Source of the DNA: an uncultured Opitutia bacterium
GTDB taxonomy: Bacteria > Verrucomicrobiota > Verrucomicrobiia > Opitutales > Opitutaceae
Length of the DNA: 60,840 nt
Assembly (NCBI GenBank): GCA_903839035.1
Contig: CAIMAQ010000023.1
Span: forward strand, 1-60,840
Direction: 5' to 3'
Of this stretch, positions 1-60,840 are shown piece after piece (within the stretch, counting starts at the first letter, position 1; each line of letters starts with the position of its first letter). The position numbers and the translations under genes are program-made. The notes under the pieces are model-generated. The model saw nothing but the letters and a program-made list of their open reading frames with translations. It did no database searches and was not told the DNA's origin.

Positions 1-965
1 GCCGCGGCGCTGACCGGCAGAAAGCGCCAGCCCTCCGACGTGCGCGCCAGTGCGCGGCCCGCGCCCATCACCAGCGACGCCGTGGACCACATGTTGCGCT
101 CGCCCGTCAGGACGTGATCCCAGGTGGGGCCGTGCCCGTAGTCCGCCAGCGCCCGGATGATGTCGCCGCGCGGCGACCCGGAGAACGCGTAATCGAGCCA
201 GGAGCGGAGTCCGGCCGGCAGATCGTGAAACAGGGTGGCCTGCGCCGCCTTCCAGTACGTGCCGCGCTCATGGGCGGGGTCGAACGCGCTGTGATCGGTC
301 CCGCACGGGTACCAATCAATCGGCAGCCCCGACCGCCACAACGCGATGAAGGCGGCCGGATCGAGTCCCACGTTCCACTCGCGCTTGGGTCCGCCGGTGG
401 CGCCGGCGTTGAGCAGCACGGTGCGGACCTTGGCCCGCAGCAGCGCCGGCTCGCGATTGAAGGCGGCGGCGAGCACGCGGCCCGAGCCGACGATCGAAAT
501 GGTCACGGGCCGGTCGCTGCGTTGCAGGACTGAGAGCAGCAAACCGATGCCGGCCTGCTCGGCGAGCGGACGGTCGAGCGCCGCATCACCCGGGTGGGCC
601 AGCGCGACGGTCGGACCCAACCCGGCGGGGAGGGCGCGACCCAGCAGGTGGGCCAGTTGCGCCACGGGCACGTAGCCCGGGTCCCGCGCGACGTCCCAGC
701 CCTCCGGCTTGGCGACGAGGAACTTTTGCGTCACATCGAGCACCACGCCCTGCAAGTCGTATTCCGGCAGGGCGGCAATCGTCGCGAGGTCCAGGTGGTC
801 ATCCGGATCCTGCGGCGGGTGGTAGAGGTCGGTGATGTGGACCAGCGGAATGCGACCGTCAGGCTTTGTGCCCACCGCGTCCGCCCCCAGCCGCCGTGGC
901 AAACTAGCCCCAGCCGCCAGGACCGCGATGGACTTAAGCGCATTCCGGCGCGTGATGTTCTTCAT
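1..965 (-). CDS. Tat-exported nucleoside-hydrolase-like protein, C-terminus cut by window edge
   Basis: The reading frame starts at the ATG at 965 and stays open to base 1, so the C-terminus is outside the window. The N-terminus (MKNITRRNALKSIAVLAAGA) has twin arginines followed by a hydrophobic stretch, as in Tat signal peptides. Next comes an HITDLYHPPQDPDDHLDL segment, whose Asp cluster resembles the metal/ribose site of inosine-uridine nucleoside hydrolases, and later a TISIVGSGRVLAAAF stretch typical of that fold. The inferred role is a periplasmic N-ribohydrolase or a related sugar-binding hydrolase. Substrate cannot be told, and the C-terminal part of the active site is not visible. 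Confidence 0.72.
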   Translation of the reverse strand, partial: MKNITRRNALKSIAVLAAGASLPRRLGADAVGTKPDGRIPLVHITDLYHPPQDPDDHLDLATIAALPEYDLQGVVLDVTQKFLVAKPEGWDVARDPGYVPVAQLAHLLGRALPAGLGPTVALAHPGDAALDRPLAEQAGIGLLLSVLQRSDRPVTISIVGSGRVLAAAFNREPALLRAKVRTVLLNAGATGGPKREWNVGLDPAAFIALWRSGLPIDWYPCGTDHSAFDPAHERGTYWKAAQATLFHDLPAGLRSWLDYAFSGSPRGDIIRALADYGHGPTWDHVLTGERNMWSTASLVMGAGRALARTSEGWRFLPVSAA

Positions 966-1101
966 GTCGGCACCGGTCGTGGGGTTGCGTCTGTGGTAAG
1001 TGGCCCCACCGAAGCGTCAACGCTCTGTGTCCAATAATTCAGGCTCAGGTCACGAAAGGAAGGCGCAAGGTGAGGCCCGCCCGTGTCTGCATTTGTCCCC
1101 A

Positions 1102-1992
1102 TCAGCGGGCGCCGGAGTGCTTTAGGGTCGTGCGGCAACGGGGATAGGTGGAGCAACCCCAGAACGAGCGGAAGTTGCCCTCACGCCAGACCATGGGTGC
1201 CTCGCACTTCGGGCAGTGGTGCTCGCTGGCATCAAGTACCTTGTCGAGCTGCTCGCCCGTCAAGCGGGCTACGGCGCGGCGTGCCAATTCCTCGCCGTCG
1301 ACCAGAGTGATGGAGTGACTCAGCGCGAATCCGGCGGCTGGCTTGGTCCACCCATTCAACGTGTAGATTGCACCGCAACTGACTTGGAAATGAGTCATAC
1401 TGCCCAGCATTTCCCGAATGACTTTTTCCTGGACGGTCCACGTTCGCCAGTGCTTGCACTGCACGAGGATTCGCTCGTTGCCCTTTACGGCGATCAAATC
1501 AACTCCACCATCAGGCTGGGCGCCGCCCTTGCGAGTGACCTCGTAGCCCTCGGTCCGCAGCAGGGCCGCGCAGAAACGCTCGAACTGGAACCAGTCAATT
1601 TCGCCGAGAGCCGTCAGTACCGACGCCGCAGTCCATGAAGGTGACGCTTGGTTAGCGCGGTTAGCCGCCGGCTGCCCCTGCCATCCAGAATTTGCTGACC
1701 CGGCAAAGGGTGTTCGAGGCGCTTGCTCTGGTTGAGGAGGCCTCGCCCAAGTCGTGGGATGAATGCCGGTTTGTGAGCGAGGAATCCACCACTTGCGGTA
1801 GATCACCCAACCGATAAAAACCAGCACCGCTAAGCCAGCTAGCCAAAGGACGATGCGGGCCAAAGCGCCAAGTATCGCGGCAAATCCGCCGAACCCACCG
1901 ACACCCAAGGCAATCATCATGATCAAGATGAAGGCCAGTTTGACGATCACTTCCACGCCATCTGTCTGTTGATTCCGTCTGCGTCGTGCCAT
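1102..1992 (-). CDS. Membrane-anchored Mrr-type restriction endonuclease-like protein with C4 zinc finger
   Basis: The 296-residue protein has a basic N-terminus and two hydrophobic segments (about residues 14-62). A Mrr_cat/PD-(D/E)xK nuclease domain follows (about 130-240), with GGVDLIAVKGNERILVQCKHW giving the D...QxK catalytic core. The C-terminus (CPKC...CSTYPRC) is a topoisomerase-type zinc ribbon. Homologous domain sets act on foreign or methylated DNA; the membrane anchor is an unusual addition also found in some uncharacterised Mrr-like proteins. It stands alone with no methyltransferase partner in the window, so a type IV-like (modification-dependent) or housekeeping role is more likely than classical restriction-modification. 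Base composition is less GC-rich than the window average. Confidence 0.82.
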   Translation of the reverse strand: MARRRRNQQTDGVEVIVKLAFILIMMIALGVGGFGGFAAILGALARIVLWLAGLAVLVFIGWVIYRKWWIPRSQTGIHPTTWARPPQPEQAPRTPFAGSANSGWQGQPAANRANQASPSWTAASVLTALGEIDWFQFERFCAALLRTEGYEVTRKGGAQPDGGVDLIAVKGNERILVQCKHWRTWTVQEKVIREMLGSMTHFQVSCGAIYTLNGWTKPAAGFALSHSITLVDGEELARRAVARLTGEQLDKVLDASEHHCPKCEAPMVWREGNFRSFWGCSTYPRCRTTLKHSGAR

Positions 1993-2130
1993 GGTGCCAG
2001 CAAATCGGACTGTGTGCCATTTGACAGGCTCAAATCTACCGGAAACTCGGTATCGGCGGCTCCTTTCGCCCGGCCTGCCGCAAGAAACGCAGCCTGACCC
2101 CGGTTGTTAGCTTCTGTATCAGCCCCCGAA

Positions 2131-2153
2131 CATGTCACTCAATAGGTGACATG
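2131..2153. repeat. Perfect 8-bp hairpin CATGTCAC...GTGACATG
   Basis: CATGTCAC and GTGACATG flank a 7-nt loop between the end of the HAD phosphatase gene and the start of the Mrr-like gene, both on the minus strand. There is no T tract, so it could be an operator for the nuclease gene or a transcript-end stem rather than a standard terminator. Confidence 0.45.
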
Positions 2154-2212
2154 CTGCTGGGTAGCCGTGAGAGGGGAAAGCCAGGCTCCCTACGCGGCAC
2201 CTTTTGAACCCT

Positions 2213-2725
2213 TCAACAGAGAGCAGAGCTGCGGGCGAGACGATCGAGGCGTTCAAGCCGGAGCGGTAGTCCCAGCAGGAAGAGTTTGGCGGAGGGGAAA
2301 TGCGGCGGTTCGAAGGCCGGGATCACCCACACCTGTTCAGGCGCGATGCCCAACGCCCGGATCTTCTCCCGCGTCGATTCGGCCGAGGGCGGCAGGTTGT
2401 CGATCAGGGCCGACGCCGGGCTCAGGTTCCGGCGGCAGTTCAGGATCATTGCGAAGCTGAAGATGGTGTGATCATCGAACCCCAGGGAGAAAAGTCGCGA
2501 AGCCTCGTGGGCGAAGCCGAAAAAGGCATTGGTGAAGAGAAACACCTGCCGGCCACCGGCCCGGCAGACGGACAGCAGTTCGTGCGCCTCCGGCCGCACG
2601 CAGACCTCATAGTCCCCGATCCGCCGGGAATTCCTGAGCGTTACCGGTCCGCCATCGGGAGTTTCGCGGGCATGAATCAGGGTTTCGTCGAGGTCGATGA
2701 AGAGGGGCGGTTTTTTCGGCTGCAT
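2213..2725 (-). CDS. HAD-superfamily phosphatase, FCP1/NIF-like
   Basis: A 170-residue protein that opens with MQPKKPPLFIDLDETLIHA. DLDET (residues 11-15) is the HAD nucleophile motif I (DxDxT) of the FCP1/NIF phosphatase branch; VFLFTNAFFGFA is motif II, and an IDNLPPS stretch near the C-terminus fits the acidic motif region. The ATG at 2725 was chosen because the 33 upstream in-frame residues are non-conserved and basic. In eukaryotes this branch dephosphorylates proteins; bacterial members are mostly uncharacterised, so the substrate is unknown. It is divergent from the DUF1643 gene. Confidence 0.75.
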   Translation of the reverse strand: MQPKKPPLFIDLDETLIHARETPDGGPVTLRNSRRIGDYEVCVRPEAHELLSVCRAGGRQVFLFTNAFFGFAHEASRLFSLGFDDHTIFSFAMILNCRRNLSPASALIDNLPPSAESTREKIRALGIAPEQVWVIPAFEPPHFPSAKLFLLGLPLRLERLDRLARSSALC

Positions 2726-2966
2726 CGCGCAGTATATCAGCCGTGTAAAGCCGCGCAGCGAAATTCTATGCCGCGTTATTGCCAAAGATGGTCGTGTACA
2801 GGAGCGGAACCATAGGCGCGGCATTACCGAGGGAGCCGACCCAAGGTACGCGACTTGGTTCGTAACCAGTACCGATGCTAAATCCCAAAGCCTTAGAACT
2901 TTGACTGCTCGAGCTTCATTTTCGCTATCGTCTTAGCCGGCCCGCTGACCCGATGATCATCCAACT

Positions 2967-3449
2967 GTGATAAACGAATGCCAGTTTTCGCCCTGTCGAC
3001 GTTGGCGCTACACGCTGCTTCATAGGTTGAAAGCGCGTCACAAAGGAGAGCGTCTCATCATGTGGATCGGGCTCAATCCCTCTACTGCGGACGAAAACCA
3101 GCTTGATCCCACCTTGAGACGGATCGCGGCCTTCTCGAAACGTGAAAATTTTGATGGGTTTATCATGACCAACCTCTTTGCTTGGCGCGACACGACACCT
3201 TCGGGAATGAAAGCGGCGGTAGACCCGATCGGCCGTCTCAACGATCACTGGATCCAAGAGTCGGCGAAACAGTGCGATACTGTGGTCGCTGCGTGGGGCG
3301 CATCGGGAAGTCATTTAACCCGGGATGTCGCGGTCATGAGTCTTCTGGCCGTAGCGCGGACTGTATGTCTCGGACTAACCAAGAGTCGCCAACCTCGCCA
3401 CCCACTCTACGTCAAGGGCACACAGAAATTCGTATCTTTTCCTGACTAA
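2967..3449 (+). CDS. DUF1643 family protein
   Basis: A 160-residue protein with GTG start. It shows the hallmarks of DUF1643: the RWRYTLLHRL opening, the WIGLNPSTADENQLDPT block (about residues 33-49), TNLFAWRDTTP, and CLGLTKSRQPRHPLYV at the end. No member has a firmly established function that I can name. DUF1643 genes are common in phage and accessory regions. This one sits in DNA with visibly lower GC and a different codon style from the flanking chromosome, next to an Mrr-like nuclease, which suggests horizontal acquisition. A start at the internal ATG at 3060 would remove conserved sequence and is disfavoured. Confidence 0.8.
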   Translation: MINECQFSPCRRWRYTLLHRLKARHKGERLIMWIGLNPSTADENQLDPTLRRIAAFSKRENFDGFIMTNLFAWRDTTPSGMKAAVDPIGRLNDHWIQESAKQCDTVVAAWGASGSHLTRDVAVMSLLAVARTVCLGLTKSRQPRHPLYVKGTQKFVSFPD

Positions 3450-3520
3450 ATCCTGCCGTTTCAGACGTCGAATTCCTGAACATAGGTTATGTCGACGCAC
3501 GTCGAGCAGGTCAGACTTCC

Positions 3521-5221
3521 TTACCTAGCGGCCGTGTGAACCGGCTCCTGATGGGTCGCATCGTGGAGGAAGGACTCGAAGTCGGCCTTAAACTTAACCC
3601 GCGAATCGCGGTGGATATACAGCATGTGGCCGGCTTCGTAGTAGGAGAAGCGGAGGTTGGCGCGGATGCTGGGCTCCAGGTTCATGCCGGCGACGACGGT
3701 TTCGGCGGCGAAGAAGGGGGTGGCGAGGTCGTAGTAGCTGCAGGTGACCCAGATCTTGAGGTAGGGATTGCGGGTCATCGCCTTGCGGAGGGCGTCGGCG
3801 GTGTTCGGGGGGCCTTCGCTCGAGTCGCCGAAGTTCCAGGGGCTCACGTCCCAGGTCGTCTCGTAGGGGAGGTCGGTCTCGAACTTCAGCTCGCGGTGGA
3901 TGTAGTCGTTGAAGGCGGCCGTCAGCGGGCCGGTCACGGCTTCGTCGCTGGGGTCCCACTCGTTGTAGCCGGCGTCCGTGCCGGGTTCGTAGCGGGGGCC
4001 GGTGAAGCGGCTGTCGTAGCGGCCGAGGAGCTTGTCCTCGTCCCGGAGGAGCGCGGAGAAGAACAGGCTGTCCGACACGCGGAGCTTGCGCTGCAGGTAG
4101 TACTTGGCGGGCAGGCCGGTCAGGCGGCTGAGTTCGGCGGCGACGCGCGTTTTCTCGGCGGCGGGGAGGGTGTCACCCTTGGCGAGCGCGAGCAGGTAGT
4201 CGTTGCCGGCGAAGGTGCGGGCGAGGTCGGCGATCTCGACGACGGACTTGGCCTGGAGGTCGGGGGCGAGTTTTTTGTGGTACCACGCGGTCGTGGCGTA
4301 GCCGGGCAGGAAGCCGATGTAGGGGAGGTTGTTCTGCGGGGTGAAGTCGAAGCTGCCGTAGTTGAGCGCGGAGGAGACGAGGATAATGCCGTTGAGGCAG
4401 AGGCCGTAGCGGGTCTGCAGGTAGTCGGAGAGGCCGGCGGCGCGGACAGTGCCGTAGCTTTCGCCGAGGACGATCTTCGGGGAGAGCCAGCGGGCGTTGC
4501 GCGAGGTGTAGAGGCGGATGAAGTCGCCGACGGCGGCGAGGTCCTCCTTCAGGCCGTGGTACTGGGCGGGGTTTTCCTTCGGCAGGGTGCGGCTGTAGCC
4601 GGTGGAGACGGGGTCAATGAAGACGAGGTCGGTGTGGTCGAGCCAGGTGGACTCGTTGTCCACGAGCTGGTACGGCGGCGGCGGGGCCTCGCCCTCGTCG
4701 GTGAGCTTGGCGCGGCGCGGGGCCATGGAGCCCATGTGGAGCCAGACGGAGGACGAGCCGGGCCCGCCGTTGAAGCAGAACGTGACGGGGCGCGTGGCGG
4801 GGTCGGTGACGTCGTCGAGGGTGTAGGCGACGAAGAAGACGCGGGCTTTGGATTTCAAACCGTCTTTCGACGGTTTGGCGTCTTCCTTGGAATCGGAGGG
4901 GGCCGGTCCCGCGGTCGCGGGACCAGTCGCGCCCGGCGCTCCTGGGACTAGAGGCTTACCTTCTTCCTCCTTGAGGACCATGTAGCCGGTGGTGGCGTGG
5001 TATTTGATGACCTGGCCGTTGACGGTGATGGAGTGGGCGGTGACGACGGGGAGCGGGTCGGCGTCGGGGGACTCGGCGTCTTTGTCCGACTTGTCGGAGG
5101 ACTTGGTGTCGATCTTGGTCTCGGTCTTGGATTCGACTTTTACGTCAGCGCGTCCAGCGGGAACAAGCGACAGAGCGAAAGTAAGACCCAGAATAACCAA
5201 GAGGTGGGTGAGTTTCGGCAT
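3521..5221 (-). CDS. Secreted S10-family serine carboxypeptidase
   Basis: A 566-residue protein. Residues 1-25 are a Sec signal peptide ending PAGRA, followed by a Lys/Asp/Ser-rich low-complexity stretch (26-55) and a Pro/Ala/Gly linker (about 91-120). The peptidase S10 domain has FCFNGGPGSSS (149-158, oxyanion region), GESYG with the nucleophile Ser255, an Asp in CSYYDLATPF and a His in AGHMLYIH near the C-terminus, so the Ser-Asp-His triad looks intact. It should release C-terminal residues from peptides in the periplasm or outside the cell. It is transcribed alone, downstream of nothing obvious; a repeat-rich gap separates it from fabV. Confidence 0.9.
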   Translation of the reverse strand: MPKLTHLLVILGLTFALSLVPAGRADVKVESKTETKIDTKSSDKSDKDAESPDADPLPVVTAHSITVNGQVIKYHATTGYMVLKEEEGKPLVPGAPGATGPATAGPAPSDSKEDAKPSKDGLKSKARVFFVAYTLDDVTDPATRPVTFCFNGGPGSSSVWLHMGSMAPRRAKLTDEGEAPPPPYQLVDNESTWLDHTDLVFIDPVSTGYSRTLPKENPAQYHGLKEDLAAVGDFIRLYTSRNARWLSPKIVLGESYGTVRAAGLSDYLQTRYGLCLNGIILVSSALNYGSFDFTPQNNLPYIGFLPGYATTAWYHKKLAPDLQAKSVVEIADLARTFAGNDYLLALAKGDTLPAAEKTRVAAELSRLTGLPAKYYLQRKLRVSDSLFFSALLRDEDKLLGRYDSRFTGPRYEPGTDAGYNEWDPSDEAVTGPLTAAFNDYIHRELKFETDLPYETTWDVSPWNFGDSSEGPPNTADALRKAMTRNPYLKIWVTCSYYDLATPFFAAETVVAGMNLEPSIRANLRFSYYEAGHMLYIHRDSRVKFKADFESFLHDATHQEPVHTAAR

Positions 5222-5345
5222 TGGGCGAGACTGGCGGCCGCGGTTGGTCGCTCAAGGAGATTGAGGCCAACGGCGCGAATACTGGGCCAAGCGGAGCGAA
5301 ATAGTGGGCCAGTCGAAATTTAACCACGAAGGGAGCCCTCGGAGT

Positions 5346-5485
5346 TTATCGCTAAAGCGCGGAAACGCGGAGGGGTGGAAAAGGCGGGGAATCGAGCGTA
5401 CGGATGGATTGCCACGTCGTGCTGCTGGCACTCCTCGCAACGACAATCTTCCCGGTATTTCCGCTCCTCCGCTCTTCCGCGATAA
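5346..5485. repeat. Composite palindromic repeat, copy 1 (A-B-A')
   Basis: This element fills most of the 312-base gap between the S10 peptidase and fabV. Arm A (5346-5390) reads ATCGCTAAAGCGCGGAAACG and on through GGAGGGGTGGAAAAGGCGGGG. Core B (5406-5448) starts GGATTGCCACGTCG and ends TCGCAACGACAATC, itself a weak palindrome. Arm A' (5449-5485) is the reverse complement of A (CCGGTATTTCCGCTCCTCCG...CCGCGATAA). The rest of the gap holds a 17-bp word, GCTGACGGCTGACCGCT (5497-5513), which recurs exactly at 9719-9735. Confidence 0.85.
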
Positions 5486-5515
5486 ACGGATTGGAGGCTG
5501 ACGGCTGACCGCTCT

Positions 5516-5540
5516 GATCTGAGCGCACCGCGCTCAGATC
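5516..5540. repeat. Perfect 11-bp hairpin overlapping the fabV stop codon
   Basis: GATCTGAGCGC and GCGCTCAGATC flank a 3-nt loop. The fabV stop codon (5534-5536 on the minus strand) lies inside one arm. There is no T tract. The core TGAGCGC-nnn-GCGCTCA is shared with the hairpin at the end of sufT (19814-19836), differing only in the loop. Confidence 0.8.
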
Positions 5541-6721
5541 ATCGGCACATGCGGCTCGACTTCGGCGTCGTAGTCCACGCCGGCGAGGCCGAAGCCGAAG
5601 TTCTTGAGGAACTCGACCCGGTAGCCGGCGATGTCGGTGGTCTGCTCGAGATTTTCCGTGGTGACGGTGGGCCAGATCTCACGGACCGCGGCCTGGATCT
5701 CGGGTATCATCTCGAGGTCGTCCACGCGGACGCGTCCGCCGGAGTCGAGGGTCAGCGACTTGCCGTTGTAGAGCTGCGTGGCGAAGAGCCGCTGCATCTG
5801 CTCGATGCAGCCCTCGTGTGTGCCGCGGGCCTTCATGAGCTTGTAGAGGATGGAAATGTAGAGCGGGACGACGGGGATGGCGGAGCTGGCCTGGGTGACG
5901 AGGGCCTTGTTGACGGAGATGAAGGCGCGGCCGCCGCCGAGGGCCTTGAGGGAGGCGTCGATGCTGCTGCCGGCGCGCTCAAGGTCGTTCTTGGCGAGGC
6001 CGATGGTGCCGTTCTTGTAGATGGCCCAGGTGACCTCGGGCCCGATGTAGGAATAGGCGACGGATGTGGCGCCGGGGGCGAGGAGGTTGGCGTCGCGCAG
6101 GGCGTTCATCCACATCTCCCAGTCTTCGCCGCCCATGACGGCGGCGGTGTCGGCGACTTCGGCCTCGATGGCAGGTTCGATGGTGACCTCGCTGACGATG
6201 CCCTTGTCAGTGTCGACCGTCTTGTTGGTGTAGGGGGCGCCGACGGGCTTGAGGCAGGACTTGTGCACGACGCCGGTGCGCGGGTGGGTGCGGCGGGGGG
6301 CGGCGAGCGAGTAGATGACGAGATCAACCTGGCCCATGTCGGCGCGGATGAGGTTGAGGGCCTGCTGCTTGATCTCATCGGTGAACGCGTCCCCCATGAT
6401 GTTCTTGGCGTAGAGGCCGGCGGCGCGGGCGGCGTTGGTGAAGGCGATGCTGTTGTACCAGCCCGGGGTGGCGGGGCGGCCCTCCTCGGAGGGGCGCTCG
6501 AAGAAGATGCCGAGCGTGGCGGCACCGGACCCGAAGGCGGCGGTGATGCGCGAGGCGAGGCCGTAGCCGGTGGAGGCGCCGATCACCAGGACCTTCTTGG
6601 GGCCGGGCTTGATGGGGCCCTTGGCCTTCACGTAGTCGATCCACTCTTGGACATGAGCGGCGCAGCCGGTGGGGTGGGCGGTGACGCAAACAAAGCCACG
6701 AACCTTGGGTTTGATGATCAT
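5534..6721 (-). CDS. fabV: Trans-2-enoyl-ACP/CoA reductase FabV
   Basis: A 395-residue protein, the usual FabV length. It catalyses the last, NADH-dependent step of each fatty-acid elongation cycle. VLVIGASTGYGLASRI (about 44-59) is the nucleotide-binding loop, and Tyr235 with Lys244 (YKNGTIGLAK) forms the Y-x8-K catalytic pair that separates FabV from FabI (Y-x6-K). The start MIIKPKVRGF at 6721 matches the family; a 67-residue upstream extension of the frame is derived from the dispersed repeat at 6826-6920 and was excluded. The gene ends inside a perfect hairpin. FabV enzymes are typically insensitive to triclosan. Confidence 0.95.
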   Translation of the reverse strand: MIIKPKVRGFVCVTAHPTGCAAHVQEWIDYVKAKGPIKPGPKKVLVIGASTGYGLASRITAAFGSGAATLGIFFERPSEEGRPATPGWYNSIAFTNAARAAGLYAKNIMGDAFTDEIKQQALNLIRADMGQVDLVIYSLAAPRRTHPRTGVVHKSCLKPVGAPYTNKTVDTDKGIVSEVTIEPAIEAEVADTAAVMGGEDWEMWMNALRDANLLAPGATSVAYSYIGPEVTWAIYKNGTIGLAKNDLERAGSSIDASLKALGGGRAFISVNKALVTQASSAIPVVPLYISILYKLMKARGTHEGCIEQMQRLFATQLYNGKSLTLDSGGRVRVDDLEMIPEIQAAVREIWPTVTTENLEQTTDIAGYRVEFLKNFGFGLAGVDYDAEVEPHVPMI

Positions 6722-6825
6722 GCGGCGGACAGGTTCCCCGGGGAGGGAACAAGGGGCAAGATTCAAAAAAGTAAGAAGGAAGAAGGAAGAACTAAGAAAT
6801 GACGGAATCATCCAACGCCCAAGGC

Positions 6826-6920
6826 CGATCGCGAAAGCACGGAGGGGCGGAAAAGGCAGGGAATCGAGCCGGCTGACGGATTGCCACGTCGCACCGGCGG
6901 TGCTCCTCGCAATGACAATC
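6826..6920. repeat. Composite palindromic repeat, copy 2 (A-B)
   Basis: Arm A (6826-6861, CGATCGCGAAAGCACGGAGG, then GGCGGAAAAGGCAGGG) is followed by core B (6878-6920: GGATTGCCACGTCGCACC ... CTCGCAATGACAATC). Purine-rich words (GAAGGAAGAAGGAAGA at 6776-6791) lie on one side and a pyrimidine-rich complement (CTTCAATCTTCCTTCC, about 6949-6964) on the other, in place of a clear A' arm. Located upstream of fabV and downstream of the anti-sigma gene. Confidence 0.8.
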
Positions 6921-6992
6921 AAGGGGGAAATCGCAAGCCGTCTGACTTCTTCAATCTTCCTTCCTGTTTCTGCCTTCGCGCCGTCGCGGTGC

Positions 6993-7841
6993 TCACTGGC
7001 TCAGCAGCACCATCGGGCCCTCGGCCTTGGGGACGCCGCCCTTGCGCTCGAGGCTGACGGCGAACTTGGCGACGGAGTTGACAGGGCGGTTGGCCTTGAA
7101 GGTGACGTGGGCGACACCGGTGGACGGATCCACGCGGAAGACGCCACCGTCCACTGGGATCGCGTACTGCGGGTCCACGAGCCAGAGCTGGTAATCCTTG
7201 TCGGGGGCGAGGGCGGGGAGTTTCTCGACGGTGAGGACGCCCTCCTGCTTGGCGGGATTCCAGACGGCGACGGCGAGGGCCTGCGGGGAGTTGCCGAGGA
7301 GGGAGGCGAGGGTGGAGATCTTGAACTGGGCGAGATCGCCCTCGGACTTGAGCTGTCGGTCGAGGGCGGCGAGCTGCTCGGTCATGGCGCTCAACTGGTG
7401 GCCGGCGATGAGGCGCTCGGCCTCGAGCTGGTTGCGGGCGCTCCGGAGCTCGAATTCGGCGAGCGCCTGCTGGTCGCGCAGCGTGGCGGCCTCGAAACGG
7501 CTGCCCAGGTAGAGCTGGCCGAGCCAGGCGCACGCAATGGTGAGAGACGCGGCGGCGGCCCACGGGAGCCAGACGGGCGTGCGGAACGGCAGGACGTTGG
7601 ATTGCTTGCGCCAGGCAGCGGCGGTGTCGAGGCGGTCGAGCAGGCGGGCGCGCAGTTCGGGCGAAGGGGCGGCGTCGGAGGCGGTGAAGGCGAGCTGGGC
7701 GGACGACTCGCGGAGTTCGCGTACGAGCTGGGCGGACGCGGGGTCGCGGGCGAGCTTCTGTTCGAAGGCGGCAAGCTCGGCGCCCTCGAGCAGGCCGAGG
7801 ACGTAGAGGGAGGCGAATTCCTCGAAGGTTTCGTCAATCAT
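6993..7841 (-). CDS. Anti-sigma factor, RskA-like
   Basis: A 282-residue protein. The N-terminal domain (MIDETFEEFASLYVLGLLEG..., about 1-70) matches the RskA/anti-sigma-K N-terminal helix bundle and lacks the HxxxCxxC zinc site of other anti-sigma factors. One transmembrane helix follows (WLPWAAAASLTIACAWLGQ, about 95-115), then a coiled-coil stretch and a periplasmic RskA C-terminal domain. It should hold the adjacent ECF sigma factor at the membrane until an envelope signal releases it. Its start overlaps the sigma gene by 8 nt, so the pair is translationally coupled. Confidence 0.88.
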   Translation of the reverse strand: MIDETFEEFASLYVLGLLEGAELAAFEQKLARDPASAQLVRELRESSAQLAFTASDAAPSPELRARLLDRLDTAAAWRKQSNVLPFRTPVWLPWAAAASLTIACAWLGQLYLGSRFEAATLRDQQALAEFELRSARNQLEAERLIAGHQLSAMTEQLAALDRQLKSEGDLAQFKISTLASLLGNSPQALAVAVWNPAKQEGVLTVEKLPALAPDKDYQLWLVDPQYAIPVDGGVFRVDPSTGVAHVTFKANRPVNSVAKFAVSLERKGGVPKAEGPMVLLSQ

Positions 7842-8514
7842 GGCGGCCTCCCAGGGTGTCGCGGAGCCGGAGCAGGCCGCGGCGGATGCGGGCCTTCACG
7901 GTGCCGAGGGGTTCACGGAGCTTTTCGGCGATCTCCTGCTGCGTGAGGCCGGAGAAGAAGGCGAGTTCGACGGCGCGCTGCTGGTCGGCGGGAAGCGCGG
8001 CGACGGCGGCGCGAACGGCGCCGGCCTGCTCCTTGAGCATGAGGCCGTCGGCGGAGTCGGGACCGGTGCCGGAAGGCTGCGTGCCAGCGTCCTCGGCGGT
8101 GGTCTCGGCGAGGAGTTCGCTGCGGCGCTTGCGCATGCGGACGCGGTCAATGGCGCGGTTGCGGGTGAGGGTGACGGCCCAGGCGAAGGCGGAGCCGCGG
8201 CCGGATTCGAAGGCGGCGGCTTTTTCCCAGAGGGCGAGGAAGACGTCCTGGACGATGTCCTCGGCCTCGGCGGAGTTGTGGAGGATACGCAGGGCGGTGG
8301 CGAAAAGCGGGCGGGAGAAACGGTCGTAGAGCTGGGCGAACGCCTCGCGGTCGCTGCGGCCCATGCGGCGCATGAGCTCGGCATCGAAGTGGGCGCGCTC
8401 GGCGGCGGCCACGGACTCGGGAGTGCTGCCGGCCGGGTTCATGCGGGCAAAAACGTCCCCCCACGCCGGTTGCACGGCGAAGTCACCGGACCAGCAAGGT
8501 GTGAGGGTGGACAT
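7834..8514 (-). CDS. ECF RNA polymerase sigma factor (SigK/SigL-like)
   Basis: A 226-residue protein. Sigma region 2 covers about 55-125 (FAQLYDRFSRPLFATALRIL, with AEDIVQDVFLALW as the core-binding/-10 recognition part) and region 4 about 165-220 (LPADQQRAVELAFFSGLTQQ, then EIAEKL and GTVKARIRRG as the helix-turn-helix). It directs RNA polymerase to an unknown regulon under control of the RskA-like protein. An internal ATG (residue 25) is an alternative start because the first 24 residues are not obviously conserved. It is the only dedicated regulator near the exosortase locus, but a link to that locus is only positional. Confidence 0.9.
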   Translation of the reverse strand: MSTLTPCWSGDFAVQPAWGDVFARMNPAGSTPESVAAAERAHFDAELMRRMGRSDREAFAQLYDRFSRPLFATALRILHNSAEAEDIVQDVFLALWEKAAAFESGRGSAFAWAVTLTRNRAIDRVRMRKRRSELLAETTAEDAGTQPSGTGPDSADGLMLKEQAGAVRAAVAALPADQQRAVELAFFSGLTQQEIAEKLREPLGTVKARIRRGLLRLRDTLGGRHD

Positions 8515-8679
8515 TCAGATATCATACGCGTGACCGGAAGCTTGGGATGCGGGGATGGTCGGGATTAGGGCGGGGGAAGCAAATGGAATTGGCGGAGGAT
8601 GATGGCGATGGGTGATAGGAGCTGGGACCTATGGGGCCTATGGGAGGGGACCGGAGGGAGTGGTGGAACGACCACGGAT

Positions 8680-8722
8680 GGATTGCCACGTCGCCCCTAA
8701 GGGCCTCCTCGCAATGACAATC
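8680..8722. repeat. Isolated core-B repeat (GGATTGCCACGTCG...GCAATGACAATC)
   Basis: The same B core as inside the composite repeats at 5.4, 6.9 and 14.7 kb, here without A arms. It abuts the stop codon of the 30-codon open frame at 8724-8816 and lies upstream of the sigma gene. The inner part has its own small palindrome CCCCTAAGGGCC. Confidence 0.75.
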
Positions 8723-8723
8723 T

Positions 8724-8816
8724 TTATAGGACGGCATACCCGATCAGGCCGAGGATGATCAGGACGGCGAGGACGGTCAGGATCTTCTTTTCCGAGGTGG
8801 TCAGGGGCAAAGGCAT
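8724..8816 (-). CDS. Putative 30-residue single-pass membrane peptide
   Basis: An ATG at 8816 opens a 30-codon frame ending TAA at 8724. The N-terminal part is MPLPLTTSEKK; residues 12-30 are almost entirely hydrophobic (ILTVLAVLIILGLIGYAVL), enough for one membrane helix, and the frame ends right there with no C-terminal tail. No Shine-Dalgarno sequence is present, but that is normal in this window. It lies between the exosortase fusion and the sigma factor, all on one strand. The clean amphiphilic layout argues for a real small protein; conservation could not be tested. Function unknown. Confidence 0.55.
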   Translation of the reverse strand: MPLPLTTSEKKILTVLAVLIILGLIGYAVL

Positions 8817-8892
8817 GGGCGGAAGAAGGGATAAGGGAGTAAGGGATATGGGGTAGGCAGAGGTGTCGCAGCGGGCAGAGGGTAATTAATCC

Positions 8893-8940
8893 GAGTTCAC
8901 GGAGTATCCTCGGCCCTCTCTGTGCTCCCACAGTGAACTC
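8893..8940. repeat. Inverted repeat GAGTTCAC...GTGAACTC downstream of the exosortase gene
   Basis: Perfect 8-bp arms flank 32 nt of word-like sequence (CTCGGCCCTCTCTGTGCTCC). It lies 18 nt beyond the exosortase stop and could act as a weak transcript-end stem or be another member of the dispersed palindromes. No T tract is seen. Confidence 0.5.
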
Positions 8941-8958
8941 AGTGCTCCGCGATCGAAT

Positions 8959-10656
8959 TCAGAGGCCGAGGGGTTGCAGGCGGGTGAAGAACGTTTCGAG
9001 GACGGGCTCGTGGGCGAGGTCGGCCCAGGGGCGGTTGCTGGAAACGCGGACGAAGAGCTGGTCGCCGTCATGGCGGAAGCCGTAGCGCCAGGCGAGGCGC
9101 AGGAGGGCGGCGGGGGAGTTGGTGCTCTGCTGCGTGATCGAGTGGCCGTCGTAGAGGTGCCAGTACCAGACGTTTTGCGGGAAATCTCCGCTGAGGAAGG
9201 AGCGCGACTCAGCCTCGGCGAGGCGGCGGCGACCGACGGCGAGGACCACACGGGGATCAGCCACGGGAACGGCTTCCCATCCGGAGCCCGGCCAGCACGC
9301 GTCGGGGGTGTGCGAGGAGACGAGGCTGACGGACGCCTGGCCGGGGCGCCAGTAGGCGAGATAGAGGATGATCTGTTCGGGTCCGCGGTCGGTCATCCGA
9401 GTGTAAGTCCGCTGAACCAGATGATCGGTGTGGAGCACGCCGCTGAACTGATAGAGGTCGCGGGCGGTCTCGACCTGCCAGCCCTCGGCGGCGGACGGCA
9501 GGATGGCGGCGAGATCGGGGACCGGGGCGTCACGGTGGAGCGCAGGGCGGGTGTTGGCGTAGAAGAAAAGGACGAGGACGGCGGCGAACGCCAAGCTGGA
9601 GACGAGGAGCCGGGAAACCAAGGAAGCAGGGACGACGGTCGACGGACTACTGACTACAGATTCCTGACCCCTGACTTCTGACCCCTGACTTCTGACCTCC
9701 GGTCGCTGATCGCTGCCCGCTGACGGCTGACCGCTATTTTTCCGCTCCAGCAGAAGGGCGAGGCCAACGAGCAGCGCGGCAGTCACGCCGAGAACGGCAA
9801 AGCCGGTGAGGTCGTGCCAGAAGCCCTCGATTTTGACGCCGGAGTTGGCGAGCAGAGTGAGGGTGAGCGAGCGAATGAAGTTCATCACGAGCGCAAGCGG
9901 GGGGGAGAGCCCGATCAGCAGCACGCGGGACCAGGGACGGCGGACGAGGCTGGCGGAGAAGAGCAGGCCGGCGAAGACGCAGGAGATGAGGCTGCGGACA
10001 CCGCTGCAGGCCTCCTCGATGCCGACGGTGGCCCCGCCGAGTTCGAGGATGTTACCATGGCGGACGGCAGCGATGCCGAGCAGGTGCAGGGAGCGCAGGA
10101 CGTTCTCCGTGACCATGAGCTGCAGGCCGAGGGTAAGCCGCGAGTAGGTGCCGGGAGGAATGGGCGCGCAAAGCAGCCACAGCGCGATCGCCGTGACGGC
10201 ACTCCAGTTGAAAGGAATGAAACGGATCGAGGTGGAGGAGAATACGAGGAGCCCCGCAGCCAGCAGGAGGACGAAGGAGAACGTCAGCGTGAAGCCGACC
10301 AGGTCGTGCGACCAGCCGAGGGAGGCGGCGTAGAGTCCGCCGGCGGCGAGGGCGAGGAGACCGAGGGCCAGGCAGGCGAGCAGGGAAGTGAGGGCGACCC
10401 ATTCGCCGCGCTGCGCTTGCTTAAGGTGATCGATCCTGGAGGATCGATCAGCGCCATGAAAACGGAGGGAGCCGCTGCGGCTTTCGCGCAGGAGGAGCAG
10501 GAAGATCACGGGCATGAAGTACCCGTGGGAGAGGTCGGGGTTTTGCTGCCAATGCGGCCAGAGGAGCAGGCCCAGCGCGAGGGTCAGCGCGACGAGCAGG
10601 ACCGCGCTCAGCTTGGTCGCGAGGGGGAGGCGCGTGAAAGGGGCCGGCGGGCTCAT
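8959..10656 (-). CDS. Exosortase fused to EpsI domain
   Basis: A 565-residue membrane protein. Residues 1-305 form a multi-pass exosortase core with the catalytic set Cys217 (EEACSGVRS), Arg262 (NFIRSLTL) and His281 (GFWHDLTGF). After a hydrophilic linker (about 308-343) and another transmembrane segment, residues 370-565 form an EpsI (DUF3485) domain with the conserved CWPGSGWE at 454-461. Exosortases are transpeptidases that process PEP-CTERM-like C-terminal sorting signals; fusion to EpsI is known in some exosortase types. The ATG at 10656 overlaps the upstream gene's stop (ATGA), so the two are coupled. The linker is encoded by a dispersed repeat. No PEP-CTERM substrate was recognised in the window. 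Confidence 0.92.
   Translation of the reverse strand: MSPPAPFTRLPLATKLSAVLLVALTLALGLLLWPHWQQNPDLSHGYFMPVIFLLLLRESRSGSLRFHGADRSSRIDHLKQAQRGEWVALTSLLACLALGLLALAAGGLYAASLGWSHDLVGFTLTFSFVLLLAAGLLVFSSTSIRFIPFNWSAVTAIALWLLCAPIPPGTYSRLTLGLQLMVTENVLRSLHLLGIAAVRHGNILELGGATVGIEEACSGVRSLISCVFAGLLFSASLVRRPWSRVLLIGLSPPLALVMNFIRSLTLTLLANSGVKIEGFWHDLTGFAVLGVTAALLVGLALLLERKNSGQPSAGSDQRPEVRSQGSEVRGQESVVSSPSTVVPASLVSRLLVSSLAFAAVLVLFFYANTRPALHRDAPVPDLAAILPSAAEGWQVETARDLYQFSGVLHTDHLVQRTYTRMTDRGPEQIILYLAYWRPGQASVSLVSSHTPDACWPGSGWEAVPVADPRVVLAVGRRRLAEAESRSFLSGDFPQNVWYWHLYDGHSITQQSTNSPAALLRLAWRYGFRHDGDQLFVRVSSNRPWADLAHEPVLETFFTRLQPLGL
9649..9735. repeat. Tandem CTGACTTCTGACCC-type repeat inside the exosortase gene
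   Basis: Successive CTGACTTCTGAC / CCTGACCCC units (9662-9697) are followed by CGCTGATCGCTGCCCGCTGAC and the 17-bp word GCTGACGGCTGACCGCT, which is also present at 5497-5513. On the coding strand it is read in frame as the low-complexity linker (about residues 315-341) between the exosortase and EpsI parts. Confidence 0.75.
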
Positions 10657-12179
10657 GGCTTTAGTTTCACGGTCGCCGGTCCGTTCGAAGGGCTTAGGGC
10701 GGGCACGACCGTGCCCGGATACCGCGCGATGAGGGCGTAGTTGACCTCGAGGGGCAGGGGCAGGGCGGGGAGGAAGGCGGTGATGCGCGTCGCGCTGCTG
10801 CGGCCGCGGAAGAACGCCTCGACGGCGGAGAGAAACGCGGTGCTGGAGTTGGAGTGATCCGTAACGAGCGAGCGCAGTTCGCCGAACTTGGGCCAGTCGG
10901 CGTTCACGCCGGCGGCGCACAGCAGGGAAAAAACGGCGCCGGCGGTGTCGGTGTTGAAGGGAATGTGCTCGGCGCGGAAATGGGCGTGGAGCTGGTCGAG
11001 CACGGCCTGGTCGGGGTAGCGGATCAGCTGCGCGGAGAGGATCTTGATAACGGGCAGGCTGAGTTTTTGCCCGAGCAACTGACTCGCGAGACGCTGGACC
11101 GGCCCGTGTGCGCCCTGGCGGGCATAGGCGGCGAGCAGCAGTGTGACGCGGGTCTCGTCGTCGAGGGCGGCGCCGTTGCGTCCAAGCAGGTCGAGGGCGG
11201 TGTAGACCTCACCCAGTTCGGTGAGCTGGCTGACCTGGTAGTAGAGTCCGTACGCCGGCACGCGGGACCAATCGGCGGCGGTCAGGAGGGAGCGCGCCTC
11301 GGCGGTGCGGCCGGCGACGAGCAGAAGCTCGGTCTCGAGCAAGGGCCGCCAGACCTGGGCGGCGGGGACCGGGGTATCGCGCAGCGCGCGGAGGGTGTCA
11401 AAGCGGTGGCTCTGGCGCGCAGCGAAGAACAGGGCACGCATCCAGACAGAAGTGTGCGGACCGGCGGCGAGGACCTCGTCATGGGCGAGAGTGGAGATGG
11501 ACTCAAAGTCGCCCCGGGCCAGCAAGGCGCGGAACCATTCCTGGGCGGTGTCCTCGCGCCGGGCGGGGTGCTCGTGGAGCAGACGCTCGTAAACGCGGTT
11601 GGAGAGGACGGGCTGGCCGGACTGGAGGCTCTTGGCGAGGGTGAGGCCGGCGGTGTAGTTGGAGGGGTCGAACTCGTAGGCGTTGGATAGATAGAGAATG
11701 GCCTCGGACGTGTGGTTGACGGCGAAGGCCTTTCGGGCCTTTTCCATGAAAAACCAGCCGCGGGCCTCGCCGAGCCGGTGCCACGCGGGCGGCCAGGCGA
11801 CATGGAAGACGTTCACCGGGTAGCCGACGACGCGGAGGAAAATGAAGACGGAGAGGACGGCGGTCAGGTAGAGGGTGGCGACGGCGCCGCTGTAGTAGCC
11901 GAAGGCGCGGCCCCAGAACGGGCGGACATCAGCGGTGTTGGCCGAGCAGCGCCAGCCCTGCGGAGTTTTGACGAGGAGCGGGCAGACGCGGCGGAAGCGG
12001 GCGGCGGAGGCCCAGTGCAGGCAGGCCTCGCAATGGGTTTCGAAGGCGCGGCCGGAATCGCTGGGACTCTGGCACGGGCAGGGAGAGCGACCGCGGCGCA
12101 GCTGGAACCAGGATTTCCGGGTGTTCCAGTAGAGGAGGCCCCCTGCGAGGCGGAAGAAGTCGGCGAGACGTCCGGGCAC
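10653..12179 (-). CDS. Membrane TPR-like protein with N-terminal cysteine cluster, exosortase-coupled
   Basis: A 508-residue protein with GTG start. Residues about 34-84 carry seven cysteines in a CPC...CEAC...CPLL...C pattern that could bind zinc or another metal. A transmembrane helix follows (YYSGAVATLYLTAVLSVFIF, about 98-117), and the remaining 380 residues are alpha-helical repeats of TPR type (for example AILYLSNAYEFDPSNYTAGL) predicted to face the periplasm. It is translationally coupled to the exosortase-EpsI gene (ATGA overlap at 10653-10656). No family name is recognised. Placement suggests it helps present or assemble exosortase-handled proteins or polymer, which is inference. Confidence 0.8.
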   Translation of the reverse strand: MPGRLADFFRLAGGLLYWNTRKSWFQLRRGRSPCPCQSPSDSGRAFETHCEACLHWASAARFRRVCPLLVKTPQGWRCSANTADVRPFWGRAFGYYSGAVATLYLTAVLSVFIFLRVVGYPVNVFHVAWPPAWHRLGEARGWFFMEKARKAFAVNHTSEAILYLSNAYEFDPSNYTAGLTLAKSLQSGQPVLSNRVYERLLHEHPARREDTAQEWFRALLARGDFESISTLAHDEVLAAGPHTSVWMRALFFAARQSHRFDTLRALRDTPVPAAQVWRPLLETELLLVAGRTAEARSLLTAADWSRVPAYGLYYQVSQLTELGEVYTALDLLGRNGAALDDETRVTLLLAAYARQGAHGPVQRLASQLLGQKLSLPVIKILSAQLIRYPDQAVLDQLHAHFRAEHIPFNTDTAGAVFSLLCAAGVNADWPKFGELRSLVTDHSNSSTAFLSAVEAFFRGRSSATRITAFLPALPLPLEVNYALIARYPGTVVPALSPSNGPATVKLKP

Positions 12180-12239
12180 GAAGCTGACGTTAGGTGGCTG
12201 GGAAGGAAGAAGGAAGAATGAAGAATTCAGGACCAGCAG

Positions 12240-12420
12240 GATCGCGGAAGCGCGGAGGAGTGAAAATACCCGGAGACGGAAGCCGGAGGTCGGAATATTT
12301 TTAAGGGGAAGCCAGAAACCAGGAATCTGAGAACACCCTCAATCCGATGCCATATTCCCGGCTTCCCCATTTTAAAATCCTGGTTCCCGGTATTTTCGCG
12401 CGTCCGCGCTTCCGCGATAA
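12240..12420. repeat. Composite palindromic repeat, copy 3 (A-C-A')
   Basis: Arm A (12240-12271, GATCGCGGAAGCGCGGAGGAG then TGAAAATACCCGG) and arm A' (12383-12420, TTCCCGGTATTTTCGCGCGTCCGCGCTTCCGCGATAA in part) enclose a second inverted pair: GGGGAAGCC (12305-12313) and GGCTTCCCC (12360-12368). It fills most of the gap between the TPR gene and the glycosyltransferase, which are divergently transcribed, so both promoters must lie in or beside it. Confidence 0.85.
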
Positions 12421-12470
12421 CGATTGGGAGCAGAGTTGCGCGCAGGCATGCAAACGGCATTTTTGGCCGG

Positions 12471-13202
12471 ATGCCTCCGCTCTTCTCATTGTGCATCCCG
12501 GCCTACAACGAGGCGGCGTTGCTACCGCGGTTGCTGGACAGCGTGGACGTGGCGCGGAAAAACTATCGCGGCGGGGCGGAGGCGATTGAGGTGGTGATTG
12601 GCAACAACGGCTCGACGGATGCGACGGCGGAGATCGCGCGGGCACGGGGGTGCGTGGTGGTGGACGTGGAGAAGCGGGCGATTGCGGCGGCGCGAAACGG
12701 GGCGGCGGCGGCGGCGCGCGGGGCGGTGCTGGGCTTTATTGACGCGGACTCGATCGTGCACCCGGACACGTTCAACCAGATCGCGGACTGCATGGCGACG
12801 GGGCGCTGCGCGATCGGCGCGACGGGGGTGAGGATGGAGCGGATGTCACTGGGCATCGCGCTGACCTGGCTGATGATGGTGCCGATGACACGCGTCGTGG
12901 GCGTGGACACCGGCGTGGTGTTTTGCCGGCGCGAGGATTTCGCAGCGGTGGGCGGCTACCAGGAGGCGCTGCTCGTGGCGGAGGACGTGGATTTCCTGTG
13001 GCGGATGAAGCGGCTCGGCTGGAAGCGAAAGGCGAAGTTCATGCGCACGCCGACGGCGCGGGCGATCACCTCGACGCGGAAATTCGATAAATACGGCGAC
13101 TGGCACTATTTCCGCATCATGTTCGGCTTCCCGTTCAAGGCGCTCTTCATGAAGGACGCCGCACGGAAGGTGGCGATGGCGTACTGGTATAACGACCGGT
13201 GA
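12471..13202 (+). CDS. Family 2 glycosyltransferase
   Basis: A 243-residue protein. The GT-A fold starts at once with LFSLCIPAYNEAALLPRLLD; VVIGNNGSTDATAEIA is the nucleotide-sugar region, and GFIDADSIVHPDTF (about 84-97) contains the DxD metal motif. VAEDVDFLWRMKRLGWK (about 158-174) gives the E-D catalytic base motif. There is no membrane helix, so it is probably cytoplasmic or peripheral. The sugar donor and acceptor cannot be predicted. It is divergent from the exosortase-TPR pair, so it may serve the same surface pathway. Confidence 0.88.
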   Translation: MPPLFSLCIPAYNEAALLPRLLDSVDVARKNYRGGAEAIEVVIGNNGSTDATAEIARARGCVVVDVEKRAIAAARNGAAAAARGAVLGFIDADSIVHPDTFNQIADCMATGRCAIGATGVRMERMSLGIALTWLMMVPMTRVVGVDTGVVFCRREDFAAVGGYQEALLVAEDVDFLWRMKRLGWKRKAKFMRTPTARAITSTRKFDKYGDWHYFRIMFGFPFKALFMKDAARKVAMAYWYNDR

Positions 13203-13249
13203 GGCGGAGATTAAGAGTTGGGAATTAGGATGGAGGAAGTCAGACCCGA

Positions 13250-13705
13250 TCAACTCCAGTGCTGGAGCTCGATGATGTTGCCCTCGGGATCGCGGGCGTA
13301 CACGACCCAGAGCTGGCCGGCGCCGGCGACGGGGGCGGTTGCGACTTCGCCCAAGGCACTGCCGCCTGCGGCGATGACAGCTGAAAGGGCGGCGGGTACG
13401 TCATCCACGGCGAAGGCGAGGTGTCCATAGCCGGGCTCATTGGCGACGGGCTTGGGGCCGGGGATCATTTCATCGTAGGTAAAGATCTCGAGGGTGGGGC
13501 CATCCTTGCCGAACCCGGGCAAGACGAGGTGCATCCCGCGGAGACGCGCGTTATTCAGGCCGGCGACGCGACTGATCCAATCACCGGAGATATCGCGTTC
13601 GGGCGGTTTCGGGACGCAGCCAAAAACGTCGCAGTAGAACTGGACCAGTCGCCGCCAGTCCCGGGCCATGAGGTTCGTGTGAACGTAGCGGGCCTTGATC
13701 GGCAT
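13250..13705 (-). CDS. Glyoxalase/VOC-superfamily protein
   Basis: A 151-residue single-domain protein with two beta-alpha-beta-beta-beta units. It opens with RYVHTNLMARDWRRLVQFYC, where the His is a likely metal ligand; GPTLEIFTYDEM carries a Glu ligand, GYGHLAFAVDD the second His, and DPEGNIIELQHWS the final Glu. These four positions form the usual VOC metal site. The family includes lactoylglutathione lyase, dioxygenases and resistance proteins; the reaction here is unknown. It lies just downstream of dapF-like on the same strand (22-nt gap). Confidence 0.85.
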   Translation of the reverse strand: MPIKARYVHTNLMARDWRRLVQFYCDVFGCVPKPPERDISGDWISRVAGLNNARLRGMHLVLPGFGKDGPTLEIFTYDEMIPGPKPVANEPGYGHLAFAVDDVPAALSAVIAAGGSALGEVATAPVAGAGQLWVVYARDPEGNIIELQHWS

Positions 13706-13727
13706 GGCAGACGAAGGCCGGACGGGA

Positions 13728-14582
13728 CTACACCTTCACCAAAAACAGCTCCGGGTGCATCGTGCCCTCGGCGACTTTGTTCACGGTGCCGGTCATGAGG
13801 ATCGAGAAGTCGGGGCCGATCTCGATGCCAATCTGGCCGCCGGGCATGTGGACGGTGACCTTGCTGTCGATCAGACCGAGCCTGTGGGCGACGGCGGCGG
13901 AGGCACTGGAGCTGCTGCCGGACGCGAGGGTGTAGCCGGCGCCGCGCTCCCAGATCTCGATCTGGACGTTGTTGCGGTCGATGACCTTCAGGAACTGGAC
14001 GTTGGTTTTGCGAGGGAAATTGGCGTGAACCTCGAGGTCGGGGCCGTACTTCCGGGCCATAGCCTCGGAGATTTCGGGGAGGACGATGACGCAGTGCGGG
14101 TTGCCGATGGTGGCGGCATTGAAGGTGAATTCACGGTCCTGGATTTTTATCTTCTCGTTCAGGACTTCGCGCGGGGCGCCCACGACCGGGATCTTGGCGC
14201 TGTCGAAGCTGACCTTGCCCATCTCGATGGTGAGGAGCTTGCCACCGTCCTTGATGACCGTCTTCACGTGTCCGCCGGGCGTCTCGACGGTGAACGTCGG
14301 GTTCTTGACGAGGCCCTGGTCCCAGAGGAAGCGGGAGAAGATGCGCAGGCCGTTGCCGGACTTCTCGGCCTCGGAGCCGTCGGGGTTGAAGATGCGCAGG
14401 CCGAACTCGCTCTGCTGGGACGGGAGGGGACCCCAGAGGATGCCGTCGGAGCCGACGCCGAAGTTACGGTGGCAGACGACGCGGATCTGCTCGACGGTGG
14501 GGGCCGGCTTCCAGGTCGGAAAGTCAGCGGGATTGAGGACGATGTAGTCGTTGCCGAGGGCGTGGTACTTGTAGAACTTCAT
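13728..14582 (-). CDS. dapF: DapF-family epimerase homologue with Ser in place of both catalytic Cys
   Basis: A 284-residue protein with the full diaminopimelate epimerase fold: KYHALGNDYIVL at the N-terminus, NFGVGSDGILW, NPDGSEAEKSGNGLRIF and WERGAGYTLASGSSSSASA. Canonical DapF has CGNGxR and ACGTG, whose two cysteines take and give the alpha proton when LL-DAP becomes meso-DAP for peptidoglycan and lysine. Here the codons are clearly serine (TCC at residue 75 and TCC at 221). The family assignment is firm; the activity is not. It may be a lineage-specific active variant or a repurposed paralogue. The ATG at 14582 fits the family start. Confidence 0.85.
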   Translation of the reverse strand: MKFYKYHALGNDYIVLNPADFPTWKPAPTVEQIRVVCHRNFGVGSDGILWGPLPSQQSEFGLRIFNPDGSEAEKSGNGLRIFSRFLWDQGLVKNPTFTVETPGGHVKTVIKDGGKLLTIEMGKVSFDSAKIPVVGAPREVLNEKIKIQDREFTFNAATIGNPHCVIVLPEISEAMARKYGPDLEVHANFPRKTNVQFLKVIDRNNVQIEIWERGAGYTLASGSSSSASAAVAHRLGLIDSKVTVHMPGGQIGIEIGPDFSILMTGTVNKVAEGTMHPELFLVKV

Positions 14583-14613
14583 GCGGAGGAAGGGCAGCAA
14601 AGGGGAAAAAGGC

Positions 14614-14799
14614 GGATCGCGAAAGCGCGGAATTTTAAAAAATACCGATCGCGGAAACGCGGAGGAGCGGAAAAGGCAGGGGGATCCAAGGCAACTGATG
14701 GATTGCCACGTCGTCCCTGCGGGACCGTCCCTGCGGGACTCCTCGCAATGACAATCAGAATTCCCGGTATTTCCGCTCCTCGGCGTTTCTGCGCTTATA
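14614..14799. repeat. Composite palindromic repeat, copy 4 (A-A-B-A')
   Basis: A short A copy (14614-14630), a full arm A (14647-14681, CGATCGCGGAAACGCGGAGG and on), core B (14700-14756) and arm A' (14761-14799). Inside core B the 13-mer GTCCCTGCGGGAC occurs twice. Arm A' runs into the end of the DUF4336 gene, so its stop codon (14795-14797) is part of the repeat. Confidence 0.85.
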
Positions 14800-15469
14800 G
14801 AAAGGCGTAAGCGTCGCGGAGGAGTTCCTTGGCGCCGGCGTCCACGTTGCGGCCGTGGCTGAGGACGAGGCGGTCGAAGTCCCAGGCAAAGATCCGCTCG
14901 AGGGACGCGCGGAGGCCGGCGCGGTCCTTGATCGTGGTGCGCAGCAGGCGCGAGGCGGCGAAGCAGTCGTAGCAGCCGTTGATCTTGAGCATCACCCGGC
15001 TAAGCCAGGGCATGTCGGTGCCGAGGTTGAAGGCGAGGTCGGTGAGGATAAGCGTGCGGCTGGCGCGATGGAGAAAGGCGACCTCGTTGAGGCGGGGCAT
15101 GCCACGGACCATGAGCTGGTCGAAGGTCCCGGCCCAGACGGGGTCGGGCGTGTCGCCAAGCGCATCGGTGAACTTCAGGTCGGGGCGAAACTTGGAGAAA
15201 CCGCGGGCGCCGTGAAAGCGGGCCGACGGGTAGGCCTGAAACCAGCCCTCGAGGTAGGTGTCGTGCATGGCGTTGGGCGCGACGATGTGGGTGACGGGGC
15301 CGAGCGCGGCGAGTTCGGCGCCGAGGGCGGGCGAGTAGGCGCAGGGCGAGTGGAGCCAGAGCGTGCCATCGGCGAGGCGGGCGACCGTCAGGCGGTGGCC
15401 GAGCTGCATGCCGATCACGGTGAGCGGAGCGTCGTAGTCCCAGAGATCAGGCGCGAGTGGGGTGAGCAC
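14795..15469 (-). CDS. DUF4336 domain protein
   Basis: A 224-residue protein with GTG start. It has the DUF4336 signature: an opening LAPDLWDYDAPLTVIGMQLG, then RLTVARLADGTLWLHSPCAY, HIVAPNAMHDTYLEGWFQAY and LSHGRNVDAGAKELL near the end. The fold is related to metallo-beta-lactamase-like proteins (an HSP/H.D arrangement and a terminal SHG), but the full metal site is not conserved. No biochemical role is established. The stop codon lies within a composite repeat arm, so the last codons may have been shaped by repeat insertion. Confidence 0.8.
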   Translation of the reverse strand: MLTPLAPDLWDYDAPLTVIGMQLGHRLTVARLADGTLWLHSPCAYSPALGAELAALGPVTHIVAPNAMHDTYLEGWFQAYPSARFHGARGFSKFRPDLKFTDALGDTPDPVWAGTFDQLMVRGMPRLNEVAFLHRASRTLILTDLAFNLGTDMPWLSRVMLKINGCYDCFAASRLLRTTIKDRAGLRASLERIFAWDFDRLVLSHGRNVDAGAKELLRDAYAFL

Positions 15470-15518
15470 GGCGGGTAAGTAAGAAGGAAGAAGGCAGAAT
15501 TAAGAAGTCCGGAAATGC

Positions 15519-15695
15519 GGATCGCGGAGACGCGGGGGAGCGGAAATGGCGGGAGTCGGAGACAGGAAATCTAAGGGGGTAGCCATGAAACACTACCGGA
15601 TGCCTTGTTCCTGGCTTCATGGCTTCCCCCTAAACCTGCCTGAAATTTTCTTCCCGCCATTTCCGCTCCTCCGCGTTTCCGCGTTTCCGCGATAA
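15519..15695. repeat. Composite palindromic repeat, copy 5 (A-C-A')
   Basis: Arm A (15519-15554, GGATCGCGGAGACGCGGGGG then AGCGGAAATGGCGGGA) and arm A' (15651-15695, ending TTTCCGCGTTTCCGCGATAA) enclose inner arms TAAGGGGGTAGCCATGAA (15572-15589) and TTCATGGCTTCCCCCTAA (15616-15633). A purine-rich word, AAGAAGGAAGAAGGCAGAAT (15481-15500), precedes it, as near 6.78 and 12.2 kb. It fills the gap between two minus-strand genes. Confidence 0.85.
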
Positions 15696-15705
15696 AAGGG
15701 CTGGC

Positions 15706-17199
15706 TTAGGCCGGGGTGGTGACTTTCTCGGTGTAGCCGAAGAGGTGGCGCTTCTTGATGGCGGTGGCGACACGGGCGGGGACCATGGTCTCCCACGACG
15801 GGTCCTGGGCCTTGATGCGGGAGAGGACCTCGCGGGAGAAGATGTCGAGGATGTCGGCGTTGAAGCCCACGATGCACTCGAGGTAGTGGTTTTCGAGCAG
15901 GTGATCGTAGAGGTTGCGCAGGTGCAGGGCGACGCTGAGGTTCTTGGCCGTGATGAGCACGCTGGTGCCGAACTCGGCGGTCGGGTCGAGGGACTTGTGG
16001 GCAGGCGGGGCGCCGTTCGAAAGGTAGCGGTCAAACGCGTCCTGCCGCATCGGGTAGATGTAGAGCTTCACGGACTGGCGGAAGAGCCGGCCGAAGTTCT
16101 CGAGGATACCGCCCTCGAGGTTCTCGTAGTATTTCTCGTTGAAGATCTCGAGGAGGTTGTTGATGCCCATCGTGACACCGATCATCTCGTTGGTGTAGCG
16201 GCGGAAGTACGAAGTGAGGCGGTAGTACTCGGAGTAGTTCGAGATGAGGACGGTGAAGCCGATGTCGGCGAGCAGGTCCACGCGCGAAAGGAAGTCCTTC
16301 GGGTCGAGCTCCCCGGAGGAGAGCAGGTTGTGCATGGTGATTTCCATGAGCACGATGAAGTCCTTGCCCTTGACGAGCGGCTCCTGGACGAACTGGGCGC
16401 AGGCGCAGCGGAGCATGTCGACGTTGACGTGCGTGACGGGGCGGAAGCTGCCGCGCTCGACGAGGATGGCCTTGCGGTGGAGGATCTCGGACGGCTGGAG
16501 GACGCCGCCGTCGGGGCCGAACATCACGGCGTTGGTGAGGCCGCACTGGACGAGGTGGAGGGAGGTGAGGCGGTTGTCCACGTTCGCGAACGCGGGGCCG
16601 GAGAACTGGCACATGTCCACCTCGATCCGGTCGGCGCTGAGGTTGTCGAGGAGCGACGAGATGAGCTGGCGGGGGTCGTCGCGGTAGTAAAACGCGCCGT
16701 AGATGAGACTGACGCCGATGATGCCGAGGGCCTGCTGCTGGAGGATGTTTTCCTTATCCCACATGCGGACATGGATCATGATGTCGCTGGGTGGCTCGTG
16801 GGGGTTGGCCTGGAAGCGGACGCCCATCCAGCCGTGGGCCTCGTTGTTGCCCTTGAAATTCTTGGTGGCGACGGTGTCGGCGAAGGCGAAAAACGCGGTG
16901 CGGTCACCCCGCTGGCTGTCGAGCCGCTCGACGAGGAGGGCGTACTCGTGGTCGAGCATCTTGCCGAGGCGGTCGCTGGAGACGTAACGCTGGGTCTTGC
17001 CGTAGATGGCGTCGCTGAAGGCCATGTCGTAGGCCGACATGCTCTTGGCGATGGTGCCGGACGCGCCGCCGGCCTGGAAGAAATGGCGGGCGACCTCCTG
17101 GCCGGCGCCGATCTCGGCGAACGTGCCGTACTTGGTGCCGTCGAGATTGATCGTGAGCGCCTTGCGGTTGGTCGTCAGCAGGTCCTTGGGTTCGCTCAT
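15706..17199 (-). CDS. Conserved protein of unknown function (often labelled nicotinate-nucleotide adenylyltransferase)
   Basis: A 497-residue soluble protein starting MSEPKDLLTTNRKALTINLD. Strongly patterned blocks include YGTFAEIGAGQEVARHFFQA, MSAYDMAFSDAIYG, DTVATKNFKG and GWMGVRFQANP. I recognise this as a long, well-conserved family seen in Bacteroidota and Verrucomicrobiota that databases often call nicotinate-nucleotide adenylyltransferase or TonB-related; none of the HxGH nucleotidyltransferase motifs is visible, so that label is not supported. Family conservation implies a core role that is not known. It is divergent from sppA across a large palindrome. Confidence 0.75.
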   Translation of the reverse strand: MSEPKDLLTTNRKALTINLDGTKYGTFAEIGAGQEVARHFFQAGGASGTIAKSMSAYDMAFSDAIYGKTQRYVSSDRLGKMLDHEYALLVERLDSQRGDRTAFFAFADTVATKNFKGNNEAHGWMGVRFQANPHEPPSDIMIHVRMWDKENILQQQALGIIGVSLIYGAFYYRDDPRQLISSLLDNLSADRIEVDMCQFSGPAFANVDNRLTSLHLVQCGLTNAVMFGPDGGVLQPSEILHRKAILVERGSFRPVTHVNVDMLRCACAQFVQEPLVKGKDFIVLMEITMHNLLSSGELDPKDFLSRVDLLADIGFTVLISNYSEYYRLTSYFRRYTNEMIGVTMGINNLLEIFNEKYYENLEGGILENFGRLFRQSVKLYIYPMRQDAFDRYLSNGAPPAHKSLDPTAEFGTSVLITAKNLSVALHLRNLYDHLLENHYLECIVGFNADILDIFSREVLSRIKAQDPSWETMVPARVATAIKKRHLFGYTEKVTTPA

Positions 17200-17325
17200 G
17201 GGGAGGGACAATGGAGGGTTCTGCGGATCATCGCAAACCGTACTTGAGCAGTTTTCGTGACAACCGGGTGATAATCGTGGGGGTGGCCGAGGAGGGCGGG
17301 CATGTTCCGGTGCCCGCAGGTCAAG

Positions 17326-17373
17326 GTGGGTTGCCTGCTGGCGGGCAACGTTGCGGGCCAGCGCGCAACCCAC
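17326..17373. repeat. 48-bp near-perfect palindrome between divergent genes
   Basis: Two 24-nt arms meet without a loop: the left begins GTGGGTTGCCTGCTGGC and the right ends GCCAGCGCGCAACCCAC, centred on GCAACGTTGC. Twenty of 24 positions pair. It is preceded by a shorter hairpin, GCGGGCA...TGCCCGC (17297-17318). It sits in the 258-nt gap upstream of both sppA and the conserved 497-residue protein, so it could be a regulatory site or cruciform; similar words recur at 22.9 kb. Confidence 0.75.
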
Positions 17374-17457
17374 GACTTGCCCGTCCAGCCCGACTTAAGA
17401 CCGCTTGACGCGTTTCGACTGGAGGAAGGGGAAAAAGCGCGTAGCTTAGCCCGACAC

Positions 17458-19281
17458 ATGAAGAATTTCTTTACCTCGATGCTGGGGGCGCTGGTTGCGC
17501 TGATCATTTTCACCGGCGGCGGGCTGCTGCTCTTCATCGGCTTCATCGGCGCGATCGCGGCGATGAGCGGCGAAAACAAGCCGGTTGTGATGGAACGCGG
17601 CTCCTACCTGGTCTTTAACCTCGACGCCAACATCACCGACGCGCCACCGCGGGTGGATTTCAGCGCCTTCACGAACGACAACCGGCCGGAGACGCTGCAG
17701 TTGCGCAGCGTGACACGCGCGCTGCGTGCGGCGGCGAAGGACGACCGTATTGTCGGCGTACTGATGACGGGTTCGCTCTCGTCCGGCGGCTACGGCAACG
17801 GCTATGCGGCGCTGAAGGAAGTGCGCAACGCACTCGAGGACTTCAAGGCGGCCGGCAAGCCGGTGAAGGCCTACCTGACCTTTGCGGACAAGAAGGATTA
17901 CTACCTGGCCTCGACGGCCAACGACCTGGTGCTGGACCCGTACGGGATGATCCTGCTGCCGGGCCTCGCGAGCGAGCCGATGTTCTATGCGGGGGCGTTC
18001 GAGAAATTTGGCATCGGCATCCAGGTCACGCGCGTGGGCAAATACAAATCCTACGTCGAGCCCTTCACCCGCAAGAACATGAGCCCGGAGAACCGCGAGG
18101 AAGTCCAGAAGCTGCTCGACGACGTCTGGGGCAGCCTCGTGGCGGACATCGCGCAGAGCCGCGGCCTCACGCCGGCGGCGCTGCAGGCGACGGTGGACGC
18201 CGAGGGGCTGGTCCGCGCCGAGGCCGCGAAGACGGCGAAGCTCGTGGACCGGATTGCCTACCGCGACGAGGTGATTGACGAACTCAAGGCCAAGACCGGC
18301 CGCAAAGGCGCGAAAGAAACTTTCAAGCAGATCAGCCTCGCCGCGTACGCGAAGATCGCGCCGGACAAGATGGACACCACCAAGCACGGGGTGACGCCGA
18401 CGCGCGGCCAGAACATCGCGCTGGTTTACGCCGAGGGTGCGATCGTGGACGGCGAGGGGGACGTCGGGGAGATCGGCGGCACCAAGTTTGCGCGCGAACT
18501 CCGCCAGCTCCGCCAGAACGACAGCATCAAGGCGATCGTCCTCCGTGTGAACAGCCCGGGTGGCAGCGCCACGGCCTCGGAGGCCATCCAGCGCGAACTC
18601 CGCCTGGCCCGGAAGGTGAAGCCCGTGATCGTCTCGATGGGCAGCTATGCCGCGTCGGGCGGCTACTGGATTTCGGCGTACGGCGACCGCATCTTTGCCG
18701 AACCGACGACCATCACCGGTTCCATCGGTGTGTTTGGCATCCAGTTCGACGTGCAAAAGCTCGCGAACAACCTCGGCTTCACCTTCGACAGCGTGAAGAC
18801 GGGCAAATTCGCCGACGCGCTGACGATCTCCCGGCCGAAGACGGACGAGGAACTCGCGGTCTTCCAACGCATGGTGGACTGGATCTACGGCGAGTTTGTC
18901 GGCAAGGTCGCCGATGCGCGTCACCTGAAGCTCGATTTCGTGAAGGAGATTGCGCAGGGCCGCGTCTGGTCCGGCACCGAAGCCAGGAAGCTCGGGCTGG
19001 TGGACGAGATCGGCGGGCTGGATGCCGCGGTGAAGTACGCCGCGGAGAAGGCCGGGCTGGGTTCGAACTACCGGCTCGTGGAATATCCGCGCAAGAAGGA
19101 GTTCGGCGAGGCGATCGCGGAGATAATCGAGCGGTTCAACCCGCAGAATGCCCACGCGCAAAGCACGGGCATCGTCGCCGAGATTACGAAGCGCCTCGAG
19201 GCCGAGCTGGGCGTGCTAAAGACCTTCAACGACCCGCAGGGCGTGTATGCGCGCCTGCCCATGGAACTCGCCATTCACTGA
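17458..19281 (+). CDS. sppA: Signal peptide peptidase SppA, 67-kDa type
   Basis: A 607-residue protein with an N-terminal signal anchor (MKNFFTSMLGALVALIIFTG) and two tandem ClpP-like domains, the long Gram-negative form. Lys197 in GKYKSYVEPF and Ser400 in MGSYAASGGYW correspond to the Lys-Ser dyad of E. coli SppA, split between the two halves. It degrades signal peptides left in the membrane after export. The ATG at 17458 was chosen because it begins the membrane anchor; a 52-residue upstream extension would put palindromic repeat sequence in the protein. sufT follows 10 nt downstream. Confidence 0.94.
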   Translation: MKNFFTSMLGALVALIIFTGGGLLLFIGFIGAIAAMSGENKPVVMERGSYLVFNLDANITDAPPRVDFSAFTNDNRPETLQLRSVTRALRAAAKDDRIVGVLMTGSLSSGGYGNGYAALKEVRNALEDFKAAGKPVKAYLTFADKKDYYLASTANDLVLDPYGMILLPGLASEPMFYAGAFEKFGIGIQVTRVGKYKSYVEPFTRKNMSPENREEVQKLLDDVWGSLVADIAQSRGLTPAALQATVDAEGLVRAEAAKTAKLVDRIAYRDEVIDELKAKTGRKGAKETFKQISLAAYAKIAPDKMDTTKHGVTPTRGQNIALVYAEGAIVDGEGDVGEIGGTKFARELRQLRQNDSIKAIVLRVNSPGGSATASEAIQRELRLARKVKPVIVSMGSYAASGGYWISAYGDRIFAEPTTITGSIGVFGIQFDVQKLANNLGFTFDSVKTGKFADALTISRPKTDEELAVFQRMVDWIYGEFVGKVADARHLKLDFVKEIAQGRVWSGTEARKLGLVDEIGGLDAAVKYAAEKAGLGSNYRLVEYPRKKEFGEAIAEIIERFNPQNAHAQSTGIVAEITKRLEAELGVLKTFNDPQGVYARLPMELAIH

Positions 19282-19291
19282 GCCCACGCGC

Positions 19292-19819
19292 ATGACCCAC
19301 ACATTGGTTCGCGATTGTCCGGCCACGGCGATTCCGGCGGGGAGCGCCGTCACGCTGCCGGCGGGCACGGAAGTTTTCGTCACCCAGACCCTGGGCGGCA
19401 ACATCACGGTCCGGACGGACCACGGCCTGCTGCGCATCGCGGCGGAAAACGCCGGCGCCATCGGCGGTTATTCGCCGAAGGAGGAGGAAGCGGCCGTGGC
19501 GGCCGGTGAGTTCAGCGAACCGGCCGTCTGGGCGGCACTGAAGACCTGCTTTGATCCGGAAATCCCGGTGAACATCGTGGATCTGGGTCTGGTGTATGAC
19601 CTGGCAGTGGAAAAGACGGCCGGCGGCCATACGATCGAGGTGAAGATGACCTTGACGGCGCCAGGCTGTGGCATGGGGCCGACGATTGCGGAGGATGCGC
19701 GGCAGAAAATCGCCGCGCTGCCGACCGTGGAGGCGGCGAAGGTGCACATCGTCTGGGACCCGATTTGGACGCCACAGATGATTTCGCCGGAAGGCCGGAA
19801 GGTGCTGGGGCTGGAGTGA
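19292..19819 (+). CDS. sufT: SufT-type Fe-S assembly protein (MIP18/DUF59 domain)
   Basis: A 175-residue protein. Residues about 1-70 form the SufT-specific N-terminal domain (MTHTLVRDCPATAIPAGSAV, then GGNITVRTDHGLLRIAAENA); residues 75-175 are a DUF59/MIP18 domain with CFDPEIPVNIVDLGLVYDL and LTAPGCGMGPTIAEDAR, where the Cys is the conserved one needed in this family. SufT helps deliver or mature iron-sulfur clusters. No other suf gene is in the window. The gene lies 10 nt behind sppA and ends inside a perfect hairpin that contains its stop codon. Confidence 0.9.
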   Translation: MTHTLVRDCPATAIPAGSAVTLPAGTEVFVTQTLGGNITVRTDHGLLRIAAENAGAIGGYSPKEEEAAVAAGEFSEPAVWAALKTCFDPEIPVNIVDLGLVYDLAVEKTAGGHTIEVKMTLTAPGCGMGPTIAEDARQKIAALPTVEAAKVHIVWDPIWTPQMISPEGRKVLGLE

Positions 19820-19836
19820 GCGCGGGGCGCTCACTC
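19814..19836. repeat. Perfect 10-bp hairpin overlapping the sufT stop codon
   Basis: GAGTGAGCGC, loop GGG, GCGCTCACTC. The sufT stop (TGA, 19817-19819) is inside the left arm. It shares the TGAGCGC/GCGCTCA core with the hairpin at the end of fabV. Confidence 0.85.
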
Positions 19837-20002
19837 GGGGATCGAAGATCGGGGATCGTAGTTCGGCCCAGCCGACTGTCTCCGGGTATCTGCCTTTGAC
19901 GCTGCGATTGGACGAAAAATCGGCTGACTCGAAGATGCGAATTGTCGGTACAATGCAGTGCAGACCTCCAACCCGATCTGCGATCTCCGAACTTCGATCT
20001 CC
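19837..20002. repeat. Inverted word repeat between convergent sufT and larA
   Basis: The left arm (19837-19866, GGGGATCGAAGATCGGGGAT then CGTAGTTCGG) and the right arm (19971-20002, GATCTGCGATCTCCGAACTT then CGATCTCC) are imperfect reverse complements about 30 nt long, enclosing about 100 nt. The word GATCGAAGATC/GATCTTCGATC recurs with variation. Both flanking genes end in stop-codon hairpins immediately outside this repeat. Confidence 0.8.
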
Positions 20003-20023
20003 GCGTAGCCCTTTGGGCTACGC
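20003..20023. repeat. Perfect 9-bp hairpin overlapping the larA stop codon
   Basis: GCGTAGCCC, loop TTT, GGGCTACGC. The larA stop (TAG, read from 20020-20018) lies inside one arm. No T tract follows on the minus strand. Confidence 0.85.
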
Positions 20024-21280
20024 CAGGTACGGGATCGTCAGCGGGCCCTCGGGAAGGATGGCGATGGGGGCGTCACGGCCGATCCGGGCAAGTTCGGCGT
20101 CGAGGGCGGCGCGGATGTCATGAACGGGTGTCAGGTGGGCGCGGTGCACGTCGGCGTCGGAGAGTTCGCTGAAGAGGGCGACCCGGGCCTTGACGAGAAT
20201 CATGGCGAGATGCTGCGCCTGCCACTGGTCCAGCACGGAGAAGCCGGGAGTCAGGATGCGGTCGAGCATTTCCTGGGCGGACTTGGATTCCTCGATGAGC
20301 TTGCGGAAGTTGCCGTGGGCGGGGAAGCCATCGTTGCAGCGGGCGGCGGTGAGGATGAGCCCGCCGGGGGTGACGATGCGGGCGGCGGCGGCCATGCCCT
20401 TGACGGTCTGGTAGAGGCTTTGGTCGAGCGGGAAACCGCTGTTGGTCGTCACCACGATCGGAAAAGGATGCGGGCAGGCGGCCATGGCGGTGGCCTTGAC
20501 GAAGGCGCAGCCGGCGCGGTGGGCCTCGAGGGTTTCGCCGCAAAAGAAGCGCGTGATCTGGCGGCGGGTGTTGAGGGTGACGTTGAGGCAGAAATCCACC
20601 GGGAGGAGTGAACCCCCGGCGCGGACGTGGCGCTGCGTGGGGTTGTCCTCGAGTTCGCCCCAGGTGCTGCGCGGGTCGCCGATGACACTGGCCCCGTGGT
20701 AGTGCATGATGGCGTCGAGCGAAGCGATGCCCGGGAAGACGGCTTTGTAGCCGCCCGAGAAGCCGGCCATAAAGTGCGGCTCGATGAAGCCGAGGAGAAT
20801 GCGGCGGTCGGCGGCAACGTAGTCCTTGGCGAAGCGCACCTCGTAGCCCAAGGCGGAGCGGCCGGCGGAAGCCACGGTGGAGTCGTCGGTGGAACTGTGG
20901 TTCACGACCCGGTAGTTGCGCGCGACGGCGGGGCTGAGCATGGCATCGAGCTCGGCGGGGGTGTTGGGCCGATGCGAACCGGTGCCGACAATGATGGTGA
21001 AGTTTTCGCGCGGGACATGCGCGAGCTCCGCAAAGACCCAGAGCAGCAGGCGATCGCTGGGCAGCGGGCGCGTGCCGTCGGGGATGACGACCGCGACTTT
21101 GTCGCTGGCGGCGATCGAGTCGCGCAACGGCGGGCAGCCGATCGGGGCCCGGGCCGCCGCGGTGAAGGCAGCCTGCTCATCGGGGAGGCCCTCGATAAAT
21201 TTGGGCGCGAGAATGGTCGCGTTAAGGCCGGTGAGATCGAGTTCGAGGCCCGTCGTGCCGTAATCGAGATGCACCTTCAT
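20018..21280 (-). CDS. larA: Nickel-pincer lactate racemase family protein (LarA-like)
   Basis: A 420-residue protein. Conserved LarA elements: VVIPDGTRPLP (about 68-78), IIVGTGSHRPNT with the catalytic His, and GFIEPHFMAGFSGGYKAVFPG, where the His, the GGYK lysine (pincer cofactor anchor) and a following MHYH stand. LarA enzymes epimerise lactate or other 2-hydroxyacids with a nickel-pincer nucleotide made by LarB, LarC and LarE, none of which is in this window. Substrate may be lactate or another hydroxyacid. The start overlaps the dus stop by 4 nt (ATGA), so it is the last gene of a coupled run. Confidence 0.9.
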   Translation of the reverse strand: MKVHLDYGTTGLELDLTGLNATILAPKFIEGLPDEQAAFTAAARAPIGCPPLRDSIAASDKVAVVIPDGTRPLPSDRLLLWVFAELAHVPRENFTIIVGTGSHRPNTPAELDAMLSPAVARNYRVVNHSSTDDSTVASAGRSALGYEVRFAKDYVAADRRILLGFIEPHFMAGFSGGYKAVFPGIASLDAIMHYHGASVIGDPRSTWGELEDNPTQRHVRAGGSLLPVDFCLNVTLNTRRQITRFFCGETLEAHRAGCAFVKATAMAACPHPFPIVVTTNSGFPLDQSLYQTVKGMAAAARIVTPGGLILTAARCNDGFPAHGNFRKLIEESKSAQEMLDRILTPGFSVLDQWQAQHLAMILVKARVALFSELSDADVHRAHLTPVHDIRAALDAELARIGRDAPIAILPEGPLTIPYLA

Positions 21281-22380
21281 GCGGTAATCGTTTCGAGCGA
21301 ACAGCCATCCGTCAGCACCGAAGGCGTCTCACAATTTGGCCTCGCGATGACCCCGGGATAGGGCTCCGGCGCGAATTCGCGGGCCGGTTCGGCCAGCAAA
21401 TGCCGGTCGCACACCTCGAAAAGCGCGGCCTCGGACTCGGTGCGACGCATGTCGTGCAGGAAGGCGCCGGTGGCGTCCACGCTCTGGCCGACGAAATTAA
21501 GGTACTTCTTCATTTTGTTCACGTGCAGTCGGTCGGGCAGGCCGGGAACCGTGGTGGCGCGATACAGCCGCTCGATGTACTCGCGGACATCGGCGAGGGT
21601 CACGCGGGTGACGGGCCGGCCCTCAAACTGTTCGCGGCACTGGCGGAAGATCCACGGGTTGCGGATGGCGTGGCGGCCGATCATCACGCCGGCCGCCTTG
21701 GTTTCGTCGAGGATGGCAGTGGCGCGGGGGGCGGAGAGGACGTTGCCGTTGGCAAGGACGGGGCAGCGAACGCGGGTGACAGCGCGGGCAATGGCGTCGT
21801 AGTGCACCTCGCTGCGGTACATTTCCTTCACCGTGCGGCCGTGGATGGTGAGGAGGTCGACGCGGTGCGCGTTCACGAGCTCGAGGATGCGCTCGAGGTT
21901 GACGGTGTCATCGAAGCCGATGCGCATCTTGACGGTGAAGAGCCCGGGGATGGCGGCGCGGAGGGCGCCGAGGATCTCGTCGATCTTCGCCGGCTCGCGC
22001 AGGAGGCCGCCGCCGACGTTTTTCTTGTACACCTTGGGGGCGGGGCAGCCGAGGTTGAGGTCAATGCCGGCGACCGGGTGCCGCAGCAGCTCGGTGGCGG
22101 TGCGGGTCAGGTGCGTGATATCCTCGCCGATCAGCTGCGCGAAGACGGGTCGGCCGGTGGCGTTCTCGTCGATGGAGCGGAGGATGTGCTTCTCCGGGTG
22201 GGACTGGGCGTGAACGCGGAAGAACTCGGTGAAAAAATAGTCGGGGGCGCCGTAGTGGGAGATGACCGACATGAACGCGAGGTCGGTCACGTCCTGCATC
22301 GGCGCGAGGGCGGTGAGCGGGCGGCCGGGCTGCTGGCCGGCGGGAAGGTGGGTGGCGGGTTCCACCGGATCAGACCTCAT
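21277..22380 (-). CDS. tRNA-dihydrouridine synthase
   Basis: A 367-residue protein of Dus family (FMN-dependent reduction of uridine to dihydrouridine in tRNA D-loops). LTALAPMQDVTDLAF at the N-terminus, GIDLNLGCPAPKVYKKNVGG with the catalytic Cys, LTIHGRTVKEMY with the conserved His, and GVMIGRHAIRNPW for the FMN phosphate are all visible. The C-terminal helical tRNA-binding domain is present. The ATG at 22380 overlaps the preceding nuclease gene by 11 nt; a longer frame upstream is an artefact of that overlap. Which uridine it modifies is not predictable. Confidence 0.93.
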   Translation of the reverse strand: MRSDPVEPATHLPAGQQPGRPLTALAPMQDVTDLAFMSVISHYGAPDYFFTEFFRVHAQSHPEKHILRSIDENATGRPVFAQLIGEDITHLTRTATELLRHPVAGIDLNLGCPAPKVYKKNVGGGLLREPAKIDEILGALRAAIPGLFTVKMRIGFDDTVNLERILELVNAHRVDLLTIHGRTVKEMYRSEVHYDAIARAVTRVRCPVLANGNVLSAPRATAILDETKAAGVMIGRHAIRNPWIFRQCREQFEGRPVTRVTLADVREYIERLYRATTVPGLPDRLHVNKMKKYLNFVGQSVDATGAFLHDMRRTESEAALFEVCDRHLLAEPAREFAPEPYPGVIARPNCETPSVLTDGCSLETITA

Positions 22381-22849
22381 CCTCGGTGGATTCCTCGCCG
22401 GCTTCCTCCGCCTTCTTCCGGCGCATCTGCGCGAGGATCTCCGTATAGTCGTCGGCGTCATCGAAGACGCCGCGAGCCACGAACAGCGGCCGCTTTTGCT
22501 GGAGGGCCAGGACGATCGAGTCACTGGGCCGGGCATCGAGCTCGACGATCTTCTTCCCCAGTTCGTTTTCCATCCGGAGAATGATGCGGGCGAAGAACGT
22601 GCCCTCGCGGGCGTCATTGATGACGATGTGGTCGAGCTTGGTGTCGAGGCCGAGCATGATGCTGCCGATGAGGTCGTGGGTGAGCGGGCGCTCCTTTTTC
22701 ACGCCGTCGAGGGTCATCTGGATGGCGTTGCCCACGGAGTGGTCGACGTAGATCACGAAAGTCTTGGACCCGTCGCCGAGGAACACGGCGCAGCCGTTGG
22801 CGGTGGGCATCACGCCTTTCACGGTCACGGAGACTACTTCCGGTTTCAT
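22370..22849 (-). CDS. Bifunctional nuclease family protein (DUF151/BFN)
   Basis: A 159-residue protein with the BFN domain: VVSVTVKGVMPTANGCAVFL, LTHDLIGSIMLGLDTKLDHI, GTFFARIILRMENE and the key DARPSDSIVLALQ motif. The C-terminus is a charged tail rich in Glu and Lys. Plant BFN1-like and related bacterial proteins of this fold have nuclease activity reported for some members; for most bacterial ones the role is unproven. It heads the coupled set dus-larA, so all three may be co-expressed. Confidence 0.85.
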   Translation of the reverse strand: MKPEVVSVTVKGVMPTANGCAVFLGDGSKTFVIYVDHSVGNAIQMTLDGVKKERPLTHDLIGSIMLGLDTKLDHIVINDAREGTFFARIILRMENELGKKIVELDARPSDSIVLALQQKRPLFVARGVFDDADDYTEILAQMRRKKAEEAGEESTEDEV

Positions 22850-22902
22850 GCCGGGAACATGGGGAGCCGGGCAGTAAAGCGCAAGCGGGTCATGGCCACC
22901 GT

Positions 22903-22953
22903 GGGTGGCGCGTTGGCACGCCACCCCCAGGGTGGGATCAGCAATCCCGCCCT
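22903..22953. repeat. Two adjacent GGGTGG-type hairpins
   Basis: GGGTGGCG...CGCCACCC (22903-22926) and AGGGTGGGAT...ATCCCGCCCT (22929-22953) lie side by side in the 107-nt gap between lpxI and the BFN gene, the second one only 4 nt past the lpxI stop codon. Words resemble those in the 17.3-kb palindrome. They could end the lpxI transcript; no T tract is seen. Confidence 0.65.
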
Positions 22954-22956
22954 GGA

Positions 22957-23802
22957 TCACTCAAACCCCAGTAAATTGATACCCCACGTCTTGGCCTGGG
23001 CGAGGACGGCGGAACGGTCGAGGAGGATGACCCGGCCGGCCTCGAGGGCGGCGGACGCGATGCCGGCCTCGCGCATGGTCTCGAGGGTGCGCGTGCCGAA
23101 GCACGGGACGTCGAAGCGGTAGTCCTGGCGCGCCTTGACGGTTTTGACGAAGAGCGTGTGGTCGGTCTTGAGGGTGCCGGCGCGGCGGAGCATCTCGTCG
23201 GTGCCCTCGAAAGCCTCGACGGCGAGAACGGTGCCCTTGCGGACGACGCAGCCCTGGCCGATGTCGAGGCGGGCGCATTCGCGGGCGATGCGGATGCCGT
23301 GGTCAAGGTAGTCCTGTTCGATGGGAAAACTGCGGCCGGTCATGCTGCCGGGCGTGGCGAGGTGGGCATCGAGGAACGAGCGGGCGTCGAGCAGGGTGAC
23401 GCCGAGGTCGGTGATCTCCTGCGCGATGGCGCCGAAGATGGTCTCGGCGTTGCGGCGCTTGAGGGAGAGCAGGATCTTCGTGGCCTTGAGGTCGGGATGC
23501 AGGCCCTTGAAGAGGCGCTTCGGAGTGATCTGGCCGGCCATGAGGGCGTAACCGGCGTCAAAGTCCTTGAGGGCCTTGAGCATCTTGCCGAGCTGGCCGA
23601 CGAGGAGGGTGCGGCGGTCGGATTCGGGGAATGAGGTGATGAGCTCGGGGCGGGTTTCCTCGTCGAAGGCGACGAGTCGCAGCGGGATGCCGGCCGCGCG
23701 GATGGCCTGGGCGACGAGGACCGGGTAGATGCCCTGGCCGGCGATGAGCGCCACGGGGCGCTTGGGGTCGAAGCCGGAGGGGAGAAACGCGGAGAGGGGC
23801 AC
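22957..23802 (-). CDS. lpxI: UDP-2,3-diacylglucosamine pyrophosphatase LpxI
   Basis: A 281-residue protein (GTG start at 23802), the usual LpxI size. The N-terminal domain reads VALIAGQGIYPVLVAQAIRA; the C-terminal DUF1009 domain has LDARSFLDAHLATPGSMTGR, GQGCVVRKGTVLAVEAFEGT and DVPCFGTRTLETMREAGI. LpxI hydrolyses UDP-2,3-diacylglucosamine to lipid X in lipid A synthesis, replacing LpxH in many bacteria. The in-frame ATG 54 nt upstream would add residues encoded by an inverted repeat and was rejected. It shares its strand with the export operon, but a 135-nt palindromic gap lies between. Confidence 0.92.
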   Translation of the reverse strand: MPLSAFLPSGFDPKRPVALIAGQGIYPVLVAQAIRAAGIPLRLVAFDEETRPELITSFPESDRRTLLVGQLGKMLKALKDFDAGYALMAGQITPKRLFKGLHPDLKATKILLSLKRRNAETIFGAIAQEITDLGVTLLDARSFLDAHLATPGSMTGRSFPIEQDYLDHGIRIARECARLDIGQGCVVRKGTVLAVEAFEGTDEMLRRAGTLKTDHTLFVKTVKARQDYRFDVPCFGTRTLETMREAGIASAALEAGRVILLDRSAVLAQAKTWGINLLGFE

Positions 23803-23809
23803 GGGAAAA

Positions 23810-23921
23810 GTTGAAAGGTGAAAGTTGGGGAAGTTGGAAGACCAAACCTTGGGCAACTATGATCTGGGCAAAGGTTTGGTGCGCTCGGGCGACTTTCAAC
23901 CTTCACCTTTCAACTTTCAAC
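23810..23921. repeat. Nested inverted repeat upstream of lpxI
   Basis: Outer arms GTTGAAAGGTGAAAGTTG (23810-23827) and CAACCTTCACCTTTCAAC (23898-23915) enclose inner arms CCAAACCTT (23842-23850) and AAGGTTTGG (23871-23879). It lies between the BY-kinase stop hairpin and lpxI. Like the A-B-A' elements it is a palindrome within a palindrome, but built from different words. Confidence 0.8.
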
Positions 23922-23922
23922 C

Positions 23923-23939
23923 GAGCCGCGCAGCGGCTC
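23923..23939. repeat. Perfect 7-bp hairpin overlapping the BY-kinase stop codon
   Basis: GAGCCGC, loop GCA, GCGGCTC. The BY-kinase stop TGA (23940-23938 on the minus strand) shares two bases with the stem. It is the fourth such 3-nt-loop hairpin at a gene end in this window. Confidence 0.75.
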
Positions 23940-26094
23940 ACGACTGCGTCCCGTAGTATTTTTTGTAGCTCCGGTAGTAGCGGTAATTCGAATAGTACTC
24001 GATGCGGCGCGGGGAGAGGCCGTTGAGGACGACGCCGAGCACCTCGTTCTTGCCGTTGCGCAGGGCCTTCATGTACAGGCGGACATGCTTCTTGGTGGCG
24101 CGGTTGAAGCGGCAGACGTAGATGACCTCGTCGGTGCGCTCGGCGATGAGGAGGCTGTCGGTGACGGCGCCAAGCGGGGGCGAGTCCACGATCACGAGGT
24201 CGTAGTGCTTCTTGAGTTTCTCGAGCAGCTGGCCGAACACGGGGTTCTCGAGCAGCTCGGTGGGGCTCTTGGCGCGGCCGCCGGAGCAGAGGAGGGAGAG
24301 GTTGTCGGCGAGCTTGATGATGCCGAGGGAGGGGTCGGCGGGGATGTCGCCGTCGAGTTTCGCCCCGCTCTCGAACCAGGAGATGAGACCGTTGACGTTC
24401 TCCTGCTTGAAATTCCGGTGCAGCATGGGCCGGCGCAGGTCGCAGTCGATCAGCAGGGTCCGCTTGCCGTGGCGGGCGAAGCTGCCGGCGAGATTGCACG
24501 AGATGAGGGTCTTGCCCTCGCCCGGGATCGTGCTGGTGATGAGAATGGACTTGGGGAAATCGAGCTTGGAGTGGATCTTGACCGAGCTGTAGACGCTGAG
24601 GAACGCCTCGGCGCCCGGGGTCTGCTGCCCCTTGAGCAGGAGGGAGTATTTGTCGTCGTCCTTGACGGCGGAGAGGTCGGGAATGATGCCGAGCAGGTTG
24701 GCGCCGATGTAGGACTCGACGTCCCACGCGCTCTTGATGCGGTCATCGAGGAAGCTCAGGCCGAAGCCGACGACGAAGAACACGAGGAAGCCCACGCCCA
24801 GGCAGGTCCGGATGATGCGGGCCAGGTCGGGCTCGTAAGGGCCGCCGGGCACGACGGCGGCGTCGAGCGGGTGCAGCGGGATCTTCTCGAGGTTGCGGGT
24901 GGTGGTGGTCTCGTTGAGGCGGTTCAGGATCTGGACGTAATTGGACTTGGCGACGTTGGCCTGGTTCTCGAGGGAGTTGTATTCCACGCTGAGGTCGCCG
25001 AGGTGAAGTGATTCCTTTTCCGCGCGGTCGTACTCGGTCTGCAGGTTGGCCTCGCTTTGCCGGGCCTCGCTGAGCTGAGTGGCAAGGTCCGCCACGGCGA
25101 GGTCGACGGCCTTCTCGAGTTGGTCCTGCACGACGGTGACCTGGTTGGCGAGGTCGACCATCTTGGGATGGCGCTCGAGGTAACGCTCGCCGAGGACGGA
25201 CTGGTTCTGGCGGAGGTTGGAAAGCTGGTTCTTGAGGGTGGGCACCGTTGCATGGCCGGCGATGTAGGCGATCTCCATCAGGTTGCGGCCCTCCTTCCGG
25301 TAGACCTCGACCTGGTGGTACTGCGTCTCGAGGTCGATGCGGGTGAGGCGGGCCTTGGTCAGCGCGTCGTTGACGGTGGTGAGGCGTGTGCCGACGATAT
25401 TGGTGCTGTTGCCGAGGGAGACGAGGTTGTGCTCCTTCTTGTACGCCATGAGCTTTTGCTCGGCGTCCGCGGCATCCTTGCCCAGCCGGTCGGCCTGGGC
25501 GCGCAGGTATTCCACGCCGGTTTCGTTTTTCCCGCCGTAATAATCCACGAGGTAGCCGACGAACTGGTTGACATACTGGTTGGCTACGAGGGCGGCGGCG
25601 ACAGGATCGGGGTGGCGGACGGTGATGCTGATAAGGAGGCTGTTGCGAGTGGACTCGATGGAGACCGAGCCGAGCGCCTCGCCGGCGGAGGGCACACCGG
25701 CGCCGGGCGGGAGATTCCTCAGGAAGGGACGCTGGAGGATCTTCACCTCCTCCGGGGTGAACGACTCGACGACCTTGGTCCGCAGGCGCTGGCTGTTCAG
25801 TTTTTCCAGGTTGGAGCGTAGTTCCATCTCGCTGCGGACGGAGGGATCCACGACGCCCTGTGTCGTGACCACGGTGTCGGCCTTCTCGAACTGCATCGTG
25901 GCGGTGGCCGCGTACATCTTGGGCCGGCTGGCCTTGTAATAGCCCAGGCTGAGGGAGACGAGCAGGGCGAGCGGGAGCGCGATCCAGAGTTTCTCGCGCA
26001 GGATGATGTAGTAGTCGCGCAGCGACCGCCGCTCGGCGACAGGCTCGTCCTTGTCGTGGACGGGCGGGAAGGGTCGGGCGGTGTGATCGGGCAT
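23938..26094 (-). CDS. Exopolysaccharide chain-length/BY-kinase (Wzz domain fused to tyrosine autokinase)
   Basis: A 718-residue inner-membrane protein. A Wzz domain (about 20-110) follows the first transmembrane helix (LWIALPLALLVSLSLGYY); long coiled coils fill about 180-400 in the periplasm; a second helix (about 445-468) returns to the cytoplasm. The kinase domain has Walker A STIPGEGKT, Walker A' LLIDCDLRRP and Walker B DLVIVDSPP. The C-terminus ends in a tyrosine cluster (YYSNYRYYRSYKKYYG), the autophosphorylation site of BY-kinases. It controls polymer length and export with the Wza-like protein encoded 10 nt upstream. Confidence 0.95.
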   Translation of the reverse strand: MPDHTARPFPPVHDKDEPVAERRSLRDYYIILREKLWIALPLALLVSLSLGYYKASRPKMYAATATMQFEKADTVVTTQGVVDPSVRSEMELRSNLEKLNSQRLRTKVVESFTPEEVKILQRPFLRNLPPGAGVPSAGEALGSVSIESTRNSLLISITVRHPDPVAAALVANQYVNQFVGYLVDYYGGKNETGVEYLRAQADRLGKDAADAEQKLMAYKKEHNLVSLGNSTNIVGTRLTTVNDALTKARLTRIDLETQYHQVEVYRKEGRNLMEIAYIAGHATVPTLKNQLSNLRQNQSVLGERYLERHPKMVDLANQVTVVQDQLEKAVDLAVADLATQLSEARQSEANLQTEYDRAEKESLHLGDLSVEYNSLENQANVAKSNYVQILNRLNETTTTRNLEKIPLHPLDAAVVPGGPYEPDLARIIRTCLGVGFLVFFVVGFGLSFLDDRIKSAWDVESYIGANLLGIIPDLSAVKDDDKYSLLLKGQQTPGAEAFLSVYSSVKIHSKLDFPKSILITSTIPGEGKTLISCNLAGSFARHGKRTLLIDCDLRRPMLHRNFKQENVNGLISWFESGAKLDGDIPADPSLGIIKLADNLSLLCSGGRAKSPTELLENPVFGQLLEKLKKHYDLVIVDSPPLGAVTDSLLIAERTDEVIYVCRFNRATKKHVRLYMKALRNGKNEVLGVVLNGLSPRRIEYYSNYRYYRSYKKYYGTQS

Positions 26095-26104
26095 CGGGGA
26101 GTCC

Positions 26105-26752
26105 TCAGATTATGCGCTCAGGCACATAGATGATGTCGCCGGGAAGGAGGAGCAGGGAGTTGTCCTCGGATTTGGCGCGGTCCTTGCCCTTGATGAGGCT
26201 GTCGATGTCCACGATGAAGACCTTCACCTTGCCGTCGGCATCGACGCGGGTGACGCGCACCTCGGTGCCCTTGGCGCTGTCGCTGAAGCCGCCGCACTTG
26301 GTGATGGCCTCGAGCACGGTCATCGAGGACTCGGGGGGCAGCATGACACGCTGGGGATTCTTGACCTGGCCCTGGACCGAAATTTCGCGGACGGCGTAGA
26401 CCTCGACGGTTACCGTGACCTGGGGATTCCGCAGGAAGCGGCCGTCGCGGTAGGCGCTGGCAATCACCTGTTCCGCGTCGCGGAGGGTCCGCCCAAAGAC
26501 CTTCACCTCGCCCACGAGCGGCAGGTTGATGAGGCCGCGGGCGTCGACGCGCGTGATGCGGGAGAGCTCCTCCTCGCTGAAGACGGACACCTGCAGGCTG
26601 TCGGTGATGGCGATGGTGTAGAGCAGGGCCTTGCGGGATTCAGGCGCGAGCGGGGCGACCTGGGCGGGGGCGGAAAGGGGGCCGCAGGCGAGACCGGCGA
26701 GCAGAACCACCGGCAGCCAGCGGGAAAGAGACGGGAAGAATGAGGGATTCAT
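26105..26752 (-). CDS. Outer-membrane polysaccharide export protein (Wza-like)
   Basis: A 215-residue protein. A signal peptide (about 1-31, ending SAPAQ) is followed by the Poly_export domain (ITDSLQVSVFSEEELSRITR and INLPLVGEVKVFGRTLRDAE) and one SLBB domain (EISVQGQVKNPQRVMLPPES). It is a short form with one SLBB and no long C-terminal helix, so the outer-membrane pore may be supplied by the beta-barrel encoded next door. There is no lipobox Cys at the cleavage site. It forms the periplasmic conduit of the exopolysaccharide exporter together with the BY-kinase. Confidence 0.92.
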   Translation of the reverse strand: MNPSFFPSLSRWLPVVLLAGLACGPLSAPAQVAPLAPESRKALLYTIAITDSLQVSVFSEEELSRITRVDARGLINLPLVGEVKVFGRTLRDAEQVIASAYRDGRFLRNPQVTVTVEVYAVREISVQGQVKNPQRVMLPPESSMTVLEAITKCGGFSDSAKGTEVRVTRVDADGKVKVFIVDIDSLIKGKDRAKSEDNSLLLLPGDIIYVPERII

Positions 26753-26756
26753 GGCC

Positions 26757-27896
26757 TTACCACCGGGAGGAGAGGGTGACGGTGATCATGTGCCGCGTGA
26801 AGTCTGAATAGCTGAAGGTGGACCAGTTTTGGTCAAAAAGGTAATTCAGCGAGGTGTCGAGGTGCTCATTCATCTTATACTTCAGACCCGTACCCCAAGT
26901 TAAATATTCGTCGTGCCGGCTGGCATCGATGGCGTCGAGGAAGCGGCTTTGACCGCCGCCGGCGGTACCGGTGAGCGAGAGATTGTCGCGCAGTGTGAGG
27001 TTGAGCCCAAGGCTGGCGGAGGTGGTGTTCACCGACTGGTTGTTGGCGGTGACGGAGACATCGCGGGAAACCTGCCCGTTCATGGTCAGCTTGCTGGACA
27101 CGCTCCAGGTGAGCGAACCGGAGGCGGTGAGGCCGCGGTACGCGCCGTCGTTGGTGGCGCCGCGCGGGGAACGGACCTCGTAGCCGGCGCGGAGGGAGCC
27201 GTTGAGCTTGGCCAGGATCCGGCCGGAGACACCCACGGTGAACGCGTGGTCGTCGAAGGAGGAGGCGGAGGAAGTCTGGCTGCGGCGGAATTGATAGCCG
27301 GCCACCAGGTCGCGCGTGGAGTTCAGGGCATAAAGCAGGTCCGTGCCGGCGGTGTAGGTCTGGAGATCGGTCAGTGCGGTGGGCTCGTCGTAAATGCGGT
27401 CGCTATAGTCCAGGTTCCCGGAGAAGGAGTAGCGCTCGATCACAGGGTACTTGAACTTGAGGCCGGCGTCATAGTTCCAGGATTCCGTGCGGAGGCCGGC
27501 GACGGCGTCGGCTTGGCTTTCGCGCGCGGCGAGGAGCTTGAGCGAACCCGTGGTGCGTCCGCCCGACTTGATGAATTCGGCGGTGAAGGCGGGGTTGTTG
27601 AAATCCTGCGTGGTGTTGCTGCCGAAGCGCGAGGCATTGACGGCGACGCTGGCGTTGACCCCGATCAGGCCGGCCCGCCGGGAATATTCCAGAATCAGGC
27701 CGGCGCTGTAGATGTAGTCCCCGTCGCCGCCGGCGTGGGCGAAGATATTGGAGTCGTAAGCCAGGGACGCGGTGCCGGTGGCGTAGAGATGATCCGAGCC
27801 ATCATTGAGGCTGATGAAGGCGTGCGCGGGCAAACTCGTCAGGACCGCCAGCGCCAAGAGCGCACCGGCGAAACGAAATTTGGGCGAGAATGCCAT
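26757..27896 (-). CDS. Outer-membrane beta-barrel protein of the EPS locus
   Basis: A 379-residue protein with a signal peptide (ends PAHA at about residue 27). The mature part is a chain of alternating beta strands, for example HLYATGTASLAYDSNIFAHA and LTMNGQVSRDVSVTANNQSV, and it ends HMITVTLSSRW with the aromatic C-terminal residue typical of barrels inserted by BamA. Proteins of this kind accompany Wza/Wzc-type genes in many exopolysaccharide loci. A role as the outer-membrane export channel is inferred from position; the 4-nt gap to the Wza-like gene supports co-expression. Confidence 0.85.
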   Translation of the reverse strand: MAFSPKFRFAGALLALAVLTSLPAHAFISLNDGSDHLYATGTASLAYDSNIFAHAGGDGDYIYSAGLILEYSRRAGLIGVNASVAVNASRFGSNTTQDFNNPAFTAEFIKSGGRTTGSLKLLAARESQADAVAGLRTESWNYDAGLKFKYPVIERYSFSGNLDYSDRIYDEPTALTDLQTYTAGTDLLYALNSTRDLVAGYQFRRSQTSSASSFDDHAFTVGVSGRILAKLNGSLRAGYEVRSPRGATNDGAYRGLTASGSLTWSVSSKLTMNGQVSRDVSVTANNQSVNTTSASLGLNLTLRDNLSLTGTAGGGQSRFLDAIDASRHDEYLTWGTGLKYKMNEHLDTSLNYLFDQNWSTFSYSDFTRHMITVTLSSRW

Positions 27897-27928
27897 GTCA
27901 CGCTTTGAGCGATGGGTCGGATCCCAGT

Positions 27929-28762
27929 TCAGCGGGGCAGTTGGGACGGACTGACCGTGGCCTGAACCGGGAGGGAGACCGGCACCACCGGGGCCGCAGT
28001 GATTTCCCCGGTGGCATCCTGCTCGAAAAACACGGTCTTGCGCGCGGCGTAGGCCTGGGCGGCAGCGGCCTCGAGCGCGGAAAGGTCGGCGGCCGGGATT
28101 TTCCGGATCCGCACGATGTTCGGCTGGCCGGGTGCACCGGGCAGGATCCCGGCCTGCTCACCGGCGTGGAGTACATGCCCGCCGAGGTCGAGTTCCCCGC
28201 CCTGCACGGTGCCTTCGCCCGCGAGCAGGGAAAATTTCACGCCGAGAGAGTCGGACTCGACCACCAGGTTGCCGCCGTGAAGGTTAAAGGAACCAAGCCA
28301 CGTGAGGAGGGTAAACGTGCTCCCGGCCGCGAGCTTGCTGGTGCTGACGGCGAAAGCGCCGCGCGACAGGAAAACCACGGTGTGCGAAATCGAGGGCTCG
28401 ATTTCCATGTCGGTGCGGCTGGCAATAAAAGGTTCCTGGTTGAAGCCTCTCACCTCGAGGTGGCTGTCCGGATAGAGGAAGGCGCCGGTGCCGTTGGAGA
28501 ACACCATCGTCAGGGTCCCCTGGGCCATGGTTTCAATCTGCGCACCCTGGGCCATGAAAACGGATTTGATCGCCAGGGCCTCGATCTTTTCGCCGGTGGC
28601 GACCTGAGCACCACCCTCGGTCCCGGCCACGTAGATTTTGCCCGTGGTCGCTTTCCCCTTCGATTCCGCCAGCAATTGGGCCGGACTGAAGGCGAGAAGG
28701 CTGACGCTGGCTAGGACGCCCAATGCAGAGAGGCTGCGGCCAAGAAAAAGGCGTGGATTCAT
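27929..28762 (-). CDS. Exported FecR-like protein, first gene of the EPS operon
   Basis: A 277-residue protein with an N-terminal signal peptide (ends LLAES near residue 33). The core has the repeating beta motifs of the FecR domain: GAQIETMAQGTLTMVFSNG, LYPDSHLEVRGF and VVFLSRGAFAVSTSKLAAGS. The C-terminal 60 residues are Ala/Val/Pro-rich. Unlike classical FecR it has no cytoplasmic anti-sigma part, so it acts outside the cytoplasm, perhaps as a structural or sensing partner of the exporter. The upstream gap (28763-28858) is AT-rich and should hold the operon promoter (TTGATG - 17 nt - TACTTT on the minus strand is a weak candidate). Confidence 0.78.
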   Translation of the reverse strand: MNPRLFLGRSLSALGVLASVSLLAFSPAQLLAESKGKATTGKIYVAGTEGGAQVATGEKIEALAIKSVFMAQGAQIETMAQGTLTMVFSNGTGAFLYPDSHLEVRGFNQEPFIASRTDMEIEPSISHTVVFLSRGAFAVSTSKLAAGSTFTLLTWLGSFNLHGGNLVVESDSLGVKFSLLAGEGTVQGGELDLGGHVLHAGEQAGILPGAPGQPNIVRIRKIPAADLSALEAAAAQAYAARKTVFFEQDATGEITAAPVVPVSLPVQATVSPSQLPR

Positions 28763-28858
28763 GGTGAGGGGCTGATGGAGGACAAATTGCAGTGGATGCG
28801 GAAAAATGAAAAGTAGGGTGTAATACCTATTCCATCAAGCGCATATTGATGACAATAA

Positions 28859-31435
28859 TTATTCAACGACGATATTCAAAATGCGGCCGGGAACGTAAAT
28901 GACTCTCTTTAAGGACTTACCGGTAAGAAATGGCACGACACGCGCGTTGGCGTGGGCCAGTTTTATCGCCTCGGATTCAGGCAAACCGACGGGTACCAGC
29001 TGATCTCCGCGGTGTTTGCCATTCACCTGGAAAACCAGCTTGGCCTCGTTGGTGACGAGTTTGGCCGGGTCGAATTTCGGCCAGGCGGCCTGCATGACGG
29101 AGCCGGTTCCGCCCAGGCGGGACCAGAGTTCCTCGCCGAGATGCGGCGCGAACGGCGCGAGCACCTGGAGAAAGGAAAGCACCGTGGCCCGGCTGACAGT
29201 CGGGGCTTTCTGGAGGGCGTTGGAGAAAACCATCATCTGGGAGATGGCCGTGTTGAAGTTCAGGCTCTCGATGTCATCGCCGACCTTCTTGATGGTCTCG
29301 TGCAGCAGGCGGAGGAGTTCCGCGGAATCCACGGAGGCGTCGTCGGTGATCTTGGGACTAACCTCGCCCTCGCGGCCGATGCATTCGCGCCAGACCTTGT
29401 AGAGGAAACGGTGCACGCCCTCGATGCCCTGGGAGTTCCATGGCTTGGCCGCCTCGAGCGGGCCGAGGAACATCTCGTAGAGGCGCAGCGTATCGGCGCC
29501 GTGGCTCGCGACGAGCGCGTCGGGCGTGAGGCCCTTGCCGCTGCTCTTGGACATTTTTTCGCCGTCCTCACCGAGGATCATGCCCTGGTGAAACAGTTTC
29601 TTGAACGGCTCGTTCTGCGGCACGACGCCGAGGTCGAACAGGACCTTGTGCCAGAAGCGCGCGTACAGCAGGTGGAGCACGGCGTGCTCGGCGCCGCCGA
29701 TGTAGAGGTCGGGTACGCCCCAATATTTCAGCGCCTCGGGGGAGGCGAAGGCGGCGGCGTCTGTCGGGTCGGTGAAGCGCAGGTAGTACCAGCACGAGCC
29801 TGCCCATTGCGGCATCGTGTTGGTCTCGCGGCGGCCACGCACCCAGGCGTCACCGGCGGGTTTCGCGGACGCGGCGGGCACGGCCGCGCCGGTCTCGACG
29901 TTGAACCAGATCTCGAGCCACGCGGTCTCGTTGGCGAGCGGGCTTTCGCCGTTGCCGCTCGGGAGGTAGGATTGGACGTCAGGCAGCGTGAGCGGCAGGG
30001 CGCCCGCGGGGAGGGGCAGAGCGTACTGCGTGACCCCGCCGCTGTTGAACGTGACAGGGTTGGCGGGCACATCGCCGGCGCGGTGCGCGATGGCGCGACG
30101 GTAGTCGGCCTCATTCAGCCAGACGATCGGGAAGGGCTCGCCCCAGTAACGCTGCCGCGAGAACAGCCAGTCGCGGAGCTTGAAGTTGACCGTGGCCTGG
30201 CCGGCGCCGCGGGCGGCGAGGTCGGCGGTGATTTTCTTTTTCGCCTCGGGCCAGTCGAGGTCCGAGTAGCCGGCGGAGCGGACGAGCTTGCCGTCGCCCA
30301 CGTAGGGCAGCTTCACGTCGTGATCATCCTTCGGCTCGATGACCTGGAGAATCGGCAGCGCGTACTTCACGGCGAACTCATGGTCGCGCTCGTCGTGCGC
30401 GGGCACGGCCATGATCGCACCGGTGCCGTAGCCCATGAGCACGTAGTCGGCGATCCAGATGGGGACGCGCTCCTGGTTGATGGGATTGATGGCGAATGAA
30501 CCGCTGAACACGCCGGACTTGTCCTTGGCGAGGTCGGTGCGCTCGAGGTCGCTCTTGCCGGCGGTCTTTTTCTTGTACGCTTCGACCGCCGCCTTCTGAT
30601 CCGCGGTGGTGAGCGCCTCGACGAGCGGATGCTCGGGCGCGAGCACCATGTAGGTGCAGCCGAAGAGCGTGTCGGGGCGGGTGGTGAAAATCTTCAGCGG
30701 CCCGAGGGCCTTGTTCTCCAGGCCGAACAGCACCTCCGCGCCCTCGCTGCGGCCGATCCAGGCTTCCTGCATGCGCTTGGTGGATTCGGGCCAGTCCACG
30801 TCCTTCAGGTCCGCGAGCAGGCGCTCGGCGTAGGCGGTGATGCGCAGCACCCACTGGCGAAGGTTGCGGCGCTCGACGGGGAAGCCGCCGACCTCGCTCT
30901 TGCCATCCACGATTTCCTCATTGGCGAGGACGGTGCGCAGCTCGGGGCACCACCACACGGGGCGCTCATCCACGTAGGCCAGGCCCTTTTTGAAGAGCTG
31001 CAGGAAGATCCACTGCGTCCACTTGAAATATTTCGGGTCGGTCGTGTCGATTTCCCGGTCCCAGTCGTAGGAAAACCCCAGCGACTTGATCTGCCGCTTG
31101 ATGTTGGTGATGTTGTTCTGGGTGTTGGACGACGGATGCGTGCCGGTTTTGACGGCATGCTGTTCCGCGGGCAGGCCGAAGGCGTCCCAGCCCATCGGGT
31201 GGAGCACGCTGAAGCCCTTGGCGCGCTTGTAGCGCGCCATGATATCCGTCGCGGTGTAGCCCTCCGGGTGGCCGATGTGGAGGCCGGTGCCGGAAGGATA
31301 GGGGAACATGTCGAGCACGTAGTACTTCGGCTTCGCCGTGCCGGTTTCCGCCCGGAAAGAGTGGTTTTTATCCCAGAAAGATTGCCAGTAGGGCTCGATT
31401 TCGAGGAAGTTGTAATCTTTGCAATTGGTAGACAT
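28859..31435 (-). CDS. leuS: Leucyl-tRNA synthetase
   Basis: An 858-residue class I synthetase, normal bacterial LeuRS length. YPSGTGLHIGHPEGY carries the HIGH motif near residue 50, DGEKMSKSSGKG the KMSKS motif, and the connective region 1 editing domain lies between (FTTRPDTLFGCTYMV, with the conserved T-rich editing pocket). A zinc/leucine-specific segment and the C-terminal anticodon-binding domain are complete. It charges tRNA-Leu. It is divergent from the HtrA operon across a 45-nt gap. Confidence 0.97.
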   Translation of the reverse strand: MSTNCKDYNFLEIEPYWQSFWDKNHSFRAETGTAKPKYYVLDMFPYPSGTGLHIGHPEGYTATDIMARYKRAKGFSVLHPMGWDAFGLPAEQHAVKTGTHPSSNTQNNITNIKRQIKSLGFSYDWDREIDTTDPKYFKWTQWIFLQLFKKGLAYVDERPVWWCPELRTVLANEEIVDGKSEVGGFPVERRNLRQWVLRITAYAERLLADLKDVDWPESTKRMQEAWIGRSEGAEVLFGLENKALGPLKIFTTRPDTLFGCTYMVLAPEHPLVEALTTADQKAAVEAYKKKTAGKSDLERTDLAKDKSGVFSGSFAINPINQERVPIWIADYVLMGYGTGAIMAVPAHDERDHEFAVKYALPILQVIEPKDDHDVKLPYVGDGKLVRSAGYSDLDWPEAKKKITADLAARGAGQATVNFKLRDWLFSRQRYWGEPFPIVWLNEADYRRAIAHRAGDVPANPVTFNSGGVTQYALPLPAGALPLTLPDVQSYLPSGNGESPLANETAWLEIWFNVETGAAVPAASAKPAGDAWVRGRRETNTMPQWAGSCWYYLRFTDPTDAAAFASPEALKYWGVPDLYIGGAEHAVLHLLYARFWHKVLFDLGVVPQNEPFKKLFHQGMILGEDGEKMSKSSGKGLTPDALVASHGADTLRLYEMFLGPLEAAKPWNSQGIEGVHRFLYKVWRECIGREGEVSPKITDDASVDSAELLRLLHETIKKVGDDIESLNFNTAISQMMVFSNALQKAPTVSRATVLSFLQVLAPFAPHLGEELWSRLGGTGSVMQAAWPKFDPAKLVTNEAKLVFQVNGKHRGDQLVPVGLPESEAIKLAHANARVVPFLTGKSLKRVIYVPGRILNIVVE

Positions 31436-31480
31436 CGCGTTGAATTTATCACTGTGAAGTTTTCATCCCCCCGGTCAATC

Positions 31481-32800
31481 ATGCTCAAAGTATTCGTCAC
31501 CGGCCTGTTGCTGACGGTTTCGGCGTCGGCGGCGATGACCCGCGGGTTCAACCAGCTCTTTGATGCCGTGGTGCGCATCGACGTCCGGGAGGTGGCCTTC
31601 GAGGACGGCGCCAAACGCCTGTCCGCGAGCATCGGGTCGGGGGTGATCCTGACCAAGGACGGCCTGATCCTGACCAACGCCCACGTCGCCAGCCCCCGGG
31701 CGGTCGAGCTGTCCGTGACCCTGGCGAGCCTCGAGCGGGTCAGCGCGCGGCTGGTGGGCTGGGATCACTGGACCGACCTGGCCGTGCTGCAAATCGACCT
31801 GGCCGAGGTGAAGCGGCGCGGGTTGAAGTTCACCCACGCCGAATTCGGCAACAGCGACGATCTCTTTGTCGGCCAGACCGTGTATGCGGTCGGCACGCCG
31901 TTCGGCCTGACCCGCACCGCCACGCGCGGGATCATTTCGAACAACCGGCGCTACTTTGAGGACAACCGCGGGGTGAACGGCTACGAGACCGGTTCCTTCA
32001 ACACTTGGCTGCAGACCGATGCCGCGATCAATCCCGGCAACTCGGGTGGCCCGCTGGTCACGGAGGACGGCAAGGTCATCGGCATTTCGTCGCGCGGCTA
32101 TCTCGGCGCGAACAACCTCGGCTTTGCGATCCCGGCCAGCACGGCCCGCCGCGTCATGGACGGGCTCGTCCGGGACGGCACCATCACGCGTAGCTACATC
32201 GGGCTCGTCCCGCGTGCGCTGCAGGACTTCGAGAATTTCTATTCACTCGCGCTGAACACCGGCATGCTGGTCAACAATGTGGACCGGGGTTCGCCCGCCG
32301 ACCGGGCGGGCCTGCGCGGCGGTGACATCCTCCTCGCGGTCAACGGGGTGAAGGTGGACGGACGTTTTCCCGAGCAGCTGCCGCCCATCCAGAACATGAT
32401 CGCCAGCATGCCGGTCGGTTCCCCGGTGAAGCTCAGCGTCAAGCGCGGCGCCCAGGCCGCCGATTACACCGTCGTCACCGAGAAGCTGGAGAGCCGGGTG
32501 GGCGAGGAGTGGGTACTGGAGAAATGGGGCCTCAGCGTCCGCAAGGTCACCCGCACCTACGCGCGGGACAACCAGCTCGACGACGCCAACGGCGTGCTGG
32601 TGATTGGCGTGCAGCCCGGCTTTCCGGCCGATGTGGCGGGGCTGTCGCGCGGTGACATCATCACCAAGATCAACCGTCAGGCCATTACGAACCTCGCCAC
32701 GATCCAGGCACTGCATACGGCCTATGTGGCCAAGCCCGCGCCGGTGCTCGTGGAAGCCCAGCGCAACCGCGAAGTGTCACTCTACGTCCTGAAACCATGA
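31481..32800 (+). CDS. HtrA/DegP-like serine protease with two PDZ domains
   Basis: A 439-residue exported protein (signal peptide MLKVFVTGLLLTVSASAA). The trypsin-like domain has an intact triad: His68 (LTNAHVAS), Asp99 (WTDLAVLQ) and Ser188 (GNSGGPL). Two PDZ domains follow, the first ending in GLRGGDILLAVNGVKVDGRF and the second in AGLSRGDIITKINRQAITNL. It is a periplasmic quality-control protease or chaperone. The ATG at 31481 is chosen because it begins the signal peptide; the longer open frame upstream is antisense to leuS. Its stop overlaps the next start (ATGA), which couples it to its inactive paralogue. Confidence 0.94.
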   Translation: MLKVFVTGLLLTVSASAAMTRGFNQLFDAVVRIDVREVAFEDGAKRLSASIGSGVILTKDGLILTNAHVASPRAVELSVTLASLERVSARLVGWDHWTDLAVLQIDLAEVKRRGLKFTHAEFGNSDDLFVGQTVYAVGTPFGLTRTATRGIISNNRRYFEDNRGVNGYETGSFNTWLQTDAAINPGNSGGPLVTEDGKVIGISSRGYLGANNLGFAIPASTARRVMDGLVRDGTITRSYIGLVPRALQDFENFYSLALNTGMLVNNVDRGSPADRAGLRGGDILLAVNGVKVDGRFPEQLPPIQNMIASMPVGSPVKLSVKRGAQAADYTVVTEKLESRVGEEWVLEKWGLSVRKVTRTYARDNQLDDANGVLVIGVQPGFPADVAGLSRGDIITKINRQAITNLATIQALHTAYVAKPAPVLVEAQRNREVSLYVLKP

Positions 32801-34182
32801 ATTACCGCCGCCTGCTCGCCCTGTTTCTCCTGATCCTGCTGACCGGACACGCGGCGGAACTGCCGGCGCTGTGGGCTGAGCGGGTGAAATCCGTCGTCGC
32901 CGTCGAGTATTACACGGAGACCGAAACGGACCGGCGTCCGAGCGTCTGTTACGGCACGGTCATTGACCGCAACGGCACCATCATCCTCCCGCCGGTCGCG
33001 ATCAATCCGCGCATCACGCCGACGCAGCTGAAGGAATTCAAGGTTTACCGCGCCGGGGGTTCCACCAGCGTGCCCGCAGTCTATCTCGGGCAGGATGCGC
33101 TCACGGGCTGGCATTTTGTGCGCGCGGCGGAGTCGATCCGCAGCGAGCTCATCCCGATCACCACCTATGCCGCGAAGACCTCCGCGGAGCCCGCGATGGC
33201 GGAGGAAGTCTGGGGCATCGGCCTGCGCAACAAGGACGAGGACTTCGCGTCCTACCTGCTCGACAGCCGGATCGCGCTCATCCAGTCGCTGCCGCAGCGC
33301 ACCGCCATCGCGCTGCACGAGGTGGCGGGACCGGGCCTGCCGGTCTTCAACCTGGCGGGTGAGTTCCTCGGCCTCGCCGCGAGCTCGTTTGGGCAGAGTT
33401 TTGTGCAGTTCACCCGCATGGATCGGAACGGCACGCCGGTGATTCTCGTCAACGTCGAGGAAAGCAGCGTGTTCCAGGTCGCCGCCGAGGTGCTGCCGTA
33501 CCTGGGCCGGGTGCCGGCGAATGTCTACGGCCGGCCGCTGGCCTGGCTGGGCGCCTCCGGCCTACAGCCGGTGGATCCGGATGTGGGTAAATTCCTGAAA
33601 CTGGAAAACCAGTCGGGCGCAGTCGTGAGCGAGGTGCTCGAGGGCAGCCCGGCCGAAAAGGCCGGCATGAAGGCACGTGATGTCATCCTGGCGGTCGACG
33701 GCGCGCCGCTCCCGCGGCTCAAGCCCGACCGGGTCGTCGTGGGCTTCCTCGAGCGCGAAGTGGCGCGGCGGGCTCCGGGCCAGACCCTGAAACTCACGGT
33801 ATTGCGCGGCGAGACGCGGCTGGACCTGCCGGTTGTGCTGGGCGAGGAGCCACGACTGACGACCGAGGCGGACCGGAAATATTTTGACCGGATTGGGCTG
33901 ACGGCGCGCGAATTTGTCTACGCCGACGCCGTGACGCTGCGCGTGAAGACGAGCAACCTGACCGGCGTGATCGCGCATTTTGTGAAGCCCAACGGCCCCG
34001 CCGCCATCGCCGGCTTGCGGACCGACGATTGGATCAAGGAAATCGACGGAACCGAGGTAACCAATTTTGTCGCCGCGGCCCAGAAGCTCGGCGAGATCGA
34101 AGCCGACGCCCAGCGCGCGGAGTTTGTGCTGCTGGTCGGCCGCGGCAATGAAACGGCTGTGCTGCGGGTGAAGTTGAAATAA
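32797..34182 (+). CDS. Catalytically dead HtrA paralogue with two PDZ domains
   Basis: A 461-residue exported protein (signal peptide to about residue 20). The trypsin-like part aligns with the upstream protease, but each triad position is lost: the NAHVAS region reads LPPVAINP, the TDLAV Asp region reads TGWHFV, and GNSGGPL reads AGPGLPV. The two PDZ domains (about 260-330 and 375-450) are well kept, with [19 protein letters not shown]. It probably works as a binding or regulatory partner of the active protease translated just before it, for example by forming mixed oligomers; this is inference. Confidence 0.82.
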
Positions 34183-34196
34183 GTCGCCAGTCTTCC

Positions 34197-35120
34197 ATGC
34201 GCGCCTCGCTCCACGCCCTCACCGCCGAATTGAAACGGCTCAAGGCCAGCGGCGTGAAGTCGCTGCCCGTGTCCGACGCGAGCCTCGCGCAACTGCGCAC
34301 AGCGCTGACGGGACGGGCTGTCGGCCGGACGGCGGCACCCTCGCCGCCCACCGCCGCGGCGGTCACAGCGGTGGCGCCGGAAGCGTCGGTTCCGTACAAG
34401 GCGCCGGAACGCACCTTCACGGTTAAACCGGCCGCGGCCCCGGTGCCGACAATCCCGGCCCCCGTGCCGTTCACGCTGCCGGCCGGCGACAAGCCCAGCC
34501 GCTGGGCGGCACTGCGGGCCCGGGTGATGGCGGATGAATTTTGCCGCGCGCAGGTGCGGCCGGGCAAGCAGGTCGTGTTTGGCGTGGGCAGCCTGGATGC
34601 GAAGATCATGTTTGTCGGCGAGGCTCCCGGCGCGGAGGAGGAAGTGCAGGGCGAGCCGTTCGTCGGGCCGGCCGGTCAGTTGCTCAACAAGATGATTGGC
34701 GCCATGGGCCTGAAGCGCGCGGATGTTTACATCGGCAATATCATGAACTGGCGGCCGCAGATGCCAGTGGATGCGAGCGGCGTCCAGTATGGCAACCGGC
34801 CGCCGAGTCCGCCGGAGCTGGCCTATTGCCTGCCGTATCTGCAGGCGCAGATCGACGTGGTGAATCCTGCGCTGCTGGTCGCGCTCGGGTCGACGGCCGC
34901 GTCGGGGCTGCTGGGCCCGGGCGCGTTCAAGGCGCTCGGCGAGGTGCGCGGCCACTGGAAGGAATTCGCCGGCAAGCCGCTCATGGTGACGTATCACCCG
35001 AGTTACATTCTCCGCAACCAGTCGAACCAGTCCAAGCGCCTGATTTGGGAGGACCTGCTCAAGGTGATGGAGCGCGCGGATCTGGCGATCTCGGACAAGC
35101 AGCGCGGGTTTTTTCTGTAG
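34197..35120 (+). CDS. Family 4-type uracil-DNA glycosylase lacking two of four Fe-S cysteines
   Basis: A 307-residue protein. Residues 1-100 are a coil/Ala-Pro-rich extension not found in typical family 4 enzymes. The glycosylase core has motif [21 protein letters not shown] (141-160) and motif B HPSYILR, so uracil excision from DNA is plausible. The 4Fe-4S cluster normally uses four Cys. Here only Cys116 (EFCRAQ) and Cys211 (AYCLPY) remain; the other two positions are Asp in the CxxC-like ADEFC and Trp185 in NIMNWRPQ. The cluster is therefore probably absent or altered. The gene follows the HtrA pair by 14 nt. Confidence 0.85.
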
Positions 35121-35154
35121 GGTAGGGGAGCGCCGGGCCTGCTCCTGCGCGATG

Positions 35155-35514
35155 TCAGGTCCCGAGCTGTTTTTTCAACTCCTCCGTCGCGAGTTCGAAT
35201 TGAAGCTTGAGCTCATTGAGCAGTCCGGCGACGTCACCGAGGCCTTCGTTCTGCGAGCGCTGCTCCAGTTTGCCGGCCACCTCCCGGAGCGCCAGGGCCC
35301 CGAGATTGCCGGAGCTGCCCTTGATGCTGTGGGCCGCGCGGGAAAATTTTGCGGCGTCGCCCGCGGCCAGACTGGAGTCGAGCTCGGTCAGGCGCCGCGG
35401 CATGTCCTCGAGAAAGATCCCCACAATCTCGCGGAGGAACTCGTCTTGATCCCCCGGATTCAGGGCGCGCAGGTTGCGGATGGCTTCCGGGTCGATGACG
35501 GGCAGGGACGACAT
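35155..35514 (-). CDS. Orphan Hpt-domain phosphotransfer protein
   Basis: A 119-residue helical protein. AAHSIKGSSGNLGA (61-74) places the phosphorylatable His62 of an Hpt domain. There is no kinase or receiver attached. It shuttles phosphate between receiver domains in multi-step phosphorelays. The only receiver-rich system in this window is the operon at 53.7-58.2 kb, which has no Hpt of its own, so that is a candidate partner, but proteins elsewhere in the genome could equally be. It is convergent with the UDG gene. Confidence 0.88.
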   Translation of the reverse strand: MSSLPVIDPEAIRNLRALNPGDQDEFLREIVGIFLEDMPRRLTELDSSLAAGDAAKFSRAAHSIKGSSGNLGALALREVAGKLEQRSQNEGLGDVAGLLNELKLQFELATEELKKQLGT

Positions 35515-35632
35515 GGGTGGCGGAGTCCGCGCCGGCAGGGGCCCGGGCGAAGGAGTAATTAAGGGCCGGGCGCGAGCGGGCGGCAAGCGCGTAATGAATT
35601 GGGGCCAAGCAGGATATTGAGGTGCACGAAAT

Positions 35633-35690
35633 ACGCATCAGGAAATCGATATGCGTTGATATTGAGCTTGCTAGACCCGGCCTCGCGGGT
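35633..35690 (+). promoter_or_regulatory. Structured metK leader (two hairpins, possible regulation)
   Basis: ACGCAT...ATGCGT (35633-35656) and ACCCG...CGGGT (35675-35690) form two stems upstream of metK, and the word GATATTGAG occurs twice (35613-35621 and 35658-35666). A SAM-binding leader would make sense at this place, but the sequence does not match the SAM-I, SAM-II, SAM-III or SAH motifs as I know them. Treated as a structured leader of unknown function. Confidence 0.3.
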
Positions 35691-35708
35691 TTCCTTCTGA
35701 AACTTCTT

Positions 35709-36875
<1,167 letters not shown>

Positions 36876-36893
36876 ACTTTAATTCCTATCCTT

Positions 36894-38321
36894 ATGGCTA
36901 CCGCATCCTCCGCGCCCAAAGCGCACGATTTCCACGTCAAGGACCTCTCACTCGCCGAGTGGGGTCGCAAAGAGATCACCATCGCCGAGCATGAAATGCC
37001 CGGCCTCGTGTCCGTTCGCAAAAAGTTCGGTCCCGCCAAGCCGCTCGCCGGCGTCCGCGTCACCGGCTCGCTGCACATGACCATCCAGACGGCCGTGCTG
37101 ATCGAGACGCTCAAGGAGCTCGGCGCCGATGTGCGCTGGTGTTCCTGTAACATCTTCTCGACCCAAGACCACGCCGCCGCCGCCATCGCCCAGTCCGGCG
37201 TGCCGGTGTTCGCCTGGAAGGGCGAGACGCTCGAGGAATACTGGGATCTCACCCTCAAGGCCATCGGCTTCCCCGGTGGCAAGGGCCCGCAGCTCGTCGT
37301 CGACGACGGCGGCGACGTCACGCTGCTGATCCACAAGGGTTGCGAACTCGAAGAGGGCAGCGACTGGGTCAACACGCCTTCCGACTCCCATGAGGAGCAG
37401 GTCATCAAGAACGTCCTCAAGCGCGTCCATAAGGAAGACCCGCTGCGCTGGACCACGATCGCCAAGGAATGGCGCGGCGTCTCCGAGGAGACCACCACCG
37501 GCGTCCACCGCCTCTACCAGATGCTCGAGAAGGGCAAACTCCGCGTGCCCGCCATCAACGTCAATGACTCGGTCACAAAGTCGAAATTCGACAATCTCTA
37601 CGGCTGCCGCGAGTCCCTCGCCGACGGCCTGAAGCGCGCCACCGACGTCATGATCGCCGGCAAGGTCGCCTGCGTCTGCGGCTACGGCGACGTGGGCAAG
37701 GGCTCGGCGTTCTCGCTCAAGGGCTTTGGCGCCCGCGTCGTCGTCACCGAGATCGACCCCATCAACGCCCTGCAGGCCGCGATGGAGGGCTTCGAGGTCA
37801 ACACGATCGAGTCCACGCTCGGCACCGCCGACATCTACGTCACGACGACCGGCAACAAGGACATCATCACCCTGGAGCACATGCGCCAGATGAAGGACCA
37901 AGCCATTGTCTGCAACATCGGCCACTTCGACAACGAGATCCAGGTCGACAAGCTGAACACGTCCGACGCCAAGCGCATCAACGTGAAGCCGCAGTACGAC
38001 CTCTACACGTTCCCCAAGGGCAACAGCATCTACCTGCTGGCCGAGGGCCGGCTGGTGAACCTCGGCTGCGCGACGGGCCATCCGTCGTTCGTCATGTCGA
38101 ACAGCTTCACCAACCAGACGCTTGCCGCGCTCGACCTCTGGAAGAACAAGGACACGTACAAGGTCGGCGTTTACCGCCTCCCGAAGCACCTCGACGAAGA
38201 AGTCGCCCGCCTGCACCTGGAGAAGATCGGCGCCAAGCTGACCACGCTCACCAAGGACCAGGCCGCCTACCTCGGCGTACCCGTCGGCGGGCCGTACAAG
38301 CCTGAGCATTACCGGTACTGA
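36894..38321 (+). CDS. ahcY: S-adenosylhomocysteine hydrolase
   Basis: A 475-residue protein. Substrate residues are in [30 protein letters not shown] and [15 protein letters not shown]; the NAD-binding loop is [17 protein letters not shown]; the C-terminus ends PYKPEHYRY with the Lys-x4-Tyr tail that reaches into the partner's NAD site. It splits SAH into adenosine and homocysteine and so relieves product inhibition of methyltransferases. It is the second gene of the metK-ahcY operon and is followed by a strong terminator. Confidence 0.97.
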
Positions 38322-38350
38322 GGTCAGTTCGGCAGTGAACATCTCAAACA

Positions 38351-38380
38351 AACCCGCGCCGAATCCGGCGCGGGTTTTGT
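38351..38380 (+). terminator. Rho-independent terminator of metK-ahcY
   Basis: AACCCGCGCCG, loop AATC, CGGCGCGGGTT followed by TTGT. The stem is GC-rich and perfect over 11 bp, 29 nt past the ahcY stop. It is the clearest intrinsic terminator in the window. The A-run on its left side could also help end the opposing cupin transcript. Confidence 0.93.
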
Positions 38381-38413
38381 GCGGAATCGCGGCAGCAATG
38401 CCAGTAATGCGTG

Positions 38414-38800
38414 CTAGCCTTTCATCTTGGCGAGCATGTGATCCAGCACTTGGCAGTGCTCGTGCTGTGGGCTGAAAAGAATGACTTCGGCGTCCTTGAC
38501 CACGCGTACGCTGTGACCCGGAGGCCAGTAAAAGAGATCGGCCTCCTTGCAGGTATCGATCTTGCCGTCGGTGTAGCTGACCACCAGCTCACCGGAGATC
38601 ATATAGCCCCAATGTGGCGCGTGGCAGGCATCATTTCTCAGCCCCGCCAGCAGCGGAGCAATGTCGGTGCCGGCACCAAGAGAGAAATACTCCGCCCCCA
38701 TTTTACTGTAACCCGTGGCGTCGCCGAAATTGATCTGCTGACGGGCCACCGCGCCCGGGACGTTGATCTTGACCGGAATCTGGCTTTTGGGGATGCGCAT
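38414..38800 (-). CDS. Cupin-domain protein
   Basis: A 128-residue single cupin. HAPHWGYMISGELVVSYTDG gives cupin motif 1 (one His kept of the usual HxH, plus Gly-Glu), and YWPPGHSVRVVKDAEVILFS gives motif 2. The metal site is partly degenerate, so enzymatic activity is doubtful; binding of a small ligand or sugar is possible. It is not near a recognised pathway. The ATG at 38800 is the only sensible start. Confidence 0.78.
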   Translation of the reverse strand: MRIPKSQIPVKINVPGAVARQQINFGDATGYSKMGAEYFSLGAGTDIAPLLAGLRNDACHAPHWGYMISGELVVSYTDGKIDTCKEADLFYWPPGHSVRVVKDAEVILFSPQHEHCQVLDHMLAKMKG

Positions 38801-39117
38801 GCGGATGAAATCTTGCGGGCGCGATTCGCAGTCAAATTCTTAACCCGGACTGGGCCAATTAGCCGAAAGTCTTATCTGATGACCGAGCCGGATTAGTTTT
38901 TTTGAATGCTAGCGGGCGCAAAAGACGGTGGCTTCAGCCGGTGAAGTTTATGACCGTTGTCATTTCCAATGCCTAGACAGGTCTAATCCGACATACGCCC
39001 TCCTTCGCCCAGACTCCGGCGCGAATATTTCGCCTCTAGCCGATGGAACCAATGGGCTGGACGCAATTTGCGGTAGTTTTGGAAACGGGTCGTGCCATCC
39101 GTAGCCTTGGCGAAGGA
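38801..39117. other. Gene-free stretch between cupin gene and tRNA-Ser
   Basis: 317 bases with lower GC than the surroundings. No credible coding frame was found. It should hold the cupin promoter on the left (minus strand) and the tRNA end on the right. A hairpin at 39095-39120 adjoins the tRNA. Confidence 0.5.
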
Positions 39118-39120
39118 TGG
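39095..39120 (-). repeat. CCATCC...GGATGG hairpin at the tRNA-Ser 3' end
   Basis: CCATCC (39095-39100) and GGATGG (39115-39120) flank CGTAGCCTTGGCGAAG-like sequence. The stem includes the encoded CCA of the tRNA (39118-39120). The word TCCGTAGCCTTGGCGAAGGA is a palindromic word of the kind seen as dispersed repeats elsewhere in the window. It may form a tRNA trailer stem. Confidence 0.5.
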
Positions 39121-39211
39121 CGGAGGGGGGGGGATTCGAACCCCCGATAGGGATTTAAACCCCTATAACGCTTTAGCAAAGCGCCGCTATCGACCACTCA
39201 GCCACCCCTCC
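39118..39211 (-). tRNA. tRNA-Ser (anticodon GCT)
   Basis: Acceptor stem GGAGGGG pairs with CCCCTCC, discriminator G, and CCA is encoded. The anticodon loop is TTGCTAA with anticodon GCT (reads AGC/AGT). A long variable arm (TATAGGGGTTTAAATCCCTA) identifies a class II tRNA, and the T arm is GGGGGTTCGAATCCCCC. Length is 94 nt with CCA. Confidence 0.97.
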
Positions 39212-39276
39212 GAAATCAGGTGGTCGAGGCAAACGCGGTGGCCTGAAAGTGCAAGGCGGATTTCTCCGCGGCCGGC

Positions 39277-39969
39277 TCAGCTTTCCTCATCCACCGGGCG
39301 GTCCAGCTCCTCGCGGCACTCGTTGATGACGCGCAGCCAGATCTCCCGGAGGTCAAACAGCCGCGGGAGGGTGTCCTCGCGGTAGGCCATCACCGCGCGA
39401 TGCGCGGTGGAGGTGTCGGCGTTGAGCAGGCTCAGCGACTCGTTCAGGGCGCTCAGGGCCCGCTTGAAGAGGCTGACGGCCATCGCAAAATCACCGAAAT
39501 CGAGGGCGTGGATCGCCTGCACCGCCTGCTCCTCGCCGCGGTGGAGCGACGCCAGGAGCGCGAGCGCGAGCGGGGCCGGGACCTTGGCACTGTCACCGGC
39601 GTTCAACTCCCACTGGCGTTTGGCGCCGAGGTAGATGGCCTTGGTCGCGACGAAAATCGGGTTCTTGTGCAGCGTGTAAATCTCGGCCTGGCCGTAATCC
39701 GGCGCGTCCGCGGCCGAGTCCTCGTCCGCGGAAGGGGTGGAGTCATCGTCCTCGGCTTCGCTCCAGTTGCCCTGGCCCCAGCCCATCTGCTCGGCGACGG
39801 CGTCGATGCGGTTGGGGTTGTGGCGGAACGCCTCGTAGAAGCCCAGGTAGCGGTGAATCGTGTCGTCCTGCTCGCGGAGATAGCGCTCCCAATCAAATTC
39901 ATTCCACGCCAGCTCACCGCGCTCCTCCCACTCGTTTTCCGGGCCGCTGTCAGGATCGTGATCGCTCAT
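39277..39969 (-). CDS. Acidic protein of unknown function
   Basis: A 230-residue protein starting MSDHDPDSGPENEWEERGEL. It is rich in Asp, Glu and Trp in the first half, with an acidic low-complexity stretch (about 72-95). The second half is helical (IYTLHKNPIFVATKAIYLGA and ALNESLSLLNADTSTAHRAV). No signal peptide, membrane segment or known domain was recognised. It is divergent from acyP across about 120 nt. It is probably a lineage-specific cytoplasmic protein; the good codon use and the clean start support it being real. Confidence 0.75.
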   Translation of the reverse strand: MSDHDPDSGPENEWEERGELAWNEFDWERYLREQDDTIHRYLGFYEAFRHNPNRIDAVAEQMGWGQGNWSEAEDDDSTPSADEDSAADAPDYGQAEIYTLHKNPIFVATKAIYLGAKRQWELNAGDSAKVPAPLALALLASLHRGEEQAVQAIHALDFGDFAMAVSLFKRALSALNESLSLLNADTSTAHRAVMAYREDTLPRLFDLREIWLRVINECREELDRPVDEES

Positions 39970-40089
39970 TCGGTTGGCTGAAACTGAGCGCGCCAAATCC
40001 GGGAACGCAAATCAAAATCCCACTCTGCTGGTTACGGTTTTTTTGCGAATTGAAGCCCGCGGCGGGCACGGGTATTCCGGCAGGCTCGC

Positions 40090-40365
40090 ATGAGTGAGGT
40101 CCACCACGAAGCAGTCTATTTCACCGGCCGCGTCCAGGGCGTCGGCTTTCGCTACACGGCCCTGCAGGTGGCCAAGGAGTTCGAGGTGGCGGGCTTTGTC
40201 TGCAACCTGCCCGACGGCCGGGTGCAGCTGGAAGTCGAGGGCCGCACGGCGGAGGTGGCGGCGTTTGTAACGGCGCTGGAGGAGCGGATGCATGGTTACA
40301 TTCGGAAAACTGAGCGCAGCGCCCGCGTCCGTCCGCCGGAGTTCCGCGGCTTTGGACTCAAATGA
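40090..40365 (+). CDS. acyP: Acylphosphatase
   Basis: A 91-residue ferredoxin-like protein, the standard length. VYFTGRVQGVGFRYTALQVA contains the catalytic Arg in the phosphate-binding VQGVGFR loop, and FVCNLPDGRVQLEVEG contains the catalytic Asn. It hydrolyses acyl phosphates such as acetyl phosphate. Its end overlaps the ABC ATPase gene. Confidence 0.95.
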   Translation: MSEVHHEAVYFTGRVQGVGFRYTALQVAKEFEVAGFVCNLPDGRVQLEVEGRTAEVAAFVTALEERMHGYIRKTERSARVRPPEFRGFGLK

Positions 40366-41101
40366 GGCCGCGGTCGAGCTGGAGCAACTGACCAAGGATT
40401 TCTCCATCGGCCTCCAGGGACTGCGTCTGCGCGCGGTGGACAGTCTCAACCTGCGCATCGGGCGCGGCCAGGTGTACGGTTTGTTGGGCCCAAACGGCTC
40501 CGGCAAGAGCACCACGATCAAGCTCATCCTGGGCCTGTTGGAACCGACCGCGGGCCACTGCCGGGTGTTTGGCGTGCCGTGTGGCCAGGTTGAGGCGCGG
40601 CGCTTGATCGGCTACCTGCCGGAGTCGCCGTACTTCTACAGCTACCTGAGCGGGCGCGAGCTGGTGCGGTTTTATGGCCGCATGGCGGGGCTGGAAGGTG
40701 CCCGATTAAACGCCCGGGTGGAAGAGGTCATGGCCTGGACCGGCTTGGCGGACGCGGTGGATCGGCGGGTGGAGACGTACTCGAAGGGCATGCTGCAGCG
40801 CATCGGACTCGCGCAGGTGCTCGTGCACGAGCCGGAGCTGGTGATCCTTGATGAGCCCACCGCGGGGCTGGATCCAGCGGGAGTGGAGGCGGTGAACACA
40901 TTGATTCTAAACCTCAGGGACGAGGGCAAGACGGTCCTGATTACCACCCACCTGACGGACCAGATTCAGGAGGTGTGTGATCGCATCGCGCTCCTCGAGC
41001 GTGGCCGGCTGATCGTGGAGTGCGCGGTCTCCGACCTCCCGGTGAATAGCAGCCGGTACTTGCTGGACATCAGCCGGCGGTCGCCTGGCTGGAGCGTGTA
41101 A
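40292..41101 (+). CDS. ABC transporter ATP-binding protein (ABC-2 exporter)
   Basis: A 269-residue ATPase. Walker A GLLGPNGSGKST, Q/Y loop in YLPESPYFYSYL, signature region in YSKGMLQRIGLAQ, Walker B LVILDEPTAGLDP and switch His in ITTHL are all present. Together with the permease 17 nt downstream it forms an exporter of the ABC-2 type; the cargo is unknown. The ATG at 40292 overlaps acyP by 74 nt; a TTG at 40352 would cut the overlap to 14 nt and is an equally good start because conservation begins only after residue 28. Confidence 0.9.
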   Translation: MVTFGKLSAAPASVRRSSAALDSNEAAVELEQLTKDFSIGLQGLRLRAVDSLNLRIGRGQVYGLLGPNGSGKSTTIKLILGLLEPTAGHCRVFGVPCGQVEARRLIGYLPESPYFYSYLSGRELVRFYGRMAGLEGARLNARVEEVMAWTGLADAVDRRVETYSKGMLQRIGLAQVLVHEPELVILDEPTAGLDPAGVEAVNTLILNLRDEGKTVLITTHLTDQIQEVCDRIALLERGRLIVECAVSDLPVNSSRYLLDISRRSPGWSV

Positions 41102-41118
41102 TTCCGCCGGAATGAACG

Positions 41119-41955
41119 ATGAACCGGGTGTGTTTTGCCCTGCGCCGGCTGCGGTTTATCGCGCAAAACACGCTGCGTGAGGCGGTGCGCCAAAAGATTT
41201 TTCTCCTTCTGCTCGTGCTCGCCCTCGGGCTGGTGGCCGGGGCGCAATTTTTTCGCGAATTTCACTTCGGGTCGCACGAACTGAAATTCCTCGCTGACGT
41301 CGGGTTTGGCGCGATTGCCGGGTTTGGGTCCGTGCTGGCGGTCGTGGCCACGGCCCAGCTGTTTTTCAGCGAAATTGAGCGCCGCACGATTCTGACGCTG
41401 TTGGCGAAGCCGGTGTCGAGGGCGGAGTTTGTGCTGGGTAAATTTGCCGGTGTGGCGGTGCTCACCGCCGTGTTTTGCGGTGGGCTCACGGCGCTGCTGG
41501 CCGGTGTGCTCTGGGTGCGGGAATCCACCCTGATGCGGGAGTTGCCCGACGCGTTTGCGGGTGGGGGGATGATCAACTATGCCCATGTCGCGGTCGTGGG
41601 CCTGATGCAGTGGTTGAAGCTGGTCCTGTTGTCGGCGCTCACCCTGCTGGTGGCGAGTTATGCGCAGACGCAGCTGTTCACCGTGGTGATGGGTTTCGTG
41701 GTCTGGGTGATCTGTCATCTGCAGCACCTTGCTCAGGCAGCGAGTTCGCGGCCGGGTGCTTCGGGCGTCAGGGTGATCATGGGCTGGGTGGCGCACGCGC
41801 TGCCCGATTTTCAGGTGTTCAATCTGGGCGAGATCTTGGGCGGCGACCGGGCCCTGCCGTGGAGCTATCTGGGGCGGGTCCTGATCTATGCCGGCGCCTA
41901 TATCGTGGTAGCATGTGCGCTCGCGGTTTTCTGTTTCCGGCGCCGTGAACTCTAG
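41119..41955 (+). CDS. ABC-2 type transporter permease
   Basis: A 278-residue protein with six hydrophobic segments, starting at about 26-44 (KIFLLLLVLALGLVAGAQFF) and ending VVACALAVFCFRRREL. The cytoplasmic element ERRTILTLLAKPVSRAEFVL (about 88-107) is typical of ABC-2/NosY-like permeases and contacts the ATPase. It pairs with the preceding ATPase. Cargo is unknown. Confidence 0.9.
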   Translation: MNRVCFALRRLRFIAQNTLREAVRQKIFLLLLVLALGLVAGAQFFREFHFGSHELKFLADVGFGAIAGFGSVLAVVATAQLFFSEIERRTILTLLAKPVSRAEFVLGKFAGVAVLTAVFCGGLTALLAGVLWVRESTLMRELPDAFAGGGMINYAHVAVVGLMQWLKLVLLSALTLLVASYAQTQLFTVVMGFVVWVICHLQHLAQAASSRPGASGVRVIMGWVAHALPDFQVFNLGEILGGDRALPWSYLGRVLIYAGAYIVVACALAVFCFRRREL

Positions 41956-42745
41956 GGCCGTCATCGCACTCGTGCTCAGTGGAGGGTTGGCGGCGGCCGG
42001 TGGGGTGCTGCAACCGGTCGTGGTGCCGGTGTGGGCGGCGATGGAGGCGGGGGAGCCGGCGCTGCGACTCGACTCGGGGGTCGCGGCGAGCGAACAGGCA
42101 GTCGTTTCCGGATTGTTGGGCGGCTTTCGCGCAGCGGTGGCGGATATCGCTTGGCTGGAGCTGGCAGAGGCGGCGGAAGCTCACGACCTTCCGGCGGCGG
42201 AAACACTGCTTCACCTGGTCACGGTCATCGATCCCCGGCCGCTGTATTTCTGGCTGAACGGGGCCCGCATCATGGCGTACGACATGCCGGTGTGGCGGAT
42301 GGAGGCGGCGGGCGGCGCTGTCCAGGCGACCGTAGCGGTGAAAGAACGGATCGGACATGCTCAGACGACGCGGGCGCTGGACCTGTTGGCGGAGGCGAGG
42401 AGGTTTCACCCGGACAGCGCGGCATTGTGGATCGAGCAGGCCAACATCGAGCTCAACCGCCTCGGTGACACCGCGGCTGCGTCGGAGAGTTACCGGCGGG
42501 CATGGGAGCTGCCAGGGGCGCCGTATTATGCTGCCCGCCTGCATGCGGAACTGCTGCGGCGCCTCGGCCGGAACGCCGAGGCGCTGGCCTGGCTGGTGAA
42601 ACTCCATCCGCAACTGCCAGCTGCCGACGAATCGGCCGGCGCAGACCTGGTGCTCGCGCGGATCCGGGAGCTGGAATGCGAATTGGGAGTTCCACCCGGG
42701 CAGGGGTGTGGCGAACGGGCGGGACGCCGAGCGGATCCCGCTTGA
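41945..42745 (+). CDS. Membrane-anchored TPR-like protein linked to the ABC exporter
   Basis: About 266 residues if started at the GTG at 41945 (11-nt overlap with the permease); a GTG at 41915 is an alternative. The N-terminus (VNSRAVIALVLSGGLAAAGG) is a signal anchor. The rest has two or three helical TPR-like repeats, for example AALWIEQANIELNRLGDTAA and SYRRAWELPGAPYYAARLHA. The C-terminus is charged and likely disordered. It may be an accessory subunit of the exporter, judged only from overlap and order. No enzyme motif was seen. Confidence 0.72.
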   Translation: MNSRAVIALVLSGGLAAAGGVLQPVVVPVWAAMEAGEPALRLDSGVAASEQAVVSGLLGGFRAAVADIAWLELAEAAEAHDLPAAETLLHLVTVIDPRPLYFWLNGARIMAYDMPVWRMEAAGGAVQATVAVKERIGHAQTTRALDLLAEARRFHPDSAALWIEQANIELNRLGDTAAASESYRRAWELPGAPYYAARLHAELLRRLGRNAEALAWLVKLHPQLPAADESAGADLVLARIRELECELGVPPGQGCGERAGRRADPA

Positions 42746-42834
42746 GCGGTGGTGCCCGCCGTTGACCTCGTTCGCCGGGCGCTCTTTCGTGGCGCAGTGT
42801 CGAAACGTTACTCCACACTTCCGGGAGCGAGGGT

Positions 42835-43731
42835 ATGAGCGAACCGCGCTGGAAAATCTGGACCGCGGCGGCGCGTCCGCGAACGTTGCCGGCGGCCGTC
42901 GCGCCGGTGCTGGTCGGATCGGGGCTGGCGTGGCGGGATGGGCATTTTGACGGCCGCGCGGCGGGGTTTTGCCTCGGGTTTGGGCTCCTCGTGCAGATCG
43001 GCACGAATTTCGCCAACGACTACTACGACTTCATCAAGGGCGCGGACACAGCGGCGCGGGTCGGACCGCGCCGCGCGGTGGCGGCGGGTCTGATTTCGCC
43101 CGGCACGATGCGGGCGGCGATGTGGGGCACGTTTGCCGCCGCGTTTCTCTGTGGGCTGAGCCTGATCGCCTGGGGCGGACCGTGGCTGATCGCCGTCGGG
43201 GTGGTGAGCATCCTGTGCGGCGTGGCCTACACCGGCGGGCCTTGGCCGCTGGGGTATCACGGTCTGGGGGATGTCTTTGTGTTTATCTTTTTCGGGCTGG
43301 TCGCGGTGTGCACCACCTACTTTGTCCAAGCGGGGAGAGTGAGCCCGGATGTGATCCTGATAGCGGTGCCCATCGGGTTGCTCACGGCCAACATCCTGGT
43401 GGTAAATAATTACCGGGACATGGAAACGGATGCGGCGGCCGGCAAGCGGACGCTGGTCGTGCGGTTCGGGCGCGGATTTGCCCGCGTGCAATTCACCGGG
43501 TCGCTCCTGATCGCGCTGATCGTGGTGCCGGTCATCCTGGCCCTGCGCGACCACAACGCGTGGCGGTTGCTGCCACTGGCCATGCTGCCGATGGCCTGTC
43601 GGCATATCAATCGCCTGCGTCATCAGACCCAACCCGTAGAGCAGATCGCACTCCTGGGTGACACCGGCAAGCTGCTCGCGCTCTACGCGGTGCTGCTGAC
43701 GGCGGGGCTGGTGCTGAACTGCGGGCACTAA
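42835..43731 (+). CDS. menA: 1,4-dihydroxy-2-naphthoate polyprenyltransferase MenA
   Basis: A 298-residue UbiA-family membrane enzyme with about eight helices. NFANDYYDFIKGAD (about 61-74) is the first Asp-rich motif, and NNYRDMETDAAAGKRTLVVR (about 188-207) the second; both bind Mg and the prenyl diphosphate. It attaches the isoprenoid tail in menaquinone synthesis, so the host uses menaquinone. It shares a strand with the ABC genes but has its own 89-nt leader. No other men gene is in the window. Confidence 0.94.
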   Translation: MSEPRWKIWTAAARPRTLPAAVAPVLVGSGLAWRDGHFDGRAAGFCLGFGLLVQIGTNFANDYYDFIKGADTAARVGPRRAVAAGLISPGTMRAAMWGTFAAAFLCGLSLIAWGGPWLIAVGVVSILCGVAYTGGPWPLGYHGLGDVFVFIFFGLVAVCTTYFVQAGRVSPDVILIAVPIGLLTANILVVNNYRDMETDAAAGKRTLVVRFGRGFARVQFTGSLLIALIVVPVILALRDHNAWRLLPLAMLPMACRHINRLRHQTQPVEQIALLGDTGKLLALYAVLLTAGLVLNCGH

Positions 43732-43734
43732 AAA

Positions 43735-43756
43735 GGCGGGGTCCGAAGACCCCGCC
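43735..43756 (-). terminator. Terminator between convergent menA and trxA
   Basis: GGCGGGGTC, loop CGAA, GACCCCGCC. On the minus strand the stem is followed by TTTTT, so it is a proper intrinsic terminator for trxA; on the plus strand only TGAAA follows, giving weaker termination of menA. Confidence 0.9.
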
Positions 43757-43782
43757 TGAAATGGTCAGCGACTCCGCCGCCC

Positions 43783-44109
43783 TTAGATGTGGGCCGAAAC
43801 CTTGGCCTTGAGCGCGGCCTTGGACATCATGCCGACGATCTGCTCGGCGACCTGGCCGCCCTTGAAGAGGAGCATCGTGGGAATCGCGCGAATGCCGTAC
43901 TCGACGGCGATGGCGTCATTCTCGTCAATGTTGACCTTCGTGACCTTCAGCTTGCCGTCCAGCTCCGTGGCAAGCTCCTCGAGGATCGGGGCGATGGCCT
44001 TGCACGGCCCGCACCAGGGTGCCCAGAAATCGACCAGCACCGGCGTGGTCGCGGCGGTGATGGTGGCTTTGAATGTATCAGTGGTCAGGTTGGTGATTTT
44101 GTCGGACAT
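43783..44109 (-). CDS. trxA: Thioredoxin
   Basis: A 108-residue thioredoxin. VLVDFWAPWCGPCKAIAPIL holds the WCGPCK redox site (Cys33 and Cys36), and AIPTMLLFKGG holds the cis-Pro loop. It reduces disulfides in the cytoplasm using thioredoxin reductase. It stands alone and ends at the strong hairpin just downstream. Confidence 0.97.
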   Translation of the reverse strand: MSDKITNLTTDTFKATITAATTPVLVDFWAPWCGPCKAIAPILEELATELDGKLKVTKVNIDENDAIAVEYGIRAIPTMLLFKGGQVAEQIVGMMSKAALKAKVSAHI

Positions 44110-44179
44110 GGTATTCAGTGGTTAAAGGACAGGATAGTCAGGAAAGGGACGGTGGCAAATCGCGTGCCCAAGAAGGCAG

Positions 44180-44437
44180 TCAGCGGGGCGTGGCGCGATG
44201 CAAAATTTCCGCCAGTTCCTTGGGCTCGACCTGCTCCAGCTGCTTGCCGCGGGTCTTCAGCACCTCGAAAGTCTTCACGACGGTCTCCGTCATGCGCCCG
44301 TGGGTTTCCTCGGAACCGCCCACGATGGCAAAACGCTCCCCGGTGGTGATGCGTTTGTGGCCGTCGGTGTTGTCGAGGCCCAAGCCGAGCAGTCCGGCGG
44401 CGGCCGCGGGCTTGGGCGGCTGTTTCTTTTTGCTCAC
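44180..44437 (-). CDS. Small conserved-looking protein of unknown function, coupled to scpA
   Basis: An 85-residue protein (GTG start) beginning MSKKKQPPKPAAAAGLLGLG. The N-terminus is basic and Ala/Gly-rich; residues 25-85 (NTDGHKRITTGERFAIVGGS, then MTETVVKTFEVLKTRG) look like a small ordered domain. No domain name is recognised. Its start overlaps the scpA stop by 4 nt (GTGA), so it is translated with ScpA and may serve chromosome segregation, which is an inference from position. Confidence 0.72.
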   Translation of the reverse strand: MSKKKQPPKPAAAAGLLGLGLDNTDGHKRITTGERFAIVGGSEETHGRMTETVVKTFEVLKTRGKQLEQVEPKELAEILHRATPR

Positions 44438-45216
44438 GCGGTCACCGTGCTTGGGTTTGTCGCGGTTTCAAGTGGGATTTCTTCTTCCACCGCGGAGCAG
44501 ACGATGTCGGAAAAGGCTTCGTCCTGGCGCAGCCGCAGCTTTTTCAGGCGGGTGAGTTCCAGCACGGCCAGGAACGTCGCCACGAGTTTGCGCAGGGTGA
44601 CCTTGTCGGGGAAAATCGCGGAGAAGAGGAAGGATTTCTCGGTGCGGAGACGCTCCAGCAGGTATTCCATCTGGTCGGCGACGGTGATCTGCTCGTCGTG
44701 AATCTCGCCGATGACGAGCTTCTCGGCAAGGCGGCGGAGCACGATGTTGAAGGCGTTCCAGAGCTCGATGCGGTCCACGTTCTTCAGCGGCCGGTCCAGC
44801 GGGTCGCCGGAAAGGCTGGAGACGTAGCGCTCCATCAAATCCTGCCGCAGCGTCGCGAGTTCGCCGAGCTTGGCGGCCGCCTCCTTGAATTTCTTGTACT
44901 CGAGCAGCTGGTGGACGAGTTCCCAGCGCGGGTCGATTTCCTCGTCCTCGGCGTTGGGGTCGATGGCGTGCTGGCCCTTGGGCAGGAGCATGCGGCTCTT
45001 GATCTCCATCAGGGTGGCCGCCATGACGAAAAATTCGCCCGCGAGGTCGAGGTCGAGCTCCTGCATTGCGTGGAGCGCATCGATGTACTGCCGCGTCACC
45101 GACTCGATCGGGATGTCGTAGATATCCAGCTCATTCTTGCGGATGAGGAACAGCAGGAGGTCGAGCGGGCCTTCAAAGACCTGCAGCTTGATGCGATAAT
45201 CGGAATCGGGAACCAC
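44434..45216 (-). CDS. scpA: Segregation and condensation protein A
   Basis: A 260-residue kleisin (GTG start). The N-terminal SMC-binding part begins YRIKLQVFEGPLDLLLFLIR with the invariant FEGPLDLLLxLI motif, then LDIYDIPIESVTRQYIDAL and FFVMAATLMEIKSRMLLPK. The C-terminal winged helix (about 185-250) binds the other SMC head. ScpB, the usual partner, is not next to it. Confidence 0.95.
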   Translation of the reverse strand: MVPDSDYRIKLQVFEGPLDLLLFLIRKNELDIYDIPIESVTRQYIDALHAMQELDLDLAGEFFVMAATLMEIKSRMLLPKGQHAIDPNAEDEEIDPRWELVHQLLEYKKFKEAAAKLGELATLRQDLMERYVSSLSGDPLDRPLKNVDRIELWNAFNIVLRRLAEKLVIGEIHDEQITVADQMEYLLERLRTEKSFLFSAIFPDKVTLRKLVATFLAVLELTRLKKLRLRQDEAFSDIVCSAVEEEIPLETATNPSTVTA

Positions 45217-45257
45217 GGGGTAATCGTTGGGGCGGCGCGGGGCGCGGCAAGGGAAAA

Positions 45258-46457
45258 TCAGCGCCGCCGCAGCGAGGCGACGAAGAAGCCGTCCGTGTCG
45301 TGGCGGGCCGGCAGGAGGGTCAGGCCGGCGTTGCTCGGGGTGAATCCGAACGTCTGAGCGAAGGGCGTCACTTCAAACTCCCGGTGGGCCGCCAAAAATG
45401 CCTGCACCACGGCTGCATTCTCCCGGTGGCTGAGGGAACACGTCGCGTAGACCAGCTGGCCGCCAACCCGGACCCGCGCGGCAAACTGGGAGAGAAGTTT
45501 CTGCTGCAATTCGGCGCGGGCGGCGATGAGTGCGGGGGTGGTCACCCATTTCAAGTGGGGGGAACGCCGCCAGGTGCCGGAGCCGCTGCAGGGGGCGTCC
45601 ACCAGCACGCCGTCGTACTCCCCGGCCGGGGTCTGCGTGAGGGGGTGGAGATTCCCCATCCGGGCGCGCACCGCGCGGGCCTGCAATTCCACCAGGGCTG
45701 CAGGGCGGATATCGTAGGCGTCCACCTGGCCGTTGGAGCCGAGGAGGCGGGCCAACTGCAGGGATTTGCCGCCCGCACCGGCGCAGGCGTCGAGCCAGCG
45801 GCCGCCGGGTGCGACCCCCACGGTCTCCAGGAGCAGTTGGGAACCAAGATCCTGAATCTCAAGGTGACCGTTCGCGTACGACGACGACTTGGTGACATCG
45901 ACTTCGCCGAGCACCTGCCAGGCGGAAGGGAGCAGGGACGACGGCGCGAAGCGCCAGCCGTTCACGTCAAAATCGGCGGCGACCCCCGCGGTGTCGTCGG
46001 TCTGCAGCCGCAACCAGAGCGGGGCGCGGGCGAGTTGGGCCTCGAGTTCGGCCGGGGCGAAGACATCCGGGTATTCCTCGCGAAACCAGGCGGGTAGCAG
46101 GGCGCTGGCGTCGCCTTCGAGAAACTTGGCGCGCTCGGCGAGTGAGGAGACCGCCGGCCAGTCGGCGCAGAGTTCGGCCCGGTAGGCACGGGTGTCGCGC
46201 GTCTCCGCGGCGAGCCAGGCCGTGATCTTGGCGGCGCGGGCAGGGTCGCGTTCCAGCGACGGCTCGATCCAGGGCAGGTACCGCAGCGTCGTGTAGATGA
46301 GCTCGCGGTACAGGCGCCGGTCGCGGGAGCCGAAGGCCCGTTCCCGGGCGAGCAGGTGCTGGATGCGCTGGGGTAGGTTGAAATCGCGGCGCCAGTCCGG
46401 CTGCAATTGCCGGAGCAGGCGCAGGAAAACCTGCTGCTGGCTGCCAACGACACTCAT
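45258..46457 (-). CDS. RsmB/Nop2-family rRNA m5C methyltransferase
   Basis: A 399-residue protein. The N-terminal part (QRIQHLLARERAFGSRDRRL) is a NusB-like RNA-binding domain, shorter than in E. coli RsmB. The SAM domain has LDACAGAGGKSLQLARLLGS, DYIRPA-like sequence, VDAPCSGSGTWRR and YATCSLSHREN. The two cysteines (PCSGSG for product release, TCSL for catalysis) are intact. It probably methylates a cytidine in 16S rRNA; the exact site is uncertain. It lies 9 nt upstream of nothing but directly downstream of lptD (9-nt gap). Confidence 0.9.
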   Translation of the reverse strand: MSVVGSQQQVFLRLLRQLQPDWRRDFNLPQRIQHLLARERAFGSRDRRLYRELIYTTLRYLPWIEPSLERDPARAAKITAWLAAETRDTRAYRAELCADWPAVSSLAERAKFLEGDASALLPAWFREEYPDVFAPAELEAQLARAPLWLRLQTDDTAGVAADFDVNGWRFAPSSLLPSAWQVLGEVDVTKSSSYANGHLEIQDLGSQLLLETVGVAPGGRWLDACAGAGGKSLQLARLLGSNGQVDAYDIRPAALVELQARAVRARMGNLHPLTQTPAGEYDGVLVDAPCSGSGTWRRSPHLKWVTTPALIAARAELQQKLLSQFAARVRVGGQLVYATCSLSHRENAAVVQAFLAAHREFEVTPFAQTFGFTPSNAGLTLLPARHDTDGFFVASLRRR

Positions 46458-46466
46458 GGGCGCGGC

Positions 46467-48554
46467 TTAGAAACCGATCGCCTGCACCTGGACATTGAAG
46501 CCGAAGCGGCTCTCGCGCCGTGGGCCGTCGTAGAGGGTGACAGCGTATTCGACGAGCCAGAGGTCGGAAAGATTCTGGCGGATGCCGTAGAACTGCTCGT
46601 TGAAGCGACGCGTGCGGAAGTCGTAGCGCACGCGGGCGATGGCCTCGTAGGCCTCGTTGATCCGGCGGCAACCCTCGATGAAATAGTCATCCAGCTGGTG
46701 CCGCAGGAAATTGCTCGAAAGGCGCACCGACCACTGGTCGCCATCGTGGAGGGTCAGACCGGTGTTGAATTCCTTCATCGTGAAGGTCTGCGGGGCGAAA
46801 CTGTTGTAGAGATCAAACTGCAGCCACCGCGCGGGCATGATGGCGATCTCGTTGTGGAGCTCCGACACGTCGCTCTCGCCGGCGGCGCGGCGGAGGTGGA
46901 GGTCAGCCGCCAGGTTGAAGACCAGCAAGTCCCGCGAACCGTAGACGGAATCCCGCGTCTGGAACGTATTGTCGAGTTCGAGGCGCACGGTGTTGGTCGC
47001 GTGGAGCTGGTCCACATTGCGCAGGTCGCCAAGGCCCAGCGGCTGGAGGTAGGTGCTAAACGTCTGCCGGTCGATCGGCGGAATGTAGGCCTGGCCCTTG
47101 TCCGCCTCCGGGATGTAGCGGTAAAGGAGACGCGGGGTCATGAGGTGGCGGATGCCGTCAATCCCCCAGGCCTCGTTCTTGTAGTCATAGGTCGCGCTGG
47201 TGCGGACCGCGGCATCGAAGCCCACCTCACCGAGCGTCCGGGTGTAAGTGCTGCGTCCACCGGTGGTCTGGTCGTAGTAGGTCAGGCGGCCGCCGGCGAC
47301 GGGCGTGAAGGTCAGCCACGGCTGCGGGGCGAACGTGCGGCTGAGTGAGTAATAGGTGTCGAAGCGGGTGCTCTCCAGCGTCGGCCCGCCGGAGGGCGGA
47401 TCCTCGCGCAGGGACCCCACGCTGGCGTTGAAGCGCTCGGTGAAGCCGCTGCCGACCGCGAGCGGCAGGAGGTCGAAGCGCAGCTCCGGGAGGCGCGCCT
47501 GGACGGGATGGAAGGAGTTGGGCTGGAACCGGCCGAAGGCGGAGACGAAGTAATTGTTCCCGTTGTAGACCGACTCGAGGAACGTATCCGGCTCCTGCAC
47601 GGCGAAGAACTCCTTCGGCTGGAAGTCGCGCAGGATCTCGGAGTCCTTCCAGTAATTCAGTTCCCCCACGAGGGTGAGGTTGCTCGTGACCTGCTGCTGG
47701 TGCTGCCACTCGACGTAACCGCGGTTTTTCGGGACCGGGTTGCCGAGGATGTCCGTGAGCCGGTCGCCGTGGTCGCTGATGAAACCCGAGTGGATATAAC
47801 CCTGGAACGTGTTGTCGTCCTCCTTGCCGCCGTAACTGGCGGCGGGACCGAACATGACGCCGCGGTTCGTATAGATGCCGAGGTCGGCACCGAAGCGGAA
47901 GCCCTCGGCCACGGGCAGGTGCAGGCCGCTCTCGAGGAAGGCCCCGAGCGACGCCCGGTAGCCGCCGGTGAGCGAGACATAGGACAGGAGGGGCTCCTTC
48001 AGGTTTTGCTGGAAGAGACTGAAAGTGATGGGCCGCATGCCGCCGATGCCCACGCTGGCGCTTTCGGCCTGGAGTTTCTGGCCGGGCGCATAGACCAGCT
48101 TGTCGGCCCGCAAGGTGGGGACAAAGGCGCCCGGCTCGTGAAGCGTGGCCCGGGCCCCGTTCAGGGTGATGGTGTGCTTGTCGCCCGTGGCGCTCGTGCC
48201 GGTGATGTTGAGCGGGTATTCCCCCATGCGCAGGTTTTCGACGTGGTAGGTGCCGTCGACCAGATTGAACGTGAGGGTGTCCGCGAGCAGCCGGCGTTGG
48301 CCTTGCGTCAGAATCGCGTGGCCGTGGGCGACTGCGATCTTGGTCGAGGTGTTGTAGCGGATCTCGTCCGCGGTCAGCAGCAGGTCACCGTAGGCCAGCT
48401 GGGCGTTGCCGATGCCCACCGCTTCCTTGGTGTTGCCGTCAAAGTAGGTGGGCTGCTCGCTGGAAAAGACCATCTGCGGCTTGTCCGCGGCCCGCAGCAG
48501 GCGCGGGCAGGCAAGGAGGAGGGCGGAGAGCGCTAGGATCAGGCGGCGGGTCAC
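46467..48554 (-). CDS. lptD: LPS-assembly protein LptD
   Basis: About 695 residues from the GTG at 48554, which begins a clean signal peptide (TRRLILALSALLLACPRLLRA). An OstA beta-jellyroll domain (about 35-170, with DLLLTADEIRYNTSTKIAVA and GHAILTQGQRRLLADTL) is followed by a large beta-barrel ending SRFGFNVQVQAIGF. LptD inserts LPS into the outer leaflet with LptE. A 32-residue longer start (ATG at 48650) would leave only 20 nt to the divergent ppc start and is disfavoured. The conserved Cys pairs used for disulfides in E. coli are reduced in number here. Confidence 0.9.
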   Translation of the reverse strand: MTRRLILALSALLLACPRLLRAADKPQMVFSSEQPTYFDGNTKEAVGIGNAQLAYGDLLLTADEIRYNTSTKIAVAHGHAILTQGQRRLLADTLTFNLVDGTYHVENLRMGEYPLNITGTSATGDKHTITLNGARATLHEPGAFVPTLRADKLVYAPGQKLQAESASVGIGGMRPITFSLFQQNLKEPLLSYVSLTGGYRASLGAFLESGLHLPVAEGFRFGADLGIYTNRGVMFGPAASYGGKEDDNTFQGYIHSGFISDHGDRLTDILGNPVPKNRGYVEWQHQQQVTSNLTLVGELNYWKDSEILRDFQPKEFFAVQEPDTFLESVYNGNNYFVSAFGRFQPNSFHPVQARLPELRFDLLPLAVGSGFTERFNASVGSLREDPPSGGPTLESTRFDTYYSLSRTFAPQPWLTFTPVAGGRLTYYDQTTGGRSTYTRTLGEVGFDAAVRTSATYDYKNEAWGIDGIRHLMTPRLLYRYIPEADKGQAYIPPIDRQTFSTYLQPLGLGDLRNVDQLHATNTVRLELDNTFQTRDSVYGSRDLLVFNLAADLHLRRAAGESDVSELHNEIAIMPARWLQFDLYNSFAPQTFTMKEFNTGLTLHDGDQWSVRLSSNFLRHQLDDYFIEGCRRINEAYEAIARVRYDFRTRRFNEQFYGIRQNLSDLWLVEYAVTLYDGPRRESRFGFNVQVQAIGF

Positions 48555-48670
48555 GGACCCGCAGCAAAGGCGGCGCGGTGCGGGCAAGCAAGCCTCGGCG
48601 TTGATGTGTGTCTTCACGTGTTTTTTGTCTTTTGCGGCAGCCGGGCGCATCCCATCGTTCGCGCGCGCCT

Positions 48671-51439
<2,769 letters not shown>

Positions 51440-51483
51440 ACCGGGGGGAGCGACTGGGGCACGGTAACACAACTCCGACCCGC

Positions 51484-53688
51484 GTGATCATCCCGAAGAC
51501 CGACCTCCACGCGCTCCTGCAGGCCCGCCACGCCTCGCCTCATGCGGTGCTGGGCATGCACCTCCAGACCAAGGGCCGCAGCAAGGGCGTGGTCGTCCGG
51601 GCACTGCTGAGGCAGGCCGGTGAGTGCGCGGTCGTGGACGTGGCGAGCGGAGTGGCCTGGCCGATGGAGTCGGTTTCACCCGACGGCATGTTCGAGGTCT
51701 TCGTCCCGAAGCGCGCGTCGGTGTTTCGCTACCAGTTGCGCGCCACTTATCCCGGCGGCGAGGTCCGCCAGTTTTACGACGCGTACTCGTTCCTGCCGAC
51801 GCTGGGGGAGCAGGATCTTTACCTGTTCAACGAGGGCAACGAGCACCGCATCTACGAAAAGCTGGGCTCGCACCTGCGCGTGATCGAAGGCGTGAGCGGG
51901 GCGTCCTTCGCGGTGTGGGCGCCGGCAGCGAGCCAGGTCTCGCTTGTGGGGAATTTTAATCACTGGGATTCGCGTTACCACCCGATGCGCTCGCTGGGGG
52001 CGTCGGGAGTGTGGGAGGTGTTTGTCCCCGGGATCACCGAAGGCGAGGTCTACAAATTCGCCATCCGCGACCAGGCGGGGAACGTGCGGCTGAAGAGCGA
52101 TCCGTACGGCACGTATTTCGAGGCACCGCCGAACAATGCCTCGGTCGTCTGCGACACGACCCAGTTCCAGTGGAACGATGGGTCTTGGCTGGAGCGACGG
52201 CGGGCGGCGGCGGGGCAACTGGACCGCGCGATCTCCATTTACGAAGTGCACCTGGGTTCCTGGCGACGCAAACCCGAGGATGCGAACCGGCCGCTGAGTT
52301 ACCGCGAGCTGGCGCCCGAGCTGGCGGACTACGTGACGGAGATGGGCTTCACGCATGTCGAGTTCATGCCGCTGGCGGAGCATCCCTTTGACGGCTCGTG
52401 GGGCTACCAGGTCACGGGCTTCTTCGCCCCGACGCACCGCTACGGCCACCCGGTGGATTTTGCCTGGCTCATCGATTACCTGCACCAACGCGGCATTGGC
52501 GTGATCCTTGACTGGGTGCCGGCCCATTTTCCCCGCGACAGCTTTGCGCTCGGCGAATTCGACGGCACGCACCTCTACGAACATGCCGACCCGCGGCTGG
52601 GGGCGCACATGGACTGGGGGACGCTCATCTTCAACTACGGTCGCAACGAGGTGCGCTGTTTCCTCGTCGCCAACGCGCTGTCGTGGCTGGAGCGCTACCA
52701 CATCGACGGCCTGCGGGTGGATGCGGTCGCGTCGATGCTGTACCTCGACTATTCCCGCGAGGCGGGCCAGTGGATCCCGAACAAGGATGGCGGCCGGGAG
52801 AATCTCGAGGCCATCGCGTTCCTCAGGCAGGTGAACGAGCAGGTGCACCACTACCATCCGGGCGCCCTGATGATCGCCGAGGAGAGCACGTCGTTCACCG
52901 GTGTGACCCGGGCGGTGAAGGACGGCGGGCTGGGCTTCGACTACAAGTGGAACATGGGATGGATGCACGACATGCTGCGCTATTTCGGCAAGGAGCCCGT
53001 CTACCGCAAGTGGCACCAGAACGACCTGACGTTTGGCATGCTCTACCAGTACGCGGAGAATTTCGTGACGGTTTTTTCCCACGACGAGGTGGTGCACGGC
53101 AAGGGCTCGATGCTCTATAAGATGGGCGCCTGGCACATCGCCGAAAAGGCGGCGAACCTGCGGGCGCTCTACGCGCACCTGTGGGCCTACCCGGGCAAGA
53201 AGCTCCTCTTCATGGGCGGCGAATTTGCGCAGTCCCGGGAGTGGAACCACGACGCGAGCCTCGACTGGCACCTCTGCCAGTATCCCGACCACGAGGGCGT
53301 GCGGCTGCTGGTCCGCGACCTGAACCGGCTTTACGTCAGCGAACCCGTGCTGAGCCAAAACGATTTCAATTCCCAGGGTTTCCGCTGGACGAACTGTCAG
53401 GACGGCGAGGCGAGCTTGATTGCTTATCTGCGCCACGATGCGGCGGAGAAGACCTTCTTTGTCGTGGTCGGACACTTTTCCGGAGCCACCCGCAGCAAGC
53501 GCGTCGGCGTGCCACGGCGCGGCCGGTGGCTGGAGGTGATCAACAGCAACAGCGAGTTTTACGGCGGCACCGGCCTGGGGAATCAGGGCGGTCGCGAGAC
53601 CGAGGACGTGGCCTGCGACGGCTTTGACCAGTCCATCGAGTTAACGCTCCCGCCGCTCTGCACGCTGATCTTCAAGTGGCAGGCGTGA
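51484..53688 (+). CDS. glgB: 1,4-alpha-glucan branching enzyme
   Basis: A 734-residue GH13 enzyme with GTG start. An N-terminal beta-sandwich (about 1-110) and a CBM48 domain (FAVWAPAASQVSLVGNFNHW) precede the barrel. Catalytic residues are in DGLRVDAVASMLYLDYSR (nucleophile Asp), LMIAEESTSFTGVTR (acid Glu) and FSHDEVVHGKGSM (Asp). A C-terminal beta-domain ends the protein. It makes alpha-1,6 branches in glycogen. Pairing with ppc suggests co-regulation with carbon storage; no other glg gene is in the window. Confidence 0.96.
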   Translation: MIIPKTDLHALLQARHASPHAVLGMHLQTKGRSKGVVVRALLRQAGECAVVDVASGVAWPMESVSPDGMFEVFVPKRASVFRYQLRATYPGGEVRQFYDAYSFLPTLGEQDLYLFNEGNEHRIYEKLGSHLRVIEGVSGASFAVWAPAASQVSLVGNFNHWDSRYHPMRSLGASGVWEVFVPGITEGEVYKFAIRDQAGNVRLKSDPYGTYFEAPPNNASVVCDTTQFQWNDGSWLERRRAAAGQLDRAISIYEVHLGSWRRKPEDANRPLSYRELAPELADYVTEMGFTHVEFMPLAEHPFDGSWGYQVTGFFAPTHRYGHPVDFAWLIDYLHQRGIGVILDWVPAHFPRDSFALGEFDGTHLYEHADPRLGAHMDWGTLIFNYGRNEVRCFLVANALSWLERYHIDGLRVDAVASMLYLDYSREAGQWIPNKDGGRENLEAIAFLRQVNEQVHHYHPGALMIAEESTSFTGVTRAVKDGGLGFDYKWNMGWMHDMLRYFGKEPVYRKWHQNDLTFGMLYQYAENFVTVFSHDEVVHGKGSMLYKMGAWHIAEKAANLRALYAHLWAYPGKKLLFMGGEFAQSREWNHDASLDWHLCQYPDHEGVRLLVRDLNRLYVSEPVLSQNDFNSQGFRWTNCQDGEASLIAYLRHDAAEKTFFVVVGHFSGATRSKRVGVPRRGRWLEVINSNSEFYGGTGLGNQGGRETEDVACDGFDQSIELTLPPLCTLIFKWQA

Positions 53689-53707
53689 GAAACGACCGTG
53701 GGGGGAT

Positions 53708-53723
53708 GCGGCGCCTTCGCCGC
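53708..53723. terminator. Hairpin between convergent glgB and cyclase genes
   Basis: GCGGCG, loop CCTT, CGCCGC, followed on the plus strand by GGCTCCATTTATTAAAC. The stem is perfect over 6 bp, but the T stretch is weak and 8 nt away, so termination is only possible, not certain. Confidence 0.35.
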
Positions 53724-53740
53724 GGCTCCATTTATTAAAC

Positions 53741-55378
53741 TTAAACCGGCCGCAGCAGGCGGTAGGTCTTGATCATCCCGCGGTTCTTGAGGTCGATGTC
53801 CCCGCGTTCCTCGAGCACGAAATGCTCCTTGAGCAGGTCGGCCGTGATCTGGGAAACCTGCGGGATGTCGGGTTCACCGTGGGACTCGAGGCGGCTGGCG
53901 ATGTTCACGGTGTCGCCCCAGAGGTCGTAGGAAAACTTGATGGAGCCGATGATGCCGGCGACGAGCGGGCCGGTGTGCAGGCCGATGCGCAGCTGCCACT
54001 TGAACTGGTGGCGGAGGTTGAAGTGGTGCATGGCGTTGAGCATCTCGAACGCCATCTTCGCGCAGCGCACGGCATGGTCGGCCTGCGGCAGCGGCACGCC
54101 GCCGACGACCATGTAGGCGTCGCCGATCGTCTTGATTTTCTCGAGGCCCTTCAGCTCGCTGAGGGCGTCAAACTCGGAAAAGATCTCGTTGAGCAGGCTC
54201 ACGGTGCGCGCCGCGGAAAAGGACGCGGCGATGCGGGTGAAGCCGACGATATCGGCGAACATCACGGTGGCCTCGGGGACGGCATCGACGATGGTCTGCT
54301 CGCCGGCCTTCAGCCGGTCGCCGATGGCCTTGGGGAGCACGTTGAGCAGCAGGCGCTCGGACTTGGCGCGCTCGGATTGGATTTCCGCCAGATAGGCGCG
54401 TTCCTGGTCGCGGAGGCGCTTTTTTTCGAGCGAGGCGCCGATGCGGGCGCGCAGGATGACCGGGTTGAACGGCTTGGGCACGTAGTCCTCGGCACCCGCC
54501 TCGATGCAGCGCACGGTGCTGGCGACCTCGTCCAGCGCGGTGAGCATCACGACGGGGATGTGCCGCAGTTTCCGGTCCGCCTTGAGCCGGTCGAGGGTCT
54601 CGTAGCCGTCCATCACGGGCATCATGATGTCGAGCAGCACGAGGTCGAACGGCTCGTGGGCCATGACTTCCAAGGCAACCTGGCCGTTCGGAGCGCCGGT
54701 GGTGGTGAAGCCCATGCGCGCGAGGCGGCGCAACAGCATCTCCCGATTGAGGGGCTCGTCATCGACGACGAGGATCCGGCCGGTCGGGATCGGCGAGGTG
54801 CTGGAGCCCGGCGCGGCCGGGGCGGCGACCCCCGCGGCCAGGGGCATGGGCGCGGGGGTGAGGCTGCTGGCAAACGGCGCCATCGTGGCGGCCTGGCTGG
54901 CGGCGGCGTTGCGCTGGGCAAAGGTGCCGTCCTCGAGAAGCTTCCGCAGGTTGTTCGTCGCGAGATCGATTTTCCCGAGGTCCGCGAGCACTTCCACCTG
55001 CTCGTGCACATGCGCAGCCTCGGTGCACAGGTCGCGGTAGCCGACAAAGGCGTTGAGCGGGCCCAGCATGGCGCGCCGCAGGCCGATCAGGTCCACCTGG
55101 CCGGTCTCGACCTTCCACTGCGCCAGCGACTCGTTCAGCACGGTCAGGAGCTCGCCACCGGCGCCGCACAGGCGCTGCAGGTCATCGAGCATTTCCGCGG
55201 GACCGTTTTCCGTGACGGTTTCGATGAGCATTTCGCTGTAACCGATCATCTGGTTCAGCGGGGTGCGGAGATCATGCCGCAGGTGCTTGATCGACTCGCT
55301 GGAGGCGGACGGGGCGGTGCGCACCGCCGGAATATCGCGGCCCAGGGGGTTGGACGAGACTGGGGGCGAATCACTCAC
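53741..55378 (-). CDS. HisKA-like/receiver/class III adenylate cyclase fusion
   Basis: A 545-residue cytoplasmic protein (GTG start at 55378, overlapping the upstream receiver gene as GTGA). Residues about 25-110 look like a HisKA helical pair (HLRHDLRTPLNQMIGYSEML) but no ATPase domain follows. A receiver domain (about 185-305) has ILVVDDEPLN, LVLLDIMMPVMDGY with the phosphoacceptor Asp, and PKPFNP. A coiled coil leads to a class III cyclase: MFADIVGFTR (metal Asp), EKIKTIGDAYMVVG (substrate Lys and second Asp) and YDLWGDTVNIASRLES (adenine-type Asp plus Asn/Arg). It should make cAMP under control of receiver phosphorylation. Confidence 0.9.
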   Translation of the reverse strand: MSDSPPVSSNPLGRDIPAVRTAPSASSESIKHLRHDLRTPLNQMIGYSEMLIETVTENGPAEMLDDLQRLCGAGGELLTVLNESLAQWKVETGQVDLIGLRRAMLGPLNAFVGYRDLCTEAAHVHEQVEVLADLGKIDLATNNLRKLLEDGTFAQRNAAASQAATMAPFASSLTPAPMPLAAGVAAPAAPGSSTSPIPTGRILVVDDEPLNREMLLRRLARMGFTTTGAPNGQVALEVMAHEPFDLVLLDIMMPVMDGYETLDRLKADRKLRHIPVVMLTALDEVASTVRCIEAGAEDYVPKPFNPVILRARIGASLEKKRLRDQERAYLAEIQSERAKSERLLLNVLPKAIGDRLKAGEQTIVDAVPEATVMFADIVGFTRIAASFSAARTVSLLNEIFSEFDALSELKGLEKIKTIGDAYMVVGGVPLPQADHAVRCAKMAFEMLNAMHHFNLRHQFKWQLRIGLHTGPLVAGIIGSIKFSYDLWGDTVNIASRLESHGEPDIPQVSQITADLLKEHFVLEERGDIDLKNRGMIKTYRLLRPV

Positions 55379-55749
55379 GCGGGGGGCTTGCCCAGCAGTG
55401 TTTCCATCTTCGCGAGCAGGCTCGTGAGGTCGACGGGCTTGGTTTCGAATTCGTTGCACCCGGCGCCGAGGGCTTTTTCCCGGTCTTCCGCCATGGCGTG
55501 GGCGGTGAGGGCGATGATGGGGATGTCGGCTGTGGCCGGGTCGCTCTTGAGCAGGCGGCTGGCCTCCCAGCCATCCAGCCCGGGAAGGCTCATATCCATC
55601 AGGATCAGGTCGGGCTGCTGGGTCTGGGCGAGATTGACGCCAATGAGCCCGTCTTCCGCGAGCAACAGGTTGAACCCGCGCTTCTGCAGGCGGCGGGCGA
55701 GCATGTCGCGGTTCATTTCGTTATCTTCGACAAGCAGGATCTTTTTCAT
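55375..55749 (-). CDS. Single-domain response regulator
   Basis: A 124-residue CheY-like receiver. KKILLVEDNEMNRDMLARRL gives the acidic pocket, DLILMDMSLPGLDGWEASRL the phosphoacceptor Asp, IIALTAHAM the switch Thr, and FETKPVD the Lys. There is no output domain. It overlaps both neighbours by 4 nt (ATGA and GTGA), so the three proteins are made together; it is likely a phosphate shuttle or a diffusible output of the kinase. A longer upstream open frame is out-of-frame kinase sequence. Confidence 0.95.
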   Translation of the reverse strand: MKKILLVEDNEMNRDMLARRLQKRGFNLLLAEDGLIGVNLAQTQQPDLILMDMSLPGLDGWEASRLLKSDPATADIPIIALTAHAMAEDREKALGAGCNEFETKPVDLTSLLAKMETLLGKPPA

Positions 55750-58214
55750 ACGGAAGTGGGGGCCTTGGCCGGGGGCATGGGGGGACGGCTCAGCGCACTG
55801 AAGGGCGGCCGGGAGCCGCGCAACCCGCGGTGGACGAACTCGGCGACCGCATCCCGGACTTCCTTGAGCAACTCCTCCCGGGTGTAGCGGCCCTTTTGCA
55901 ACACGCGTTCCGCCTGCTGCTGGAGGAGACGACGGACCTCCCCGGTGAGATCGAGGGAGGTGAGGACCACCACGGGGATGTCGCGCCACTGCGGATTGGC
56001 CCGCATTTCCCGGAGCACGGAAAAACCGTCCACTTCGGGCATGAGCAAATCGAGCAGGACGACCGAGGGGGTGAAGGTCTTGAGCAGGTCGAGCGCCCGG
56101 CGCCCGTTTTCCGCCGGCACGGCCAGCCAGCCCTCGCGCTCGACCAGCCGGCACACCATGAGGCGGGTGGGCGGGTCGTCCTCGACGACTAGGATGGAGG
56201 TTTCCTTCCGCTCGGCGCACAGCCGGTCGAGGATCGGCAGCAGCTTGGTGCCGTCGACGGGCTTGATTAGATAGTCGGCCGCGCCGAGGGCAAAGCCGGC
56301 GGTTTTCACGTCATCCACCATCGTGAGCAGGATGACCGGAATGGACGACAGCTCGGCATCGGCCTTGAATTGGGCGAGGAGATTCCAGCCGTCCACCTCC
56401 GGCACCAGCGTGCCGAGGATGATGACATCGGGATGAAACTCCTTGGCGTGCTCCCGGCCCTCCTTGCTGGTCACGCCGACAATGAGGTAACCCTCTCGGC
56501 TCAGCAGCTGGTTGATCGAAGTATGGACCGCCTTGTCATCATCGATGATGAGGACGCGGGCCATGGCCTGAGGGGGCGCGACCGGCGTGGGCTTGGGCGG
56601 CGGCGGCGGAGTCGGGGTCGGAGAGCGCGGCGTGGTGACCTCAAACGGGGCGGTGGTGGTGCGCACCGGGGCCACCTGCACGGGAATCCACACCGTAAAC
56701 GTGGAGCCCTTGCCCGGATCGCTGGCGGCGGTGACATCACCGCCCATGAGCCGGGCAAACTGGCGGGAGATGGCGAGGCCGAGTCCGGTGCCGCCAAATT
56801 TTGCGGTGGTGGACGCATCCGCCTGGGAAAAAGTCTGGAAGAGGCGGCCCATCTGCTCGGGGGTCATGCCGATGCCATTGTCGCTCACCTTGATGATGAT
56901 GCACTCACCCGGGCCCATCACGCCGCGGCTGACCGCGAGGCCGATCTGGCCGTTGGTGGTGAACTTGGAGGCGTTGCTGAGCAGGTTGAGCAGGATCTGG
57001 CGCAGCTTGGTGGTGTCGGCATGCATCACCCCGATCTGCTCGCTGCAGTCGATAGTGAGGCGGTTCTGCTTTTTCTCGATCAGCGGCGCCACGGTCGTGG
57101 TCGCCTCGCGGACGAGTGTGCCGACATCGAAGGTTTCCAGGAAGAGGTCCATCCGGCCGGCCTCGATCTTGGACAGATCGAGCACGTCGTTGATGAGGCC
57201 CAGCAGGTGGCGGGCGGCGCTGAGAATCTTGCCGAGGTCGTCGATGGCGCTCTGGTTGGCGTTGTCCGTGGCATCCTCGAGCAGGATCTCGGAGTAGCCG
57301 ATGATGGCGTTCATCGGCGTCCGCAGTTCGTGGCTCATCTTCGCGAGGAAACTGCTCTTGGCCTGGTTGGCGTCCTTGGCCGTGAGCATCATTTTTTCCA
57401 GCTCGGCGGTGCGGTCCTGGACCTTTTGCTCGAGGGTGCGGTTGACCTCCTCGAGCATCACATTGATCTCGGCCAGTCGCTCGCGCGCCGACTCGGCGTT
57501 GGTCTTGGCCACCACGAGCTCCGCATCGCGCTGCTGGATGGTGGTGAGCATGGAATTGAACGCCTCCACGAGAACGCCGGTTTCACCGCCGGTCTTGCTG
57601 TCCACGCGCACATTGTAGTCGCCGTCCACGGCGACGCGGCGCGCGGCCTCGGCCAGGCGACTGATGGGATCGGAAATGCCGCGCTGCATGAACCGCGAGG
57701 CCAGCACGGCAAACAGCATCGAGAGCAAAAACAGGATCGCCATGCCGCGGAGTGGTTCCTGCAGGCGCTCGCGTTCCAGTCCGCCGAATTCCGCCTTCAG
57801 GTACAGCGTGCCGATCTGCTGGCCCTCAAAGCGCAGGGGGCGGAAAATGATGACCTGGGTGGTGGAAAAATTGAGGGTGATCGCCCGGGGGCGGGGGATG
57901 AACTCGACCACGCCCGGCCGGACGAACTTGGTCAGGAGGTGGTCATCGGCGGAGTAAATGGCCGCGGCCACGATGGTGGGATCCGCCTCGAGGCTTTTGA
58001 GGGGAAAATTCGTCGCCTTGGGGTCGCGGGCGAGCATGAGCGTGGCGTTTTCCACCAGCAGGCGCTGGGTGCCCTCCATCCGCTCCGAAACGCTCTGCCG
58101 GATCTTCACCAATTCGACCGCCAGATAGCCGCTGAAAGCCGCCAGCAAAGTAACCGCGCAAATCGAGGTAATCAGCAGCGTGAGCCGCCAGCGTAAGGGC
58201 ATGCGGTCAAACAT
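55746..58214 (-). CDS. Hybrid sensor histidine kinase with two receivers, first lacking the phosphoacceptor Asp
   Basis: An 822-residue protein. Transmembrane helices at about 10-34 and 157-176 bracket a periplasmic CHASE8-like sensor. HAMP follows (about 177-230), then a coiled coil and HisKA with His295 (AKMSHELRTP). HATPase boxes are LLNLLSNASKFT, VSDNGIGMTPEQ and GGTGLGLAIS. A proline-rich hinge leads to receiver 1 (RVLIIDDDKAV), where the phosphoacceptor position reads IILGTLVPEVDG with Gly (codon at 56412-56414). Receiver 2 is intact (VVLLDLLMPEVDGF). The start at the ATG at 58214 is preferred to a TTG 6 nt upstream. It heads the phosphorelay operon. Confidence 0.93.
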   Translation of the reverse strand: MFDRMPLRWRLTLLITSICAVTLLAAFSGYLAVELVKIRQSVSERMEGTQRLLVENATLMLARDPKATNFPLKSLEADPTIVAAAIYSADDHLLTKFVRPGVVEFIPRPRAITLNFSTTQVIIFRPLRFEGQQIGTLYLKAEFGGLERERLQEPLRGMAILFLLSMLFAVLASRFMQRGISDPISRLAEAARRVAVDGDYNVRVDSKTGGETGVLVEAFNSMLTTIQQRDAELVVAKTNAESARERLAEINVMLEEVNRTLEQKVQDRTAELEKMMLTAKDANQAKSSFLAKMSHELRTPMNAIIGYSEILLEDATDNANQSAIDDLGKILSAARHLLGLINDVLDLSKIEAGRMDLFLETFDVGTLVREATTTVAPLIEKKQNRLTIDCSEQIGVMHADTTKLRQILLNLLSNASKFTTNGQIGLAVSRGVMGPGECIIIKVSDNGIGMTPEQMGRLFQTFSQADASTTAKFGGTGLGLAISRQFARLMGGDVTAASDPGKGSTFTVWIPVQVAPVRTTTAPFEVTTPRSPTPTPPPPPKPTPVAPPQAMARVLIIDDDKAVHTSINQLLSREGYLIVGVTSKEGREHAKEFHPDVIILGTLVPEVDGWNLLAQFKADAELSSIPVILLTMVDDVKTAGFALGAADYLIKPVDGTKLLPILDRLCAERKETSILVVEDDPPTRLMVCRLVEREGWLAVPAENGRRALDLLKTFTPSVVLLDLLMPEVDGFSVLREMRANPQWRDIPVVVLTSLDLTGEVRRLLQQQAERVLQKGRYTREELLKEVRDAVAEFVHRGLRGSRPPFSALSRPPMPPAKAPTSV

Positions 58215-58220
58215 GATCAA

Positions 58221-58482
58221 TAAGAAGTGTTTGAAAGAGTTGCGCGCCAGACTTCGGGCGACGCCAATCGGGGGTCAGCGTTGATTTAAGCATCCCTAGC
58301 AGCAGCTATTTATCCAATCATTTACTGGCTCAGTACGCTCGTGAACCAAGTCACTGTCAAACGATTCTGCCGCGAAAAGATATCCGCCGTGGAAAAGACC
58401 CGGTTATGACCGGTATAATCCGGGTTACAGACTCGCAGCCAGGGCATCCAGTTCAGGCCTCGGAAGGGCCTCCGGCAGCGCT
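58221..58482. other. Promoter-bearing gap upstream of the phosphorelay operon
   Basis: 262 bases, more AT-rich than the genes. It must hold the kinase operon promoter and the end of the pilus-like operon transcript. Small stems (AGGCC...GGCCT near 58461-58475 and CCCGGTTATGACCGG) are visible, but no clear terminator or coding frame. Confidence 0.4.
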
Positions 58483-58968
58483 TCAGAAGCGCAGCGTCAA
58501 GCGGGCCTCATTGAGGCCCAAAGTCACGCTGTTGGCCGTGATGCTGATGATGCGCAAATAAACGGGAGTGCCCTGGAGGCGGACACTGAGAATCCCACCC
58601 TCCTTGTAACTGGCCTTGTTGATCACGAGCACCTGGACGTCGCCGATTTGGAGCAGCCCGCCGAAAACCAAGCTGCCGGCCGCCTGCCGAAGGACGGCTT
58701 CATCGGAGGTCCCGGGGGCCACGCTGGGAATCACCTTGCCCGTGAGGTTGAGATTGCTGGCAAGTGGAGCGTCACCGACCTGGAAGGGATCGTCGTGCGG
58801 ACCGGGCGGCTTGGGCGGATTATTGCGGTGCTGAAACATGTCCTCAATGCGCGCGTCGGTTTCCTGGAAAAGCTGCGTCCCGATCACCGGGGTGGCAGCC
58901 GGCAGCGCGACGGAGGCGGCTGCGGCCAGCAGCAGGGTCAGCAAGGAACGGTGGGAGTTCGGCTTCAT
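58483..58968 (-). CDS. Exported protein at the end of a PilMNO-like operon (PilP-like position)
   Basis: A 161-residue protein with a signal peptide (MKPNSHRSLLTLLLAAAASV, cleaved near 24). After a Pro-rich stretch (NNPPKPPGPHDDP) comes a small beta domain ending YLRIISITANSVTLGLNEAR and TLRF. Size, signal and operon place resemble PilP or a GspC-like HR domain, which link the inner-membrane PilN/PilO complex to the secretin. Sequence similarity to PilP proper could not be established. It overlaps the PilO-like gene by 4 nt. Confidence 0.6.
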   Translation of the reverse strand: MKPNSHRSLLTLLLAAAASVALPAATPVIGTQLFQETDARIEDMFQHRNNPPKPPGPHDDPFQVGDAPLASNLNLTGKVIPSVAPGTSDEAVLRQAAGSLVFGGLLQIGDVQVLVINKASYKEGGILSVRLQGTPVYLRIISITANSVTLGLNEARLTLRF

Positions 58969-59522
58969 CGTCTGGCGAGGACCTTGACTTCAAGATTGAG
59001 GGTCAGGACGGGTGAGCGCGGGCTGGTCCGGCGGAAACTGAAGGAGCGGATGTACATCAGCCGGGGGCCGGTTTCCAGCTGGAGCAGATAGCCACCAACC
59101 TGTTCATACGTCCCGGTCAGTTGCAGGGAGAAGGGCACCAGCTTGTAATCCGCGTCGTCGGCGGCCGCGTCCCCGTTCAGCCCCCGCAGGTTGGTGAGGA
59201 TATCTTTCGAGTCGGGGTGGATCTTGTAAAAGTACCAGAGATTATCGGCGAGGTTCTTGTCGATCACGAGATTGCTCTCGATGCGCTGCACGATGTCCTG
59301 GGCGCGCGCCAATTCCGTCTTAATCAACGGACCGGTCACCAAGGTTGAATCCATGGCGGCGCCTTCCTGGGAGCGCTCCCGGTTCACAATTTCAAGGGAA
59401 TGGATGTCGAGCCGGAGGACCCACAACCCCGCCCCGAGTACGAGGCAGAGAATAGTGCAGACCGTGCCGAATATATTCCGCCGGAGCAGGCTGCCCAACT
59501 GGGAGTTTTCAACCGGGTTCAT
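58965..59522 (-). CDS. PilO-like inner-membrane assembly protein
   Basis: A 185-residue protein with one N-terminal helix (IFGTVCTILCLVLGAGLWVL), a periplasmic coiled coil (about 40-95) and a ferredoxin-like domain (VPFSLQLTGTYEQVGGYLLQ and LMYIRSFSFRR). This is the layout of PilO/GspM. It forms the inner-membrane platform with PilN. The assignment is by architecture and gene order. Confidence 0.72.
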   Translation of the reverse strand: MNPVENSQLGSLLRRNIFGTVCTILCLVLGAGLWVLRLDIHSLEIVNRERSQEGAAMDSTLVTGPLIKTELARAQDIVQRIESNLVIDKNLADNLWYFYKIHPDSKDILTNLRGLNGDAAADDADYKLVPFSLQLTGTYEQVGGYLLQLETGPRLMYIRSFSFRRTSPRSPVLTLNLEVKVLARR

Positions 59523-60118
59523 GGGGCGGTGGTCAGGAAACGGAAGGCGATTTCAAAATTCTGCTGATCCGTGCCGCGGTCGCGCTCAAAGGACGTGACG
59601 GTAATCTCGAAGCGCGGGCCGAGTTCGGGGTCCTTGCTCAACTGGGCCACGTACTGGCCGATCAGCAGGGTGGCCTGCTCCGAGGATTCGCCGAGGGTGC
59701 CGCGCATCAGGATGCCTGAGGTTGTCGACTCAATGCTGTTGATAACCATCTGCTCGGGCCGGGTGCGGCCCAGCTCGTTCATGAAATTATAAATAAACAG
59801 CCGGTTTTTGACCAGGGCGTGAGCCTGCTCGATTTTGGCCGAGACCCCGGAGTATTCGCGCTGCATCTGCTTGATGCCGGCGACCTGCACGCGGGAGTCG
59901 GACAGGCGCCGGGACCAGTCGGCGATGAAATTGCGGAGACTGAGGTCGGTGGAGAGGTTCAGGCCGAACAGGACCAGCAATCCGAGCGCCACGGCACCGA
60001 AGGGCAGGTTGACGAGAAAGCGGCTGCTGACCACGCGGTCGTCCGGCAGCTCGGCGACGAGCCGGCAGTCCACATGCCAGTGGTCGCTTAACGCGAGCGG
60101 ATCACGTTTTTTGCTCAT
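59519..60118 (-). CDS. PilN-like inner-membrane assembly protein
   Basis: A 199-residue protein: a short cytoplasmic N-terminus that could carry the PilM-binding strand (SSRFLVNLP), one helix (FGAVALGLLVLFGLNL), a coiled coil, and a ferredoxin-like domain (MVINSIESTTSGILMRGTLG and FEITVTSFERD). This is the PilN/GspL-C layout. Overlaps of 4 nt (PilO-like) and 17 nt (PilM-like) show tight coupling. The assignment is by architecture and gene order. Confidence 0.75.
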   Translation of the reverse strand: MSKKRDPLALSDHWHVDCRLVAELPDDRVVSSRFLVNLPFGAVALGLLVLFGLNLSTDLSLRNFIADWSRRLSDSRVQVAGIKQMQREYSGVSAKIEQAHALVKNRLFIYNFMNELGRTRPEQMVINSIESTTSGILMRGTLGESSEQATLLIGQYVAQLSKDPELGPRFEITVTSFERDRGTDQQNFEIAFRFLTTAP

Positions 60119-60840
60119 TGGGCACGTTGGCGAGCTGGGTCACAAGGCTCAGCGTTTCCAGCCAGCTGGAGTTGAGGGAGACGCTACCGGGTTCGACTTT
60201 CAAGCCGGCGGCGGGGAGCCACGCCTCGAAATTAGGGGTGAGCACCTCGAGTTCCACCGAGGCACCCAGCGCCTGGCCGAGCCACTCCAGGCGCGCGGGG
60301 AGCTGGGAAAAGAAAAAGGTCTCGATGCGCTGGCCGGTCTTGAGCTCGAAGTGGTCCACCGCCGGCTTGAGATGGCGGGAGAGCACACGGACAAAGCGCC
60401 GGCCGTGGGTCTTGATGGCCTCCGGTGGATCTTCCAGCTGCTTCAGCGCGGTGGCGACATCAGGTGCGCCCAATTCCTTCAGCGCGCTTTCCAGGATGGA
60501 GAGCAGCCCATGGGGCAGGGGAGAAAGGGTGTGTACGCCGTCCTTCGCGACCACGTAAGTCCGGGTTTGGGAGTGTTCGATTTCGCAGACCACGATCGAA
60601 TTGGCCAGACCGGTGCGGGAGAGGTGCTGGTTGAGCGTGCCGAGCAGGGAGAGCGTGCTCACCTCGAGGCGGCGGGGACGCAGGCCGAGCTTGAGCAGCC
60701 GCTGCTGCTGCTCGCGGATGGCCGTCCACGGCACGCCAAAAAGCAGGCCGGGGCGGGCCATGCCATCGGAGGAAGGGATGACACCTTCGCTGGGTTGAAG
60801 GACAGTCATCTGCCAGTCCCGGGCGGACGAAATCTTGGCC
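60102..60840 (-). CDS. PilM-like ATPase-fold protein, N-terminus cut by window edge
   Basis: The frame is open to the right edge, so the true start lies outside. The visible 246 residues look like the second half of an actin-fold PilM/GspL cytoplasmic protein: SIVVCEIEHSQTRTYVVAKD (the beta hairpin of subdomain II) and VDHFELKTGQRIETFFFSQL, with VELEVLTPNFEAWLPAAGLK near the end. An in-frame ATG at 60809 exists, but residues upstream continue in the same style. PilM recruits PilN and coordinates pilus or type II secretion assembly. The ATPase loop would be in the missing part. Confidence 0.72.
   Translation of the reverse strand, partial: AKISSARDWQMTVLQPSEGVIPSSDGMARPGLLFGVPWTAIREQQQRLLKLGLRPRRLEVSTLSLLGTLNQHLSRTGLANSIVVCEIEHSQTRTYVVAKDGVHTLSPLPHGLLSILESALKELGAPDVATALKQLEDPPEAIKTHGRRFVRVLSRHLKPAVDHFELKTGQRIETFFFSQLPARLEWLGQALGASVELEVLTPNFEAWLPAAGLKVEPGSVSLNSSWLETLSLVTQLANVPNEQKT

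Follow-up and report, generated by a model that had tools for sequence, protein, structure and literature searches.

In one group of bacteria, mostly uncultured and placed in the Opitutaceae by their relatives, some genes end in hairpins that contain or directly follow the stop codon, and these gene-end hairpins are real and more frequent than base composition predicts. The class is lineage-specific. We tentatively read the hairpins, with a probability of about 0.43, as inverted copies of gene ends: template switching on a folded-back strand would have produced them, and they would then have been retained at the gene border, perhaps because they act as a barrier at the mRNA end.

In the window (the whole 60,840-nt stretch of DNA analysed, from an uncultured Opitutia bacterium), direct reading and a palindrome scan recovered all four stop hairpins described in a first-pass annotation, at the ends of fabV, sufT, larA and a BY-kinase gene. 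The triloop stems of sufT (10 bp), larA (9 bp) and the BY-kinase gene (7 bp) are as described there; the fabV hairpin exists but is larger, spanning 5515-5541 with 12 bp rather than 5516-5540 with 11 bp. The stem contains the whole stop codon at fabV, sufT and larA, and two of its three bases at the BY-kinase gene, as had been claimed. The large word palindromes said to border the hairpins do have an arm directly next to those of sufT, larA and the BY-kinase gene, but not to that of fabV, where the arm is 27 nt away. The features are:

5344-5371, no strand: word-palindrome arm downstream of fabV, partner 5460-5487
5460-5487, no strand: word-palindrome arm downstream of fabV, 27 nt from the stop hairpin
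5515-5541, minus strand: fabV stop hairpin, perfect 12-bp stem, 3-nt loop, stop TGA 5534-5536 in the 5' arm
5534-6922, minus strand: fabV (enoyl reductase) ORF, Pfam PF12241/PF12242/PF07055
19292-19819, plus strand: sufT-like gene (FeS_assembly_P, Pfam), ORF start possibly 19247
19814-19836, plus strand: sufT stop hairpin, perfect 10-bp stem, 3-nt loop, TGA 19817-19819 inside
19837-19866, no strand: word-palindrome arm between sufT and larA, partner 19973-20002
19973-20002, no strand: word-palindrome arm between sufT and larA, partner 19837-19866
20003-20023, minus strand: larA stop hairpin, perfect 9-bp stem, 3-nt loop, TAG 20018-20020 inside
20018-21280, minus strand: larA (lactate racemase family, Pfam)
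23807-23827, no strand: word-palindrome arm between the BY-kinase gene and lpxI, partner 23897-23917
23897-23917, no strand: word-palindrome arm beside the BY-kinase stop hairpin, partner 23807-23827
23923-23939, minus strand: BY-kinase stop hairpin, perfect 7-bp stem, 3-nt loop, two bases of TGA 23938-23940 inside
23938-26094, minus strand: BY-kinase-like gene (Pfam gives a P-loop NTPase domain only; the kinase name comes from the first-pass annotation)
43734-43757, plus strand: extra stop-abutting hairpin, 10 bp, 4-nt loop, GGCGGGGTC/GACCCCGCC core, absent from the first-pass annotation

The extra hairpin begins 2 nt past the stop of a UbiA-family gene (42835-43731), and the true start of fabV is probably nearer 6766, several relatives aligning from residue 53. 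The window has eight distinct perfect triloop palindromes of at least 7 bp, and the four at stops are the four hairpins. The pattern TGAGCGC-N3-GCGCTCA, shared by fabV and sufT, has seven sites in 12 genus genomes, all at called gene ends; the genome of the window (G000) has two, both within the window. Predicted RNA folds are strong for most of the nine stretches folded: that of the fabV hairpin (a 44-nt stretch) reaches -25.7 kcal/mol, matched by none of 200 shuffles, and that of the BY-kinase hairpin is unexceptional by itself (37 of 200 shuffles equally good).

The enrichment check proposed with the first description was run on 1.07 of the 3.39 Mb of G000, which gave 852 stops outside the window, and the hairpin class proved commoner at stops than in shuffles of equal composition. 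Genes were called with a purpose-built hexamer caller rather than taken from standard annotation; nine of 70 G000 stretches (eight wholly N, and L008 with 29% N) and stops less than 120/200 nt from a stretch end were dropped, and the P values quoted are raw and for the most part post hoc. Within the window, four stop-in-stem triloop hairpins compare with 0.02 expected when the downstream DNA is shuffled. At the 852 outside stops, we counted six stop-in-stem hairpins with a 3-nt loop, at least 9 Watson-Crick pairs and at most one mismatch (0.30 in composition-matched shuffles), two with a perfect stem (0.78 in shuffles, 16 of 100 of which reach two) and 13 perfect triloop hairpins that abut the stop, beginning just past it (0.75 in shuffles). 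Measured against the overall non-coding palindrome rate, an excess is left for the abutting class alone (13 versus 3.0); the strict stop-in-stem class stays below expectation (2 versus 7.4), and gene starts have fewer hairpins than that rate predicts (3 versus 11.7). Positional counts, in which 10 of 296 perfect palindromes (at least 7 bp, loops 3-8) overlapped stops with about 5.5 expected (1.85% of positions being in reach), and 14 of 530 in a larger sample where the caller missed sufT, were too blunt, and shuffle tests were used instead.

Chance was rejected as the source of the class. It may still have produced the crowding within the window: that four hairpins fall there is in part luck (post-hoc Poisson p 0.015 when near-stop triloops are counted and 0.13 when every loop size is).

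The loop is preferentially 3 nt long, in 13 of 19 stop-in-stem hairpins at 19 distinct stops (at least 9 Watson-Crick pairs, at most one mismatch) and in 10 of 16 without the window. Among perfect hairpins of at least 8 bp, triloops make up 18/38 near stops, 5/41 of those with a T tail and 56/267 in coding DNA; the share at +9 to +150, with the T tail absent or unsorted, is 37/115 (p 0.12 against near stops). Stems of at least 9 bp occur in 9/19 near-stop triloops versus 14/139 coding ones, and are also frequent in other non-coding triloops (13/33). GNA-type loops occur in 8/19 near-stop triloops of G000, versus 16/139 in coding and 6/33 in other non-coding DNA, but in 2/8 in the relatives.

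At the end of fabV, the stop hairpin differs between species, and in four of them an arm copies that species' own gene end. The stem is 12 bp in G000, 14 bp in G008 and 15 pairs plus one mismatch in G010; in the Opitutaceae MAG L188, 16 perfect pairs extend 9 nt into the CDS, with a TAG stop. G002, whose protein is 97% identical, has a TAG stop and an unrelated 9-bp stem that holds the stop only. The four sites at which the G008 and G004 hairpins differ all lie in the non-coding arm, and at each of them G008 is perfectly paired; as with the G000 sufT hairpin and its bulged version in G009, a perfect arm here faces an imperfect counterpart at the same place in a close relative, a mark of template-switch hairpins. 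By our reading, G-U pairing would tolerate three of these four differences, which would fit upkeep at the RNA level, and the G000 and G008 arms share most letters, making common descent possible for that pair. From at least 582 fabV loci in named genomes we took the best 80, less L235 (incomplete match) and L207 (short); one of these 78 has a stop-in-stem and two have an abutting hairpin, so that most fabV genes in this set have none, and at least five (L179, L181, L182, L185 and L187) appear to overlap genus genomes already counted.

When the final 15 coding nt are taken together with the stop, their inverted copies number 10 in the relatives versus 4.9 for mismatched pairs (3 versus 0.1 at a length of at least 10), an excess that rests partly on fabV and L125 cases. 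There is no excess in G000 (14 versus 13.5; 2 versus 4.4 at a length of at least 9). G009 has a 25-bp perfect triloop stem that surrounds a REP-like core and copies 9 nt of CDS, in a 54-nt spacer; the predicted fold of its bulged sufT hairpin is no better than shuffles (50/200). Hairpins occur at 1 of 149 stops from other genera (G058 and G073), compared with 43 of 852 in G000 (p 0.005), so that in this small sample the class is no family-wide trait, and at 0 of 99 stops in G028, from another family. The G017 stretches had been picked for motif sites already known in them and do not make a fair sample.

We infer the following route. A short self-complementary seed at or just past the stop, such as GCGC-nnn-GCGC, would let a strand turn back on itself while DNA is being replicated or repaired, leaving a minimal loop of 3 nt, and the polymerase would then copy the gene's own end (the stop, sometimes the last codons) into the spacer, yielding a perfect inverted copy in one event. 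Such products would be purged in coding DNA and survive at the border of gene and UTR, where a tight hairpin at the ORF end could perhaps stop 3'-to-5' exonucleases after cuts further downstream. The peak at the gene border suggests that the hairpins are also kept there; a purely mutational process alone would not yield a +3 to +8 peak above the non-coding rate. Template switching that makes perfect hairpins is already published (PMC8794818), and on this reading our hairpins would resemble its products, and those of quasipalindrome mutation in E. coli (PMC7202029), in having perfect reverse-complement arms that arise or are corrected in a single step. What differs is the anchoring to stop codons at orthologous bacterial gene ends, a class not described in the papers that we found. 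The rRNA data reported in PMC8794818 favour 4-nt loops and are depleted of 3-nt loops, a preference that counts against a template-switch reading of triloops. We consider unlikely the stronger proposal of a module, in which a stop inside a self-templated perfect triloop would be joined to a purine-rich word arm and fold-back would keep regenerating the hairpin from the last codons.

Selection at the RNA level, by which T-less hairpins at mRNA 3' ends would be built and maintained base by base because they hold up exonucleases or ribosomes where the ORF ends, is somewhat unlikely. The peak right past stops, the deficit at starts, the strong folds and the recurrence at fabV all speak for it, as does a preference for convergent ends in G000 outside the window (12/96 versus 13/253 at spacers of at least 70 nt, p 0.019), but this preference is not significant at spacers of at least 100 nt (8/64 versus 12/182, p 0.11) and is absent in the relatives (4/70 versus 7/118). 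Further against it are the wholly different G002 stem despite the near-identical protein, and loops without strand asymmetry (purine:pyrimidine 143:138, compared with 69:155 for T-tailed hairpins). As weaker evidence, there is no G-U preference near stops: the G-U:A-C ratio of internal mismatches at 8 or more pairs is 2:8 there versus 17:7 at +9 to +60, a contrast that weakens at 9 or more pairs (2:3 versus 10:5), with coding DNA itself at 1:12. No clear signature at the RNA level emerged. The position of the hairpins is nonetheless compatible with the earlier suggestion that they may block ribosomes or exonucleases. All four are within 15 nt of the stop, a position shared by E. coli REPs reported to cause ribosome stalling (Liang et al. 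2015, cited in PMC12306157); these likewise place a hairpin on or next to the stop, but our four are not a repeat family.

It is quite improbable that the hairpins are REPs, GTAG-tagged palindromes moved by a RAYT, whose insertion at gene ends puts a hairpin on the stop. Such elements are reported to be abundant in Opitutus terrae (Di Nocera et al. 2013, PMC3733652), and that a GTAG REP often supplies the TAG stop is already published there. In G000, one GTAG-tagged pattern gives 43 strand matches (its reversed-pattern control gives none), and the genome encodes two Y1 transposases (Y1_Tnp), one above and one below the NCBIfam REP-transposase cut-off NF047646. Six of its 19 near-stop triloop hairpins are dispersed repeats (at least 4 matches), some being GTAG-tagged REPs whose TAG is the stop; TAG belongs to a GTAG tag before the hairpin at four G000 stops and one G008 stop, and is over-represented at stops with abutting hairpins (9/28 in G000, p 0.018; 3/7 in relatives, p 0.17). 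However, hairpins are not more frequent at GTAG stops than at the remaining TAG stops (5/54 versus 5/84; 3/43 versus 3/41), and our four are not among the repeats. They share with GTAG REPs short stems, short loops and a place at gene ends, but they hold the stop within the stem and lack an unpaired GTAG tag (none lies beside the fabV, sufT and BY-kinase stems, and the larA GTAG is paired in the stem). Their single copy at up to 2 mismatches in the 1.07-Mb sample refutes membership of the high-copy REP family, and the 17-nt core pattern of the larA hairpin occurs just once among 12 genomes.

Intrinsic terminators of the U-tract-less ('I-shaped') kind are a very unlikely explanation. T-less hairpins past stops are common in bacteria (PMC8355165), and ours resemble those reported there in being GC-rich, without a T tract and at gene ends, but differ in their 3-nt loop, the absence of a strand signature and a perfect stem able to enter the coding region. 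The earlier statement that the hairpins are not ordinary terminators is supported: by reading, none of the four has a T tract, their class has a T tail in 2/63 cases near stops versus 45/160 at +9 to +60 (background about 9%, 36/399), and the loops show no strand bias. An E. coli terminator a few nt from a stop is reported to be almost fully repressed (PMC4824070).

Finally, it is highly improbable that the large word-palindrome element prefers the hairpins for insertion or leaves them behind as by-products: purine-rich DNA follows them more often than expected (p 3.5e-5) and they are associated with long inverted repeats in G000 (11/26 versus 51/267, p 0.009), which would fit the earlier idea that the element makes them, but the association is absent in the relatives (3/11 versus 46/152), and the suggested role as its target site is not supported, given hairpins without a word palindrome in L125 and at G009 sufT (bulged, in a 33-nt sufT-larA spacer) and the G009 25-bp hairpin in its 54-nt spacer.

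The finding joins three fields that usually stand apart: stop-codon hairpins, REP elements and template-switch mutation. Such a class would escape terminator finders tuned to U tracts. Orthologous ends such as those of fabV form a natural series for asking if a single copying step can give rise to a bacterial 3'-end hairpin and if that process also renews it. If the module reading were true, structure and position would persist while the sequence, even the stop codon, is replaced, and a functional RNA 3' end would owe its upkeep to a mutational mechanism.

Direct reading and a palindrome scan located all four stop-codon hairpins that the first-pass annotation had placed at the ends of fabV, sufT, larA and the BY-kinase gene, with one correction, to the fabV stem, which has 12 bp rather than 11:

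5515-5541, fabV stop hairpin, 12-bp stem

The 5′ arm holds the entire stop codon in fabV, sufT and larA, and two of its three bases in the BY-kinase gene; as had been stated, no T tract follows (0/4). The window is the whole of contig C23 of the source genome, G000 (3.39 Mb, 126 contigs), and the nearest fabV relatives among named records are mostly Opitutaceae/Opitutae MAGs, on which its family placement rests.

To gauge enrichment, we drew on two samples. For G000, the window was combined with 61 of 70 fetched stretches (1,072,395 bases), which gave 905 usable stops, 53 of them the window’s own; for relatives, 35 stretches (464,233 bases) gave 392 stops, 224 window-syntenic and 168 elsewhere. 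In the null model the downstream side was dinucleotide-shuffled and the coding side kept fixed. At the 852 G000 stops outside the window, perfect triloop (3-nt loop) hairpins beginning +3 to +8 from the stop, hereafter abutting, numbered 13 vs 0.75 expected, hairpins with stop-codon bases in the stem and loops of 4–8 nt 14 vs 4.0, and strict stop-in-stem triloops 2 vs 0.78. With up to one mismatch, stop-in-stem triloops numbered 6 vs 0.30 at no fewer than 9 Watson-Crick pairs (60 shuffles, highest 2) and 5 vs 0.07 at 10 or more pairs, two of these five (stretches L023 and L112) being or containing repeats. For the class as a whole, enrichment over shuffled sequence is borne out. The relatives’ 168 non-syntenic stops gave 3 in-stem (0.32 expected) and 3 abutting triloops (0.12 expected), loops of 4–8 nt not being in excess over shuffles. 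Measured against the non-coding palindrome rate, abutting triloops in G000 are still in excess (13 vs 3.0, p = 1.5e-5) and stop-in-stem triloops are not (2 vs 7.4); the relatives yielded 3 vs 1.0 (p = 0.09) and 3 vs 2.6, respectively. Around start codons, hairpins are scarcer than this rate predicts (3 vs 11.7). There is, therefore, a real stop-anchored class of hairpins with its centre just downstream of the stop. The four window hairpins form the inner edge of this class; that they crowd together in one window is partly luck.

Stop-in-stem hairpins of at least 9 pairs occur at 19 of 1297 stops in G000 and relatives, with loops of 3, 4, 5, 6, 7 and 8 nt in 13, 2, 2, 1, 0 and 1 cases (triloops are 10/16 once the window’s three are excluded). 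Where the stem is perfect and has 8 bp or more, triloops make up 18/38 near-stop (in-stem or abutting) hairpins vs 5/41 T-tailed hairpins at +9 to +60, 56/267 coding hairpins and 37/115 other non-coding hairpins (p = 0.12 for the last). Thus, the triloop preference near stops stands out clearly from terminators and coding DNA but less so from other T-less spacer hairpins.

A T tail, defined as at least four T among 8 nt, follows 2/48 near-stop hairpins in G000 and 0/15 in relatives, as compared to 32/116 and 13/44 at +9 to +60 (background 36/399). On the transcript strand, the loops of T-tailed hairpins lean heavily towards pyrimidines (69 purines : 155 pyrimidines), while near-stop loops show no such bias (143:138). 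These hairpins are, as first proposed, not terminators of the usual kind. In hairpins with 8 or more pairs, the G-U:A-C ratio of single internal mismatches is 2:8 close to stops vs 17:7 farther downstream (Fisher p = 0.0098), a weak contrast, since it is 2:3 vs 10:5 at 9 pairs and the coding control is itself A-C rich (1:12). For an E. coli terminator a few nt from the stop, repression is reported as almost complete (PMC4824070). A 12-bp hairpin 3′ of the adenosylhomocysteinase gene (AAACCCGCGCCG-AATC-CGGCGCGGGTTT, window 38350-38377) resembles an ordinary terminator and offers a handy contrast.

GTAG-tagged REPs, palindromic repeats moved by RAYT transposases, often supply TAG stop codons and are highly enriched in O. 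terrae (PMC3733652). G000 encodes a REP-type transposase and has 43 strand matches to the tagged-palindrome pattern (control 0), one pair being the same palindrome read both ways. At some G000 stops the TAG is that of the tag; hairpins are no commoner at GTAG stops than at other TAG stops. Six of 19 near-stop triloop hairpins have at least four matches in the G000 sample. We ruled against the four window hairpins being GTAG REPs: unlike these multi-copy elements with an unpaired tag, each is single copy in the G000 sample and lacks an unpaired tag.

The shared motif TGAGCGC-N3-GCGCTCA has seven sites across 12 genus genomes (reversed-pattern control, 1), its TGA being the stop of a called gene (hexamer-based caller) at six; at the seventh, in G008, the called gene runs on to a TAG in the 3′ arm. 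A wider scan of 132 genomes from the order gave 12 sites (3 for the control). The five in-family sites, two of them G000’s, all terminate long open frames (at least 331 codons for the three new ones), and none of the seven outside the family terminates a 100-codon frame. An arm-swapped control motif gave 8 sites, one after a frame of at least 100 codons.

Across orthologues (23 window genes in 12 genomes; 181 stop-by-genome cases), the hairpin score reached 8 or more in seven cases: fabV in four species, and sufT, larA and lpxI in G000 alone. The fabV end carries a 12-bp stem in G000, a 9-bp stem of unrelated sequence with a TAG stop in G002 (protein 97% identical), 14 bp in G008 and 15 pairs plus one mismatch in G010; G004 has an imperfect form of the G008 hairpin, the within-hairpin differences being confined to the non-coding arm. 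Named genomes contributed 78 fabV ends. One of these, from an Opitutaceae MAG (L188), has TAG as its stop and forms 16 perfect pairs that extend 9 nt into the coding sequence; two of the remaining 77 have an abutting hairpin. The sufT hairpin was found in 0/10 relatives by ungapped scan, G009 having a bulged version in a 33-nt sufT-larA spacer, and the larA hairpin in 0/9; for the BY-kinase gene, 5/10 relatives have some different 6-7-bp hairpin at or just past the stop. A G009 gene (L125, 16741-17277, minus strand) ends in a 25-bp perfect triloop stem that crosses the stop, copies the gene end and encloses a REP-like core, GGCGGGTC-GAA-GACCCGCC; it is missing from both homologues found, in G011 and G007.

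DNA 3′ of hairpins is often purine-rich (median 0.58 for 42 hairpin genes vs 0.52 for 569 controls; at least 0.72 in 11/42 vs 48/569, and in 10/22 triloops). Hairpins and long inverted repeats are associated in G000 (11/26 vs 51/267) but not in relatives (3/11 vs 46/152). In stretch L115, a convergent pair is arranged in the same way as sufT-larA.

Some side observations concern word palindromes, the larger inverted repeats. In the sufT-larA spacer (window 19837-20002; L044, L048, L049, L050, L091) the palindrome differs between several genus species (GATCGAAG.., GTCAGAGG.., GAGTGACGAG.., CGCGAAGGGC..), its location conserved and its sequence swapped; by eye, no long one was seen in G009, G001 or G006. 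Also by eye, the centre of the palindrome at 15523-15683 appears inverted between G000 and G005 (L072) with arms unchanged, which may reflect arm-to-arm recombination or fold-back flipping. CGCGGAAACGCGGAGGAGCGGAAA and variants lie at 5344-5487, 12241-12418, 14650-14793 and 15523-15683, and are dispersed in at least six genus genomes (G002, G004, G005, G008, G009, G010). Nested within word palindromes are ATTGCCACGTCG...CTCCTCGCAATGACAATC repeats (14700-14757, 6880-6921, 5400-5450); related ATTGCGAGG repeats occur at other loci. The first arm of significant 3′-region inverted repeats tends to be purine-rich (above 0.6 in 26 vs below 0.4 in 5, n = 56, in G000; 24 vs 1, n = 45, in relatives).

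In the open-access literature searched, no account was found of Opitutaceae stop codons enclosed by triloop hairpins. Arms that match a species’ own gene end, perfect pairing, minimal loops and multi-base differences make fold-back template switching, a process published for other genomes (PMC8794818), the best candidate for the maker of the stop hairpins. Against this, inverted gene-end copies are in excess in relatives only (10 vs 4.9) and not generally in G000 (14 vs 13.5), other spacer hairpins also have long stems (13/33), and the template-switch data reported in PMC8794818 favour 4-nt loops. The peak at the gene border calls for retention there: hairpins would be made by fold-back template switching and then kept at the border, where a putative role as an exonuclease barrier or in a ribosome-related function is plausible.
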